Below, piece by piece: positions 1 through 64,000 of a stretch of DNA of 64,000 bases (positions are counted from its first letter, which is position 1; every line of letters begins with the position of its first letter). Source of the DNA: Zygnema cylindricum (Eukaryota; Streptophyta; Zygnematophyceae; Zygnematales; Zygnemataceae); the NCBI GenBank assembly GCA_037447655.1, contig JBBHKE010000913.1:149632-213631 (forward strand). The letters are read 5' to 3'. Position numbers and translations under genes: made by a program. A model generated the notes under the pieces. The model ran no database searches, was not told the origin of the DNA, and saw nothing but the letters and a program-made list of their open reading frames with translations.

Positions 1-128
1 CTCTGATTGATATCCACTGTAGTGGACTTGTTCCTAGTCTTTTCTCCTCTTATTTCTTCATTTATTCCTTTCAATGTTTCTCTCTCAGCTCCACTGAAGA
101 TTTTTTCTTTTCAATCTTATCCAAGCAG
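1..128 (+). CDS. MED12: MED12, partial internal exon (5' end outside window)
   Basis: The frame is open from the window edge to an AAGCAG|GTAAGA donor at 129 and ends in phase 0, which matches the phase-0 start of the next exon at 214. It reads LIDIHCSGLVPSLF near its start and ends SILSKQ. The reading is hydrophobic and free of stops over 42 codons. No ATG is present, as expected for an internal exon. I assign it to MED12 only from its position, phase and splice signal; I do not recognise this segment of the protein from memory. The upstream bulk of the gene lies left of the window. Confidence 0.6.
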
Positions 129-213
129 GTAAGAGTCGTCATGACATAAAAATTAGGGTTTGAATCCCTAGGAATCAAATCTGAAGGTTTTGATGGTCCG
201 GTTTCTTTTGCAG
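129..213 (+). other. MED12: MED12 intron, 85 nt
   Basis: A short GT-AG intron between GTAAGAGT and a pyrimidine-rich TTTCTTTTGCAG acceptor. Both flanking exons are in phase 0 here. Confidence 0.65.
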
Positions 214-1037
214 GTGAAATGGGTCCTGGAAGGAAATCAGATGTTGTTAGGACACAAATCTTTGAGACAACATTTGGAAAATTATGCCCTAACTCACAAA
301 TATTCTTTGAAGAAACCCATTGGACGTCTCTCAGGGTGGAGTCCTGCATGTGAACCAGCAAAATCTGAAGGTGTTTTTGGAGGACAAAAACAAAAAATGG
401 AGGAAAAAGTATCGTACGGGGAGGAGGGAGAGATCGTGATTGAAGAGGAGAGAATGGAAGGTAGAATGATGCTGGACGTAGGAAGGCTTAATGGAAAATT
501 GGGGGGAAGTGATTGCATTAATAATGAGGACGGTGGTAGTTTATACAAACTTGGTAATAAGGACTTCTCCGAAGAAGGGTGGGAGGATACAGGTTCTTTT
601 GAAAAAGGTGAAAAAAGTTATTTTATCGAAGCTTTCGCAACGGAAAAGGCTTTGGCCGAGCTTGTTCTCCCTTGTTTGGCTCGAAGCTCAGATGAGACAA
701 GAACTAGTTTTGCTTCGGAACTCGTAAAACAGTTAAAGCAATTGGAACAGAGTTTATCGGCTGTGAACCGATTTGGAGAGGTGGGAGGAGGAGGAGGAGG
801 AGGGCCGGGAAACCTGCCTTCGTCTCATGGAGATGGAATGGGAGTGAAAGGCATGGGAGGGAGGAAGGGAAGGAAAGGCTCGGAAAACCTCGGTGGCGGT
901 CCAGGAATGGGACGTAGGCCGGTGGGAGGGCTGGGAGAGAGAGAGAGTGGTGTCGCGTCACCAGCCGCCATACAGACTTCAATATGGCTGCGATTACAGT
1001 TTTTACTTCCACTTCTGCCTCTGATATACATGGGGAG
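214..1037 (+). CDS. MED12: MED12 exon: Mediator kinase-module subunit 12, C-terminal part
   Basis: This exon starts after TTTTGCAG with VKWVLEGNQMLLGHKS and ends in phase 2 at a GGGAG|GTGAGT donor. MED12 bridges the CDK8-cyclin C pair and MED13 to core Mediator in the nucleus and controls transcription. Recognition comes from the segments LAELVLPCLARSSDE, TSFASELVKQLKQLEQ and SIWLRLQFLLPLLPLI, which match the order and sense of the plant MED12 C-terminal region as I recall it. Between the conserved blocks lie an acidic, glycine-rich stretch (about residues 55-130 of the exon) and a poly-glycine run near residue 197, which look lineage-specific. The stop the frame meets just after 1037 is in the intron. 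Confidence 0.85.
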
Positions 1038-1500
1038 GTGAGTTCTGAAATATCGACAAGGCAAAATCAATCTAAAACCAACTTAAAAACAAACTTAATA
1101 ACTAAGTCTTAAAGAGAAAGAAGCCTTTACTTACTGTAGAGATTGCAGTTTTTACTTCCACTTCTGCCTCTGATATACATGGGGAGGTTAGCTGAGATAT
1201 TGATGAGTCAAAATCAATGTAAAACCAACATAAAAAACTTTAAAGAGAAAGAATCCTTTACTTACTGTAGAGTTAATGAAATCTGACTTTTTAGATATGG
1301 ACGAGTCAAAATCAACGTAAAACTAACTAAAAAATTAAGTCTTTAAAGAGAAAGTAGCCTTTACTTACTGTAGAGATGATGAAATCTGATTTTTTAGATA
1401 TGGACGAGTCAAAATCAACCTAAAACTAACATAAAAAGTTCAGTCTTTAAAGAGAAAGCAGCCTTTACTTCCTGTAGAGATGATGAAATCTGATTTTTTA
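992..1500 (+). repeat. Diverged tandem repeats spanning a MED12 exon end and intron
   Basis: The last 46 bases of the exon plus its donor region (992-1040) recur at 1141-1189 with few changes, offset 149 bp. The block TAAAGAGAAAG, a variable triplet, then CCTTTACTT and CTGTAGAG recurs about four times (near 1110, 1241, 1344 and 1447) at roughly 105-130 bp spacing. The duplicated exon tail keeps an AG|GTTAGC donor-like site in place of the true AG|GTGAGT. Confidence 0.85.
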
Positions 1501-2224
1501 AGTACTGAAACATGCAATATTGGCACCGTTGCAATAAGGAATTTTTGTGAATTAACGTTATCAGCTATTTTTTTGGCGAGGTTCGGGAGACAAAACTGAG
1601 AGAAAAGCCCGTTTCTTTAAGAGCTGAATAAGATGTGCTCATTGTATAGATGATGAGGAAAACAATACTGCGAAAGGTCACTAGTTTTGGTTTTACTCTC
1701 CATGTGAGATGCGGTTGACGTCTTCACAAAAAAAACTCTAATAAAACCCTAAAAAACTGTTAGGAGCAATTTCCCGGTGGGTGCAAGTAAAGGCACTGAG
1801 AGTCCCACTTTGTCTATCGTCTTTTGGTATCAAACTTTTTTCATATGTTTTTTTCCTCTCGCTTTCTCTTTCACTTTCCCTTCCATTTTTCCACCAAAAT
1901 GATGGAAAAAGCTGGTAATGGATCTGTTTTTTGTTTCACCCTCCTGTCCACTTTCCCTTTCGCTTTCCCTTCCATTTCCCTCCGATTTCCCCTTCCATTT
2001 CCCTTCCACTTCCCTGTCCACCTCTCCTTCCCTCGTCCCTTTCGCTTTTCCTTTCATTTTCCGGCAAATCAGGGATCATCATTGTCATTTTTTCTCCGCT
2101 CCACTTCCCCGTTCCTTTCCCACTGGAATGAATGAATGAAGAATTGAAATCATTTATTTAAAACCGTTTATTTAAAACAGTTTATTTAAAATCATTTATT
2201 TAAAACTGTTTATTTGCTCTCCAG
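1501..2224 (+). other. MED12: Rest of MED12 intron (pyrimidine tract and 14-bp repeat)
   Basis: Non-coding. 1824-2060 is a CCCTTTC-rich pyrimidine tract whose long open frames are low-complexity shadows. 2151-2215 is a 14-bp tandem repeat of the form TTTATTTAAAAC plus two variable bases, about 4.5 copies, running straight into the TTTGCTCTCCAG acceptor. Confidence 0.75.
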
Positions 2225-2750
2225 GGATCCCGGGAAAACCATGAGGTCCACTTTGGCCCATGTCCTCCTCCGACTTCTCGGGCACCGAGCTCTCCAGGAA
2301 CCCGCCGACCCTCCCTGTATCTCCCACCACCGTACTTCTGTCTCTTCAGTGACAAACAGTCACAAATCAGATCAAATCAAATCAAATCAGAATCAGCAAG
2401 CAGTAGGGCTGAGAGGAGGCGGCGGCGGCTCGTCAGCAACCTCAGGAAGTTTCTCGCCCTTCGGAGGGAGAGGAGAGGGAGGGAGAGGAGACGAAGGGAG
2501 AGCAGAGGGAGGGAGAGCAGAGGCAGGGAGAGGAGAGGGAGGATTCAGAGATAGTGTGGAGATGGGAGCGGCTGCGGCAGCGGCGGCCATGGCAGGAGAG
2601 GAACTTTTCGACCGACTCCTTTCGGTTCTTCATGCCCTGCTGAGTTCCTATTGGGCCGTCTGGTTGAGACCGAGACCGGGAAGTAAAGCGCAGGGGAAAC
2701 CGTTGAGAGAAGTTCCTCCTCTGGAAAGAGAAATCTGGGAAAAATTGCAG
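2225..2750 (+). CDS. MED12: MED12 exon: Mediator kinase-module subunit 12, C-terminal part
   Basis: It begins after CTCTCCAG; its first base completes the AG|G arginine codon from the previous exon and then reads DPGKTMRSTLAHVLLRLLG, a conserved MED12 block. A Ser/Gly/Arg-rich variable stretch follows (roughly residues 45-115), then EELFDRLLSVLHALLSSY, which I recognise from plant MED12, and the exon ends WEKLQ at AATTGCAG|GTATAT in phase 0. GGAGGGAGAGCAGAG repeats encode the variable stretch and probably vary in copy number. The length from GEELFDRLL to the end fits the family. Confidence 0.88.
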
Positions 2751-3145
2751 GTATATTATATACATCTGGATTGAGAGAGGGGAGGTGTGGGAGGAAGAGG
2801 GTGGGAGAAAGAGGGTGGGAGGGGAGAGTGGGAGGAAGAGGGTGGGAGGAAGAGGATGGGCGGGGGAGAGTGGGAGAAAGGGAGTGGGAAGAGACAGAGA
2901 GGGAGAATGGGGAGGGAGAAGTTTTGGTTTTGAGTTTGAAACTAGAAGGGAGAGTAATGAATAAATGAGTTGTCGGTTACAAAATTTTTTGCAGTAAAAA
3001 CGGTGAAAACTGCAAAACATTGCAATTTGTACGGAACAACCGCTGACAATTATTATCATTATTATTGTTGTTATTATTATTTTTTTTTGTTTGAATGATT
3101 TTCAAAAAAAAAAAAAAATCTGTGCCCTCTACTTTTTTTTTACAG
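2751..3145 (+). other. MED12: MED12 intron with purine minisatellite
   Basis: A GT-AG intron. 2770-2930 is a G/A-only minisatellite built on GGGAGGAAGAGGGTGGGA and close variants, followed by AT-rich sequence with T and A homopolymers (3080-3140) leading to the TTTTTTTTTACAG acceptor. Confidence 0.8.
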
Positions 3146-3634
3146 GGGGAGCTCGATCGAATGCAACTCGAGGAACCGTATCACTCTCGATTACAAGCTT
3201 CTCTCCCTTGTTATCCCTCTCCTCCGCCTCTTACCATATCAGCTGCTATCCCTGCCCTCCCTCCTACAGCCTCTGCCTTGGTTGTCCCTCCCGTTACAAA
3301 CCACGTTGGAGTCATCTCTGATGGGTCCTTAGGTCAAAGGGGAGGAGAGAGAGGAGGGGAGAGAAGGACATCCTCAGTTTCTGGTTCACTCCCCCCTTTC
3401 TCCTCTCAAGGAGGGAGGAGTCCCTCGAATTCCTCCCTCGACCAGGAAGTGGAGCTCGACCCCTGGATGTTATTGGAGGAAGGGAGTGGGGGAGGGGGAG
3501 GGGGAGGAGGAGGAGGGAGTGCGAGTTTGGGGGTGGACGGAGGGCTACAGAAAGCTACGACTTGGTTGAAAGGAGCCGTTAGGGTTCGACGGACCGGATT
3601 GACTTACGCGAGTTTCGCCGAAGATGAATTTTAG
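3146..3634 (+). CDS. MED12: MED12 last exon, C-terminus
   Basis: It starts GELDRMQLEEPYHSRLQ in phase 0, continuing LQ from the previous exon; this junction block is conserved in plant MED12. A proline-rich linker follows, then ELDPWMLLEEGSG, a poly-glycine run, and the terminal block ATTWLKGAVRVRRTGLTY before TAG at 3632. The WLKGAVRVRR block just before the stop is the hallmark C-terminus of plant MED12. The poly-Gly and poly-Ser inserts are longer than I recall for angiosperms. Confidence 0.9.
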   Translation, partial: GELDRMQLEEPYHSRLQASLPCYPSPPPLTISAAIPALPPTASALVVPPVTNHVGVISDGSLGQRGGERGGERRTSSVSGSLPPFSSQGGRSPSNSSLDQEVELDPWMLLEEGSGGGGGGGGGGSASLGVDGGLQKATTWLKGAVRVRRTGLTYASFAEDEF

Positions 3635-4420
3635 GGTTTTGTACAAAGATATATATTTTTTCTCTTTTTTCTTCTTTTTTCCTTTTTTTTTTTGTCATCT
3701 TGGGAGTAATAAATTCTCGAAATTATTTCGAGAATAGGCATTCCTCCGCCTTTTTGAAATTTGTGGGTTTTGTCCTTGATCTCGTTTCACTCTCGCAGTG
3801 CACAAATTATTAATCCGATGCATAATTTTTAAGAATTTCTTAGGGTTGATTTTAGATTTTTTAGGGTTTTTTAGAGTTTTTTGAATGGCAAAGTCTTCAG
3901 GCAAGAGAGAGCCTTACGAGGGACTCCTGAACTTTTTTTTTCTCTTTTTCCTTTTTTTTTTTCTTTTTTTAGCGTTCTCGAGGAACACCAGTTGCTCCAA
4001 AAAGGAGAGAATCCTTTCATGCATTATTACAAAATTTCATTCATTAGAGGCGTCTATTCTTTCTAAGGCTTTTACAACAGGGGAAAAGGAAGGAAAAGGG
4101 AGAAAAGAAAAGAAGAAAAGGAAAAGTTTTACGGCTCATGTGATCAGTTTGTATAGTTTTTTTGTTTCTTTTTTTTATTTCGTTTACAGGCCTGTCCTCA
4201 CGTTTACGGAGATCAATACATGGATGAGAAGAGTTCCTCGTCATATAGTGGAGACGGTCAAAATAGTCGATTAGTCCATGTGGCATTAATAGCAGTTTGG
4301 ATTTTTCTCTATGATCTTTTTTTTAATCGTTTTACCTTTGCCCCGGATTTAATGTTGATTTTGGACCTTTTGGAGAGATGTATAATGTGGTAAATATTTT
4401 AGAGTGTGTGTCGTGCACAC
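3635..4420 (+). other. 3' flank of MED12, with one exon-like open frame
   Basis: AT-rich with T homopolymers, probably 3'UTR and downstream DNA. One feature stands out: after TTTCGTTTACAG at 4189 a frame of 67 codons is open from 4190 to TAA at 4393. It begins ACPHVYGDQYMDEKSS and holds a hydrophobic stretch HVALIAVWIFLYDLFF. I do not recognise it. It could be an exon of a small unannotated gene or chance. No convincing partner exon with a donor was found upstream, although an ATG at 3885 starts MAKSSGKREPYEGLL before running into a homopolymer. Confidence 0.35.
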
Positions 4421-4613
4421 AGTACTTCTGCGTAATATGGTTTTTAGGTTTTTTTTTTGTTTGTTTTTTCGGTTTTGGAGTTTTCGGGAATAGCGTTTAA
4501 TCATTTGTTCTAACTTTTCTAACACCCTCGAGCTTCTGTTAAAACGAATAAACTATAAAGTAATAAACGAAAAACACAAAAAAAGAGAAAAAAAAAACGG
4601 AAATACGAAACGA

Positions 4614-4700
4614 AACGTGAGGGTACGTGATGGTACGTAAATAGTTCCGTACACATATACGACCGAACGAAAGCATCACTACAGCGCGCAAAGATGCTAC
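4614..4700 (+). repeat. Direct repeat, left copy (partner 7148-7235)
   Basis: TGAGGGTACGT, then AAATAGTTCCGTACACAT and ACGACCG, recur at 7148-7235 in the same orientation with scattered changes. The two copies bracket the DNA-transposon cluster. They may be remnants of one older mobile element; the family is unknown. Confidence 0.55.
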
Positions 4701-4704
4701 AGTA

Positions 4705-4750
4705 CACCGTGAATCGCTATTAGTGTTAACACTAATAACGATTCACGGTG
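4705..4750. mobile_element. 46-bp palindrome made of two MITE terminal repeats
   Basis: CACCGTGAATCGCTATTAG followed by TGTTAACA and the inverted copy CTAATAACGATTCACGGTG, with one mismatched pair. The arms match the termini of the larger elements at 6237-6775 and 6914-7112, so this looks like a MITE reduced to its terminal inverted repeats. TA precedes it; GTA follows. Confidence 0.7.
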
Positions 4751-4768
4751 GTACTGTACTTTGCCTTA

Positions 4769-5532
4769 GGGGGCGTCTCCATGTGCCCAAGTAAGGGTTT
4801 TTTTCTGTCGCTTTCCTGTAAAACTTAGAGCTGTACCACATAAGTTTTAACCGTACAAAAAAATAGAGAAAATGAGAAGTATATTTTGCGTCATCATCGA
4901 ATTTAAGATGTACTGCATGTTGTCGTTTTGTGTTCTTCAACCCACGGCCACGCCAAAAAACGTCTTCTTCAAACTTTTTTTTAAAACACAGGGAAGATGT
5001 GTTTTAAAACAAAGAATTTTCGAAAAACAAATAGAAACAAGTAGTCTCATGTGTAAAACATTTTCAAGAAATTTCAAAAGAATTCAAGCGACGACGAAAA
5101 GTGCACGATCCGCGCGTTCAGGTACGACAAAGCAAACTACACAATTTGTTTGGTTTTGTCCGTTTGCGCCTGGTACGGATTTTATTTTGCTAGGGGTCTC
5201 AAGATCCGATGCCATTTCACGTCGAGCGGACAAGAGACGCAAAGGCAAAGTGCATCTTCTTCAACCGTGAAACGGCACAGGCTGGATGGCGGTACGTCTA
5301 CAATGTCACAAAAAGTCATGCGACGTCACACGCAGTTCCAAAAAATAACGTGCGTCATCACAGATTGTACACTGTCGACAACCGTCACGGGCATTGTCGA
5401 CGTATACAATCGTCACGCCCTTAAGTGACAACTTCGTTTGGTACACATAGGGACACCCGAAATCCGGGTCCGCCGGATCTACGCTAAATACAAAGTAAAT
5501 TCTCTAAGTTTCAAGTACATGGAGACGCACCC
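4769..5532. mobile_element. PIF/Harbinger-like MITE, 764 bp
   Basis: Ends are GGGGGCGTCTCCATG and, inverted, GGGTGCGTCTCCATG, flanked on both sides by TTA (4766-4768 and 5533-5535). A 3-bp TTA duplication with G-rich termini is the signature of Tourist-like MITEs mobilised by PIF/Harbinger transposases. Reading frames inside (for example 4872-5270) resemble nothing I know and I treat them as non-coding. Confidence 0.65.
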
Positions 5533-5535
5533 TTA

Positions 5536-6234
5536 GATGTAGAAGATGACAACGAGGGGAAAACGTGACAAAACTGCCGCGCACAGGTTACTTGGAGACC
5601 ATTCTAAAGAAACGTTTCATGGCATTCATGCAAAATATTGCGAGATATTCATTCGAAAAATTGCCAAAATGTGAGTATTTCAAAGCGGCCAATCAGAAAG
5701 CGTGTCCGTACTGATAGTACCGTACTATAGTACGCATAGTGATCGATATTCCACCGAATCAATAATCCGGCGGTGTTAGCACTACCAAAAAACCCGCAAA
5801 AGACAATCGTGCTGTTGTTCTGTTTTGGTACGTCATCGTGTTCCATAAATTGTACTATGTGTAAAACTAGCCGTAGAATTTAAATAATCGAACGGCTTAC
5901 GCGGCGCCTCACGTTCTGTGACACTGCGTATTGTCACGGTGCGATTCCCACCGCCAGATCTTTCCGGAAGCCCGCGAATAATGACACGTTTCCACTGGAA
6001 ACCGTCGGAGGACAAATGCTTCCCATTCGTGACGTCCGCTGACCTCCATGTGTACGGTCAGTGATGACCGTTAATGACGTGGACATTCTTCGAAATCGGG
6101 GATCAACCGCTACAGCCCGATCTAACCGTATCTGAGCATACATAGCCACGTGTCGATCTTGGGTGAGGAGTACACAAGAATCCTTGTGGAGACGTCCGTT
6201 GACTTTCCCGTGTGGAAATACAGGTCCAGTACAG
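5536..6234. other. Unassigned intergenic DNA between MITEs
   Basis: CpG- and GTAC-rich sequence, probably more eroded DNA-transposon material. I see no supported gene. Confidence 0.5.
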
Positions 6235-6236
6235 TA

Positions 6237-6775
6237 CACCGCGCATCGTTATTAGTGTCAAAGTTTAAATAGTGTGTAAGTAAATATACCGTCATTGACG
6301 CTAATTAAGAATTTGAAAATTAAAAAAAAATAGGTTTATTCTAATTTCAGTTTTCACGCTAATTTGGAACAGCAAAAATGGAAAATTTTCTGTACGATTA
6401 TATACATTATTATATGTATCCGTACAAAATATAAAAAATCGTACACCGTAGTGAAATTTAAATATCCGTACATGTCAGACTTATTTACATGTCAGACCAA
6501 TCCCGTTTTTTTAGCGCACGTTCCTATGCGAACGCGTCCGATTTAATTCATTTTTTGTAAAATTTTCAACTAAAAAGGTACATTTATGTACGGTCTGACA
6601 TCGACCATACACCACACTATTTACATATTAATGTACTTTCGTTCTGTACGCTAATTTGTAGGGAACCTCAATTAACGTCAAGGAAAATATAAAATCACGT
6701 ATACTATTTTTGGAAAAAAATCAAAATTTTAAGAACCCAAATTAGTGATCGTGACACTAATAACGATGCGCGGTG
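6237..6775. mobile_element. MITE with 24-bp perfect TIRs and TA target duplication, 539 bp
   Basis: Left end CACCGCGCATCGTTATTAG (6237 on) and right end ending CGATGCGCGGTG are perfect 24-bp inverted repeats. TA flanks both sides (6235-6236, 6776-6777), as in Tc1/mariner-type insertion. The interior is AT-rich and non-coding. Confidence 0.8.
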
Positions 6776-6913
6776 TACTTACATGTAACTCTAAATCTAG
6801 TCCATGTTGAAGCTAACACATGGAAATTTCAAATTTGACTGTCCTCCCCGCCAAAAAAAACGGTAGTACGGTCACGTTGCCGTACGGTTGGATGTCCTTA
6901 GTTCCTTACACTA

Positions 6914-7112
6914 CACCTTGAATCGTTATCAGCGAATAGAAATTATTAGTGTAAATAAAAAATTAGCGTCATTAATTCTAATTTAGTGCCAGAAAACGTG
7001 GCGCTTTATGGTCCACTTCCTTAAATAGTGTAATTTATTATATTTAAGGTATCAATGTCAAAATTTTGGGGTGCTGATATAGCGTACATAAGGCTAATAA
7101 CGATTCACGGTG
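6914..7112. mobile_element. Short MITE of the same family, 199 bp
   Basis: Left CACCTTGAATCGTTATCAG and right CTAATAACGATTCACGGTG are imperfect inverted repeats with TA on both sides (6912-6913, 7113-7114). It is a diverged deletion derivative of the CACCG family. Confidence 0.7.
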
Positions 7113-7147
7113 TAGCATGACCGTACTTTTGCGTCTCAGTGAACAAA

Positions 7148-7235
7148 CATGAGGGTACGTAAATGTTTCCGTACACATGTACGACCGTACCAAAACATGA
7201 CCACGCCACGAAGAGGCTGTAGTAAAGGAAGGCCA
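7148..7235 (+). repeat. Direct repeat, right copy (partner 4614-4700)
   Basis: Shares the TACGTAAAT...TTCCGTACACAT...ACGACCG pattern with the left copy, without the internal 10-bp GATGGTACGT insertion. Confidence 0.55.
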
Positions 7236-7370
7236 AAATTCTGAAATAGTAAAATACGCACTCACTGTTGGATTGGCACGTGAAGCCGGTCCAATACGGG
7301 GTAGAATATGGAAATATCCATACTCGAGCCGCCCGTAATAAATCGGTACGGACCCGCCAGTCTCAACATC

Positions 7371-7442
7371 GAGCTGGTGGCACAGTGGTAGTGCGTTCGC
7401 AGCTGAAGCGAAAGGTCCCAGGTTCGAACCCTGGCCGGCTCA
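7371..7442 (+). tRNA. tRNA-like Pol III unit in TRIM LTR 1
   Basis: A full cloverleaf can be drawn. Acceptor GAGCTGG/CCGGCTC has one G-U pair; D stem GCAC/GTGC has loop AGTGGTA; anticodon stem TTCGC/GCGAA has loop AGCTGAA; variable AGGTC; T stem CCAGG/CCTGG has loop TTCGAAC; A at position 73. A-box-like TGGCACAGTGG and B box GGTTCGAACCC are present and TTTT follows at 7444-7447, a Pol III terminator. The triplet in anticodon position is CTG, but loop position 33 is G instead of the universal U, so decoding is doubtful. The sequence supports Pol III transcription more than translation use. Confidence 0.7.
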
Positions 7443-7656
7443 ATTTTCCCAAGTATGGGACATGCCGAATCCCGGATTTCTAGGAAATCTAACATGGTAT
7501 CGGAGCCAGCGGGATTGCGGATGGTTTGACCGGCTTTCCCGTGAGGGGGGGTGTTGGATTGGCACGTGAAGCCGGTCCAATACGGGGTAGAATATGGAAA
7601 TATCCATACACGAGCCGCCCGTAATAAATGGGTACGGACCCGCCAGTCTCAACATC

Positions 7657-7728
7657 GAGCTGGTGGCACAGTGGTAGTGCGTTCGCAGCTGAAGTGAAAG
7701 GTCCCAGGTTCGAACCCTGGCCGGCTCA
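7657..7728 (+). tRNA. tRNA-like Pol III unit in TRIM LTR 2
   Basis: Same fold as LTR 1 with one change in the anticodon stem (GTGAA instead of GCGAA), which keeps pairing as G-U. The A box, B box and downstream TTTT are intact. Confidence 0.68.
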
Positions 7729-7942
7729 ATTTTCCCAAGTGTGGGACATGCCGAATCCCGGATTTCTAGGAAATCTAACATGGTATCGGAGCCAGCGGGA
7801 TTGCGGATGGTTTGACCGGCTTTCCCGTGAGGGGGGGTGTTGGATTGGCACGTGAAGCCGGTCCAATACGGGGTAGAATATGGAAATATCCATACACGAG
7901 CCGCCCGTAATAAATGGGTACGGACCCGCCAGTCTCAACATC

Positions 7943-8014
7943 GAGCTGGTGGCACAGTGGTAGTGCGTTCGCAGCTGAAGTGAAAGGTCCCAGGTTCGAA
8001 CCCTGGCCGGCTCA
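7943..8014 (+). tRNA. tRNA-like Pol III unit in TRIM LTR 3
   Basis: Identical to the LTR 2 copy as far as I can read. Confidence 0.68.
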
Positions 8015-8228
8015 ATTTTCCCAAGTGTGGGACATGCCGAATCCCGGATTTCTAGGAAATCTAACATGGTATCGGAGCCAGCGGGATTGCGGATGGTTTG
8101 ACCGGCTTTCCCGTGAGGGGGGGTGTTGGATTGGCACGTGAAGCCGGTCCAATACGGGGTAGAATATGGAAATATCCATACTCGAGCCGCCCGTAATAAA
8201 TGGGTACGGACCCGCCAGTCTCAACATC

Positions 8229-8300
8229 GAGCTGGTGGCACAGTGGTAGTGCGTTCGCAGCTGAAGCGAAAGGTCCCAGGTTCGAACCCTGGCCGGCTCA
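8229..8300 (+). tRNA. tRNA-like Pol III unit in TRIM LTR 4
   Basis: Carries the GCGAA form of the anticodon stem, as in LTR 1. All promoter boxes and the T run are present. Confidence 0.7.
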
Positions 8301-8352
8301 ATTTTCCCAAGTATGGGACATGCCGAATCCCGGATTTCTAGGAAATCTAACA

Positions 8353-8409
8353 TGGTATCAGAGCCAGCGGGATTGCGGATGGTTTGACCGGCTTTCCCGT
8401 GAGGGGGGG
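8353..8409 (+). other. TRIM internal domain 4 with intact primer binding site and polypurine tract
   Basis: Begins TGGTATCAGAGCCAG, a perfect 15-base match to the complement of plant initiator tRNA-Met as I know it. The other three internal domains (7495, 7781, 8067) have G instead of A at the eighth base. It ends GTGAGGGGGGG. Nothing codes in the 57 bp. Confidence 0.85.
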
Positions 8410-8514
8410 TGTTGGATTGGCACGTGAAGCCGGTCCAATACGGGGTAGAATATGGAAATATCCATACTCGAGCCGCCCGTAATAAATCGGTACGGACCCG
8501 CCAGTCTCAACATC

Positions 8515-8585
8515 GAGCTGGTGGCACAGTGGTAGTGCGTTCCCAGCTGAGTGAAAGGTCCCAGGTTCGAACCCTGGCCGGCTCA
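8515..8585 (+). tRNA. tRNA-like unit in TRIM LTR 5, decayed
   Basis: 71 nt. The anticodon arm reads TTCCC AGCTGA GTGAA, with a substitution and a one-base loss that break the stem. The A box, B box and T arm are intact, so transcription could persist although the fold is damaged. Confidence 0.55.
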
Positions 8586-8665
8586 ATTTTCCCAAGTGTG
8601 GGACATGCCGAATCCCGGATTTCTAGGAAATCTAACACTCACAAGTCACAACGTTTTACGGGAAC

Positions 8666-10255
8666 TAGTGTTGGGAATTGGGTAATTTTATATCGCGATA
8701 ATTCGATACTCGATATATTGAATATCGATCGGTCAGAGTCCCCGATATATCGTACCGAGACCAACATAAAATATCGCGATAATTATCGCGATATGTCGTA
8801 CTTTTTAAATTTTTAATTTTGTATAAAATGTAATTTTACCGAAAAGTAAAATATATGTGCACCGTGAGACGCCACGTACGACGTGAATTCTACTCCGTAA
8901 CTTCACGGTAAACGCCGCAAAATGGAACCGCAAAAAAATTACTAATTCCGTACTGCATAGAATTCATTACTTAGTACGGACAGAACTTGACGTACGAAAA
9001 TAACTAGTACGGACAAAACTTGACGTACGAAAATAACAAAGTAAATTAGTCAAAAGATTGAACTGACGAAAAAAAATTACCTTTCTCTCTCTCACTCTCT
9101 CTCTCTCTCTCTTCGTTTCAGCGAAGAACTTTTAGCTTTCTCCATGGATTCCCAAGGGATAGGAGGTAGCATGGAAGGTTTAGAGGATGATGACACCCAC
9201 CTACTTCCAGATATGGAGACTGTACACATGGAAAACTCATTAGAAATTGCAAATCAGTTTAGGGATGCGAGAAAGGTGGTTCCCAAAGGGGTAAATTCTA
9301 AAGTTTGGCGTCACTTTAAAGTCTTACATGGTGGGAAGCATTCAGACAAGGCTTTTTGCAATCATTGTGATATGCCTGTTGCAAGAGGGAAGTCGATGAG
9401 TCCTACCAACTTACTCTCTCACTTAAGGGTTCATCACAGAAAGGGGGATAAATTGAAAGAAATAGAAGAAAAGTCGGGAGCTTTGGAGGATTTCGTACAA
9501 AGAGGAGCAACCACATCATTTAAAGACAGGCTCATACGGTGGATCGTGTTGGACTACCAGCCACTAAGTATCGTGGAGAGCCCAGAATTTTGAGAAATGG
9601 TGAAGGGCTTGGCGCCAAAGGTCGTGATTCCAGATCGGCGTGGACTAATTTCGAGAATGGAGGAAATCGAGATGAAGGTCCGCTTAAGTTTAGGGAAGCT
9701 TCTGGAAGGTGAAACCCTAAGCATTACTATGGACACATGGACATCGTTGTCCAATGAATCCTTTTGTTCCATGACAGCGCACTTCATCAACTCTGATTGG
9801 GATCTTCAAAGTGTTTGTTTAGGATGCTCTCCTTTTCCTGGTAGCCATATCGTAGAAGCGATTGGTGAGAAGTGTAAGGAAATGTTAGAAGGATTTGACA
9901 TTTCCGAAAAAATTAGTGGCGGTTTGTGTAACCCGATACAACAGCTACTATAAAAAAAGCGGGAAAATCCATGTCTTGTGATTGGCATGGTTGCATGGAT
10001 CATTTATTAGAGCTTGTCACAGGAAAGTTCTTTTAATGGTCCTAGTGTTGCATCACACTTGAAAAGTGCACACAACCTTGTGGGATTTTTTAGAAGCTCA
10101 CCGAGAGCAACTAATATTCTAAAAAATGTTGCGAGTGAAATGAAGTGGAAAGTTCTAATTCCGGATGTAGCTACGAGGTGGTGGTCAACATACTCTATGC
10201 TCACTTCAATATTGTATTTGAAAAATCCGTTACAAGCAATCATGGCAACAATTGT
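8666..10255 (+). mobile_element. hAT transposon copy 1, 3'-truncated
   Basis: It begins TAGTGTTGGGAATTGGG, a typical hAT-type end, followed by about 450 bp of subterminal DNA with repeated ATCGCGAT palindromes, then a CT microsatellite (9,080-9,115) and the transposase pseudogene. It shares its whole length with copy 2 at 12,499 at high identity. Similarity stops near 10,255, where a Gag-like sequence takes over, so the C-terminal dimerisation region and right end are missing. Confidence 0.75.
9144..10250 (+). pseudogene. hAT-family transposase pseudogene (BED finger + RNase H-like core)
   Basis: ATGGATTCCC opens a 149-codon frame with a BED-type zinc finger (CNHC ... HLRVHH, about residues 75-100). 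An in-frame TGA at 9591 interrupts it. The same frame then runs to about 9950 and includes SITMDTWTS, which holds the first catalytic aspartate of hAT transposases. A one-base insertion near 9930, absent from copy 2, shifts the frame; downstream pieces include HLKSAHNLVGFFRSSPRATN. The hATC dimerisation domain is lost. Enzymatically dead as it stands. Confidence 0.85.
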
Positions 10256-11014
10256 GCCAGTGGAAAAAGAGGGAGAGGAAAAGAAAAGGGAACTTTGAAA
10301 AAGGGGATTTGCTTCGCTTGTAGGAAACCGGGTCACTATATGGAGGAGTGTCCTTGTTTGGAAGAACTTAGAAGTTGGTATGTGAATGAGGAGGAAGAAG
10401 GGGAAGAGGAGAAACAGGATGAAGAAATCTTGGAGCTTCTTCATATTGGTAGAATGGAGAAGAGAGAAAAGTACACAGAAATTCCACGAAGGCAACAGTG
10501 TGCTTTTGGAGGTATAAGGGAAGTAAAGAGAGAGGAGGTACTTGAAGAGGTCGAGGAGTGTAGATTGTATGACTTAGAAATGAGAAAGTCAGATCTAGGA
10601 TCCATAAGAGAAAACGAGAAAGATAAAAGCAATGAGGTTACTTTTATAGATAATTTGGAAACAAAAAACTGGTCGGAAAGGGAGACTTCATTGGATTCCG
10701 AGGAAAGGGGAGAAGTGAAACTAGAAGAAGTGTTAAAAGATAGGGGAGAAGAGGAATATTTAATGAAAGGTTTAGGGGAGGAGAAAAATTTATCGGGAAT
10801 AAATTTAGAAAGTGAGAGTGGACAGAAATCCATGGGAGAGAGTGAGGAAAGTTCATTTTTTGGGGGTAATGGGTTTGACATCACTAAAAGAAGTGATGGT
10901 ACTTATGAAGGTGTGCTTGTAAAAGGGTTAGCATCTGGGTGTATGTTGCAGATTGGAGATGGGGCTGGCTGTTTGGATTGCAAGTGGGAAATCGGTTTTT
11001 GTGTGGATGGATAA
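10256..11014 (+). pseudogene. Retroelement Gag-like fragment with CCHC zinc knuckle
   Basis: Open for about 250 codons after the hAT homology ends. It reads CFACRKPGHYMEEC, a CX2CX4HX4C knuckle that binds nucleic acid in retroelement Gag proteins, then a long Glu/Lys-rich tail (EEEEGEEEKQDEE), and stops at 11012. The open frame starts at an ATG at 10145 inside hAT DNA read in another frame, so its first 37 codons are not hAT protein. No protease, integrase or RT follows; an LTR-like TGTTG begins about 215 bp later. It could be a relic of a non-autonomous gag-only element. Confidence 0.55.
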
Positions 11015-11229
11015 GAGATGAGGTGGATAAAATCTTTGCTCGGATTTATGAAAATTGGCATGCGAAATAACACGAGTGATCAACAACATGGAATAATTAT
11101 TTTGACTCATATACTACACTTCTTTAAATACAAGGTTATTTACTTAAAGCTTTATGAGAAGAAAAGAAAGAAGAAAAAGAAAAGAAGGAAAGTATTTTTG
11201 GAAGAAAAGTACACTTGAAATAAAGGGAG

Positions 11230-12352
11230 TGTTGAAAGTTATGTATTTTCTAGGTCTGAATAGGAAATATAAAAGGAAGAAATAAAGCAAAGGCAGTTTG
11301 CTTCTCGCTCCACTCTCCAGTCCCCATACTTGTTGTAGTCACTGAAGACTTGAGAGAGAGCTAGAACCATGGCTGCCTATGCTATCTAAGGTGACAAAAA
11401 ATAGGCTACTACTTAGTCTGTACAAAAAAGACTGCAGGCTCCGGGATTTGATCCTGGTACCTAATGTCTGTTAGATTAACCGGTAGGTGACAGCTTTATC
11501 CTGTAAACTAGGATCAGTGCTAAGACATATAAGGTACAATAGGTATTTGAATAAATAAAGGGCAAAGATTCTATTTAACTACTAAGACGGAATCTTTGGC
11601 ATAAATCCCGTTGTTCCGTTTATGCCGCACAAAACAAATGTTACAGACATTTCTTTCGATGGTCCGGATAAAAAGGCGATGTGAAATCGAAGGCCGTGGT
11701 GCAAGGCGAGATTCCGGAAAGGCCGCCTTGGCTTTTTCGGCCGCTGCCACTCTGGATGACACGTGGCGACAGCGTACGGGGTTGCAGAATTTTCGGAGTG
11801 CAAGACAACATACTCGCTTGTGATAGATGTCACCTATATTGCTTGTCGTACATCTGCCGCACAGAAAGTACACCGGCGCCTGTATTTTTCTGTTCGGTAC
11901 AGTCTTGTGATTGACGCTGTACTTCAGTAGAAGGGGTTTTAGAGAGGGAATAGGACTTAGAATATTTTTGGTAGGTAGCCGCCTATCCCTGAGAGCATCT
12001 TGTATAAAAGCCAAACTTTGGCCAGCCCTATCTATCAATTTCATTAACCAATATCACTGATTCATTTTGTTGTGGACTCAAGGGAGTCCATGATACACAG
12101 GGGTGTAGTCGGTCAGACTATTTTTTCTACCAGGGTGGCTGCATTTCTAAGGGAAAGTCAAAGTGGGTGAATGTGTCCAAATCTCATATTCTAACTTTGC
12201 ATTCTGTGGTGGAACTGAGCACACGGAAAATCTTCTTTCACAAGGGTGAAGCTGTATTGTGGTTTTGACCGTCAAGGGGTCAGTCATTTGGGTTTATATC
12301 AAGTTGGAGTCGGCACTACCTAGATTAGCTTCTTTTTGGATTCGCGATTCAT
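11230..12352 (+). repeat. LTR-like and unassigned retroelement-derived DNA
   Basis: AAATAAAGGGAG at 11218-11229 looks like a polypurine tract and TGTTGAAAGTTATG at 11230 like the start of a 3' LTR. I cannot fix its end. 11,930-12,060 contains TAGAATATTTTTGG, also seen in the copia LTR at 34.2 kb, and a TATAAAAG box at 12,003. No gene is supported, and open frames at 11,571-12,044 match nothing known. Confidence 0.4.
11431..11500 (-). other. Possible tRNA-derived (SINE-like) fragment
   Basis: On the minus strand CACCTACCGGTTAATCTAA resembles a degenerate A box and CAGGATCAAATCCCGG a B box, about 30 bases apart, with a TTTTTT run shortly after. No convincing cloverleaf and no tail or target duplication were identified. 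Confidence 0.3.
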
Positions 12353-12498
12353 GTGGGCAATGAAGCCCATATAGTTTCAAAACTAACACAAAATATGACT
12401 CAAAAGGCCAATATGCCTCAAACTTGCCACAGTGATACACAACATAGTAAACTCAAAAGGCCAATATGCCTCAAACTTGCCACAGTGATACAGAACAC
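12353..12498 (-). repeat. Copia leader/LTR fragment flanking hAT copy 2
   Basis: TATGACTCAAAAGGCCAAT, then ATGCCTCAAACTTGCC and AGTGATACACAACA, recur at 16,095-16,155 next to a copia gag start. Part of it (CTCAAAAGGCCAATATGCC and following) is duplicated in tandem here. hAT copy 2 seems to have landed in this older copia DNA. Confidence 0.6.
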
Positions 12499-12879
12499 TG
12501 GTGTTGGGTATCGGGTAATTTCATATCGCGATAATTTTGATATTCGATATACTAAATATCGATCGGTCAGAGTCTTTCATTTATCGTACCGAGACCAACA
12601 TAAAATATCGCGATGATTATAGCGATATGTTGTACTTTTCAAAATATTAATTTTGTATAATATGTAAATTTACCGAAAAGTAAAATTTCTGTGCACCGTG
12701 AGACGCCACGTTGGACGTGAATTCTACTTTGTAACTTCAGGGTAAACGCCGCAATATGGAACCGCAAAAACATTAATAATTCCGTACTGCATAAAGTTCA
12801 TTTCTTAGTACGGACAGAACTTGACGTACGAAATAAACACAGTAAATTTGTCAAAAGATTGAACTGACAAAAAAAAGTC

Positions 12880-12911
<32 letters not shown>

Positions 12912-14375
12912 TCGTTTCAGCCAAGAACTTTTAGCTTTCTCCATGGATTCCCAAGGGATTCGAGGTAGCATGGAATGTTTAGAGGATGATGACACCCATT
13001 ACTTCTAGATATGGAAACCGTACACATGGAAAACTCATTAGAAATTGCAAATCAGTTTAGGGATGCGAGAAAGGTCGTTCCCAAAGGGGTAAATTCTAAA
13101 GTTTGGCATCACTTTAAAGTCTTACATAGTGGGAAGCATTTTGACAAAGCTTTCTGCAATCATTGTGATATGCTCGTTGCAAGAGGGAAGTCGATGTGTC
13201 TTACAAACTTACTCTCTCAATTAAGGGTTCATCACAGAAAGTTATTTACAAGGGATAAATTGAAAGAAATAGAAGAAAAGCCCGAAGCTTTGGAGGATTT
13301 TGTACAAAGAGGAGCAATCACATCATTTAAAGACAGGCTCATACGGTGGATAGTGTTAAGCTACCAGCCACTAAGTATCATTGAAAGCCCATAATTTCGA
13401 GAAATAGAGAAGGGCTTGGCGCCAAAGGTCGTGATTCTAGATTGGCGTGGACTAATTTCGAGAATGGAGGAAATCGAGATGAAGGTCCGCCTAAGTTTAG
13501 GGAAGCTTCTGGAAGGTGAAACCCTAAGCATTACTATGGACACATGGACATCGTTGTCCAATGAATCTTTTTGTTCCATGACAGCGCACTTCATCAACTC
13601 TGATTGGGATCTTCAAAATGTTTGTTTAGGATGCTCTCCTTTTCCTGGTAGCCATACCGCAGAAGCGATTGGTGAGAAGTGTAAGGAAATGTTAGAAGGA
13701 TTTGACATTTCCGAAAAAATCAGTGGCGGTTTGTGTAACCGATACAACAGCTACTATAAAAAAAGCGGGAAAATCCATGTCTTGTGATTGGCATGGTTGC
13801 ATGGATCATTTATTAGAGCTTGTCACAGGAAAGTTCTTTAATGGTCCTAGTGTTGCATCACACTTGAAAAGTGCACACAACCTTGTGGGATTTTTTAGAA
13901 GCTCACCGAGAGCAACTAATATTCTAAAAAATGTTGCGAGTGAAATGAAGTGGAAAGTTCTAATTCCGGATGTAGCTACGAGGTGGTGGTCAACATACTC
14001 TATGCTCACTTCAATATTGTATTTGAAAAATCCGTTACAAGCAATCATGACAATAATTGTGCCACCGAATGCGAGGTTGAGTGAAGAGGGGTAGATGATC
14101 ATTGAGAGAGGTGCGATTCTTTTATAACCTTTCATGGTTGCCCAACGCGTGTTAGTAGGGGAAATATATGTAACTTTGAGTTGGGTGCCGGTAATTGTCC
14201 ACTCACTACTTAAAGGACTAAAAAAAGTAGTGGATGACACTTCAAATGGAGGATGTGATGATTTGGCAATTAATGCAATTGCGTAGACGATCGTAACCGA
14301 TTTTGAGGGTCGATTTGGAACGTGTGAGTTAACAACCCTCTCGATGAAGATGTTTCCAAAATCCAAATTTTTCCA
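12499..14375 (+). mobile_element. hAT transposon copy 2, 3'-truncated by copia DNA
   Basis: Starts TGGTGTTGGGTATCGGG and follows copy 1 closely, including the ATCGCGAT subterminal blocks. It extends about 300 bp further into the transposase than copy 1 before joining minus-strand copia sequence near 14,375. The right end is absent. Confidence 0.75.
12943..14366 (+). pseudogene. hAT-family transposase pseudogene, copy 2
   Basis: The start ATG matches copy 1, but a small deletion and a stop near 13,005 break the first frame. The BED finger is in 13,011-13,391, where the frame stops at the TAA after IESP. The core with TMDTWTS is in 13,416-13,785. The next conserved block CVTDTTATIKKAG, holding the second catalytic aspartate motif, is read in a shifted frame from 13,702, with CDWHGCMDHLLELVTG after it. 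Beyond 14,065 broken pieces such as EIYVTLSWVPVIVHSLL continue the family. Several stops and shifts make it non-functional. Confidence 0.82.
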
Positions 14376-15880
14376 AGTGATTTATTAAGAGCAGGAAGGG
14401 CTTTAGTTAACAAGTCAACCACCATATTCTCATCCGGTAAATAACACAATTTAATGACTTTTGCAATTACTTTTTCTTTGACAAAGTGAAGTCTAACATC
14501 CATGTGTTTACTTTTAAAATGATGGCTGGGGTTAAAGGCAATTGCAATGGCTGCCTAGTTGTCACACCAGATAGCTTGAGGACTTGTTTGCATGAACCGA
14601 AGTTCATGTAAAATAGACTTGACCTATATGAGCTCCTTTAGGGCAAAAGCTGTTGCCGTGTATTCTGACTCCATTTTGGATTGAGCTGTAACCTTTTATA
14701 GTTTGCTGCTCCAGCAGCAAGTTCCATCTCCAATCTTAAGAACAAAACCGGTTGTAGATTTTCGGCTTGGCATGTCTCCAGAGCTGGCGTCGCTCCACGT
14801 TTGTATTTTCACTTCTCCTCCTCCCAGTACAAGCTTAAGATTTTGCGTACCTGCAAGATATCTCAACACCCTTTTTGTTACTTCCCATTCTACCTTTTTA
14901 GGATTCTGTAGACTTAGGGTTTCTGTAGACTTCTACTGAAGACTCCCACAGTTGCTGCAACATTAGGTCTCTAACAATTCATAAAATATATAAGACTCCC
15001 AACTATCTGTCTATATAGCTTTGAAGCCATAAACTCTTCCTCCCTTGTCTCTAGACTCTCACACACCAAAATGCCTGAATCTGAATCACTTCCTCTCAAT
15101 TTTTGTCTCATTTCCATAAGAGTTACAAAACCCTTTACATCTTTCGTTTAAAATCTTTCTAGCATGTTACCTAATGCTTCTTTCTGAATCAACATAATTA
15201 GTCTTTTGTTACTGTGTCTTTCTACCTGTATTCCTAAGATATACTTGTCCACACCGAGATCTTTCATCTCAAACCTAGACCTTAAAGCCACTGTAATGTT
15301 GTTTATTTCATCCATTGACTTACTTATTAATAATAAGTCATCCACATATACAATAATGTATAGTATCCCATCCTTCTCTTTTTAGATATATACAAAATGA
15401 TATGAGTTAATTGTCTTAAAACCTAGCCCAGTCAAAAACTCATCTAACTTGAAATTCCATTGTCGCGGGGCTTGTTTTAGCCCTTACAGAGATTTCATCA
15501 ATTTACACCCTAATTATTCCTTTCCTTTTTCTACATATATTTCAGGTTGCTTCATATAAATGGTATCTTCTAACCCTCCATACAAAAAGGCCGTTTTAAC
15601 ATCCATTTGATGTATTTCCATATTCTTTATAGCCGCTAGACTTAGCAAAACTTTGACAGTGGGAAATATGACAACTGGAGAGAAGGTTTCGTCAAAGTCA
15701 ATACCTTTTTTTTATTGTACCATTTGGCCACTAGTCTGGCCTTATACCTTTCAATGGTGTTGTTAGAGTTCAACTTCACCTTGAATACCCATTTGGTGCC
15801 GATGGCTTTTTTGCCAGGAGGAAGATCCACCAGCTTCCATGTTTGTTGATCTGTTTCATCAAGGGAGTCATCCAACACCC
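14376..15880 (-). pseudogene. Ty1/copia Pol relic (RT and RNase H)
   Basis: Read right to left: GTKWVFKVKLNSNNTIERYK near 15,760, the RT core with MDDLLLISKSMDE and YILGIQVERHSNK at 15,345-15,150, then RNase H with WCDN and KSKHMDVRLHFVKEK near 14,500, and DLLTKALPA close to 14,400. Stops and frame breaks separate the blocks. Protease and integrase are missing because the gag start is joined directly to the RT region near 15,880. Confidence 0.85.
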
Positions 15881-16045
15881 CCAGTAAGTCAACAATTTAA
15901 ACGAAGATTCAACCATCGCCCCCCAGTACGTATAACTTTGGCCATTGAATATAGGAATTCCTTACGAAAGGCCCATAACCTGTTGTTCTACAACCACCGT
16001 TGTAGGCGGAGTACCAGCAGCAGTAGTGGAAGTAGACATGAAAAA
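15881..16045 (-). pseudogene. Copia gag N-terminus relic
   Basis: On the minus strand ATG at about 16,040 starts MSTSTTAAGTPPTTVVVEQQ, and after a stop PIFNGQSYTYWGAMVESSFK follows, the typical start of copia Gag. The same MSTSTT start occurs at 37,190 on the plus strand. Confidence 0.7.
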
Positions 16046-16480
16046 CAACAGAAACTATCAAACACCAACTCAACAGCCAACTTTCAATTGACACAAATTA
16101 TGACTCAAAAAGCCAATATGCCTCAAACGTGCTAGAGTGATACACAACACAGTAAACTAGCAATTCCCAAAATTTCAGCCCAAATGATCAAGTAAACTAT
16201 AAGATATGATGTGTGGAAGTTTCCCAAAAATTGCCTTTAATTTATCATAATCCCAAAACTAGATTACTCAAAATTGGCTAAGTCTTAAGCTATATACTCA
16301 CAGTGAGTATCTACTGGTCACAATAATTCAGGTGGTTGTACTACATTGCTATCCTGACTTACAAGAAAGTGTCTTACCTGTACATTAGTGTATCATAAGT
16401 AATTCCAAAACCCTGATTACAACCTGCCGCTAAATAAACAGTGTAACACTAAATTCTAATGCACTAAACGCGAAACAAAT
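16046..16480 (-). repeat. Copia leader and partial LTR
   Basis: Upstream of the gag start on the minus strand. TCTAGTTTTGGGATTATG, then AAAGGCAATTTTTGGGAAACTT, align with 36,925-36,985 of the other copia element, so both belong to one family. Outer LTR boundaries are not clear. Confidence 0.55.
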
Positions 16481-19400
16481 CTTTTCCAAACATTTACAAA
16501 TCGCGTCCGTATAGTTAATGTTGCCGATGCTTAGTAGCGATAATCACAAAGGTCCAGATAAATGTTGATCTCGTGGTACGAACATCATGAGTGCGTACGG
16601 CGCACTTAGTCCTCGTGGTCCCCGTTTTAATCGCGTTCGTCAACGTGGTTTGTATCGACGACGTACTTTCGATCTCTTACAATTTTTTCCTGGATGTTCG
16701 GATTAGTCTTCATCCGTCCGATTCGCTGAACCCGCCCGTATGATTTGTGACACCCGTATGTAGGTGTCCGTCGCCACTCCGGATTACCTGCATCATCTTA
16801 AACTGTCGACGCGTGTACTTATAAAAGTACAGTACACTCTACTGTCTATTTGCTACTGTCACACTATCAAAGGTAAGTATTACATTTGATTTACACAAAA
16901 TTATTCTAAAGCCTCAGTTTCCCCTAATAGACCTATTTACTGAACCTAAAGATTTCAAATCTCAGCTATTTCATCATCTAGAATGGCTCGTCGTTCGTCA
17001 ATAAGCTGATTTATCAACCTCTTTCAAGGCTTCTGGTTTGCATCGTATAACCTCTATATCGTTAATCGCTTCCTTGTGAAATGTAGCTCTCATACCATGT
17101 ATCATCTGTTTGAAGTTTGTGGTTGACAATAGTACTAACTTGCTCTATGCAGTCTCTATTGCCGATGAAGGCTCGTTTCCATTTCAACAGTTGTTATTCT
17201 CTACTTGTACGCCTTTTCCATTAGTTGCCGAAGGTGCTATTCCTCCATTTCCTTATCTCGTCACCAACAGTAATTCACGAGTAAAAAACCACATCGTCAA
17301 TAAGATTATTGGCGCCTAGATTTAAGAGCTTCGTTAAGGTGTCGCCGACGATTGTAGCGCGGGTGCGGCATTGCTCTTGTTCAAGGCAAATTGTTGGGAA
17401 TTGGCTCGTTGCTACTCTAGTTTTTGCATCACTCCACTTGTCTTCTCCTCAATTTTATTTTGCACTTCGCTTACGTCTCGGCTTACTAAACCCCTCACCC
17501 TTAGGCAAGCCATATGACATTTGTATTAAGTTAATTGATGACTAAAGCGTCTAAGTGCTCTGTTGCGCACGCGGTGGGGAGCGTACAATAACAAATGTGC
17601 AATTGTTTGTGCCACACATACCCCTGCCACGTTTTCAATCTCGCTGCATACGTGACCCTCGTGTGAACCTTTTCATTTTAAATGGAGGAAAAACAACATT
17701 GAGTGACGTATTTTTCATAACCCTACGGTATGTCATGTTTTCACACGGGCGACATTACATATTCCTATTGTGTCTCCAAATGCACAGACTCTAAATAACT
17801 TGATTAGGCACAATCAAAATTTTACAACATTTGTTTCCGTGATTTTTAGACCTTGGACTTGTCTTTTAACAACTTTTTTTGATTGAGTTTTGGTGTCCTT
17901 TACAGTTATAACACCTGGTTACCTTTCCTTAACTCTTGTGTCTGTTTCTATTGCCAATATACCATTGTCGCCTTTCACTGCTCTAAATCGTCAAAGCTCA
18001 TCCGACAAAGCTCATACGATAATGCACGGCGATGAATGATGGTCATTGTTTTGGAGTCTTACCTCCATGCTACCCGCCGCTCATAAATGGTATTTATCGT
18101 TGAACCTTTAGTGTGGACATGTTTTATAGGACGACGACCCGTTTTCTTGGGAAGTCATTATATCGCTTATTTTTAAGTGTTGTTATAGTTTCTTAAAATT
18201 TTTCATTTGTTTTTTCAGCTTTCGATTTATTAATCTAGGTGTTTATTATTTTCGGTTTTCCATCTCTTACCTTTAATCGCAATCAAGGATTTTCCATGTT
18301 GGTGATGGTTTGTACTTTGTCGATGTGCTACCGTCACATTGTTTGTAGATTTTTTTTGTTGTTGTTAAAATTGGCTAACGAAAATGGATTGGGCATCGGT
18401 TTACTAATAGTAGAAGGTGAAACCCTTAATAATAGAGCTTAACCCTTGTTTGGTAATGCAGATTGGTCGTGGAATTAATGGTAAAATTAAAGACTACAAA
18501 AAATCCTCTATAACACTATTTATTTGAGCACTAAATAAAAACCTTACCGAAAGCAAAAAGATTGAAGCGGAAACGCGTAATCGTAAAATCAAAATTATAT
18601 ATTTGAAAATGAAATTGTAATTTATATAGGGAGTTGAAAGAATAATAATTAGAGGGAAGGTTTTTTTTTTATAAGTGATCGAGCCACGTGAAAAAAAGGT
18701 GATACCACGCTTTTCTTTATAATAAAATATGTTATTTTGTTCTCTTTTGTGAAACAAATTTATTTGTGGTAGTGACTTAAGTTTTTGTGATTACGAATCG
18801 TGGTTGAGGCAAACTGGTCTTCTAGTTTAACGATTTTTGGTACAATCGACCACATTTTCCCAAAATTGTTACGCTTTTATCAAATAACACTCTTTGTAAC
18901 ATAAATGTTAAACAAACGAGAACGTTTTTTTTTTGTTAGTATAATCAGCATAAGCAAAAACTCTACTACATATAAATATTATAGTACTCATCCAGCAGTG
19001 ATAACTAATTAACCACTTCAAACCGCGATAAATTAGCAAACAACAAACTTTTACTTTAACCAACTTCGACTTTAAAATAGCCATGTCACGTGGTAAAAAC
19101 ACACCCATTTTTTTGTAATTTTTTTTTTAATAGTTATATAAAAAACTTTATTTAGTATTTATTTACTTATCGACACATTTATTGAAGTCGCGTTGAATAC
19201 ATTTATTGATTCAAAGTAGTTTTGTATGTTGTAATTAGAATTTATACCGCCCATACGTCCATGGTTACTTGAACGTTTAATATAAGAGGTCTACAAAAAA
19301 TAACACCTCTTGTTACGATTGTTTCATTTGTTGACCCCCCAAAAGATAAAGAGTCCCAATTAATAAGTTATGAAAAAGACAAATGTACCCTTCAACTTTT

Positions 19401-19900
19401 TTGCCAAGCAAACAAAATGAGGGTCGTGCCCTTCCACATGATTCACATTGCATCAAACCATTTGTTTGTAAACATCTATATAAGTGGCTGTCAAAAAAAA
19501 AAAAATACGTTGTTAGCGGAAAAAGTAAAGCGTAGTGGCCTATACTCTAATCCTCACATATTTTCGAAGAGCCCCATTGGCTTTACTTTTTTTTTAACTT
19601 TTTTTTTCCTCTCTTTTGCAATTTTTTATTTACCTCATCCGAGAAAAATGTCTAATGTGTCATTTTTTCATCACACTACTATAAATAAAATACAACGATA
19701 AACGTTGTTGATACTATGAATGAATATTTCGTCATCGATGCAAACACCATGTCGTGCATGAGAGAAAAGCAAAGAAATCATGCATCATAACCAGCAAAGT
19801 CATGCTTACAAACATATTATACAAACGAAAGCGAATATGGAGGGCAAAAACTATATACACCATGAGAAACAATGAACATGAATATAACAAAAATGAGAAG
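16481..19900. other. Unassigned intergenic DNA
   Basis: I see no supported gene. 16,500-16,830 is CpG-rich and resembles eroded transposon sequence; the rest is AT-rich with short open frames that lack known motifs. Confidence 0.5.
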
Positions 19901-20250
19901 GGAATAATACTCCCCTTGAGTGAGATGGACCCCATAGTCATGTTTCCTAGTCTCAAGGGAAATTCATTTCAGTTTTTTCTTTTCCCTTCTCGCTTACCTT
20001 TGGATAAAGATATCTTTATCTATGATTTCCTCAACCCCACTCATATGTCTTGGGAAATTCCGGCCTATAGAGCCATTCAATCCACAATTCTATCATTTTC
20101 CAGTCCAACACCGCATTGGACAGTTGCATTTCCGACTCGTAGCTGGCACCACTAGGTGAATCGCCTTCAGCAAGCCCCAATATTGTACGAGTTAGGCAAA
20201 TCTCTCATTGCCGATGAACAAATGGGGTTTGCTCAAAATTTGGTACCAGT

Positions 20251-20637
20251 TTGACTCTTTTGGAACATGAAGTGCTTAGTGACACAGTTTTACATCAGAT
20301 ATACGCTTTTGCTTTCTCGATGAACAATCTAGGACCTCACTCCACATATAAAATGTTGATTGATCTTGAAGACGATTGGCCTCTCTTCAAGCCAAAACAC
20401 CGCCCGTCAAAAACTGAATGGGAAATGGTGGACAAACGATGTGCTAAATTGGAAGAAGCCGAACTTATCTATCGGTTGGACTCTACTTTTGCCGCTCCCA
20501 CCGTCATGCCCCAAAAGAAAGATTCGGAGGGGAACTTTACGGAGCGTAGGATGTGTGGAGACTACCGAGAGCTAAATGTTGTTCTTTGGTCTAAAATAGA
20601 CCGCAGAAGCCACCCAAACTATCATGCAAAAAGCTAA
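20251..20637 (+). pseudogene. Ty3/gypsy reverse-transcriptase fragment
   Basis: The 128-codon frame contains KPKHRPSKTEWEMVDKR, AAPTVMPQKKDSEGNF and RRMCGDYRELN. This order matches the start of the gypsy RT domain (approach strand, KK, then RMC.DYR.LN). It breaks off before the catalytic YVDD region, and no integrase or LTR is next to it. Possible upstream element sequence at 19,750-20,160 is too decayed to identify. Confidence 0.75.
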
Positions 20638-20639
20638 GC

Positions 20640-23600
20640 AAAGCTAGGCCAATGAACAATCATATTAAAATGTGCACCCTCCCAATGCGTACACAAACGC
20701 AACAAAATGCATACTCAAATGCATTAACAATTCGTACACAGACGGAACAAAATGCATACACAGATGCATTAAACAACAACTCGGGTTTCATAAAATAATC
20801 AACATAAATAAACCCTATGACAACAACTAAGGTTCGATGGAATATTCTACATAAACAAACCTTAAGACAAATGCATTAACAATGCATAACAAACAAACAT
20901 ATAAATAAATAAAAACACATGAATCCATCACACATAAACAAATGTATAATCAAATAATCAATTTATCACTCAAAGTGCATGACCTAATCGACAACCCTAA
21001 AATACTACATCTTTGGTCCCCACTTTACTAACCACCATTGATGATTACTTCCTAATGAAGCTCAAATCTATATATACATTTGTGAGCTGTCAACAAATAG
21101 CTACGTGTCAAATTAAACAATGTAACTTCCACTAAATATTATTTAACTATAATAATCTACTACAACAAATAGCCTAACCGTAAGTGTACACCTGAGAGTT
21201 GACCAATCATAAGCGTACACTTGTCTGCAAGTACGACACTGCATACACACAAATTAAATTACCGAAGCCCTAAATGATTACCTAAACATAAACTGTAATA
21301 ATCAACACTAAAATATTAATGCTCATATGACAAGAAAATGTTAAATGAAATATTTACACCGACGCGTCCGCAAAATCCGGCCGCTTAGTGACAGTTTGCT
21401 TAGTCACCTGTAGACAAAACCACGTAGTGAACCGACATCGCATAAGTACGGTCCACTTGATAATACGTCATCATAAAAATGTGATCCCTTGAAAATGTCG
21501 GCGGACGCCGTCCGCCCTCCACGTCTAGCTCGAACCACTTGCCGAAATAACCGTACCATCGAAATCCTGTCCGTATGAAAACTACGTACCTTTCCAAAAA
21601 TTCCGCCGGTCAGATTCAAAGTAAATCCGTCCAAAACTGATTCTACGTACCAGCAGCGTCCTTTTCTATAGATGCCGCTTATCGCATTATGTTCTGTACG
21701 GCCGACGTACACTTTAAACATTTCGTACATTTCACATCGGATCGCTTCGCGTTCCGCCGTCCATTTCCCAAAGCATTCCGCGCCACTACATTAGTCCATT
21801 AATTTTACTCGTACAGTTAATCCCCAATCTGCAAATTCGTTCGAACCTCCACATTACTTTCGGTAATTAAGTACGCATGCAAGTACGCGCACGCATGTAC
21901 GAAACTGAATCTTCCAAAAACAACAATATATACATCTTGCAGTTCGCTACCTCAAGTAGTGGCAACTACGTGCCATAGATGAATCTATTTCAAAAAAGAG
22001 ATTATATCCACACGATACTTTGATTCTCTTCATGGATGTTTTAACTCATGTCATATTGATTGTTGCCATTGAGAAGAACGAGATGTTAGGCTTACAAATA
22101 ACATATAATTCAATTTTTTGAGAGAACTCAAATAACTATGCCCCTCGCTATCTCGCGATGTAGCATGTGATATGCATTGTATGTGGATGAAATCATGGTA
22201 GCCATAGGGTGTACAATCTGCCACTTGACATATGGGTCGACATGCATTTATCAATGGATCATTCGATTTAAAGGCTCCACCTAAATTTTTTGATTCCACC
22301 TTTGTTAACAGTTTTAGCTAACCATTCAGTTCGTGAGTGTTACACTAGGGTTCCATAAATGTTTACATCACCTCAGAAAGGTAGCCTTTCATGCTGTCAT
22401 AGTCGGTTGTGTTGTATGCATGTTAACATCATTTTATACGTGTATTACAACTATCGTGTAGCATCATGTCACACACACTCATATAGTGATCATCGCAGAT
22501 ATATAGGCATCCGCAATACTTTTCATAATTGCCCATTTGCCAAAATTTGCGCATACGTTGATTTTTTAGTCTTTTACATATCGCACTATATTTCTCATTC
22601 GACGCACGCGCGAATTGACTCGTCAACTATTTTTACCTTTGATGCTTCTCATGATCACTTGCAAAGAATTCAACAAAATCTAGTGATTCGTCAAACATTG
22701 GAGACTTATCATGAAGTCGTGAAACCTTGTAGTTTCAAGTACTTGCATGTTGTGTAGGAAAGGGCTTTAGCCAATGTCGTGCATTTTTTAACACAAAGGC
22801 GTATAACCATGGCTGCCTATTGACTACGGTGTAGGCTATATATAGTAGCAGCGTAGATATCTTAATTTTGATTGGCTAAGATTCACATCACAATGACCTT
22901 AGAACTTGGTCTTTTAGGTTCTCAAAAGTGATATTTTCTTTGGTGCACGAGAATTCTTGCATAAAGACTTTTAATTTTCACTTTTGTTTTGTTCTTGTAA
23001 AATTGTCATTTTTGAATTGTTTTTATGCGGCCATAGCTTGTCTAGCTTTCGCGTTAAACTTTATTCATCTCAGAATCTCATAGTTGAATTTAACTTAGCG
23101 TTTAGGCGCGATATACACAATTTCCTGTCAACCTTTTAGTTTGGATTTGTGGATTTTTGTCGCTTGTCATGTCCCCTCAAGGTTTCTTAGATCTTTGTCA
23201 TGTGGCCTTGTTTGTTGTGTTATGCCCTCGTGAGTGTTACTCAGACTTTCTGATTCGTTGGTCGTTTTTGGAGTTGTTGACCCCAAACGATTATCTCGGA
23301 TTGGCTGATTTATGGACAACTAACTTTTTTCATTTTGGTCATTGTAATCAATCATACAATGTAGAGGTCAAATCTCTATTCTCTCCAGTTTCTTTTTCTC
23401 TATTCGTGGTTAGTGTTGAGAATCCGATTTTGACATATTTTGCAGTCTGTTTGGTTTACCAACCTATCGGTTGGTCCGTCTTGTAATCTGTGCGACACGA
23501 CAATGTCACGTCAATTCGATTGCATTCTGTTGAGTTGCACAGTGCGGGTAAATTATCGAAACTTAACCTTTTCTATTTCAGTTCGGTTTTTGACATGTCT

Positions 23601-24700
23601 TTTCGTGATTGATTTGCCCCTCTAGATATAATTAATATAATGTTCATTTGCGGCTGTTTTGTTGATTACTCTGGATTTGTTTGGTTATATTCATACACTT
23701 ATTTTCTCAAAACACTTGCAAGAGATAATAATAGTCTGAGTGGCTTAGTTAGCCAATCGTTCGCTTGGCAATTGACATCTCCTTTATCTCCTTAGTAACG
23801 TCATCTTTTTCCTCATGAGTTGATTAGAAGTGTCATTATAAGCCCAGTTTTTTTATCTAGTGTTGATCAATATAAAGGAAAAATGAATGAAATAAAAATG
23901 TAATGTTTTTTTTGTGTAGTTGTACCCCAAATTAGCTATATTTTAACACAACGTTTTCAAGATTTCGTTTTATGTTCTGTCTTCGAGTTAGTTTATCACG
24001 AAATTGAATTTCTTTCTTTGATTATGATATTCTCTAGCCTTGGCTTTTTTGTCAACATGAAGACCATGAAGATGATCTCACATCTTGGAACATCATGCGT
24101 AATATAAGCTAATTTTTAAGTCAAACCTGATTTTCCATTGTATTTGAAATGTTTGCAAGCGGCCCAAGAACCAATCTATTACATTAGCAAACCATATTTA
24201 CTGTAATAAAAATAAAGACAAATAATTAAAGGAAAACATCTAAATTAATTGAAAAGAAATAGTTGGAAGGTCAAAGTAATCCACAACAAAATCACCAAGG
24301 CACAATGATATTATGGCCTTTGACTGGGATTAAACACCACCTACCTAAGTAGGCGCAATACATGCCAACATATTGTCACTGAAAATCACACTTCTGATCG
24401 CACGAACCTATTTTTTCCCCATAAAACTCCAAAACATCACGACAAAAACAACCCATACAAAATAACACAATAAAGTACGCATGAAATAACCTCAACAGCT
24501 AACACCAAAGCTTAACACTCAAGCCCATTTGTCGAATATATCCCCAAGTACTACGCTGAATGTTCACTTGAAAGGAATGCTACATTCTAAATGCAAATCA
24601 CAAACGACTTAATACGTCCTAGTCAAACTTTGACTTTCTCAAACATATGTGTCACACATAGAATCTATCCGGTCAATCATAATATTTGACGGCATAAAGA
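20640..24700. other. Unassigned intergenic DNA
   Basis: 20,690-20,890 has short dispersed AATGCATACACA/ACAAAATGCAT repeats. 21,360-21,790 is unusually CpG-rich for the region and carries a 108-codon minus-strand frame (21,404-21,730) that I do not recognise. Remaining frames are short and without motifs. Confidence 0.45.
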
Positions 24701-24741
24701 ATTATGCCTTGTAGGCCATGAATAATTTTGCCTTCACACCC

Positions 24742-25261
24742 CTACAGAGGGAAGATGGGGAGGTTGAGCTGGTAAAGGTGGAGGAGGAGAGGGAGAAGGA
24801 GGTGGAGGACGAGAAGGTAGGGATGGTGGTGGAGGAGAGGAACAAGGAGACGAGGCGTGGACGCGGCTGAAGGGAGGTAATTATAGGGCGAGGAAGGAGG
24901 GGGTAAATGAACAGGTTGGGATGGTAGAGAAGGAGAGGTAGGAGGGAGGGGACTACTAGGTATAGATGGTAGAGGAGGAACGAGAGGAGAGTGAGGAGGC
25001 AAGGGGCGAGTTGGGGATTTTGGAGGAGGAGAGGGAGGACGAGCGGGACGAGGTGGGGATGGTGGAGGAGGAGAGGGAAGAGATGGTGGACAAGGAGGTG
25101 AGAATGGTGGAGGAGGAGAGGGAAGAGAGGAAGGAAGGGGAGGGTAAGGAGGTTGGAATGGTGGAGGAAAGGCAAGAGGGGGGCCGCAAGGGGGGGGGGG
25201 GGGAGGAGGCGGTGGTGATGGCGACACTACAAAGCATGACAAGTAGAAGCCTTAGTGTCAT
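24742..25261 (-). CDS. Proline-rich secreted-protein candidate, frame broken in a G14/C14 run
   Basis: From ATG at 25,261 the minus strand reads MTLRLLLVMLCSVAITTASS, a good signal peptide, and then enters a run of 14 C (plus-strand G, 25,190-25,203). The following frame is Ser/Leu-rich, but the neighbouring frame is strongly proline-rich, with SPPPPSPPRPARPPSPPP and similar to 24,742. A one-base difference in the run would join signal peptide and proline-rich part, as in extensin- or pherophorin-like wall proteins. The run may be an assembly error, a length polymorphism or a true break. The hydrophobic start could alternatively be a membrane segment of a 3' exon of the LRR gene. The last 40 codons lose the proline character. 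Confidence 0.4.
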
Positions 25262-26121
25262 TACAAATTCGAATACATAGAACGTCTCAAGATATATTAC
25301 GGTGATACAGGACAATTTGTTGTTTTACAATTTATTGCATACATCTCATAAAGTATAAGGAAGCATAAGAGGTTTGAGGCTGAGAGGGAGGTACAAAACG
25401 GAAAACGGCTAGGTAGAGGAGGTGAGGGTAAGGAGTTGAAGGGGAGGGAAAGAAGATGTACCGATAGTAGGTGTGAAGTTGATAATATTATTTGTTTTGA
25501 AATTTACAAGTCCATGTTTAATTTATGGGAAGTCATTCCCATTTGTTAGTGAGTAATTTTTGACTTTTAATCCATATGTTTTGAAATTTCGCCAAATTTA
25601 TCAAGGGCCATAGCCAACCTAACGGCTAATAATTGGGACAAGAATAAAAAATACACACCAAGACTTTCCATTAGCAAAATCGGACATTTGTTTCCTTCGA
25701 AGATAGAGCATAATTTTTTTCTAAATCTTGAAGTTTTTCAATCACAAAGTGATGGAAGTGAAAATTATTTCCAAGTAATATGTGCACTCCCATATTCTGA
25801 CATGTTGCCATTTGCTTTACGCATTTAAAAAATACAGCAAACTTCCCACGCATGTTGGAGGGTTATATTGAACGTGTCATAAATATAAAAATGTAAATGG
25901 TTGTCTTTAAAAATATTTTTTGCAGTTTAGGCAAATAAAGATGTCTCATTAAATAGAATAGAAATAACAGCTTACCAGAATATTTTTCGTTTTTTACAAT
26001 TAAATGCTTCATTGACCAAAAAATATCGGCATAAAAAAAAAATCATTATTAACATAAAATTAGTACATAGCAAGCACGAAAGTTGGATAAGAAACTAAAC
26101 AATTTGTCGTTATTGCCTTGG
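25262..26121. other. Non-coding stretch between the proline-rich frame and the LRR gene
   Basis: AT-rich. I see no kinase, transmembrane or LRR exon. A purine tract (25,380-25,460) resembles the intronic tracts further right. Confidence 0.5.
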
Positions 26122-26165
26122 TTAAGACCTTTGTTTTTGGTGTAACATGTCAAAGGAGGACATAC

Positions 26166-26449
26166 ATTCGCAAAGGAACTTGCTCCCTTGATTGTCGTAT
26201 CCTTCATTGCATGCGCATGTAGGTGATACTCCACTCGTGTCATTGGAGCAGATACCGCCTCCCCCGCAAGGTCCTCCTACTTGGGTCGCATTGCAAAACG
26301 CGTCACAATCGCTTTTACTTCGTTGATATGTGGAATTGCAAATGGATGGGAGGTTTGAGCCAAACAGGCAATTGGCACTCAACTCTTCACAGTTTGGGCG
26401 CTCATTGCCTTCGATAATTGGCCCGGTGAGGTAATTGCTTGAAACATCA
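26166..26449 (-). CDS. Terminal LRR plus EGF-like cysteine-rich exon of the LRR gene
   Basis: The exon starts after AG at 26,450 with one base that completes a codon, the same phase as every LRR exon in the array. It reads DVSSNYLTGPIIEGNERPNC, a capping half-repeat, then ELSANCLFGSNLPSIC and a cysteine cluster CDAFC ... GGPCGGGGICSN ... CACNEGYDNQGSKFLC typical of an EGF-like module. I place the end at GCGAAT|GTATGT (26,166, phase 1); without splicing the frame runs to a stop at 26,122. This is an extracellular domain. No transmembrane or kinase exon is visible downstream, so the product could be secreted, or further exons are unrecognised. Confidence 0.65.
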
Positions 26450-29254
26450 CTTCACATATGGTCCACCCTCGTGAAACAAAAATAAGTTAGTATTCCATAA
26501 AACACTTCTTAAAAATGGAAAAGTTTATAAAGGCATGAACTTTGATACATAAACAACAAATTATTGAAAGGTGGTGTACAAAAAACTGCTCATATCATAG
26601 AGAAGAACATGAAATCTAGGCTTTGCTTTTGAAGTACGTGTCTTCTAACCAAGAAGTATAACTCAAGATGTGCTTGATAAACATACATATCCACTACAGA
26701 TGAAATACACATACTCTAGTGAGACTAATTAATGCATAAGATCATTGTAGTGGATCTATATATAGTATGTAGCTGAAATTATTGACATTATGTGGACATT
26801 CTTGATATATGTCGCTTATATAAATATCCTAACTCTTGTGATGTACCTCTAGAAATGTTAAGACCTAAATAGTAAAATTAATATCGTTTCTATCTAAGTT
26901 TTATGTTGTATTTAATTTTATTGCTTATTTAGTTATTCGTTCTGTATGATATGCTCACATTTTTTAGACATTTTTTTATTCGTACATTTTATAAATGTCT
27001 ATATATATTTTATTTTCTGGGTATTGATTATTATTACACTGTCATTTATTATTACTTATTATTAATTTATATTAACATTTAATTTAATGTTATTTATAAT
27101 GTTTTTGTCAGCTATTTTTTTTTTTTTTCGGTTTTTTACAGATTCCTCCGCTTTTTTCTACTCTCTATATTTGTTTTAAATTTTTCATTTGATGTTTAAA
27201 AAAAAATATCGATTATTCAAATTATCTACCATTATTGCAAAATTATAACTATCATTACTATTATTATTACCATTATTGTTATTTGTAATATTGTTAGATC
27301 ATTAGCAGTATTGTTTTAGTGTTATTATTATAATTATAGCTATTATTATTAATAAAAGTATTATTGTTACTATTATTGTTATGACTGTGATTTTTATATT
27401 ATTACATTTTATAATTTTTATTTTTTATTTTTTTTCTACTTATTGATTACTTTAATTTTTGTTTGCTAACAGTTACTATCATTACATCATAATCTTGGTT
27501 AGTAAAATATTTGATTTATGATTTTTCTACTGTCCACATCCACCTTTTACTGTGCAAAGTTATTCTAGGCTTGAATTCTTCATTGCTGAGAATCTCACAT
27601 TAAAGCTCCCTAAGCCACCTGCCTGAATAGGCACTTTCGCCTACATCTCTTGTCCTCTATATCAGAGACAGACCTTAAAACTTGGAACAGACCAAGCTCC
27701 GATGCACAATAATCAACTTGCAAATTCTTAGTCCAGATAGAAAAATACACCGAAAAAAACAAAGTTTATAATATGGTTTCCTGACTTAATTAACAAACAA
27801 AATACAATAGTTGTGCTTATTTGACCAAGTGGAAAACTGTACTTTCATCCTAACAGACTCTACTATTGACAAGCCACCAGTCACCGATTCTAATTTACAT
27901 TACTTCCTAGACACAAAACGCAGTATTTATTACATGGAAACATTGATTATCCTTTACGGTCGGTGAAATTATTCTTGAGATTGTAACTGACACATAATCT
28001 CATTACCCGACAATGTTGTCACATAACTGTGGTACCGTTCACAAATCATTGCAACTATTTCTTTAGAAGGTCTAACATCACAAGGAAAATACAACTTGTA
28101 CAGCTATTAGAACCTTAAATATTGTTGACAAAAAAAAAATATGCTTTTGTTCCCTTCTCATTACAAATTAAGATGTTTTTTTTAAGGATCTATATTGTTT
28201 TACTAAAAAAAAAGATTTAGGTGAAAAGCTGATCTTCGCCGAGTTTTTTGATTTTCTTGCCGATGACTTTCATTTTTTGATTTTGTCTCCTTTCGCCCCT
28301 GCGGTTTTGATTTTTATCTGATTTTCTGACCATTATTTTTTTTGACATTTCTCACTTAATTTCTATCGGTCTCTGTCACTCGGTATCTTTTTCCCTCTCT
28401 ATCTCTCACATACTCTCTCCCTATCTCTCGCTTTTTGTCATTATCATTATGATTAATATGATTTTTGTTGGTAATACCGTTATAAGTACTATGACTAATT
28501 TTATTGTAACTAAAACTATAATTATTTTTATAATCATTGTCATTTTTTTTTATTCATTATTTGCTATTGCTATTATTACTGATAACACTTATTGTAATTT
28601 GATATAATCATCTCAATAGAATTTTGTTTCTAACAAAATATTTGGATCATGACTCTACTACTGTCCCACATCCACCTTTGCAGTGCAAATTATCAGTTTG
28701 GGGTTTTTTTTTTCAAAAGCAAATATTTGAAATTGTTGAAGTTTTACTTGAAGGACTTGATCGAGTTCTATATGCTTTCAACCGGAAAGCATAAAACAAT
28801 AATTATTTAAATAAAGATCCAAAATGCAAAAAAAGGAATTGCCAAAAGAAAAAAAACTAAAAAAGTTCTTTTAGGAATTCAACACTAAAAAATATCCTTA
28901 CCCCATAACACAAAATTTTCCATATTATTCAAAAAAATAAAAAAATAAGAAAACTTTTAAAACAAAACCTAATATATATCCTCTACCTACAAATCTGTCC
29001 CTTCACCCCCGTACCCCCAAAATTAATCTCTCAACAGATCATTTACAGATATATCTATACCCTATCAAAGTGAACCTCTTCCCTAATCTCTTTTCCTTCC
29101 ATGTGTTATTCCCTTTCAAATGACCCAAAGATAAAATAGGAAAACAAATTGCAACAGAATGGTTACCCCAGTCCAAAATGTGATATTGTTTTTTACAAAA
29201 ACAATTTAGAGTATATTTCGATGCACAAGATAGCTATAATGTCTCATGTCTTAC
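26450..29254 (-). other. LRR-gene intron, AT-rich
   Basis: Dominated by ATT-type low-complexity DNA (26,900-27,500 and 28,430-28,620). No gene and no further LRR unit seen. Confidence 0.6.
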
Positions 29255-29326
29255 ATCCATACGAGGGATATCATTTGACTGATGGACGATGGAATGCTTC
29301 CACTCAACTGGTTGCCATTTAGATAT
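29255..29326 (-). CDS. LRR exon, last full repeat
   Basis: 72 nt between GGTGTCACAG and GTAAGACAT. Opens YLNGNQLSGS, then IPSSISQMISL, and closes VW plus the first two bases of an Ile codon completed by the terminal exon, giving I-DVSSNYLTG. G-to-S and L-to-M changes in the IGQL segment set it apart. Confidence 0.85.
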
Positions 29327-29769
29327 CTGTGACACCAAACGTTCACACCCCACCAACACCCACACACTCTCCCCCCCGAGTGCCTTTTAATCAATATGCG
29401 ATATAAACTTATACACTTAAAAGACATTAAGAGTAGGTTCTTAAAAAATACATACGAATGGTTTTTATCCGCCATCACTCTTAAAAAAAAGCTTACGTTT
29501 ATAACGTGGAATAGGATTTCTGTTTTCACTGGTAGATTTGAACTAAGATTTCATTTGTTTGCACATACGCCTCTCTCTCTGCATACCACTCCTACCCCTC
29601 TATCTGGTAATTCATAGTTTCTATAACTTACATTTCGATGTTTATAGTAACATTTGCTAATAAAGAAAATCTCCAATATTTTAAAATATAATTAAATGTA
29701 TTGAGTTTGAATATAAAAGGCCATGAGATGTAAAAAGGTATTAAAGTTAGCGTTTAACCCAGACAACAA

Positions 29770-30935
29770 TATAGTAAGATAAAGAGCGATGCTAGTAGCT
29801 AAGGAGGGTAGAAACTATGAGGAAACCTTTTCACATATAGTAATATTTCACGCACTGAGACTTTTTCTAAGCATAATCGCAAGGGAAGACATGGAGATAC
29901 ATGAGAAGGGTGTAAAACAAATCCCAATAATCAAAGGTGGTTCAAGTAAAAGGGAAGGAACATCTAATATGCAAGCTAAGAAATCACTCTCTGGATTGGA
30001 GCAAGAACCCAAGCATGGAATTTGAAGTTAGATTTGTTCATTAAATCATTGGGCTATACTAACAAAGCTCAGATCATTGTGTATTTTTTTATTTTGTGAA
30101 AGGGGAAATGTCATCTACGTTGTTGTAGACGTTTATTTGCTTATTGCCAGTAAGACTAAACTCAAAATTCAGGAACAAAAGTTGCTCGTAACGAGTTTGA
30201 ATTGAAAACATAATACATGTGAAGTATGCAATAAGAAACAAAATCAGAGAAAAAAATAATCAAACCCACACAAAAAGAACAAAGAAGAACCATGTTCGCA
30301 AAATTTGGGTTTTTTCAGGAAAACACTACATTGCAGGTGATAGGGAAGAAACAAAACCGAGAAGAATTTTTTTTTGTGCTACTGAAATGAGGAACTAGGG
30401 TGGAGAATCAGTTCAAGATGAAAATACTTCACACTTAAGTGGTAGCAAGTCTTTAATAGTTTATAAATGGTACTAGACTAGATACAGGTGTAACCATTTT
30501 TGTTCTCAATAGAGTTTGCAAAATCCAAGAAAATAATTGGGAAGTGACTAAAAGACTAAAGCGGTATTTGAAAGGAACTCGTGAGTTCTAGCTACACTTG
30601 GGAGGATTGGAGGTGAATATCACTTTGTAGGGTGACGCCATTTACGGGGTCAATATGACTCCAAAGTTTCCCTCCGGATATATTCTAAAATTTTCGAAAG
30701 GAGGATGTTGTTGGAGCAACAAGCTTAAAAAACCACAGCTCAGTCTACGATAGAATTAAAATGTATGGCAATGAGTTCATCGGTCAAAGAAGTCATCCAA
30801 GTCTAAGCATTTTTACAACAGTTTGGGACGAATGAAAATTGTTTCACAAATCCTCATTTATGACAACTTAGCAGTTTTAGTATTAGATGCAAACTCCAGA
30901 TACAGAAATTTAAGAGTAAGCACATAGAGATAAGA
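29770..30935 (+). pseudogene. Ty1/copia RT-RNase H relic in an LRR-gene intron
   Basis: LVAKEGRNYEETFSHIVIF and REDMEIHEKGVKQ match copia RT. After 30,025 the frame breaks but LFIKSLGYTNKAQ follows. RNase H pieces TKRLKRYLKGTREF (30,550), FPSGYILKFSKGGCCWSNK (30,670) and ILIYDNLAVLVLDANSRYRN (30,850) come in correct order. It lies antisense to the LRR gene. No LTR was recognised. Confidence 0.75.
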
Positions 30936-33321
30936 AATGCTTTGTCCTTCAAAACATCTAAAATAGGTACTTGAAAGTGGTTCCCTTACCATGCTCTTAT
31001 ATGGTTGCAAATATGATGACAAAGCCATTACCACAACATGAGTTAAGTTTTTCTACATGAGAGAGCCGACTAATGAAAGGCTGAAAGTTAGGACTTAAAA
31101 AAAAGAAAGAATATTGAAAATACTTCGTATCTATCAGAAATAAAGTTAGTTGTGAATCTGGGAGTAAATTAGGACTTAAGAATGTTCCTAAGTCCAAAAT
31201 TTAACTATTGGTTGTAATAAGTGTGATAGTGTAGCACAGTAAAATACACTAACATAAAAGGTGTACTCTGATATGTACTCAAAAACTTGAGTTCTACGGT
31301 AGAACGATTGTGTACGGAACAATTTGAAGAGTGACACCTGGCGTGATCTTTGGCTGCGTGGATGTTATCAGGCACTAACATGGATTCTATAACTGACGAA
31401 ACGACAACGAACATTAGATAACAAACATGCGGCCAAATATTTTTCACATGGAGGACACAATTTTTGCCGTTGATTATTTTCAGGATCATAATGATGCTGA
31501 AAATTTGTCGTGGTGTGGAGCCGAGTATCGGTGACCAACTCTAAATATCGGTTCAATATTGGTTAATAATGTGTAAATTGTTGAGTGATGATTCAGGTGG
31601 ATCAATGGGATTGGTAGGACGTCCACTAACACCTCTATTGCATCGTCATCTGATTTGTTCTCCTTTGATCAGTTAGCAGTTCAGTAAAAAACTTGTGAGT
31701 ATAAAACTCACATATCTATTGAAATCGAACACTACCAGTCTGTATCTTCTCTACTTTGACTTAAAGACTCCTATTGTGCGATATCTCCTTGCTTTTTTCA
31801 TTGTTCGTTCTTTGATTTTGCAAGTTGTTAGAAGAGCATGGCAGCTTGGATAATAACAGTTTTCAACCTCTAACAAGTGAATGTCCTTGAGAATCATTGG
31901 ACAAAGACTGCCTAATTTTGCCTGTAAGATTCTCTAGAATGTAGAATGGAGAATACAGAGGAAGCTTATTAACAATACCAATATAAGTAGTACCAATAAG
32001 TCGATTATTTTGACCGTTTATTATTATTATTTATTACTTATTGTCAATTCTTATGATTTTGTGAAATCATTTTTATTATAGGTAAATTATCAGCATGGGT
32101 AAATATTTCTATGTATACCAATGTTTACAAGTAATAATTAATATTACTTATATTCTTATTGCTCATTATAACTACAAATGCTTTTCGTTATTATTTTTAT
32201 TGATTGTTTATATTATCAGCTACCACGAGTATTATTTTTCTTGTTACTCTCAGTATCACTTATTATTGTTATCTATTCTTATGATCGTCCTATTTTCCTT
32301 AAAAGCACAAAAGAACTCTTACCCTAAATATTCTCTATCCCTCCCTGCCCGCTACTCCCTCTGCACCCGTCCTTCCCTCCTTGCCTCTCTCTCCCTCACT
32401 ATGCACGACCAATATCTGGCCTTGAAAACCCCCCAAAACCCCCCAAAAACACCCTTTTTCCACTATACAAAAAAACACTCAAAAAACACTCCCTCCAGCC
32501 TTTTTCCTCTCCTTGCCTTTCACCCCTTAGGAGTGCCGGTATATTCCTCCGTCTCAATGGGCCCTGTCTAGCCTAAATTGCTACATCTTTTCCTCATTTG
32601 ACCATCATTTCGTATGATCCATCATAAAAATTATTGGTAACAATAATAAATAGAGCTAACAATAGTCTTATTGACAATCATTACAAAAAAAAAGTTATCA
32701 GTTATATTTAGTTACCATTACTGAGACTTATTACTACAAGTATAGCTTATTTTTTAAGCAGTTTAAAAGTATCTATTACGATAACTACGAACTATTTTTA
32801 GGAATTTTCATTATTATTAATAATGTTATTTCACATCGTTAAACACTATTATTGGTTTATTTTTACTAGTATTAGTTCGTTAATTGTTCTTATTCCAACA
32901 ACCCCATTCAGCTTCTAAAAGCCATATACAAATTCCAAAGTAAACCTTAAAAACCTTTTTAAAGAAACACACACAAAAATCCTCCCTCCACACCGTGCCC
33001 TTAACCTCCCTCTAACTTTCATCGGAACACCAAAGCCCCCCGTCTCCATAGGCCCTGTCAAACCTCTATCCTTAACCCCTCCCATAGAAAAACCTTTGTT
33101 TTTCCTTATATTATTATGAAATATCATTACAACTATTATGATCAACGGTATAAGGTATAATTTAGGTTCGTAAAGTTTATTGTTTAAGTATCAGTAATAA
33201 TGATTTCCCTCCCTTACTTCGCATACAATATTCATTTGCAATGTATTAAAAACATTTTTGAGCCATACCAATTTAGAGGACATGTTTTCATGCAACATAG
33301 CCATAGTGCGATGTGTCTTAC

Positions 33322-33390
33322 AAGGTCGAGAGGGACAATTGACCAATGAATGATGGAATGCTTCCAAAAAACTGGTTGTCACTTAGATCT
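33322..33390 (-). CDS. LRR exon, one codon short (69 nt)
   Basis: Opens DLSDNQFFGSIPSFIGQL, then SLST; one residue of the usual LTSL is missing, so frame and phase are kept. Acceptor GGTGTTACAG, donor GTAAGACAC. Confidence 0.8.
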
Positions 33391-33469
33391 CTGTAACACC
33401 AAACATCACACCCAACCGACATAACCCACCAAGCGCACAATGTAATTCTTCCCCAAAGACAATATCCAT

Positions 33470-33930
33470 CATTTCCCCTCCTCCCCTATAATATAGTTCT
33501 CACCTCCCTCTATTTCGCATTTTCTCTCTCAATCTGCTTGAGGGACTCCCACTGGCCTTTAAGCCCTTTATTTTTTTTAAATACTCTAGATAAAGAAACT
33601 TTTATTCCTTTTCCCGTTCCTTATTTCTCCCTCTCATCACTCCTCTCCCATTTCCTACTTCCATTACTCTCGTCTCATCTTAGTCTCCATCACCGTTTCT
33701 ATCTCTCTCCATCTCTCCGTCTCTCTGTTTCTTACGCGCTTTCCTGATCCTTCTTCCTTTTCCTCTTTCTCCTTTTCCACCACCGTTTCTCTCTCCCTCT
33801 CTCCCTTCCTCTCACTCTGTCTTACCCTCACCTTCTTCCTCGCCCTTTTCCTCTCACTGTTTTATCTTTTTTTGGCTCTCTCCCCCTCTCCTCTCCTCTC
33901 TCCCTCTCTCTCTTTTACTCGTTTATTATT
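33470..33930. repeat. Pyrimidine-rich intronic tract
   Basis: CTCCCTCTCTC-type low complexity on the plus strand (purine-rich in the LRR transcript sense). Open frames here are compositional. Confidence 0.8.
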
Positions 33931-34219
33931 CTTATTAGCCTCAACAACCTAAGTCTAGCATTTCAATCCTATATAAAACTAAAAAAAAAACCTTATAAAC
34001 CGTTCTAAAAAAACACGCACATTAACCCTCCCTCCACACCGTCCCCCCAACATCCCTCAACCTTTGATTGGAACGCCAAAGCCCTTTGTCTCGATGGTCC
34101 TTGTTAACCCTTCTTCGCTAATCTCTCTCATAGAAAAACCTCTACTATTTTCATACATTATCTGGAAAATTTATAATAACTATTAAGTTCAACATTATAA
34201 GTAATAATTTACATTCATA

Positions 34220-34710
34220 TGTTGTTTTTAAAGCTTTATCCTCAGTAGATAGAGTTGTGAGGGGAGATTTGTACCTTAGAATATTTTTGGTTAAGTTTGG
34301 TGTAATACTTACCTTAAATAGTGTGACAGTGTAGTGGCTACTATAAGAGTATTATGTAGTCACATAGACACGCGTCAACATTTCACACTATGCAGGAAGT
34401 GCAGAATGGTCCTGGACAGATGGCATCTATCGAACGAGTGAATTCGGGAAATCGGGCGGACGGAAAGTGAACCGGGCATCTGGGAATATAAATGTGAAAG
34501 AAAAATACAAGACGTTGATTACGATCAGATTGACGGCTGGAAATTGAGTGGGGACCACGGATGACGAGGTTCTTTGTAAGCACCCCAGATTTTCGTACAA
34601 AATATACCACAACGAGTTGGACGTATCTACAATTGCTGACTAAGCAAGCAACATTTGGTGTACGACATCAATTGGTCAATACCTGATAGAACAAGGTTTT
34701 GTAGTGTACA
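34220..34710 (+). repeat. Copia 5' LTR (truncated at its 3' side)
   Basis: Aligns with 36,174-36,660 over its length with scattered substitutions, both starting TGTTGTTTT and both containing CACATAGACACGC and GATTGACGGCTGGAAATTG. Ends abruptly at TTTTGTAGTGTA where RT sequence begins. Confidence 0.8.
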
Positions 34711-36158
34711 AAGCGAAACTAAACCCAGATGGCACCATTGAAAGGTACAAAGCTAGACTTGTAGCCAAAGGCTACAATCAGAAAGAAGGAATTGAATTTG
34801 AGGAGACCTTCTCTCCAGTGGTAAGGTTTCCAAGTGTCAGAATTTTGCTCAGTTTAGCTGCTATTGAACACATGGAAGTGCATCAAATGGACATTAAGAC
34901 AACTCTCCTTTATATGCAGCAACCAGAAATGTATGTAGAGAAAGGAAAAGAAAAGTTAGTCTGTAAATTGATGAAATCTTTGTATGGGCTGAAACAAGCC
35001 CTAGGCAATGGAACCTTAAGTTAGATGAGTTCCTCACTAAACTAGGCTTTAAACGAATTAGTTCAAATCATTCAGTGTATGTTCTGCAAGGGGAGGATGG
35101 AATACTGTACATTGCTGTCAATGTAGATGATCTACTGCTAATCAGCAAATCTATGAATGAAATAAATCGGATTAAAAGAGCTGTAAAATCCAGGTTTGAG
35201 ATGAAAGACATTGGTGAAGCCAAATACATCTTAGGGATACAAGTAGAGAGAGATAGAAGTAAAAGATAGATCATGCTAACTCAGAAAGAGGCTATAAGTT
35301 CCATGCTTGAAAAATTTGATATGAATGAAGCTAAAGGATGTGTTACTCCCATGGAATACAAACTAAAATTAGGAGTTGATTATGAATCAGGCATTCTAGT
35401 TGATAAGATTCTAGATTCAAGGGAGGAGGATTTCATGGCCTCAAAACCATACACGCAGGTAGGTTGGTAGCCTTATTTATTTTATGAACTGTACGAGATC
35501 TGATATAGCAGAAACACAAGTCTTCAGAATCCGAAAAAGGCAGATTGGGAATCTGCAAAAAGAGTAATAAGGTATCTTGCATGGACTCGGAATCTTAAAC
35601 CGGTCCTTAGAGGTGGAGAAGTCAAGCTAAAAACCTGGAGCGATGCGAGTTATGGAGACATGCCCAGCAGGAAATCAACCACTGGATTCATTCTAAAAAT
35701 TGGAAATGGAACTTGCTGTTAGAGGAGTAAGCTTCACAAAGTTACCACCCAATCAAAACATGGAGTCTGAATACATGGCAGCAAGTTTTGCCCTCAAATA
35801 ACTCTTGTGGGAAAAGGCACAGTTTTGCCCTCAAATAACTCTTGTGGGAAAAGGCACTCCTGTGGGCAAAGGGCACTTTTGCATGAATTGGGACACATGC
35901 AATCTGGTCCTCAAGTCATCTAGTGTGACAACCAGGCAACAATCGCCATAGCCTCCAACCCGAGCCGCCACTTTAAGAGTAAGCACAAGGATGTCCGATT
36001 GCATTTTGTCCGTGAAAAGGTGCTTGCAAATGTCATTAAATTATGTTATTTGCAGGATGAAAAAATGGTTGCAGATATGCTAACTAAAGCTCTACCTGCA
36101 CCTGAATTACAGTTGAGAGGCTGTTGGACTAAGTGAGTAACTGAGTCTAAAGCTTTAG
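34711..36158 (+). pseudogene. Ty1/copia RT and RNase H pseudogene
   Basis: RT blocks in order: [61 protein letters not shown], then after a frame break YIAVNVDDLLLISKSMNE with the catalytic VDD, and KYILGIQVERD. A stop at 35,267 and further breaks follow. RNase H is recognisable by SDASYGDMPSRKSTTGF near 35,640, HFVREKVLANVIKLCYL near 36,005 and LTKALPAPEL near 36,085. The direct repeat at 35,787-35,860 adds damage. Cannot make active enzyme. Confidence 0.88.
35787..35860 (+). repeat. 37-bp tandem duplication in the RNase H region
   Basis: AGTTTTGCCCTCAAATAACT and the following CTTGTGGGAAAAGGCAC occur twice in direct succession. Confidence 0.85.
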
Positions 36159-36660
36159 GGGAGTGTTGTTTTCAAAGCTTTATCCTTAGTAGATACAATT
36201 GTGAGGGGAGATTTGTAAATTATAATATTTTTGGTTAAGTTTTGTGTAATACTTACCTTAAATAGTGTGACAGTGTAGTGGTTACTCTAAGAGTATTTTG
36301 TACGGTCACATAGACACGCTTCAACATTTCAGACTATGCACGAAGTGCAGAATGGTCCTGGATACATGGCATCTATCGGACGAGTGAATTCGAGAAATCG
36401 GGCGGACGGAAAGTGAACCTAATATCTGGGAATATAAATGTGAAAGATAGATACCAGACGTTGATTACGATCAGATTGACGGCTGGAAATTGAGTGGGGA
36501 CCACGGATGACGAGGTGCTTCGTAAGCACCCTAGATATTCGTATAAATTATACCACAGCGAGTTAGACGTATCTACAGTTGCTGACTAAGCAAGGAACAT
36601 TTGGTGTACGACATCAATTTGTAAATACTTGATAGAACAGGATTTTGTAGCGTAGTGAAT
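36159..36660 (+). repeat. Copia polypurine tract and second LTR
   Basis: AAAGCTTTAGGGGAG precedes TGTTGTTTTCAAAGC at 36,174. The LTR matches the left one to about 36,660 and probably continues beyond it. Confidence 0.75.
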
Positions 36661-36772
36661 TAGCAAATAGTGTTTCACTATATAGTTTTAGGCTAGTTTC
36701 AATTTGGTTTTTGAAAGTACATTAACGTACTTTGTCGTACTATAGTACAGTACCACTATTACGGATACTGAC

Positions 36773-36962
36773 TCTTGATTTGCAGATGAGCAGTAGACAT
36801 TCTTTTAGTGTATAAAGTTTAGAACTTAGAAATATTTTGTTATCCAGTTTTGGGATAAGGGAATCTCTCTTGATTTGCAGATGAGCAGTAGACATTCTTT
36901 TAGTGTATAAAGTTTAGGACTTAGAAATATTTTGTTATCCAGTTTTGGGATAAGGGAATCTA
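36773..36962 (+). repeat. 95-bp tandem duplication in LTR/leader
   Basis: TCTTGATTTGCAGATGAGCA to GGGATAAGGGAATC occurs twice with a 95-bp offset and one visible difference (AGAACTTAG against AGGACTTAG). Confidence 0.85.
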
Positions 36963-37189
36963 AAGGCAGTTTTTTGGGAAACTTGCAGGTCCTGTATGGT
37001 TTACTAAGTCAATTTGGCTGTAACTTTGGGAGTTTACAATGTGTATAAATAGTATCTTGTATGCTGAGTTTTGTGTAATTTGGACTTGTGAGTCAGGATC
37101 TATAGTGTGTTGAAGTTTAATAATTGTGAGGAAGTAGTGTGGTAAAATACAGTGTTTGTGAGGACTTCTTGAAAAGCTTCTGCTTTGTT

Positions 37190-37247
37190 ATGTCTACTTC
37201 TACTACTACTGTTGCAGCTCCACCTGCACCAGTTGTCATGGAAAAGA
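37190..37247 (+). pseudogene. Copia gag start, cut at the insertion border
   Basis: MSTSTTTVAAPPAPVVMEK aligns with the gag start on the minus strand at 16.04 kb. The sequence then passes directly into LRR-intron DNA at ATAAAGTTTATT. Confidence 0.7.
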
Positions 37248-37402
37248 TCATAAAGTTTATTATCTTCAATATTAATATTAATTGCTTCCCTCCCTTAATT
37301 CATTCAGAATATTTTTTTTTAATGTATTAAAAGCATTCTCAAGCCATACGAATTCGAAGTACATTTTTACTCGCAAGATAGCCATAGTGTCATGTGTCTT
37401 AC

Positions 37403-37474
37403 AAGAAAATTAGAGATTCCAGTTGACTGATATATGATGGAATGTTTCCACGCAGCTGGTTGTTGAATAGCCTT
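37403..37474 (-). CDS. LRR exon
   Basis: 72 nt. Opens RLFNNQLRGNIPSYISQLES and closes LIF. One of the more diverged units (R, N, Y and E replace usual residues), yet fully open, with acceptor TGTCACAG and donor GTAAGACAC. Confidence 0.83.
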
Positions 37475-37559
37475 CTGTGACACCAAACATCACACCCCAC
37501 CAACATAGCCACCAAGGCACAATGTAATTTTTCCTTAAGAACTCAATATCCGTCTTTCC

Positions 37560-39205
37560 CTCTCCTCCACCTTAATATACTCCACTCTCTCTTCCAATCT
37601 GCTTGATCGATTCCCATTAGCCTTTAAAACCCTTATGAATTTAGTTTAAGACTCTAGATAAAAAAAACCCGTTGTCCTTACCCCTCTCCCTTTTCTATCC
37701 CTCTCCTCCTCCCTCTCCATTTTCCCCTCTCTCGTCCCATACTTCCCCTACCCCCTTTTAGTCAACATCACCCATTCTATCTCCCTCTATCTGTCCCCCT
37801 CTCTTTTCCTTACGAGCTCTCTTTATCCCTCTGCCTCTTCCTATCGCTCCCTCTCCGCCTCGGTTTCCCTCTCCCTCTCCCCTTTCCTCTCATTGTCTTC
37901 CCCTCACCCTCTCTCTCCTTTCTTAAATTTTTTCTTTGACTCTCTATCTCTCTCTTTTTTACTCATTTCCCATTAGTGTCTCTCGATCACATTCCTTCTC
38001 GCTCTATTGCTCTCGCTCGCTCCTTTTCCACGCTCATCCCTCCTCTACCTTCCCTCCTCTCTCTTTTTTTATCTTTCCTCCTATCTAACTGCGAATCCCC
38101 TCGCATTTTATATCTCCCACTCTTTATTCTCCCCATTGTTTTGCAACCTCAATCACTTTTTTTTTTCTCTCTTTTTTACACTCTTCCCACGACTCCCTAT
38201 CTCTCCACCCTTTTCTCAAACTCTTTCCCACAATCTATTTCTTGTCCCCTCGTTCTCTCCCTTTATCTCTCTCCTTGCTTTTCCTCTCTCGCTCTATCTG
38301 TCTCTCTCTTTCCCTCTCTTTTTCCCTATATTTTTTCTCTTGTCTTGCTCTCTCCCTCTTTTCATCTTTCTCCATCATTTTTATCTCCCAAGCTCCCTCT
38401 TCCCCTCTCTTTTCTCCTCCGTTTTTATTTTCTCATTCTCACTCTTTATTTTTTCTCCGTTGCCATTTCCTCTCGGCCTTCGTCTATCTCTCTCTCTTTA
38501 CCACTTTAATCTATCTCTTTTCCCCTCTCTTTCGTTCACTCTCCCGCTCCCTCTTCTCCTACTCCCTCCCTACCTCTCCACCTCCAAACCTTGACATTGG
38601 ACTTTGCCCCCGCCCTAGCCTCCACTCTCAATCTCCTCATCGCCCTCTCCCTCGCCGTCTACGATACACTCTCGCACTCTCTTTCTCTCTTTCCCCCTCT
38701 ATCCATCACTCTACCCCTCTTCCATTTACCATCACCCGCTCGCTCTTTCTCCCGGTCTCTTACTCTATCTCCTTCTCCCTCTCCCTTTGGCTCTATCTCA
38801 CTCTCCCCTCCCCTCCCTCCCTCCCTCCTTTCCTCCCTCCTATCCCTCCCTCCCTCCCGCCCTCCATCTCTTTCTCCCTCCCTTTCCTCCGTTTCCCTCT
38901 CCCTCTCCCCCACTCCCTTTCCCCCTACGTCCATCCCCTTTTTCCTTCTTTACTCCCTTCCCCCCACCCGCCTTTCCTCTCTTTCACTCTCCCCTCTCTC
39001 CCCCTCTCCCTCTCCCTCTCCCTCTCGCTTTCCCTATCCCTTTCTCTCTCCCTATCCCTCTTCCTCTCCCTCTTCTCTCTCTCCCCTTCCCTCTCCCTCT
39101 CTCCCTCTCTCTCCTTCCTCTCCCTCTCCCTCTCCCGAACACTCTTTATCCCTCTCTCTCTCTACCTTTCCTCCCTCTCCCTCGCCCTTTCTCCCTCCCA
39201 CTTAG
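37560..39205. repeat. 1.6-kb pyrimidine tract in an LRR-gene intron
   Basis: Almost only C and T on the plus strand, built on CTCCCTCTCCC units. It yields long frames in all three forward phases rich in Ser, Leu and Pro, including one of 377 codons; that three-frame openness is compositional. Shares GGCTCTCTCGATC-like landmarks with 45,060 and 60,400. Confidence 0.85.
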
Positions 39206-39454
39206 AATTACAGTTTGATAGTCTTTTTAAAAATTATCATAAGTTTTTTTTTTTTTTATCATTTATTTGTAGTTACCCATACTGTCATTTTTTATTTTTT
39301 TTTTATAAATTCATTATTCTTGTTATTTTTACTCTGATTATTAAATATTTCTCTCTTATTTCACATGATTTTTAATGTAGTAGAAAATTCTTGATCTTTA
39401 CCAATGTAAAGCACATTCTTAGTTGCAACATACACATAGTGCCACGTGTCTTAC

Positions 39455-39526
39455 AAAATCACGAGGGATGTGAGTTGACCGATGGACGCTGGAATGCTTC
39501 CACTCAACTGGTTGTAAGATAGATCT
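39455..39526 (-). CDS. LRR exon
   Basis: 72 nt. Opens DLSYNQLSGSIPASIGQLTS and closes LVI. Near the array consensus; donor GTAAGACACG. Confidence 0.85.
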
Positions 39527-39756
39527 CTGTGACATTAAACATCACACCACCAACATAACCACCAAAAGCACACTATAACTCTTTCCTCTAGAAACTAAAG
39601 GTCTCGCTTCCCCTCTCCTCCCTCTCCCACCTACCCGTCCCACCCTCAATCTCTCTTTCCTTCTGCTGCCGCTCCTTGTACCTCTCCTCTCCCTGTCCTC
39701 TCCAACCCTCTTTCCCCCTCTCTGCCTCGACGACTCCCACTGGCCTTTAAAGCTTT

Positions 39757-39955
39757 TATATGTATAAATATATATATACATATATATACATTTATATATA
39801 TATACATATATACATATAGATATATATATACATATATATACATATAGATATATATATATATACATATATACATATATACATATATACATATATACATATA
39901 TACATATATATATACATATATGTATATGTATATGTATACATATATATAACACTTT
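39757..39955. repeat. TATATAC/ATATGTA microsatellite
   Basis: About 200 bp of TATACATA-type repeat. Its long minus-strand frames (YICIYIY...) are artefacts. Confidence 0.9.
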
Positions 39956-42900
39956 AAATCCTTAGCTAAAAAAACAAAATATCCTCCCTGCACCCTTTTT
40001 CCCTTCCGTCCCTCTACCCTTGTAGGAAGACGCCGTCGCCTTCTACCGCTTGCTTTTGGCCTTTTTCGCTTTAGTTTTACGTCTAAATAACCCCCCTTTC
40101 CACCATTCAAAACATTTTTAATTATTGTTTTTCAATTGAAATAAAAATAATCATTTGCAATCATTATTGTCGTTTTTAGTAATTCATACTATTATTAATT
40201 ATAATTATTGGTAATTAGTATTATAATTAATTGGTAACATTTTAATGATTTAGTATTATTAAATATCATTGATCTTACCACTACTATAAAATGTTAATAG
40301 CTTTTAAAAATTACTAGCTTCATTATTTATTATTGATATTAATCATTATATTAATACATATGCTTTTTTTACTGCTATAATCATCAAGTTTATTATAGTA
40401 ATGACTACAATTATCATGATTGACTATTGTATTTATTTTAGCCAATATCATTATTATGTATTAATTTTTTCATTTTCTTTTAATGCTTATGACTCTTAAT
40501 TATTCTAATTAGTATTTCTATTATTTATAATCATTATTATTCGTATTATTTTTAGTCATTTATACTATTGTTATCTACTACCATTCATCATAAATATTAT
40601 TGTTAATTATTATTTATGGTCAGTAATTTTGTTTTTTATTGAATAGTTGCTATTCATTTTTTTTATCAATATTATTATAATTGTGTATTTATTTCAATAG
40701 ATTTTTTCTTTTACCTAAAATTTTAATTATATGTAAGTGTTATTATAAATAGCTATTATGCTAGTAAAAATCATCGATATAGTAGTTATTACAATTATTG
40801 GAAATAAATTTTATGTGTTATTCGATATTGTATTCTTATTTATGTTGTGTGGTTAATAATACTATTTTTTTAGCTAGTCGCTAATCATTCTTGTAGTTAA
40901 TTACATAATTATAACATTGTTACTCATATTTTTGTTGTTATAATCTTTAATTTTATTGTATTATTATTGTTTCTACTGTTATTATTTTTACTATTATTGT
41001 TATTAATTATCATCAATATAAATTACTCATTACAGCTGTTTAAAATTTGATTATTGCTATTATAGCTAATTGTCTTTTTATTATTTTAGTTATCATTTTT
41101 AATTATCATCAATAACATTCTATTTTCAAATATTATCATTCATTATGATCGTTGTCTCTCTTTTCCCAAAGAGAATACTATAGTTCCCATTTAAAACTTT
41201 CTTCCCCCTCTTTACATCCCTCTCCGGCCCTTCCCCACCTCTTTTCCCTCTCTCTCCCTCGTTGCCTTTACAAACTTTGTAGGACCTTTAAAATGCCCAT
41301 AAAACTCCCAAAAACGTTTCTGGAGTTTTTCTAAGACAAACACTCTCAAAACCCTTTCCCATCCCAAATTCTACCCCCAAGACTACGCTATAGCCCTCTA
41401 TCTTGACAGACCCAGGCCTTCATTGGCCTATTGCTTTCCCTAAAAAACCCTATTTTTCCCTCCCTTATCGGTATTACTACATTATATAACTAATAATTAT
41501 TAATTTTACTAATGATGTCACAAATAATACGTAGCATAAATTTTTTAGTAGCGTTATTGTCATTAACTTTCGGTTTTATTATTACCAATTATGTCACAAA
41601 TAATAAGTAGCATGAAAGTTTTAGAAGTGTAATTGTTAATATTGTCATATTGTAAATATAATCACATATTGTCATGTTATGGTATTTATTATTGTATAAG
41701 TAATTAGTATTCTAAGTAATTATACCTTATTATAATTATTAATACATTTTTGTTTTTATTTTTTATTTTTATCATCAAGCATTGTAATTATTTCTTCTTT
41801 TTTATTATAATTTTTAATTATAATCATTAATTGTAATGATTATCCCATTTCCCCCATATAACAGCCTAGATCTCCCACTCAAAACTCTCACTCCCCATAA
41901 AAACTCGTAAAACCCCTTTAAATACAAGACCCTCAATAAACATTCCTCCACCACTTTTCCCCTCCTCCCTCTCTCTACCCTATAGGAGCACGCCATATCC
42001 TTCCGTCTCAATGGGCCTTGTTTGGGCTCTATCGCCATACCTCAATCCCTAAAAAGCTCTCCCTCCCTCAATAGTTATTAGTCATAATTGAAAAACCTAC
42101 AAATGAAAAACACACTAAAAACCTTTAAAATTATCAGTCCTAATAAACCTTAAAAGACTAAAATTATAAAAAAACGGTGACAGTTTAGAAACTAATGATG
42201 AAACTCTCAACACTCTAAGAAACTCCAAAACCTTAAAACTCTAACATCCCTGAAAACCATACAAAACTATGAATACCCTAAATATCCTACAAACTCTCAA
42301 AACCTAAATGACCTACAAAACATCTAGAAACCATCACAATCTTTAGAATTTTCAAAACCATAAAAAAACCCTATCATAGAACTCTAGAAAAAAATCAAAC
42401 CCAAAAAAATCAAAATAAAAACCCTTAAAGCCCTCCCTCCAAGCCCTCCCTCCCCCCCCTCCCTTCCCTCCCGGGCAGAGTTGCCTGTTGCTGTAAGATT
42501 TTCTAGAATGTAGAAAGGAGAATGCAGAGAAACATTATTAACAACACCAAATATTTTTATTATAAACATTGATTATTTTAATTATTTACTGTTATTATTA
42601 TTTATTACTTATTGTCAATTTCTATGATTGTTTTTAATCATTTTTATCATAGGCAATCAATTTTAGGTGAACTAATGTTTACAAGTAATACTTATTATCA
42701 TTAACTTTCTTATTGCTCATTATAATTGGATATGCTTTTGGTTATTATTATTGATTATTATTATTATTAGCTATTATGAGTTTTATTATTCTTGTTACCT
42801 CATTATTATTGTTAATTGTTGTTATCATAGTTTTTCTTTAGAAGCACACTAAAACTCTTACCCTAAATATTATCTTTCCCTTTTTGCCTGCTACTCCCTC

Positions 42901-43915
42901 TCCCCCCGTCCTCCACCTCCCCTTGCCCTTCTCTTCCTTTCTATGAAGGACCTCTATCTTGCCATAAAAAATCAGATAAAACCCCCAAAAAACCCCTTTT
43001 CTCACAATGTAAAAAAACACTTTCGAAAAACCCTCCCTTTTGCCTTTTTCCCTTCCCTGTCTTTGGCCCTATAAGATTCACGCTATAAGTCACGCTATAG
43101 CCCTTGATTGTAATGAGCCATGTCTAGTCTCCATTGCTACACCTCTTCCCCTAAAAATCCCTCCATCGTTTCAGTATTATCTATTATTGAAATTATCGGT
43201 AACAAGAATAAAAAGAGCTATTAATAGTCTTGGTTTTTCATTTATTTTTTCATCAGTTATTTTTAGTTAAAATTACTGCTGCCTCTTACTACAGGTATAA
43301 TCTTTATCATAAGTAGTTTGATAGTAACTGCTACGGATACTAAGAACTATTTTTAGTAATTATCATTATTAGTAATAATGCAATGTCACATCGTTAAACA
43401 CTATTATTGGTTTATATTTACTAGTATTAGTATCGTTAATTGTTTTTATCCTTAAAGGTCCCAACAACTCCCGTCTAGCCTTTAAAAAAAACCATTTTAA
43501 AAAAACATGCACAAAAACCCTCCATCCAAACCGTCCTCCCAACCTCCCTCTATCTTTCATCGGAACTCCAAATCCCCTGTCTCGATGGGCCTTGTCAAGC
43601 CTCTATTGCTAACCTCTCCCATAGAAAAACCTTTTTTTTTCCTTATATTATCATGAAATATTATTATAACTATTAAAATCAACATTATAAGCCACAATTT
43701 ATATTCATAAAGTGGGTTATTTTTAGTATTGATAATAATGATTTCTGTCCTTTACTTCACATAGAATATTTATAATCAATGTATGAAAAACATTCCGGCG
43801 CAATATCAATTTAGAGCACAATGTATGCGAAACACAGCCATAGTGCCATGTGCATCGCAATATCAATTTAGAGCACAATGTATGCGAAACAGAGCTATAG
43901 TGCCATGTGCCTTAC
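39956..43915 (-). other. LRR-gene intron: AT-rich low complexity and duplicated modules
   Basis: 40,100-41,150 is ATT-rich. 41,985-42,060 and 43,070-43,140 carry the recurrent CCTTCCGTCTCAATGGGCC-type module. 42,480-43,900 is a paralogue of 31,900-33,310. No exon between. Confidence 0.65.
42100..42430. repeat. Degenerate AAACCCT/AAAACCTA tract
   Basis: A-rich sequence with dispersed AAACCTAC, AAAACCCT and CCATAAAAA words. Similar tracts occur at 49,670-50,390, 53,100-53,500 and 55,630-56,215. Confidence 0.6.
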
Positions 43916-43987
43916 AAGGTATACAGGGATTTTAGTTGACCGATGGACGATGGAATGCTGCCACTCAACTGGTTTTGAGATAGATAT
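43916..43987 (-). CDS. LRR exon
   Basis: 72 nt. Opens YLSQNQLSGSIPSSIGQLKS and closes LYT. The flanking intron is repeated just left of it (43,792-43,870), where CAATATCAATTTAGAGCACA occurs twice. Confidence 0.85.
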
Positions 43988-44039
43988 CTGTGACACCAAA
44001 CATTACACCCCACCGACATAATCACCAAGTGAACCAGCG

Positions 44040-44525
44040 TCACTCTTCCCTAAAAACTGTAAATCCACCGCTCCTCCCCTTTAATATACAACTTCCCTCC
44101 CTTTACTTTCCCCTTCTCCCTTCCAATCTGCCTCAACGACTCCCATTTGCCATGAAGACCATTATATTTTATTTTAAAGGACTCAAAATAAAATACCCGT
44201 TGTCTTTGTCCCAATACTTCTCTCCCGTGTCCTCTCCCTCACCATGTCTTTCTCCCACTCACTCTCCCTTTCCCTATCTCTCTCTCTCTTACTCTTTGTC
44301 TCGCTCTCTTCCGCTACCTCCTCTTTCACCGTCTCCTCCCTCTCTCCATCACTATTTTCCTCCCCCTTTTTCTCTCTCTTTTTCTCTCCCTCTTCTTTTC
44401 CCTTCCCCTCCCTTTTCCCCTTCCCTTCTCTCTTTCCCTCTCCGCCTTTCTCTCCCTCTCTTTTTCCCACTCCCTCTCTCAATACTCCTACTCCTTTAAC
44501 TTCTCCCTCCCCCTCTCCCATATCC
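44040..44525. repeat. Pyrimidine-rich intronic tract
   Basis: CTCTCCCTTTCC-type low complexity between two LRR exons. Confidence 0.8.
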
Positions 44526-44640
44526 TCCCCAAACAGATTTACTGTAATTCATAGCTACTAATAATCATTTCAATTCTAACAGATGAATTATGTGTCTTGA
44601 TGCACAATATAGCGTTAGTGTCATGTATCATGTGTCTTAC

Positions 44641-44712
44641 AATTCTACGAGGGATGTGAGTTGACCAATGGACGATGGAATCTTTCCACTCAACTGGTTT
44701 ATAGATAGATAT
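44641..44712 (-). CDS. LRR exon
   Basis: 72 nt. Opens YLSINQLSGKIPSSIGQLTS and closes LVE. Acceptor GGTGTCACAG, donor GTAAGACAC. Has no counterpart in the paralogous 60-kb segment. Confidence 0.85.
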
Positions 44713-44899
44713 CTGTGACACCGAACATTCACACCCGACCAACACCCACCGTATATAGTCTCCTTGTTACTACGACGTGATTTTTATTATAATTACAATT
44801 TTTATTTTATTCTTTTTCTTGTTACTGATTCTTATCTTATGAGTTTGTATTACTTGTAGATTATATACTTGTAAGCGACTATTTTTATTATTTTAAGCA

Positions 44900-45360
44900 A
44901 TAATAACTCTCCCTCGCCGCCTCCTTTTCCCCTCTACCTTTCCCCCTTCCTCTCACTTTGCCTCCCCCTCTCCCTCCCGCTCACACTCTTCCTCTTTTTT
45001 TTGTACTTTCTCTTTTTCTTTGGCTCTCTCCCTCTCTCTTCTTACTCATTAGTCCCTTTAGGCTCTCTCGATCGGTTTCCCTCTCTCTCTCTATAGACCT
45101 AGCTCGCTCCTTTTCTCCCCCTTGTCACTCCCTCCCTCTTTCCACCTGTTTATTTTTCGTTGTTTTTCCCTTGTCTAACTTTGACTCACTCTCACAATTT
45201 TCATCCCTCAGTCTTTCTTCTCCTTATATTTTTGCCACCTCTATCACTTTTCTTCTCTCTACCTTTCTTGCCCTCTCTTCCCAAAAATCCCTCTCTCACC
45301 ATCCCTCTCTCACACTCTCTTTCACTCTCTCTCTATGTCTCTTCCTCTCATTCTCTCCCT
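44900..45360. repeat. Pyrimidine-rich tract joined to copia
   Basis: C/T-rich sequence that aligns with 60,290-60,690, including TTAGGCTCTCTCGATC, and runs directly into copia RT sequence. Confidence 0.75.
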
Positions 45361-45365
45361 TTGGA

Positions 45366-46180
45366 AATGATAACCTTGTATGTAAGTTGCTCAAACATCT
45401 GTATGGGTGAAAGCAAGTACGTACAAAGCACTTAGACAGTAGAACCTAAAATGAGATGAGTTTTTGACAAATCTCAGATTCATGAGGATTGATTCTCATC
45501 ACTTTGTATATGCGTTACAAAAAGAAGATAAAGTAGTCTATAATGCTATATATGTACATGACTTGCTCATTCCTAGAAAATCTATGGAGTAAATCAACAA
45601 AGGAAAGAGAGCACTCAACACCGGGTTTCAAATGATAGACTTGGGAGAACCATAGTACATCCCAGAAATAAAAGTAAAAAGAAATGGAAAATAAAATAAT
45701 CAGAATGACCCAAAAAGAGTCAATGGGAAACATGCGAGAAAGATTTGAAATGGCAGATGTTAAAAGGAGTGATACTTCTAAGGAATTCAGACAAGAGTTG
45801 GGAAACAACAAAAGCAAAAGCATTATAGTGGTAGATCAAGGGAGCAAGAAAGACAGGGGAACAAGAATTTATGTCAAACATTCTTTATCGCCAAATAATT
45901 AACAGTCTATTCTAATTAATAGACTGTAGAAGACCCAAATAGCTACAACAAGAGAAGATCCTAGTAGGATTTTCTAGAATCCTAAATGACTATATTGGGA
46001 TACAACTACAAGAAAATTGAGATACTTACCTGGTTAGTTTAAAGACAAGGGAGAAGGAAATTATGTCAAACATTCCTTACCACCAGATTGTTGGGAGTCT
46101 AATCTACTTAAGGAACTAAAAAAAAAGCTTGCACCAATGTAGAGTACTTAATAGACTTTGCAATTTTTCAAAGTCTCAAA
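45366..46180 (+). pseudogene. Decayed copia RT relic
   Basis: NDNLVCKLLKHLYG resembles the [14 protein letters not shown] block. After stops come FVYALQKEDKVVYNAIYVHD and LLIPRKSME (the VDD-equivalent region is changed), then MTQKESMGNMRERFEMADVK. A block related to IVGSLIYL is near 46,090. Heavily mutated. Confidence 0.7.
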
Positions 46181-47265
46181 ATTAAATCTCAAACATATTC
46201 ATACTATGACCTTTTCAAACAGGTCCACAAATGCACATAGAGTGCCTTCTTCTTTAGGTGAACTTGTACAAGCTATACTAAAAATATGTAAGTCATAATA
46301 AATATTTATAAACTATCCAATTGCCCTTTTATCAACTCGTATCATTTGATATTCAGTCACATCACTGCAATGCATCGTTACTGCCGAACTACCACGTCTG
46401 AACTGCCATTACGGACGCATATTGTGCCTATATACAACCAAAAACCAATTTATCACCCTGAGACACTAAAATACAAAGAGTTCAAATCCTAATTTACACT
46501 AATACACTATCTAGCTGACCTTTTATCCAAATAAATCACTTTTTATCCAATCAGATCTCTAGAGTACTAAACACACTGGGCATTGCTACGATCGAACTAC
46601 CATGTGTACACGGCCAAACTACCATTATGAACATGCATTGTACGTGTATACGGACAAAAACCAGTTTATCACCCTTTGACACTAAACTAGAATATACACA
46701 CTTTTCTCTAACACGTAACAGATAATAAAGACACTAAACTACAACATACATATCTTTCTCGAGTATGTAACAGATAATAAACGTTCTAGTGTAAATATTC
46801 TACCGACCACCTGTTGGAGTCTCGATAATGTTGTCGCGTCATTTGCTTAGTTTCGTGGTCCCAATACAGGATTCCCTTCCCGTGACCGTCAATAGTATCT
46901 TATTGAATGTTTTCGTGTGGCGTTTTTTGTAGTAGTTCACTTCGCGTTTTTTGCAATCCGTTTCTACCGTTGGATGTGTCGTTAATTTCTAGCCTGCGTT
47001 CTTTTTGTCGATTTTGCGTGGAAATCTTCTTTCTAAATCATTGTTGCTTTGACACGAGATTTCTTGTGTGATTCTTCATATTGAGTCCTTTGATTAAATT
47101 GTTGTACAGTCACTCGAATTTAAGTACGTATTATGGTTATCATTTTTGGAAAATATTAAAAGCCCTCAAAGTCCTCCATCTTAGACTACTACTAAACTGG
47201 GCTAAAGTTTACAAAAGGACACTCCCCTTAAACTTTAGACTCTCAATCACTGCCCTACAAAACAC
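46180..47265. repeat. Unassigned retroelement-flank DNA with a diverged internal duplication
   Basis: A roughly 240-bp motif containing GAACTACCA and CAGTTTATCACCCT-like words occurs twice (about 46,370-46,480 and 46,590-46,700). It is probably LTR-derived, since 61,680-62,100 has a third form next to the other copia relic. Confidence 0.45.
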
Positions 47266-47269
47266 TATG

Positions 47270-47660
47270 TTTAGAGTTTGTAATAGTTTCGTTAACATAT
47301 ATGCAATGATCTTTTCATCGGTTAAGTGACACAACCTTATGATTTCCGAAAACACTTTTTCCCTCAAAAAATTTGCGCTTATGTCCATATGCTTGCTCTT
47401 GAAATGGTAAGTTCGATTTGATTCGCATCAGGTGGTGGCTTAATTATCACACCAGATAGTTTGAGCTCCCTCTTGCATAAAACTGAGTTCCTATAAAAGG
47501 GTATAAAACCTCCTATAAAAAGGATTTCACCCAAGAAGATTTTTCACAATTACACTAGAATCCATGTATTCTGCCAGTGTTGAAGTAGACTAGGTAGTAA
47601 CCACCTCCAAAGCCGGCTTTGACTGCCCTTATAGTGCGTAAAGAGCTTTGTGTTAGTTTG
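47270..47660 (-). pseudogene. Copia RNase H relic, minus strand
   Basis: Minus strand shows WCDN, then FKSKHMDISANFLREKVF and LCHLTDEKIIAYMLTKLL, the C-terminal landmarks of copia RNase H. Duplicated at 62,560-63,070. Confidence 0.7.
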
Positions 47661-47829
47661 AAATTTCGGGTAAGCAAGTATCACACAACTCTTTTAGCTC
47701 CATCCTAATCTAATTCTTTGGGTTTTTTTGAACTCCTACTAATAACTCTTACTGTAGCTATATCAAGTCTTGTCAAGTTGGCTTTAATTATGGTCATAAA
47801 AATAATTTTTGTGGGGTATTTTCTGGTAG

Positions 47830-48340
47830 TCTTCTTGTTGGTCTAATCATGATAGATGTTGCACCAACTGCCACGGAACAACACTCTCTCCTATTACTAT
47901 GGAAAGTATCGTGACGGATTTTGCACAGCCGCCGTTGACAGATTCTATGCGATCACTTTGGACATTTTCGAGGCGAATATTGCAAAAACGTCGCCTAATA
48001 CTATAGCAATTATTCGATCGACCAACAGTATGTTGAAGTCACAAAGCATCTTCAACTCATTTCTTCTTCCTTTTCCTCATCATTCCTCGGTTTCTTCACC
48101 TTTTTTCTCCTTCTTGGAGTTTATCTTTGATTTTTGCAATACATATTAGGGTAACCAACCAGATGACATCTAGTCTGTATTAGGTGTGATTTTTTCTCTT
48201 GGTGGAGGACGTGTCTCACTGTCTTTTTGAAAACAAGCTACGATTGCGTTCTCCTCTATAGAAGCTGAGTATATTGCCGCCACCTCGGCCGCGAAAGCCG
48301 CCATTTGGTTTCGTCACCTCCACGCTGGAATTGTGCCTTA
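47830..48340 (+). pseudogene. Copia RNase H relic, plus strand
   Basis: GVIFSLGGGRVSLSF, then KQATIAFSSIEAEYIAATSA and AKAAIWFRHLHAGI, the copia SSTEAEY block. Opposite in orientation to the relic just left of it, so at least two insertions or an inversion are involved. Confidence 0.75.
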
Positions 48341-49082
48341 ATTGACCAGCTTGCCTAATACTTCAACAAGCCCGACCATTATATCAAGATTACATTTGTA
48401 AATCTGTTCTGTGTGACTAGCCATGCTTTAATCGAGAAGGTAAATTGAAAACATTTTGAAGCGTTGTCTAAATTGACATCTAACTTTCCTCTTTTAAGTT
48501 TAAACGTTGACTACTACATCTAGAATTTTGTTTAAGGTTCGTATATCTAAACTTTTGTTTAGCGTTATGTACCTTGTTTAGTAAAATTGTATATATATTT
48601 GGTCATGTAGTGGTTTCTTATCGCAAACTAAAAGAATTTTGACTCCTTATACCGGAATCGCTTCTACTTTCATCAGCAATATCTAGAAATAACTTTTGCT
48701 CAAAACCGCCTTTGCAGTTTCCTGGTTCTTGTTTTTGTAAAGTATTTTTTGTCTCAATAGTAGGTTATCAAAAGTAAAGACAAAAACCCATTGACGAAAA
48801 CCTTTTTTTTTTTTTGTCACTCATCCACATATCGTTTGTTCCCTTTTGTTAGTTTTCGGCTTTTCCTTATCTTTTGTTTTTTCTTTATTTTGGCTTTTTA
48901 TGGCCTCTTCATAATTGTAATTATTAATAGCTATCAATTTTAATATTTATCATAATCATCAGATATTTCTTTACGTTGTTCCACATAGAATATTCGTTTT
49001 CGAATATTAAAAAAATCTTAGGACATCTCAAGTTAGAGCACACTTTTGATCTGTAATATAGCCATAGTGTCACGTATCTTAC

Positions 49083-49154
49083 AATTCTTTGAGGAATGTC
49101 ATTTGACTAAAGAAATTTGGAATGCTTCCATTAAACCGGTTGCCAAATAGATTT
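49083..49154 (-). CDS. LRR exon, diverged
   Basis: 72 nt. Opens NLFGNRFNGSIPNFFSQMTF and closes LKE; the most diverged open unit. Acceptor TTTCATAG, donor GTAAGATAC. Confidence 0.8.
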
Positions 49155-49669
49155 CTATGAAACGAATATTCACACCCTCCCCACTCCTCTCCACCCACAA
49201 GTGTCGGTTAGTAGCCAGTATAGATCAGACTTAAAAACTTGTGTGTAAATTCTTGCAAAAAATCACAGGTTTCTATCACAATTACACTATCACGCTATAA
49301 ACATTTTCTTTTGAATCACACCAGGAAAAACAAAAATCTGAAAAAAAATCTCCTTTTTCTCCTGCTCCTCTCTCTACTTTTCCTCTCCCTCCCATTTTTT
49401 CCATCTCTCTCATTGCTTTGACGACCCTCTTCTAGTATTTAAAACCCAAAATAAAACCCTTAACATTTCCTAAAATAATCATCCTCATAACTCCCCTTCG
49501 ACCTTTCCTCTCTCCTTTCCAATACCCTTTATGAGCACACCAAATCCTTCTGTCTCAACGGGCCTTTGTTTGGCCTCTATCGCTATACCTCACTCCATAC
49601 AGCATTTTCTCTCCATTTTTATTACTTTTACCATCATAAGTATTGACAATGTTATTTTCAATTAAAAAT

Positions 49670-50390
49670 AGAAATCTACAAACCGTATAAATCATAAAAC
49701 CATAGAATCCCAAAAACCCTTGAAAGCTCTAAAAGCACAAACAATCCGAAAAAAATTATAAGCCTTGAAAACTCTAAAACCACAATGCGTTAAAACATTT
49801 ACCCTCTTATACCCTCAGAACCCTTAAAGCCCTAAAAAGACTACAAACCTTATAAACTTGAGAAACCATTAAAAATTATAAAAATCAGAAATTGAAATAA
49901 CGTTAAACACTTAAAATACCCACAAAGTCCTAATAATCGTAACAATTGTAAAAACCACAAAAACTATAAAAATTATTAACCCGAAATACCCTCCAAACAA
50001 AGAAAAGCCTTAATACCCTAAAATTCTTAAAACATAATTTGATCTTAAAAACCTTAAAAAATATGAAAACCCTTTGAACTCGAAAAAATTGCAAGACTTA
50101 ACTATGTCTAAAACCCCTTAGAACCCCTGAAACTTTGGAAACCTAAAAAGCTTTACAAAATCTAAACACCGTAAAACCCTCAAACCCACAAAAGACATTT
50201 AGGGTACAAAAACCATAAAAATCCTAAAAACGCTAAAAATCACATAAATGAAAAAACCCGGTAAAAGCTTGAAACTCTAAAAACCTTCAAACCCTAAAAA
50301 CTTTCTAAACCATAAAACCATAAAATTGACAAACCAGAAAAATCCTAAAAACCATAAAAAATAAAACCCTCAAAACCCTCCCTCCCTATA
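49670..50390. repeat. Degenerate AAACCCTAAAA tract
   Basis: About 700 bp of A/C-rich words such as AAACCCTAAAAAC, CCTTAAAACC and ACCATAAAAC, loosely like plant telomere repeat CCCTAAA but without regular period. Confidence 0.6.
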
Positions 50391-50713
50391 ACCGAGAAGC
50401 ATGCCATAGTCTTGTGTCTCTAAGTGTTGTTTTACCTTCATCATTTTATGTTTCCCTTTAAGAAACCCCTTTTTTCCCTCTTTCAATATATATAGGTATA
50501 AATATTATACTTAATTCTATTAATAACTATAATCCTTAATTATTATTTGAATAATTATCATTTTAAATAATTAGATAATTAGTATTTCTTGTTATTATCT
50601 TCAATAATTTCGCGCTCTTGCTTCACATAAGATATTTCTTTTAAAACAATTAAGCCATACCAAGTAGAAAACACCTATGATGTGCAACATTGGCATAGTG
50701 TCTTGTATCTCAC

Positions 50714-50785
50714 AATTTTCGGAGGGATGTGAGTTGACCGATGGACAATGGAATGCTTCCACTCAACTGGTTTAGAGATAGATCC
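50714..50785 (-). CDS. LRR exon
   Basis: 72 nt. Opens DLSLNQLSGSIPLSIGQLTS and closes LRK. Acceptor TGTCAAAG and donor GTGAGATAC are variants. Only 200 bp separate it from the next unit. Confidence 0.85.
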
Positions 50786-50985
50786 CTTTGACACCAAACA
50801 TTCACACCCCAACATCTCCCCTCCTCCCAAAATTGTCTCCTAGTTAGTATGCAATACGAGTTATAAACTAAAATAATTGAGTTTGTTCTTTGAACAAACA
50901 AATCTAAAGGGTTTGTAACCACCATCACAATTTAGAAAAAATGTTAAATATCGTTCAATATTCCTTACTCAACAATGTTCCTTAC

Positions 50986-51057
50986 AAGGTAGAAAGGTTT
51001 GTCAGTTGACCGATGGACGAAGGAATACTTCCACTCAACCCGTTGTCATGTAGATCC
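50986..51057 (-). CDS. LRR exon
   Basis: 72 nt. Opens DLHDNGLSGSIPSSIGQLTN and closes LST. Its acceptor-side intron (TTTGACACCAAACATTCACA and onward, about 47 bases) is identical to that of the 50,714 unit, but its exon resembles the 51,853 unit. Confidence 0.85.
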
Positions 51058-51220
51058 CTTTGACACCAAACATTCACACCCCAACATCTCCCCTCCTCCC
51101 AAAAGCGTCTTATAGTTAATATGCGGTACTAGCTACATGCTAAAACGATGAGTTGCTTCTTCGACAAAAAAATCTAAAAGGTTTGTACCGACCATCACAA
51201 TTGAGAAAAAATGATAATTA

Positions 51221-51802
51221 CACCGTCGATCGTATTTAGCGTGTTGAACACTAATTCGGCGCCCCTAAATTTTGAGGGTTTTACCTAAAATAGGGTAAAG
51301 GATACTAATTTTTCTTGTACGCTAATTACGAGATGAACAATTAGTGTACACCATTTTAATTTATGTATATTTTTATTAGTGTGGAATACGGAACGTGTCG
51401 GTTCGTATAGAAATGTACTTTTTTATCATACTAGTACGGATATTTTAATAAAATCTCTGCTATCACACGAAAAACTGCCCTGTGAATTAAATAATTTCAT
51501 ATTTGTACCTGTTTTAGTGTACATTTGTTTGTCGCGTATTGTCTACACCGTAAAAAACCGAAATTAGAGTTAGGAATTAATTAGAGTGAAAGTATGCGAC
51601 AGTACGAATTGTCAGAATCTGTACTTTTACCTATATTAACGTAGATATCCTCTCGACAAATCAGCTGTACCCATATTGGCGTACGTTGAAAAATTAGTGT
51701 ATAACTTTTTTTTCGAAATTTTTCTAAGTCAAAATTAGTGTACATGACACTAAATTATTCTACACACTAATAATTTCTACACGCTAAATACGATCGACGG
51801 TG
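51221..51802. mobile_element. CACCG-family MITE inside an LRR-gene intron, 582 bp
   Basis: Perfect 24-bp inverted ends starting CACCGTCGATCGTATTTAG, with TA on both sides (51,219-51,220 and 51,803-51,804). The paralogous intron at 50,935-50,970 lacks it, so the insertion is younger than that exon duplication. No coding capacity. Confidence 0.85.
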
Positions 51803-51852
51803 TAGTTTTCAATATTCATTCCTCAACAAAGCCATAGTGTCATATGTCTTAC

Positions 51853-51924
51853 AAGGTAAAAAGGTTTGTCAATTGACCGATGGACGATGGAATGCTTCCA
51901 ATCAAATGGTTGTCATTTATTTTT
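51853..51924 (-). CDS. LRR exon
   Basis: 72 nt. Opens KINDNHLIGSIPSSIGQLTN and closes LFT. Acceptor GGTGTCACAG, donor GTAAGACAT. Confidence 0.84.
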
Positions 51925-53099
51925 CTGTGACACCAAACATTCCAACGCATTAACACCCACCCTCTATCTCCTTGTCACCCCTGGTACAAAGCCATACACG
52001 GAAAAAAAACGTTCGAGTGTGAATTCTTAATAATTACATCTAAAGGGCTTAATAAGAATCCAGTCCCACCACCACTTATTGCTCTGCACCACAATACTTG
52101 AATTTCCATTATTGATATTGATTTAGAATACAAAAATATAAACGTGTAAAAATGTTCATAATTTGCGCTAAGAAGATGCAACTTAAAACATAAAAGCCTC
52201 AAATATAGGCGAAAACAAATTTAAAGATTATGTGGATTTCAATCTCCAGTTTTTCATATACATTTCTTTAGTCATTATCATTATTACTCGTTTTTATAAT
52301 TATTCATTTTTATTATTATTTTCATTGAATCAATAAATTTATCAACATTATTAATACTTATTATTTGTCATTATGATTATACTTCTTCTAGCAATGAGCA
52401 TTAATCCCTTTTAGAAACCTCTCCTCTAAAGCCCATTTCTTCCCCACGTCCCTCTCTCCCTGCCTTTCCCTCTCTCTCCCTCTTTGGCTCAACGACCCCC
52501 AACTGTACTTTAAAACCCCCATAAAACTCTATGACACCCTCAAATACCATTCCTTCACCCCCGTCCCCTTCCCTCCCTCTAACCCCAAAGAGCATACGAT
52601 AACTTTAAATCTCATGGTCCGTCAAGCCTCCATTACAACAGGCCTCCCCTCAAAAATCTTTTTTTACATTATGAATAATTATAAATTATTTTCTTAAATG
52701 TGATTATTTTTACAAGTAATTAGCTTTAGCAGTAATTATTAGTAATAGTAACAATATAGGCTCCAATCATCGTTACATTCGTAATAAATATTAGACAATA
52801 GATATGAAATATTAGATGTTATTGCTCATCGCCATTATTGTTCCTATTAATAATTAGTATTTCTTATTATTATTGATCATTAATCCTTGTACTACTATTT
52901 TTGCTACTATTATAATTATTGTTATTGTTATTGTTATTATTATTACTACTATTATAATCGATTGAAATTATTATGAATTAACCCTTATTATTTTATATTA
53001 TTTATTATATTTTGTTTTTATTGAATATTATATAAATTTATTATTATTCTATTAGCTTTTATAGTTGTTTATTTATTAATGGCTATAATTTATGTCTAC

Positions 53100-53500
53100 G
53101 AAAAAATACTATAAATTCTAAGATCTTAATCCACGTATAAAAATTTAAACTCTATAAGATTTAACACACTATAAAATTCAGAAACGATAAAAAACCTCAA
53201 GACCTTCGAACTCTTAGAAGCTAAAAAAATTGAATATCCTCATGCGTTAATAACCGTAAAAATTGTCGAAATATAAGCAATCAAATACCCAAAAACCTAC
53301 GAACCCAGAAAACCATAATATCCCTAAGAAAAAAAAATCATAAAACCATAAAAAATACAAAAACATTTTAAACCCTGAAAACACTAAAACCCTAAAAACA
53401 CTAAAAGACTTTCGAACCATAGAAATCCAAAAAACTAACAAAAAAAAAATCCTTAAAAACCATAAAAAATATATATAAAATTCTCGAAAACCTCTCTCCA
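53100..53500. repeat. Degenerate AAACCCTAAAA tract
   Basis: A/C-rich words as in the other three tracts; open frames over it are compositional. Confidence 0.55.
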
Positions 53501-53777
53501 CGTGTTTCCCCTTTTCTCTACACCATAGCCTTCCGTTTTTGTAAACATTGCCTAGCCGCCATCATTGTATGTCGCTATCTGATAAACCCTCCCTTTCCTC
53601 TCAAAATTATGAACTTATATTGCTAATTTTGGAATGTTACTTATTATTTTAAAAAACATTATTATTAGTTATTGCTTCACATAAAGCGACTTACTCCAAA
53701 TGATTAAAAAAAATCTTTAGTCATACAAGTTAAGAGCACGCATTTGATGCACAAAGGTACAGTGTGACGTGTCCTAC

Positions 53778-53849
53778 AAGGATTGAAGGGATGTCAGCTG
53801 CCAGATGGACGATGGAATGCTTCCATTGAAAAAATTCTGAGATAGATCT
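53778..53849 (-). CDS. LRR exon
   Basis: 72 nt. Opens DLSQNFFNGSIPSSIWQLTS and closes LQS. G-to-W in SIGQ is unique in the array. Donor GTAGGACAC. Confidence 0.82.
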
Positions 53850-54628
53850 CTGTAACACCAAACATCCACACAGCATCAGCACGCTACTTAGTACTCAGTA
53901 AAGCCTATAATTTTAATAAATGATTGAGTTTAATTCTTAGTTAATACATTTGTTGCATTTTTATCCACCATCACACTTCAAAAAAAATGATGACTACTAC
54001 ATTTGATATCATGTTTTTGCATTGTTAGGTTGAAACTTTGCGCACACAATATCCACACAAAACCATATTTGCTTGCATATCTCTCTACCCATATGGCCAC
54101 CCCCCTTTTTTTCCTCGCAATGAAAAAAAAAGTGAAATATAACATTCAAAATTAAAAAAAACAGGAAATAAACAGATTTACGACATCCATTGTTGACACA
54201 CCACAAGGCTTTTTCATTCTTATATATGATTATTTGTTACTTGATATTTTCTTTTGTTTTTACTAAATTTACTATTGCTTTTTATTTAGTTATATTTATT
54301 CATAACCATTATCATGTTTTATAATACCTTTTTGTTTACTTTTTAACTGTTATTTTTATCTATTGTTTATTATTTACTATTTTTTTATATTTATTAGCAA
54401 TCGTTTGTTAATCATTCTTTTTTTATTGACTATTATTTATTATTATTTATTATTTTTATATTTTTATATTATTTATTTCTTTTATATTATTTATTATAAT
54501 TTTTTACTTTTACGATTAATATAATTATTTAATCAATATTTATTTGTTATGATTATTTTGCTAGTATTCATTAATATTTATTGTTGATTTTTATTTGCTC
54601 AACATTGTTTTAGTTCTTTGTGGCTTAC

Positions 54629-54675
54629 AATTTGTTGGAGGGATGTTAGTCGATTAATTGTCGCAAAATAGATAT
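54629..54675 (-). pseudogene. Relic LRR exon, deleted
   Basis: AATTTGTTGGAGGGATGTTAG matches the 3' part of an LRR exon and keeps a donor-like GTAAGCC. The middle of the unit is deleted and no acceptor remains. Confidence 0.65.
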
Positions 54676-55025
54676 AGATAATGGGTTAAACTCTCATTTA
54701 TAATAAATTATTAGTTACGCATTATATCATTTGTTGTTTGTGTTTTTTTGTCATCACTTGTTATTGCTATTACCCTTCATGCTTCTAACTTTTACAATTT
54801 TTATTCCGACTGCTTATTGTTACGTATAACTTGTTTTTTATTGTACCAATCATAAAATTCAAATTTTTATTTCTAAATAATTTCCAATACTATTTATAAG
54901 CTATTGTTATATGTTTATTTTTATAAGAATATACAACAATATACTATTTATCTACTATCCATCATAATTTACATGGTAATCATGTGACTTAATGTGCAAC
55001 AAAGCCATGAGATCATGTGTCTTAC

Positions 55026-55130
55026 AAGTCTTGGAGGGATGTGAGTTGACCGATGGATGATGGAATGCTGCCACTCATGCCATATAGATCATAATGACTC
55101 ACTCCATCCGGTGAGGTATGAGATAGACTC
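55026..55130 (-). CDS. LRR exon with 33-nt in-frame insertion (105 nt)
   Basis: Opens SLSHTSPDGVSHYDLYG, then MSGSIPSSIGQLTSLQD. The extra 33 nt sit where the usual N-Q-L of the repeat would be and keep the frame open. Acceptor GGTGTCCCAG, donor GTAAGACAC. Either a real insertion loop or an exon in early decay. Confidence 0.65.
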
Positions 55131-55629
55131 CTGGGACACCAAACGTTCACACCCCATCAACACCCACCCCCCAAAGTGTTCCCCAGTTAGTGAATGTTAC
55201 AACTTCCGACTAAAAAACTTGAGTGAGGAAACTATTAGCAGTCGCATGTAAAGGTTTTGTATCCATTGTCACACTTCAGAGAAATTGACAGAGAAAACAA
55301 TTAACAGTTAATATTAAATCACGCCAAAAAAAAAAACCACCCCTTTCCTCCTGCTCCTCTCTCGCTTTCTCTCCATTTTCCTCCCTTTCTCTCCCTCTCA
55401 GCCTCAATGACCCTCACCTGGGCATGAAAACCTAAAAACCCTTCAAAACCCTTAAAAAAATCATTTTTCCACATTTACCCTCTTCCTCCGCTACCCTTAT
55501 ATTAGCTCGCCATATTCCTCCGTATCAACGAGCCTCACGTAGCCACCATTTTTATACCTCTACCCTAAAAAATCTCTCTTATCCCGCTTTAATATTATGA
55601 GTTATCATTATTATCATCGTCATTATCTT

Positions 55630-56215
55630 TAATTTCAAAATCTAAAAACCAACAAAACCCTAAAGAGCCTAAAACCACACATTCCTACAAATATTAAAAA
55701 CTCTAAAATCTTGAAAACTCTACTTTAAAACCATAAAATCAAAAACCTTGAAAATCCTATGAACACTTAAAAACCTTAGAAGCGTCAAAACGCTAATTTA
55801 AAAGCCCTCAAAAAGTTAGAACACTTGAAAACTCTAAGTACCTTAATTTCCCTATCGTAAAAACAAACCCATAACATCCATATAACATAAAAACCTAAAA
55901 ACCTCTACAAATCCTATAAACCGTACGAACCGTAAAACCCACAAAACAACAAAAAACCTTGAAAACGTACAATCCTCGAGATGAAAATTCAAAAATCATA
56001 AAAGCTTTAAAGACCTGAAAAGATCTAAAAACCCGTTGGAACTTTTAAAACTCAAAAAATCCTACAGTTTTTACAAATCCAAAAAACCCTAAAACCCTCA
56101 AAACCATAAAAAAACCTTAAAATTATAGAAACCCTACTCTAAAAGCCTTTAAACTTGAAAACCTTCGAAACCATAAAAACCATAAAAAAACAAGAACCTT
56201 AGAAACCCTCCCTCT
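55630..56215. repeat. Degenerate AAACCCTAAAA tract
   Basis: Words such as CCCTAAAACCCTCAAAACC are closest here to plant telomere repeat, still irregular. Confidence 0.55.
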
Positions 56216-57206
56216 CTATACTTGATGAGCACGCCATAGCCAACGCCTTAGTGGGCGTTGTATGGCCTCCATTGCTATACGTCTCTCATTAAAAAAAAAA
56301 AAAAAAATCCCATCTTATAACAATGAATGATCATTTGATTATTTTATGTATTATTAAAATTGTATAATTTTTAATTGCAATTGTAATAATCATTAGAAAT
56401 TGGTAAAATTTAGAATCGTTTCACTTCACATAAAACAAATAATTTGCACAGCGGAAGCTTTAAAAAATAGCATTCACAAAAACTCACAACAAATACATCG
56501 GCCAAATGTAATTTTTATTAAGCCGAAAGTTTTTTTTCTTTAACAAACTCTCACTCTCACTGTGTTTACTCATGCACATCTCTTCCACTCACTCAAATAC
56601 TTACTCTCACTTCTCCCACTTCTTCCTTGCTCTTTGCACTGTAAACTCCGATGCATTTCTTTTGTCAAATGCGTAAAATTTTCCAACTCAGAATTCTCTT
56701 TAAATAAGAGCTCAAAGGAAGACTTAGTTTGCACGACTTCTTCCACTAACTTCACACTGACTACACTCACACTGACCGGATACTTGGGCGCCAAAACAAA
56801 AACTGGGCGTCTGATAAAATATCAGTGCGCAAAGCTTAATTGTGCGCTGGACAAAAACATTGTACCACAGTCTACGCACTAAACGATTACACGGCATACA
56901 ATACGAAAAGTCACAAAGTATTTTTGTCGTAACTAACACTCAAACTAAACAAAAAGTAACAAAAAATTAACCATCAACGTAAACTGAACACAAATTTAAT
57001 CCAAAACAAACTGAACAAAAACGTAATTTCGACCAATCCGCCGATTTGCCCAATATCATAACACTAATTATTTATTATTATCAACTAATTTTTTCTTTTG
57101 CTTCACATAGAATATTTCTTTTGAAATCGTCAAAAAAAAATTTAAGCCAAACATATTTGGAGCCCACTTTTGACATACAACATAACCATAGTGTCATTTG
57201 TCTTAC
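56216..57206 (-). other. LRR-gene intron without recognised exon
   Basis: Contains one copy of the ATGGCCTCCATTGCTATAC module at 56,260 and AT-rich DNA. The 106-codon frame at 56,562-56,882 resembles nothing I know. Confidence 0.5.
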
Positions 57207-57278
57207 AAGTATTGGAGGGATGTGAGTTGACCGATGGACGATGGAATGCTTCCATTGAACTGGTTTTCAAAAAGATCT
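57207..57278 (-). CDS. LRR exon
   Basis: 72 nt. Opens DLFENQFNGSIPSSIGQLTS and closes LQY. Acceptor GGTGTCACAG, donor GTAAGACAA. A clear example of the array unit. Confidence 0.87.
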
Positions 57279-58851
57279 CTGTGACACCGAATATTAGCAC
57301 CCCACCAATACGAGCCCTCGAAAGATATTAACACTTCACCAATACCAACCTCCAAAAGTGTATCCTTTTCACTGTGGTACAAAGTCATACCATAAACAAA
57401 AAGTTGATTACAAATTTTTAGTGATACATCTATATAATTTTTTTCCACTATCTTGAATCCATCTCCTACCCCACATTCCCTTTTTTTCTCCGTCATGTCA
57501 TTTACTTTTCCATCACTAGCATTTCTTTAAATTTATAACAAAAACATGTAGCACATTAAACGATCAATTTTACTCTCCAAGTTTTTCTTGTGAAAGGAAG
57601 GAAAAAAACATCTGAGCTGGTTACCTATTTATAAATCCACAGCTCTCAGATGATCGTCCCCTCTATAGGCGCATAAGTCAATAAAAATGAGCAATCAATG
57701 AAAATCGCAATTTTTTTGAGTTCTCGTAAGTCATGCAAAAAACCTTGCGCAAGAAAACAAATGATATGAAAGAAACCATCATATCGAAAAACCAAATTTG
57801 AGCATTTTTTTGTGGTTTTATTTCCGCTTTAACTCTATTTCTAAATCTTTGCTTGATAATAACTATAACACCACTAAGTATGTTTACCAATCGTACAATA
57901 TAAAAAATAATAATTTCTCATTCGACATGGTTTTATGTGTTTTTTTGTAAATTTTCCACTAAGATCTACTTTTTTTTGTATTTATTTCACAATTGCAAAT
58001 TGGTATATCAGGTTCTCGCGATTTTCATTGAAATTAAGCAATATTAGCTTTTCAACGAGGTATTGTATGTATTATTTAGATATGGATTATGATTTGTAGT
58101 TGGGGCACATAACACGCCTATCTTTACAATACATAATTTTTCTTATCATTTGCTTCACAATTTTTTATGTTATGAAAGATATCAGTATCATTTCTTATTG
58201 TCAATAAACATTTTAAACTAATGAATCATTTTTATTTATTACCCCTACTATTCTTATTATAGTAAATTTTATTAAAACTACTATAACGATTTGCCCCTCA
58301 AGAGCACCCCATATATCTTCTACCTTAAAAATACTCCCCCTAAAATTTCCAACTTGCTTTGATAACCCCCCTCTAGCTTTCTAATTAACCACAAAACTAC
58401 CAGAATAAATGATAGGGGTCGTCTGAAATAACACGCACAAAAACACTACATACCGACACTCCCCCCACACTCCCCCAACACTCCCCCAACACTCCCCCAA
58501 CACTCCCCCCACCCTCACATCCTTCCTAACCCCCAAAAGCACGCCGTAGCCCTTGTCTAGACAGGCCCCCTCAACCCTCCATCGTTAAAGCCCCCATTTT
58601 GAAAAAAATTCCTTTTCTCCATTAAATATTATAAATGTTATTGTAATCTTTATTATCAAGTAGCTATTACTATTACAAATTATTTCTTACATTTATATTT
58701 TATATTAGTTTGAAAATTTATCATTGAAAAAATTTATTTCCCTCCTTTGATTCACACAAAACATTAGTTTTCAAACAAAAAAAAAGGTGAGCCGTACCAC
58801 CTCAGAGCACACTTTTAATACGCAACATGGTCATATTGCCACGTGTCTTAC

Positions 58852-58923
58852 AAGATTTGGAGGGATGTGAGTTGACCGATGGACGATGGAATGCTGCCAT
58901 TCAACTGGTTGTAAGATAGATCA
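58852..58923 (-). CDS. LRR exon
   Basis: 72 nt. Opens DLSYNQLNGSIPSSIGQLTS and closes LQI. Acceptor CGTCACAG, donor GTAAGACAC. Confidence 0.86.
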
Positions 58924-59805
58924 CTGTGACGTTGCACGCTCGGCAATCATCCACCCGAAGTGTTTTCTAGTTAGTATGTGGTACAAGTTATACATTTAAA
59001 AAAAAATAAGTTCAAATTCTTCATACATAAAAGTTGTGGGTCTTTATCCACCATCAACATTAAATTTTATGTAACTACTGTTTTAGTTAACAGAATTGAG
59101 CTTTGCGCAACAAAATCCATTCAAAAACACCTTTGTTTAAATTCCCCCCCCCACACCCCCTAGCACCCCCTTCCGCCGATGAAAAAATCACAATAATATA
59201 TAGAAAATACAACCTAAATTCAAATTTACAACTTCGATTGTTTGCACATCATACACCTTTTGTCACAATCCTCCACCCCTTTTTTCCTTCAGGCCAAAAA
59301 TAAAATAATTTGCAAAACAAAAAAAATAAACGGAAAAGAACACACGTGATAAATGTGATGTTTCCACACCATATTTATTTCCATCACATTCCCCTCCCCC
59401 ATCTTCCTTCATCATATCATTTAATTTTCCGTTATTAATATTTATAAGACAAAATAAAAAAACAAACAAAAAAATCAGCTATACAAACGTAATGCATCAT
59501 AACAGAAAAAAAACCTTCAAACATCAAAAGGTTTTCGTTTCCTATTCTACCAATTACAAATTAAGAAATTCCCTCGAACACACACAACCAATGAGTATAA
59601 GTAGTTATTATTTATAACGAAAAATTAACACATTACTGTTAGGTTAATCCTACTTCCCTCCAAAAACACGCCACTACCCTCCAAAATGATTTCTCTCTTT
59701 TACATTACAAATAATATTTATATTCAATGTATTAAAACATTTTCGCTTAATACTAATTTCGAGCACAATGTACGCGCAACATGGTCGTAGTCCCATGTGT
59801 CTTAC

Positions 59806-59877
59806 AAGGTCTCAAGGGATGTGAGTTGACCGATGGACGATGGAATGCTGCCACTCAACTGGTTGTGAGATAGGGAT
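59806..59877 (-). CDS. LRR exon, most upstream unit in the window
   Basis: 72 nt. Opens SLSHNQLSGSIPSSIGQLTS and closes LET. Acceptor GTGTCACAG, donor GTAAGACAC. To its right, 4.1 kb to the window edge holds no further unit, so the N-terminal exons lie beyond 64,000 or are absent. Confidence 0.86.
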
Positions 59878-59999
59878 CTGTGACACAAAAAATTACACTC
59901 CGCCGACATAACCACCAAGTGCACAAGTTAACTTTTCGCTAAAAACTGAGCATATATCTTTTCCTCTCCTCCCATTTAGTTTACCTCTCCCCTCCCTTC

Positions 60000-60690
60000 C
60001 TCTATACCCCTTTTTTTCAATCTGTCTCAATGACTCCCATTGGCCTTTAAGACCCTCACATTTTTTTTAGAGGACTTTAGATAAAAAACTCGTTGTCTTT
60101 GTCCCTCTCCCGCTTCTCTCTCTCTCCTACCCTCCCTCCTTCCCCTCCCACTTCCCCTACTCCCGCCCCCTCTTAGTCTCCATCTCCTACTTATCTCCCT
60201 CCATCTTCCCCCCTCTCTCTTCCTCGCCCTCTCTCCTTTTCCCTCTTCCTTTTCCTCTCTCTCCCTTTACCTCTCCCTTTTCCTCTCGCTCTACCTCCCC
60301 CTCTACCTCTCCCTCACCTCTTCCTCGCTCCGTTGTACGTTCTCTTTTTCATTGGCTCTCTCTCTCTCTCTCGATCTCTCCTACTCATTATTCCTTTTAG
60401 GCTCTCTCGATCACTTTCCTTCTCTCTCTACAGACCGAGCTCGCTATTGTTCTCTCGCTTGTTGCCCCTCCCTCTTCCCACCTATCTCTTTCTTTGTTTT
60501 TACCCTAACTTTGACTCAATCTCACAATTTGCATTTCTCACTCTTTCTTCTCTCCATTTTTTTGCCACCTCATCACTTTTTTTCTTACTCTCTTTCTTAC
60601 CCTCTTTTTCCACGAATCCCTCTCTCACCACCCCTCCCTCGCACTATCCTTCCCAAACTCTCACTCTCTTTACTTCTATTCTCCCATATT
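60000..60690. repeat. Pyrimidine-rich tract, paralogue of 44,900-45,360
   Basis: C/T-rich; its two overlapping forward frames of about 135 codons are low-complexity shadows. Joins copia sequence at AAAGAGAACCTTGTGTGTGA. Confidence 0.8.
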
Positions 60691-60694
60691 CTCC

Positions 60695-61520
60695 CTTTGG
60701 AAAAGAGAACCTTGTGTGTGAGTTGCTCAAATGTTGGTATAGGTTAAAGTAAGCAACTAGGCAGTGGAATCTAAAATTTGATGTGTTTTTGACAAATCTC
60801 GGATTGTTTTATATGTATAGAATCTACTACTGAGGTAATCTACAGTGGAAATCTAAAAAGTAAAAAGAGCACTCAAGACCAGATTGAAATGACAGACTGG
60901 GGAGAAGCAAAGTACATCCTAGAAAAAAATGTAAAAGGAAATGGAAAAAAAAAAAAATCAAAATGACCGAAAAAAGGCAGTAGGAAACATATTACAAAGA
61001 TTTGAAATGGCGGATGTTAAATAGAGTGCTAATCAAGAGTTGGGAAAAAACAGAAATAGGAGCAAACATTAAACAGTAGCAAGCACTATAGTGGAAGATA
61101 GCATTATAATGGAGGATACCATTAGAGTGGAAGAAAACATTATAGTGGGAAAGAGTGGAAGATAGAATTATAGTGGAAGATAACATTCGAGTGGAAAAAA
61201 GTAAGACAGGGGAGCAATAATTTAGGTCAAACATACTTTATTGCAAGATTGTTTGCAGTCTAGTCTACTAATGAGCTGTAGAAGACCCAAACAGCTGCAA
61301 CAGTTGGAGTTTCTAGTAGGATTTTATAAAATCGTACATAATTAAATTCGGATGCAGCTAAAAGAGTCTTATAAATACTTACCTGGTTTTTAGATACAAA
61401 ATCGAAAAAAATAATATTAAACGTTCCTTACCGCCAGATTGTTAGGAGTCTAATCTACTTTATGAACTGAAAAAAAAACTGCACTAATGTAGATAAATTA
61501 ATAGACTTTTAAATCGGTCA
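60695..61520 (+). pseudogene. Decayed copia RT relic, paralogue of 45,366-46,180
   Basis: ENLVCELLKCWYRLK corresponds to the CKLxKSLYGLK block, and LQRFEMADVK to the downstream block. The VDD region is deleted. GTGGAAGATAGCATTATA-type short repeats interrupt it at 61,085-61,200. Confidence 0.65.
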
Positions 61521-62555
61521 ACGTTTATTGTCAAATCTCAAACATGTTCATACTTATGACCTTTCAAACAAGTCCAAAAATGCACACACAGTGAACTTGT
61601 AAAAGCTATACTAAAAGTGTCTAAGTCATCACTTATACTAATACACTATTCAATTGCCTTTTTATCCACTCATATCACTTCTTATCCAGTCAAACTACCC
61701 TACGTCGCTACGGCCGAATTACCACGTCTGATCTACCATTAGAACAGGTGCTCTGCATATATACGACCAAAATCCAATTTATCACCATGAGACACTAAAC
61801 AACGATACACACACTTGTAAAAATTATTTTGAAATTGTTTAAATCAATCTACACTAATACACTATTTAACTGCCTTATCGATCAAATCGCCAGTTAGGGT
61901 GCTTAATAGTCTTATACATTTTCTGACCAACTACCATCATAATACTTATACATTGGTTTACCCGCGTAACCTACCGCATGTACGAACTAATTTATGAACA
62001 AATACTACACCTTTATACAAAAGCGATTTATCACCTTGAGCACTAGCGACAATACCCACTATATTTATACATAGCGGATAATAACGTTTTAGCAAATATT
62101 ACTTTTGGCCACGGTAGACAATGTTAATGGGAGCATAGTAATCACATAGTCCTAATATAGGATTCTCTTCCTATTGTGACCGTCAATAGTATCTTATTGA
62201 ATGTTTTCGTGCGATGTTTTCTGTACTAGTTCACTCCTCTATTCGTGCAACCTGCTTCCACCGTTGGATGTGTCCTTGATTCATGGTACGTCAATTTTTG
62301 GCGATTTCGTACCAGAATCTTCTGTTCTAAATCACTATTGTTTGAACACCTTGTATTTTAGTGTGATTCTTTAGATTGAGTACCTTGTTGTGATTTCAAT
62401 CGAGTTGAAGTACATATTAAGGTAATCGTTTTTGGATTGTATTCTAAGAACTCAAAGTCCTCCATCTTAGCCTACTACTGAATTGGGCTAAAGTTTACAA
62501 AAGTCACTCTCCTTAAACTTTAGACTCCCAATCACTAAGACCACAAGTTTCCCAA
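61521..62555. repeat. Retroelement-flank DNA, paralogue of 46,180-47,265
   Basis: Shares GACCGTCAATAGTATCTTAT and TTGAATGTTTTCGTG with 46,885-46,920. No gene. Confidence 0.5.
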
Positions 62556-62559
62556 CAAG

Positions 62560-63070
62560 ATTTAAATTATGGAGATAGTGAGAGTTTCGTTAACATATCT
62601 GCAACCATCTTCTGCTCTGGTCAGTAACACAATTTTATGATTTTTAAAAATACATTTTCCCTCACAAAATGTGGGCTTATGTCCATATGCTTGCTCTTGA
62701 AATGGTGACTTGGATTGGATTCGCCTGCGGTGGCGGCTTCATTATCATACCAGATGGTTTGAGCTCATTGTGAAATAAGACCAAGTTCCTATAAAAGGGC
62801 ATAAAACGAAGTTCTTGCAAAATGGATTTCACCCAGAGAAGGTCTTTCACTCCTACTCTAGCATCCATGTATTCTGCCTCTATAGTAGGCTGGGTAGTAA
62901 CTGCCTTGCCTCTAACTGCCTTGCCTCTATAGACTGGGTAGTAACTGAAGGGCCTCTATAGTGACTCGGGATCTTGCCTCCATATAGTGGACAGGGGAAC
63001 TTTTTGTACTTTGCTGCTCCAACACCATGTCTTTCAACGCACGTGTAAAACATAACCAGTGTAGACTTTC
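62560..63070 (-). pseudogene. Copia RNase H relic, paralogue of 47,270-47,660
   Basis: GTCCATATGCTTGCTCTTGA and the complement of the KSKHMD block match the first copy. A short direct duplication (CTGCCTTGCCTCTA, near 62,900) is private to this copy. Confidence 0.65.
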
Positions 63071-63339
63071 TGTTGGGCATATCGCTATAGGTAGCATCAC
63101 TTATATAGACCCATTTTATCTTCTCGTCGTGTTAGTTGCAAATTTTGGTTCAAGTAAGAATCTCAATACATTTTAGCTCCATCCCATTTGATGATTCCGT
63201 AAACTCCTATTACAAACTCATTAAGAATTCCTACTGCATCAATATCGAGTTTTGTCGAGTAAACAGTAGTTTGACTTTAATTGTAGTCATAGAAGCACCA
63301 TTTGTGGGATTTTTTTTGGTAGTTTTCTTGTTGGTCTAA

Positions 63340-63890
63340 TCATGGTAGATGCTACACGTGCTACGGAACAATACTATCTCCCAATACTATGGAAATTATC
63401 TAGACAGTTTCTATACAACCGTCATTCACCATTGTGGAGGTTATCCAAACGAATTTTGCAAAAGCGACGCCTAATACAATGGCAATTATTCGGTTGACCA
63501 ACAGTATGTTGAAGACACAAAACATCTCCACCACACCTTTTCTCTTCAACATTCCTTTTTTCCTTCTCCTTTTTTCTCCTTCTTGGAGTCTATTTTGATT
63601 TTTGCAGTGCGGATTGGGGTAACCAGCCAAATGACAGCTGGTCCGTTTGGATGTGTGTTTTTCTCTTAGTGGAGGACTTTTCTCAAGGTGTTTTTGAAGA
63701 TAAGGTACGATTGCATTCGCTTCCACCGAAGTTGACAAAAATTTCAACACTTCGACCACAAAAACCGCTATTTGGTTTAGTCACATCCACGCCGACACTG
63801 TGCTTCGATTGTCCAATTTGCGTAATACTTCACCAAGCCCGGCCATTATCTCAAATTCACATGTGTAACTCCGATTTGTGTGACTAGCCA
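63340..63890 (+). pseudogene. Copia RNase H relic, paralogue of 47,830-48,340
   Basis: GGTAACCAGCCAAATGACAG and the following 250 bp align with 48,150-48,400. The EAEY block has decayed. Confidence 0.6.
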
Positions 63891-64000
63891 TGCTTTAATT
63901 GAGAGGGTAAATTGAATATATTTTCAAGCCTGGTCTAAATTGACATCTATTTTTTGAGTTTAAACGCAAATTGGTGCATTTAGAATTTTGTTCACAGTCC

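Follow-up and report, generated by a model that had tools for sequence, protein, structure and literature searches.

Fifteen single-repeat LRR exons ahead of an EGF-like closing exon: an array that is one of many in a large gene family

Results

Anatomy of the LRR exon array

The window (the whole stretch of 64,000 nucleotides that was analysed) contains fifteen single-LRR exons on the minus strand at 29255-59877, followed by a closing exon and a candidate proline-rich exon. The contig ends at 64000, short of the 5′ part of the gene. The features are as follows:

59806..59877, minus strand, LRR exon 1, the first within the contig, 72 bp, SLSHNQLSGSIPSSIGQLTSLET
58852..58923, minus strand, LRR exon 2, 72 bp
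57207..57278, minus strand, LRR exon 3, 72 bp
55026..55130, minus strand, LRR exon 4, 105 bp, in-frame 33-bp insertion, phase 2 to phase 2 kept
53778..53849, minus strand, LRR exon 5, 72 bp, donor GTAGG
51853..51924, minus strand, LRR exon 6, 72 bp
50986..51057, minus strand, LRR exon 7, 72 bp, AAG acceptor
50714..50785, minus strand, LRR exon 8, 72 bp, AAG acceptor
49083..49154, minus strand, LRR exon 9, 72 bp, TAG acceptor
44641..44712, minus strand, LRR exon 10, 72 bp
43916..43987, minus strand, LRR exon 11, 72 bp
39455..39526, minus strand, LRR exon 12, 72 bp
37403..37474, minus strand, LRR exon 13, 72 bp
33322..33390, minus strand, LRR exon 14, 69 bp, short by one codon
29255..29326, minus strand, LRR exon 15, 72 bp
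26166..26449, minus strand, closing exon with half LRR, cysteine-rich stretch and EGF-like domain (ends set by eye)
24851..25226, minus strand, candidate proline-rich exon (SPSPPPPPP...)

Thirteen of the LRR exons are 72 bp long, one is 69 bp and one is 105 bp, and every length is a multiple of 3. All fifteen start and end in phase 2, are preceded by AG and followed by GT, and keep an open frame. The acceptor is AAG at 50986-51057 and 50714-50785, TAG at 49083-49154 and CAG for the remaining exons. The first-pass annotation was therefore right in describing fifteen open single-LRR exons with phase 2 at both ends and their own splice signals. The span that it gave to the array needs correction, and its start, 26166, is where the closing LRR/EGF exon ends. 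The placement of the array on the minus strand was also missing from it.

In its first pass, a DNA profile found 15 matches at E <= 0.002, and later passes up to E 10 added none. A protein profile run in six frames recovered the identical 15 exons and, in the closing exon, the half repeat; a further weak match at 1206 was rejected as an LRR exon. Profiles were used instead of regular-expression LRR scans, which overlooked the true units. A generic degenerate LRR pattern was of no use either, since it hit 11+7 places and its control 84+85.

The repeat is of the plant type LxxNxLxGxIP, and the spliced product matched Pfam LRR_1 with E 6.5e-52. N5, G9, I11, P12, Q17 and L21 were invariant across the thirteen 72-bp exons. 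The introns of the array reach 4.4 kb. A retroelement sits within an intron. In addition, all 105 forward ordered exon pairs joined without a stop, in agreement with the earlier claim that any exon combination stays in frame, and the residue at the junction was Leu in 104 pairs and Phe in 1. For the long LRR solenoid that had also been proposed, it is the capacity that these in-frame phase-2 exons support.

Closing exon and 3′ region

The closing exon is entered in phase 2 and left in phase 1 at a GTATGT donor (exon ends by eye). When it was used alone in a PDB search, there was one match (E 0.72), which was judged to be chance. The candidate proline-rich exon has its first base at 25226 after TTTGTAG, and its phase 1 matches the exit of the closing exon. 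In the window, the proline-rich stretch switches frame near 24.85 kb, and such a shift was also seen in the paralogue C449. Across 30 loci, a proline-rich stretch was present within 1.5 kb downstream of the closing exon in sense orientation at 14 and in antisense orientation at none. For the next exon after the closing exon, comparison with the paralogue C1427 gave a conserved piece at 22225-22308; it was rejected, having a stop in the phase that directly continues the closing exon (by eye).

A kinase query sequence gave no match within the window. Furthermore, inspection of 146 kinase matches by eye (134 of 759 candidates scored) placed none of them within 60 kb on the downstream side of a listed closing exon and on its strand. 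Since no kinase was found, we can only infer a receptor function.

Gene family across the genome

The genome has many such arrays, in a large family with the order N-cap, array and closing exon. A backbone 32-mer occurred 427 times in the 353-Mb genome, compared with once for a control. For the closing exon there were 467 candidates, and all of the 150 that were scored matched strongly. Contigs with a listed closing exon carried 71 N-caps. Of these, 47 had a same-strand closing exon next within 60 kb (4 in the strand-flipped control) and 23 had no same-strand closing exon next. With 150 of the 467 closing-exon candidates listed, 21 of 100 listed LRR exons had none of these candidates within 60 kb. 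At other loci, 4 of 29 uncut matches failed the intact-exon test. The C449 paralogue has a signal-peptide-like exon and an N-cap (by eye). Viral contigs gave 14 pattern matches, with no relative among them. A MED12-like match was also found, and it is the chief reason to regard the genome as probably that of a streptophyte.

Array size and relations between paralogues

The number of LRR exons varied between loci. For instance, there were 15 in the window gene, ten in C449 and one within 30 kb upstream of the closing exon of C1868. C449 has an additional first 72-bp LRR exon of divergent sequence at 56560-56631. The closest paralogue is C1427 (86.5% identity in a block of 2470 columns surrounding the closing exon), and it carries an extra LRR exon (30237-30336) at a place where the window has none.

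When exons were compared by their flanking intron bases (20+20), their nearest neighbour lay in their own gene in 12 of 13 cases for the window (p 0.001) and in 6 of 9 for C449 (p 0.03). With exon sequence alone, the corresponding counts were 5 of 13 (p 0.43) and 8 of 9 (p 0.0045). The exon difference was 0.259 within the window, larger than the 0.210 between the window and C449, and 0.152 within C449. For the 20 downstream bases the difference was 0.275 within genes and 0.278 between genes. Amplification of exons within the gene is not clear for the window, and the C449 exons do cluster.

Upkeep of frames and splice sites

The mean pairwise identity was 0.74 for exons, about 0.72 for the 20 intron bases at either end, 0.45 for the next 20 and about 0.3 beyond, where the intron values are ungapped and indels overstate the drop. 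The probability that all 60 AG/GT bases survive at the divergence of the adjoining introns was about 8e-7, with a divergence of 0.209 from the column majority that is ungapped and hence an upper estimate. The probability that the thirteen 72-bp exons are all open at their consensus distances was about 0.013 (substitutions only). These values bear out the earlier view that frames are held open amid decayed introns. In addition, exon divergence was not equal to that of neighbouring intron DNA in the one pair compared: the closing exon and its counterpart in the closest paralogue share 94.0% identity, whereas the flanking introns share 87.3% and 89.3%.

Amino-acid change at concave codons

Across 37 exons, pN/pS was 1.50 (bootstrap 1.27-1.82) at codons 1, 3, 4, 22 and 23, compared with 0.51 for the remaining 18 codons; these are pair counts with no codon model, and the concave codons were picked after inspection of the alignment. 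The five codons are placed on the concave face, which is expected to touch ligands. Together with the open frames, this difference agrees with the selection on the exons for which the first-pass annotation had argued.

Pairing of intron ends

In many introns the donor is followed by a TGACACTA-like stretch, and a TGGTGTCA-like stretch precedes the acceptor. The mean pairing of own intron ends was -20.4 for 14 introns, compared with -18.5 (sd 0.8) in shuffles, none of 60 being as low; the introns are related, hence the shuffle comparisons are not independent. Among 400 shuffles of the intron ends, 8 were as low, and 12 when the splice bases were held fixed. Consensus intron ends gave -17.9 vs -18.0 in shuffles (fraction 0.49) and -19.0 with splice bases fixed (0.63). 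The pairing of intron ends as a splicing selector, the docking idea from Dscam, is equivocal.

Discussion

We consider it likely that a very large receptor-like gene runs along the minus strand and that the window contains the greater, 3′ portion of it. The LRR domain of this gene would be encoded one repeat per 72-bp phase-2 exon, and would be ended by the exon with the half LRR and the EGF-like domain, then probably by a proline-rich (extensin-like) stretch. Each gene probably gives a single spliced ectodomain with a long run of LRRs, which gains and losses of exons would diversify. Most or all exons would be joined into a single long extracellular solenoid, which may bind a ligand such as a pathogen, cell-wall or mating signal. 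The repertoire may change through duplication, loss and divergence of exons, and such turnover would be safe for the frame because of the phase symmetry. Alternative splicing could contribute, and it is not required.

If alternative splicing were combinatorial, varied subsets of exons in each transcript would give many ectodomains from one gene. All forward exon pairs join in frame, and some splice sites are weaker (two AAG acceptors and one GTAGG donor). In brown algae, 72-bp phase-2 exons accompany several splice variants (PMC11378527). However, the splice sites are mostly strong and similar. The intron ends pair slightly above shuffles (in 400 shuffles the real value was reached 8 and 12 times), but consensus ends do no better than shuffles, and own introns (-20.4) do no better than other forward pairs (-20.7). 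We regard this explanation as rather unlikely.

It is improbable that the array is decaying or dead, with the likeness of its exons coming from recent duplication alone in a disused gene. All 15 exons and 60 splice bases are intact (P ~8e-7 at the flank divergence, itself an upper estimate), the closing exon is better conserved than its own introns, and the amino-acid changes cluster at concave codons. These stand against the retroelement in an intron, the frame change of the proline-rich stretch, the broken exons at other loci and the absence of the 5′ end from the contig, which would fit a dead array. Far less probable still is a germline reservoir, in which the exons are kept chiefly as donors for recombination or gene conversion into other genes of the family. 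A donor would not need upkeep of frame and splice sites in situ, and the array is ordered ahead of a closing exon, although there are hundreds of similar exons across the genome and some of the listed ones lack a listed closing exon nearby.

Comparison with known systems

The best solved LRR relatives are MIK2, FLS2 and GSO1. The array shares with plant LRR receptor-like proteins and kinases the plant-type repeat and, in relatives of the window gene, the N-cap exon. However, it differs from them in the EGF-like closing domain, the near-identical single-repeat exons, the introns of up to 4.4 kb and the absence of a kinase match nearby. ERECTA-type genes also use 72-bp LRR exons; a literature search on this point found no paper. 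By LRR sequence, LRX2 is also among the solved relatives (6qxp, E 4.3e-37). In leucine-rich repeat extensins (LRX), the LRR domain is followed by cysteine-rich and proline-rich stretches. The same order may hold here, with the proline-rich part as a candidate, but an EGF-like domain lies in between and the LRR array has many exons.

In arthropod Dscam, tandem homologous exons of one phase diversify the ectodomain. The logic is alike, whereas the exons here are multiples of 3 and joinable in any number, and docking-selector pairing is equivocal.

Brown-algal ROCO (LRR-ROC-COR) genes are reportedly the subject of earlier work by Zambounis et al. in 2012. In a recent study, they are described as having many 72-bp phase-2 single-LRR exons in variable repeat number, with positive selection at concave-face sites and with splice variants (Teng et al. 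2024, PMC11378527). In brown algae this design prompted the view that immune repertoires might be combinatorial or even adaptive-like. Likewise, 13 of the 15 exons here are 72 bp, all 15 are in phase 2, array size varies, and there is an excess of change at concave codons (pN/pS 1.50 vs 0.51 by pair counts). However, the protein there is a GTPase, whereas here an EGF-like exon follows the array, a relative of the window gene begins with signal-peptide-like and N-cap exons, and the lineage is probably green.

The one-repeat-per-exon design is known from brown-algal ROCO genes (PMC11378527). Our search covered a literature collection with few subscription journals, and it turned up no comparable arrays described from plants or streptophyte algae and no such design on an EGF-type scaffold. 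It is a tentative and somewhat doubtful proposal that the green lineage has, independently of brown algae, hundreds of receptor genes (signal peptide, N-cap, a variable number of swappable LRR exons, EGF-like and proline-rich parts), in which exon turnover and alternative choice would give many ligand-binding surfaces per gene. If this is true, it would be a convergent solution in a probably unrelated lineage, realised across a large gene family and on a different scaffold that is probably extracellular.

The LRR Exon Array and Its Closing Exon

Seeding a DNA profile with a single unit and running it over the whole window gave 15 LRR units, every one on the minus strand. A protein profile over the six frames of the window recovered the same 15 units and, in addition, the half repeat belonging to the closing exon, which follows the array.

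LRR array, 59877 down to 29255 in gene direction, minus strand: found with the DNA and protein profiles
Closing exon, 26166-26449, minus strand: entered in phase 2; DVSSNYLTGPI and a cysteine-rich, EGF-like stretch

The first-pass annotation had described fifteen single-LRR exons with their own splice signals, and this description held: all 15 are preceded by AG, followed by GT, and begin and end in phase 2. Exon length is 72 bp in thirteen cases, 69 bp in one, and 105 bp in one, and the array introns measure 200 to 4389 bases. It had also claimed that any combination of exons stays in frame; all 105 forward pairs were joined without a stop, with Leu as the junction residue in 104. The window forms the last part of a contig of 213,631 bases and thus lacks the 5′ end of the gene; tblastn found no counterpart in the window of the N-terminal exons of the paralogous locus C449.

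The single window sequence of the closing exon matched Pfam EGF weakly (E = 0.032, below the cut-off); with E values of up to 0.1 allowed, an EGF model matched 18 of the 28 family members in the alignment (best 8.1e-5). In 14 of 30 loci, including that of the window, the 1.5 kb downstream of the closing exon held a sense proline-rich stretch (antisense, 0 of 30); upstream, there were 1 sense and 5 antisense cases among 30 loci. Ten of the 14 downstream stretches start with (F)VV, as a TTTGTAG acceptor would read. The stretch carries frame shifts in the window and in C449, and it is thus only a candidate coding region. In addition, 22225-22308 of the window, 4 kb after the closing exon, is unusually conserved with the closest paralogue, C1427 (26 of 28 residues in one frame).

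Gene Family in the Genome

Judged by sequence matches across the genome (352.8 Mb, 2689 contigs), the array belongs to a large family. The closing exon had at least 150 matches on 114 contigs (E = 6e-27 or better), all 150 scored among 467 candidates being matches. When up to 3 mismatches were allowed, a 32-mer from the exon backbone occurred 427 times (control, 1). Among 100 backbone places listed, 73 were followed within 60 kb, on their own strand, by one of the closing exons listed (150 of 467 candidates); 6 had one only otherwise placed, and 21 had none. The N-cap exon of C449, which precedes the array there, gave at least 150 matches in the scored part of 276 candidates. To assess order and strand, the 71 N-caps that share a contig with one of the listed closing exons were used, and 79 were set aside; a same-strand closing exon came next in 48 of the 71 and did not in 23. 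It lay within 60 kb in 47 cases (median span 14.8 kb); with strands flipped, the number was 4.

C449 holds the whole order: signal-peptide-like exon, N-cap (both recognised by eye), first LRR exon, ten array exons (one of 78 bp), closing exon, and proline-rich stretch.

First LRR exon of C449, 56560-56631: 72 bp, sequence unlike the array exons

The N-terminal cassette of these first three exons is present in two copies (53100-53900 and 55930-56700), which are 81% alike over 765 columns; by eye, the upstream copy is broken.

Changes in the Arrays

Array length varies from 15 exons in the window to 10 in C449 and 1 in the 30 kb upstream of the C1868 closing exon. C1427, 86.5% identical to the window over a block around the closing exon, has an extra LRR exon at a place where none occurs in the window. 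When exons were compared by their flanking intron bases, 12 of 13 in the window and 6 of 9 in C449 had their nearest neighbour within their own gene; by exon alone, 8 of 9 in C449 (P = 0.0045) and 5 of 13 in the window (P = 0.43) did. Window exons differed from each other by 0.259 on average and those of C449 by 0.152, and the mean between the two genes was 0.210. Since C449 clusters by both exon and flank and the window by flank alone, these alignments point clearly to within-gene amplification in C449, and in the window clearly in the flanks only. Of 31 LRR-exon matches in other loci, 25 passed as intact; the locus end cuts 2 of the 6 others. A non-LRR repeat family in several array introns (32482-34141, 39977, 41995, 43026-43722, 52542, 55512, and 56235) may mark older, larger duplication units.

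Apparent Selection on the Concave Face

The most variable LRR-exon residues were the five x positions of xxLxLxx, which we take to be the strand of the LRR concave face; these codons were chosen after the alignment was seen. In 13 window exons, pN was 0.60 at the five x codons versus 0.15 elsewhere, and pN/pS was 1.37 versus 0.56 (permutation P = 5e-5). A wider set of 37 exons from 15 loci, restricted to intact ones of 72 bp by dropping any that were cut, broken, or of another length, gave a pN/pS of 1.50 (bootstrap 1.27-1.82) versus 0.51. These ratios are pair counts with shared ancestry and not a codon-model test. Selected sites in brown-algal ROCO genes likewise lie on the concave face, according to PMC11378527.

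Interpretation of the Array

We consider it probable that the gene encodes a long extracellular LRR solenoid: most LRR exons would join one transcript, and the phase-symmetric unit would make it safe for recombination to gain or lose repeats. The lack of within-gene clustering of the window exons, when compared by exon alone, weighs slightly against this reading and towards decay. Alternative splicing would rely on this exon design too, putting different exon subsets in each transcript. It is reported for brown-algal ROCO genes (PMC11378527), and we regard it as possible but less likely for this gene; the intron-end pairing test in the window was equivocal.

A decaying array appears very improbable. 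Exons shared a mean identity of 0.74, the adjoining 20 intron bases (ungapped) about 0.72, and background was reached by 40-60 bases. The first-pass annotation had stressed open frames kept against decayed introns, and the chance calculations agree: survival of all sixty AG/GT bases at the divergence of adjoining intron bases has P of about 8e-7, and all 13 exons of 72 bp (the 69-bp and 105-bp exons were dropped) staying open under random substitutions at their distances has P of about 0.013. The exon-against-intron check that it proposed came out the same way for one exon pair, the closing exon being 94.0% identical to that of the closest paralogue versus 87.3% and 89.3% for the introns. The dN/dS of this pair was 0.69, a value of little weight since it stems from so few changes (4.8 silent and 12.2 replacement).

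Other Features of the Window

Plus-strand exon pieces at 658-3232 match a plant MED12 (Mediator) sequence (best E = 2.6e-12), which makes a streptophyte lineage probable; Pfam gave no match for these pieces. A 286-bp tandem array at 7266-8637 (4.8 copies, 98% matches) coincides with five tRNA predictions, four of them tRNA-Gln(CTG)-like and one tRNA-Ser-like. An open stretch present in two similar copies (9045-9590 and 12993-14091) is presumably transposase-like; the former copy contains a BED zinc finger, and the scanned piece of the latter (13696-14091) had no Pfam match. Reverse-transcriptase pieces (RVT_2) lie within an array intron at 34359-36604, with flanking 300-bp repeats 92% alike.

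Comparison with Known Systems

In the literature searchable here, we found no report of such exon arrays for plants or streptophyte algae, which is weak evidence of absence. The exon design has already been described in brown-algal ROCO genes (PMC11378527), and the window array resembles them in this respect. The window family differs in its scaffold of EGF-like closing exon, N-cap, and proline-rich stretch, in its probably streptophyte lineage, and in its size.
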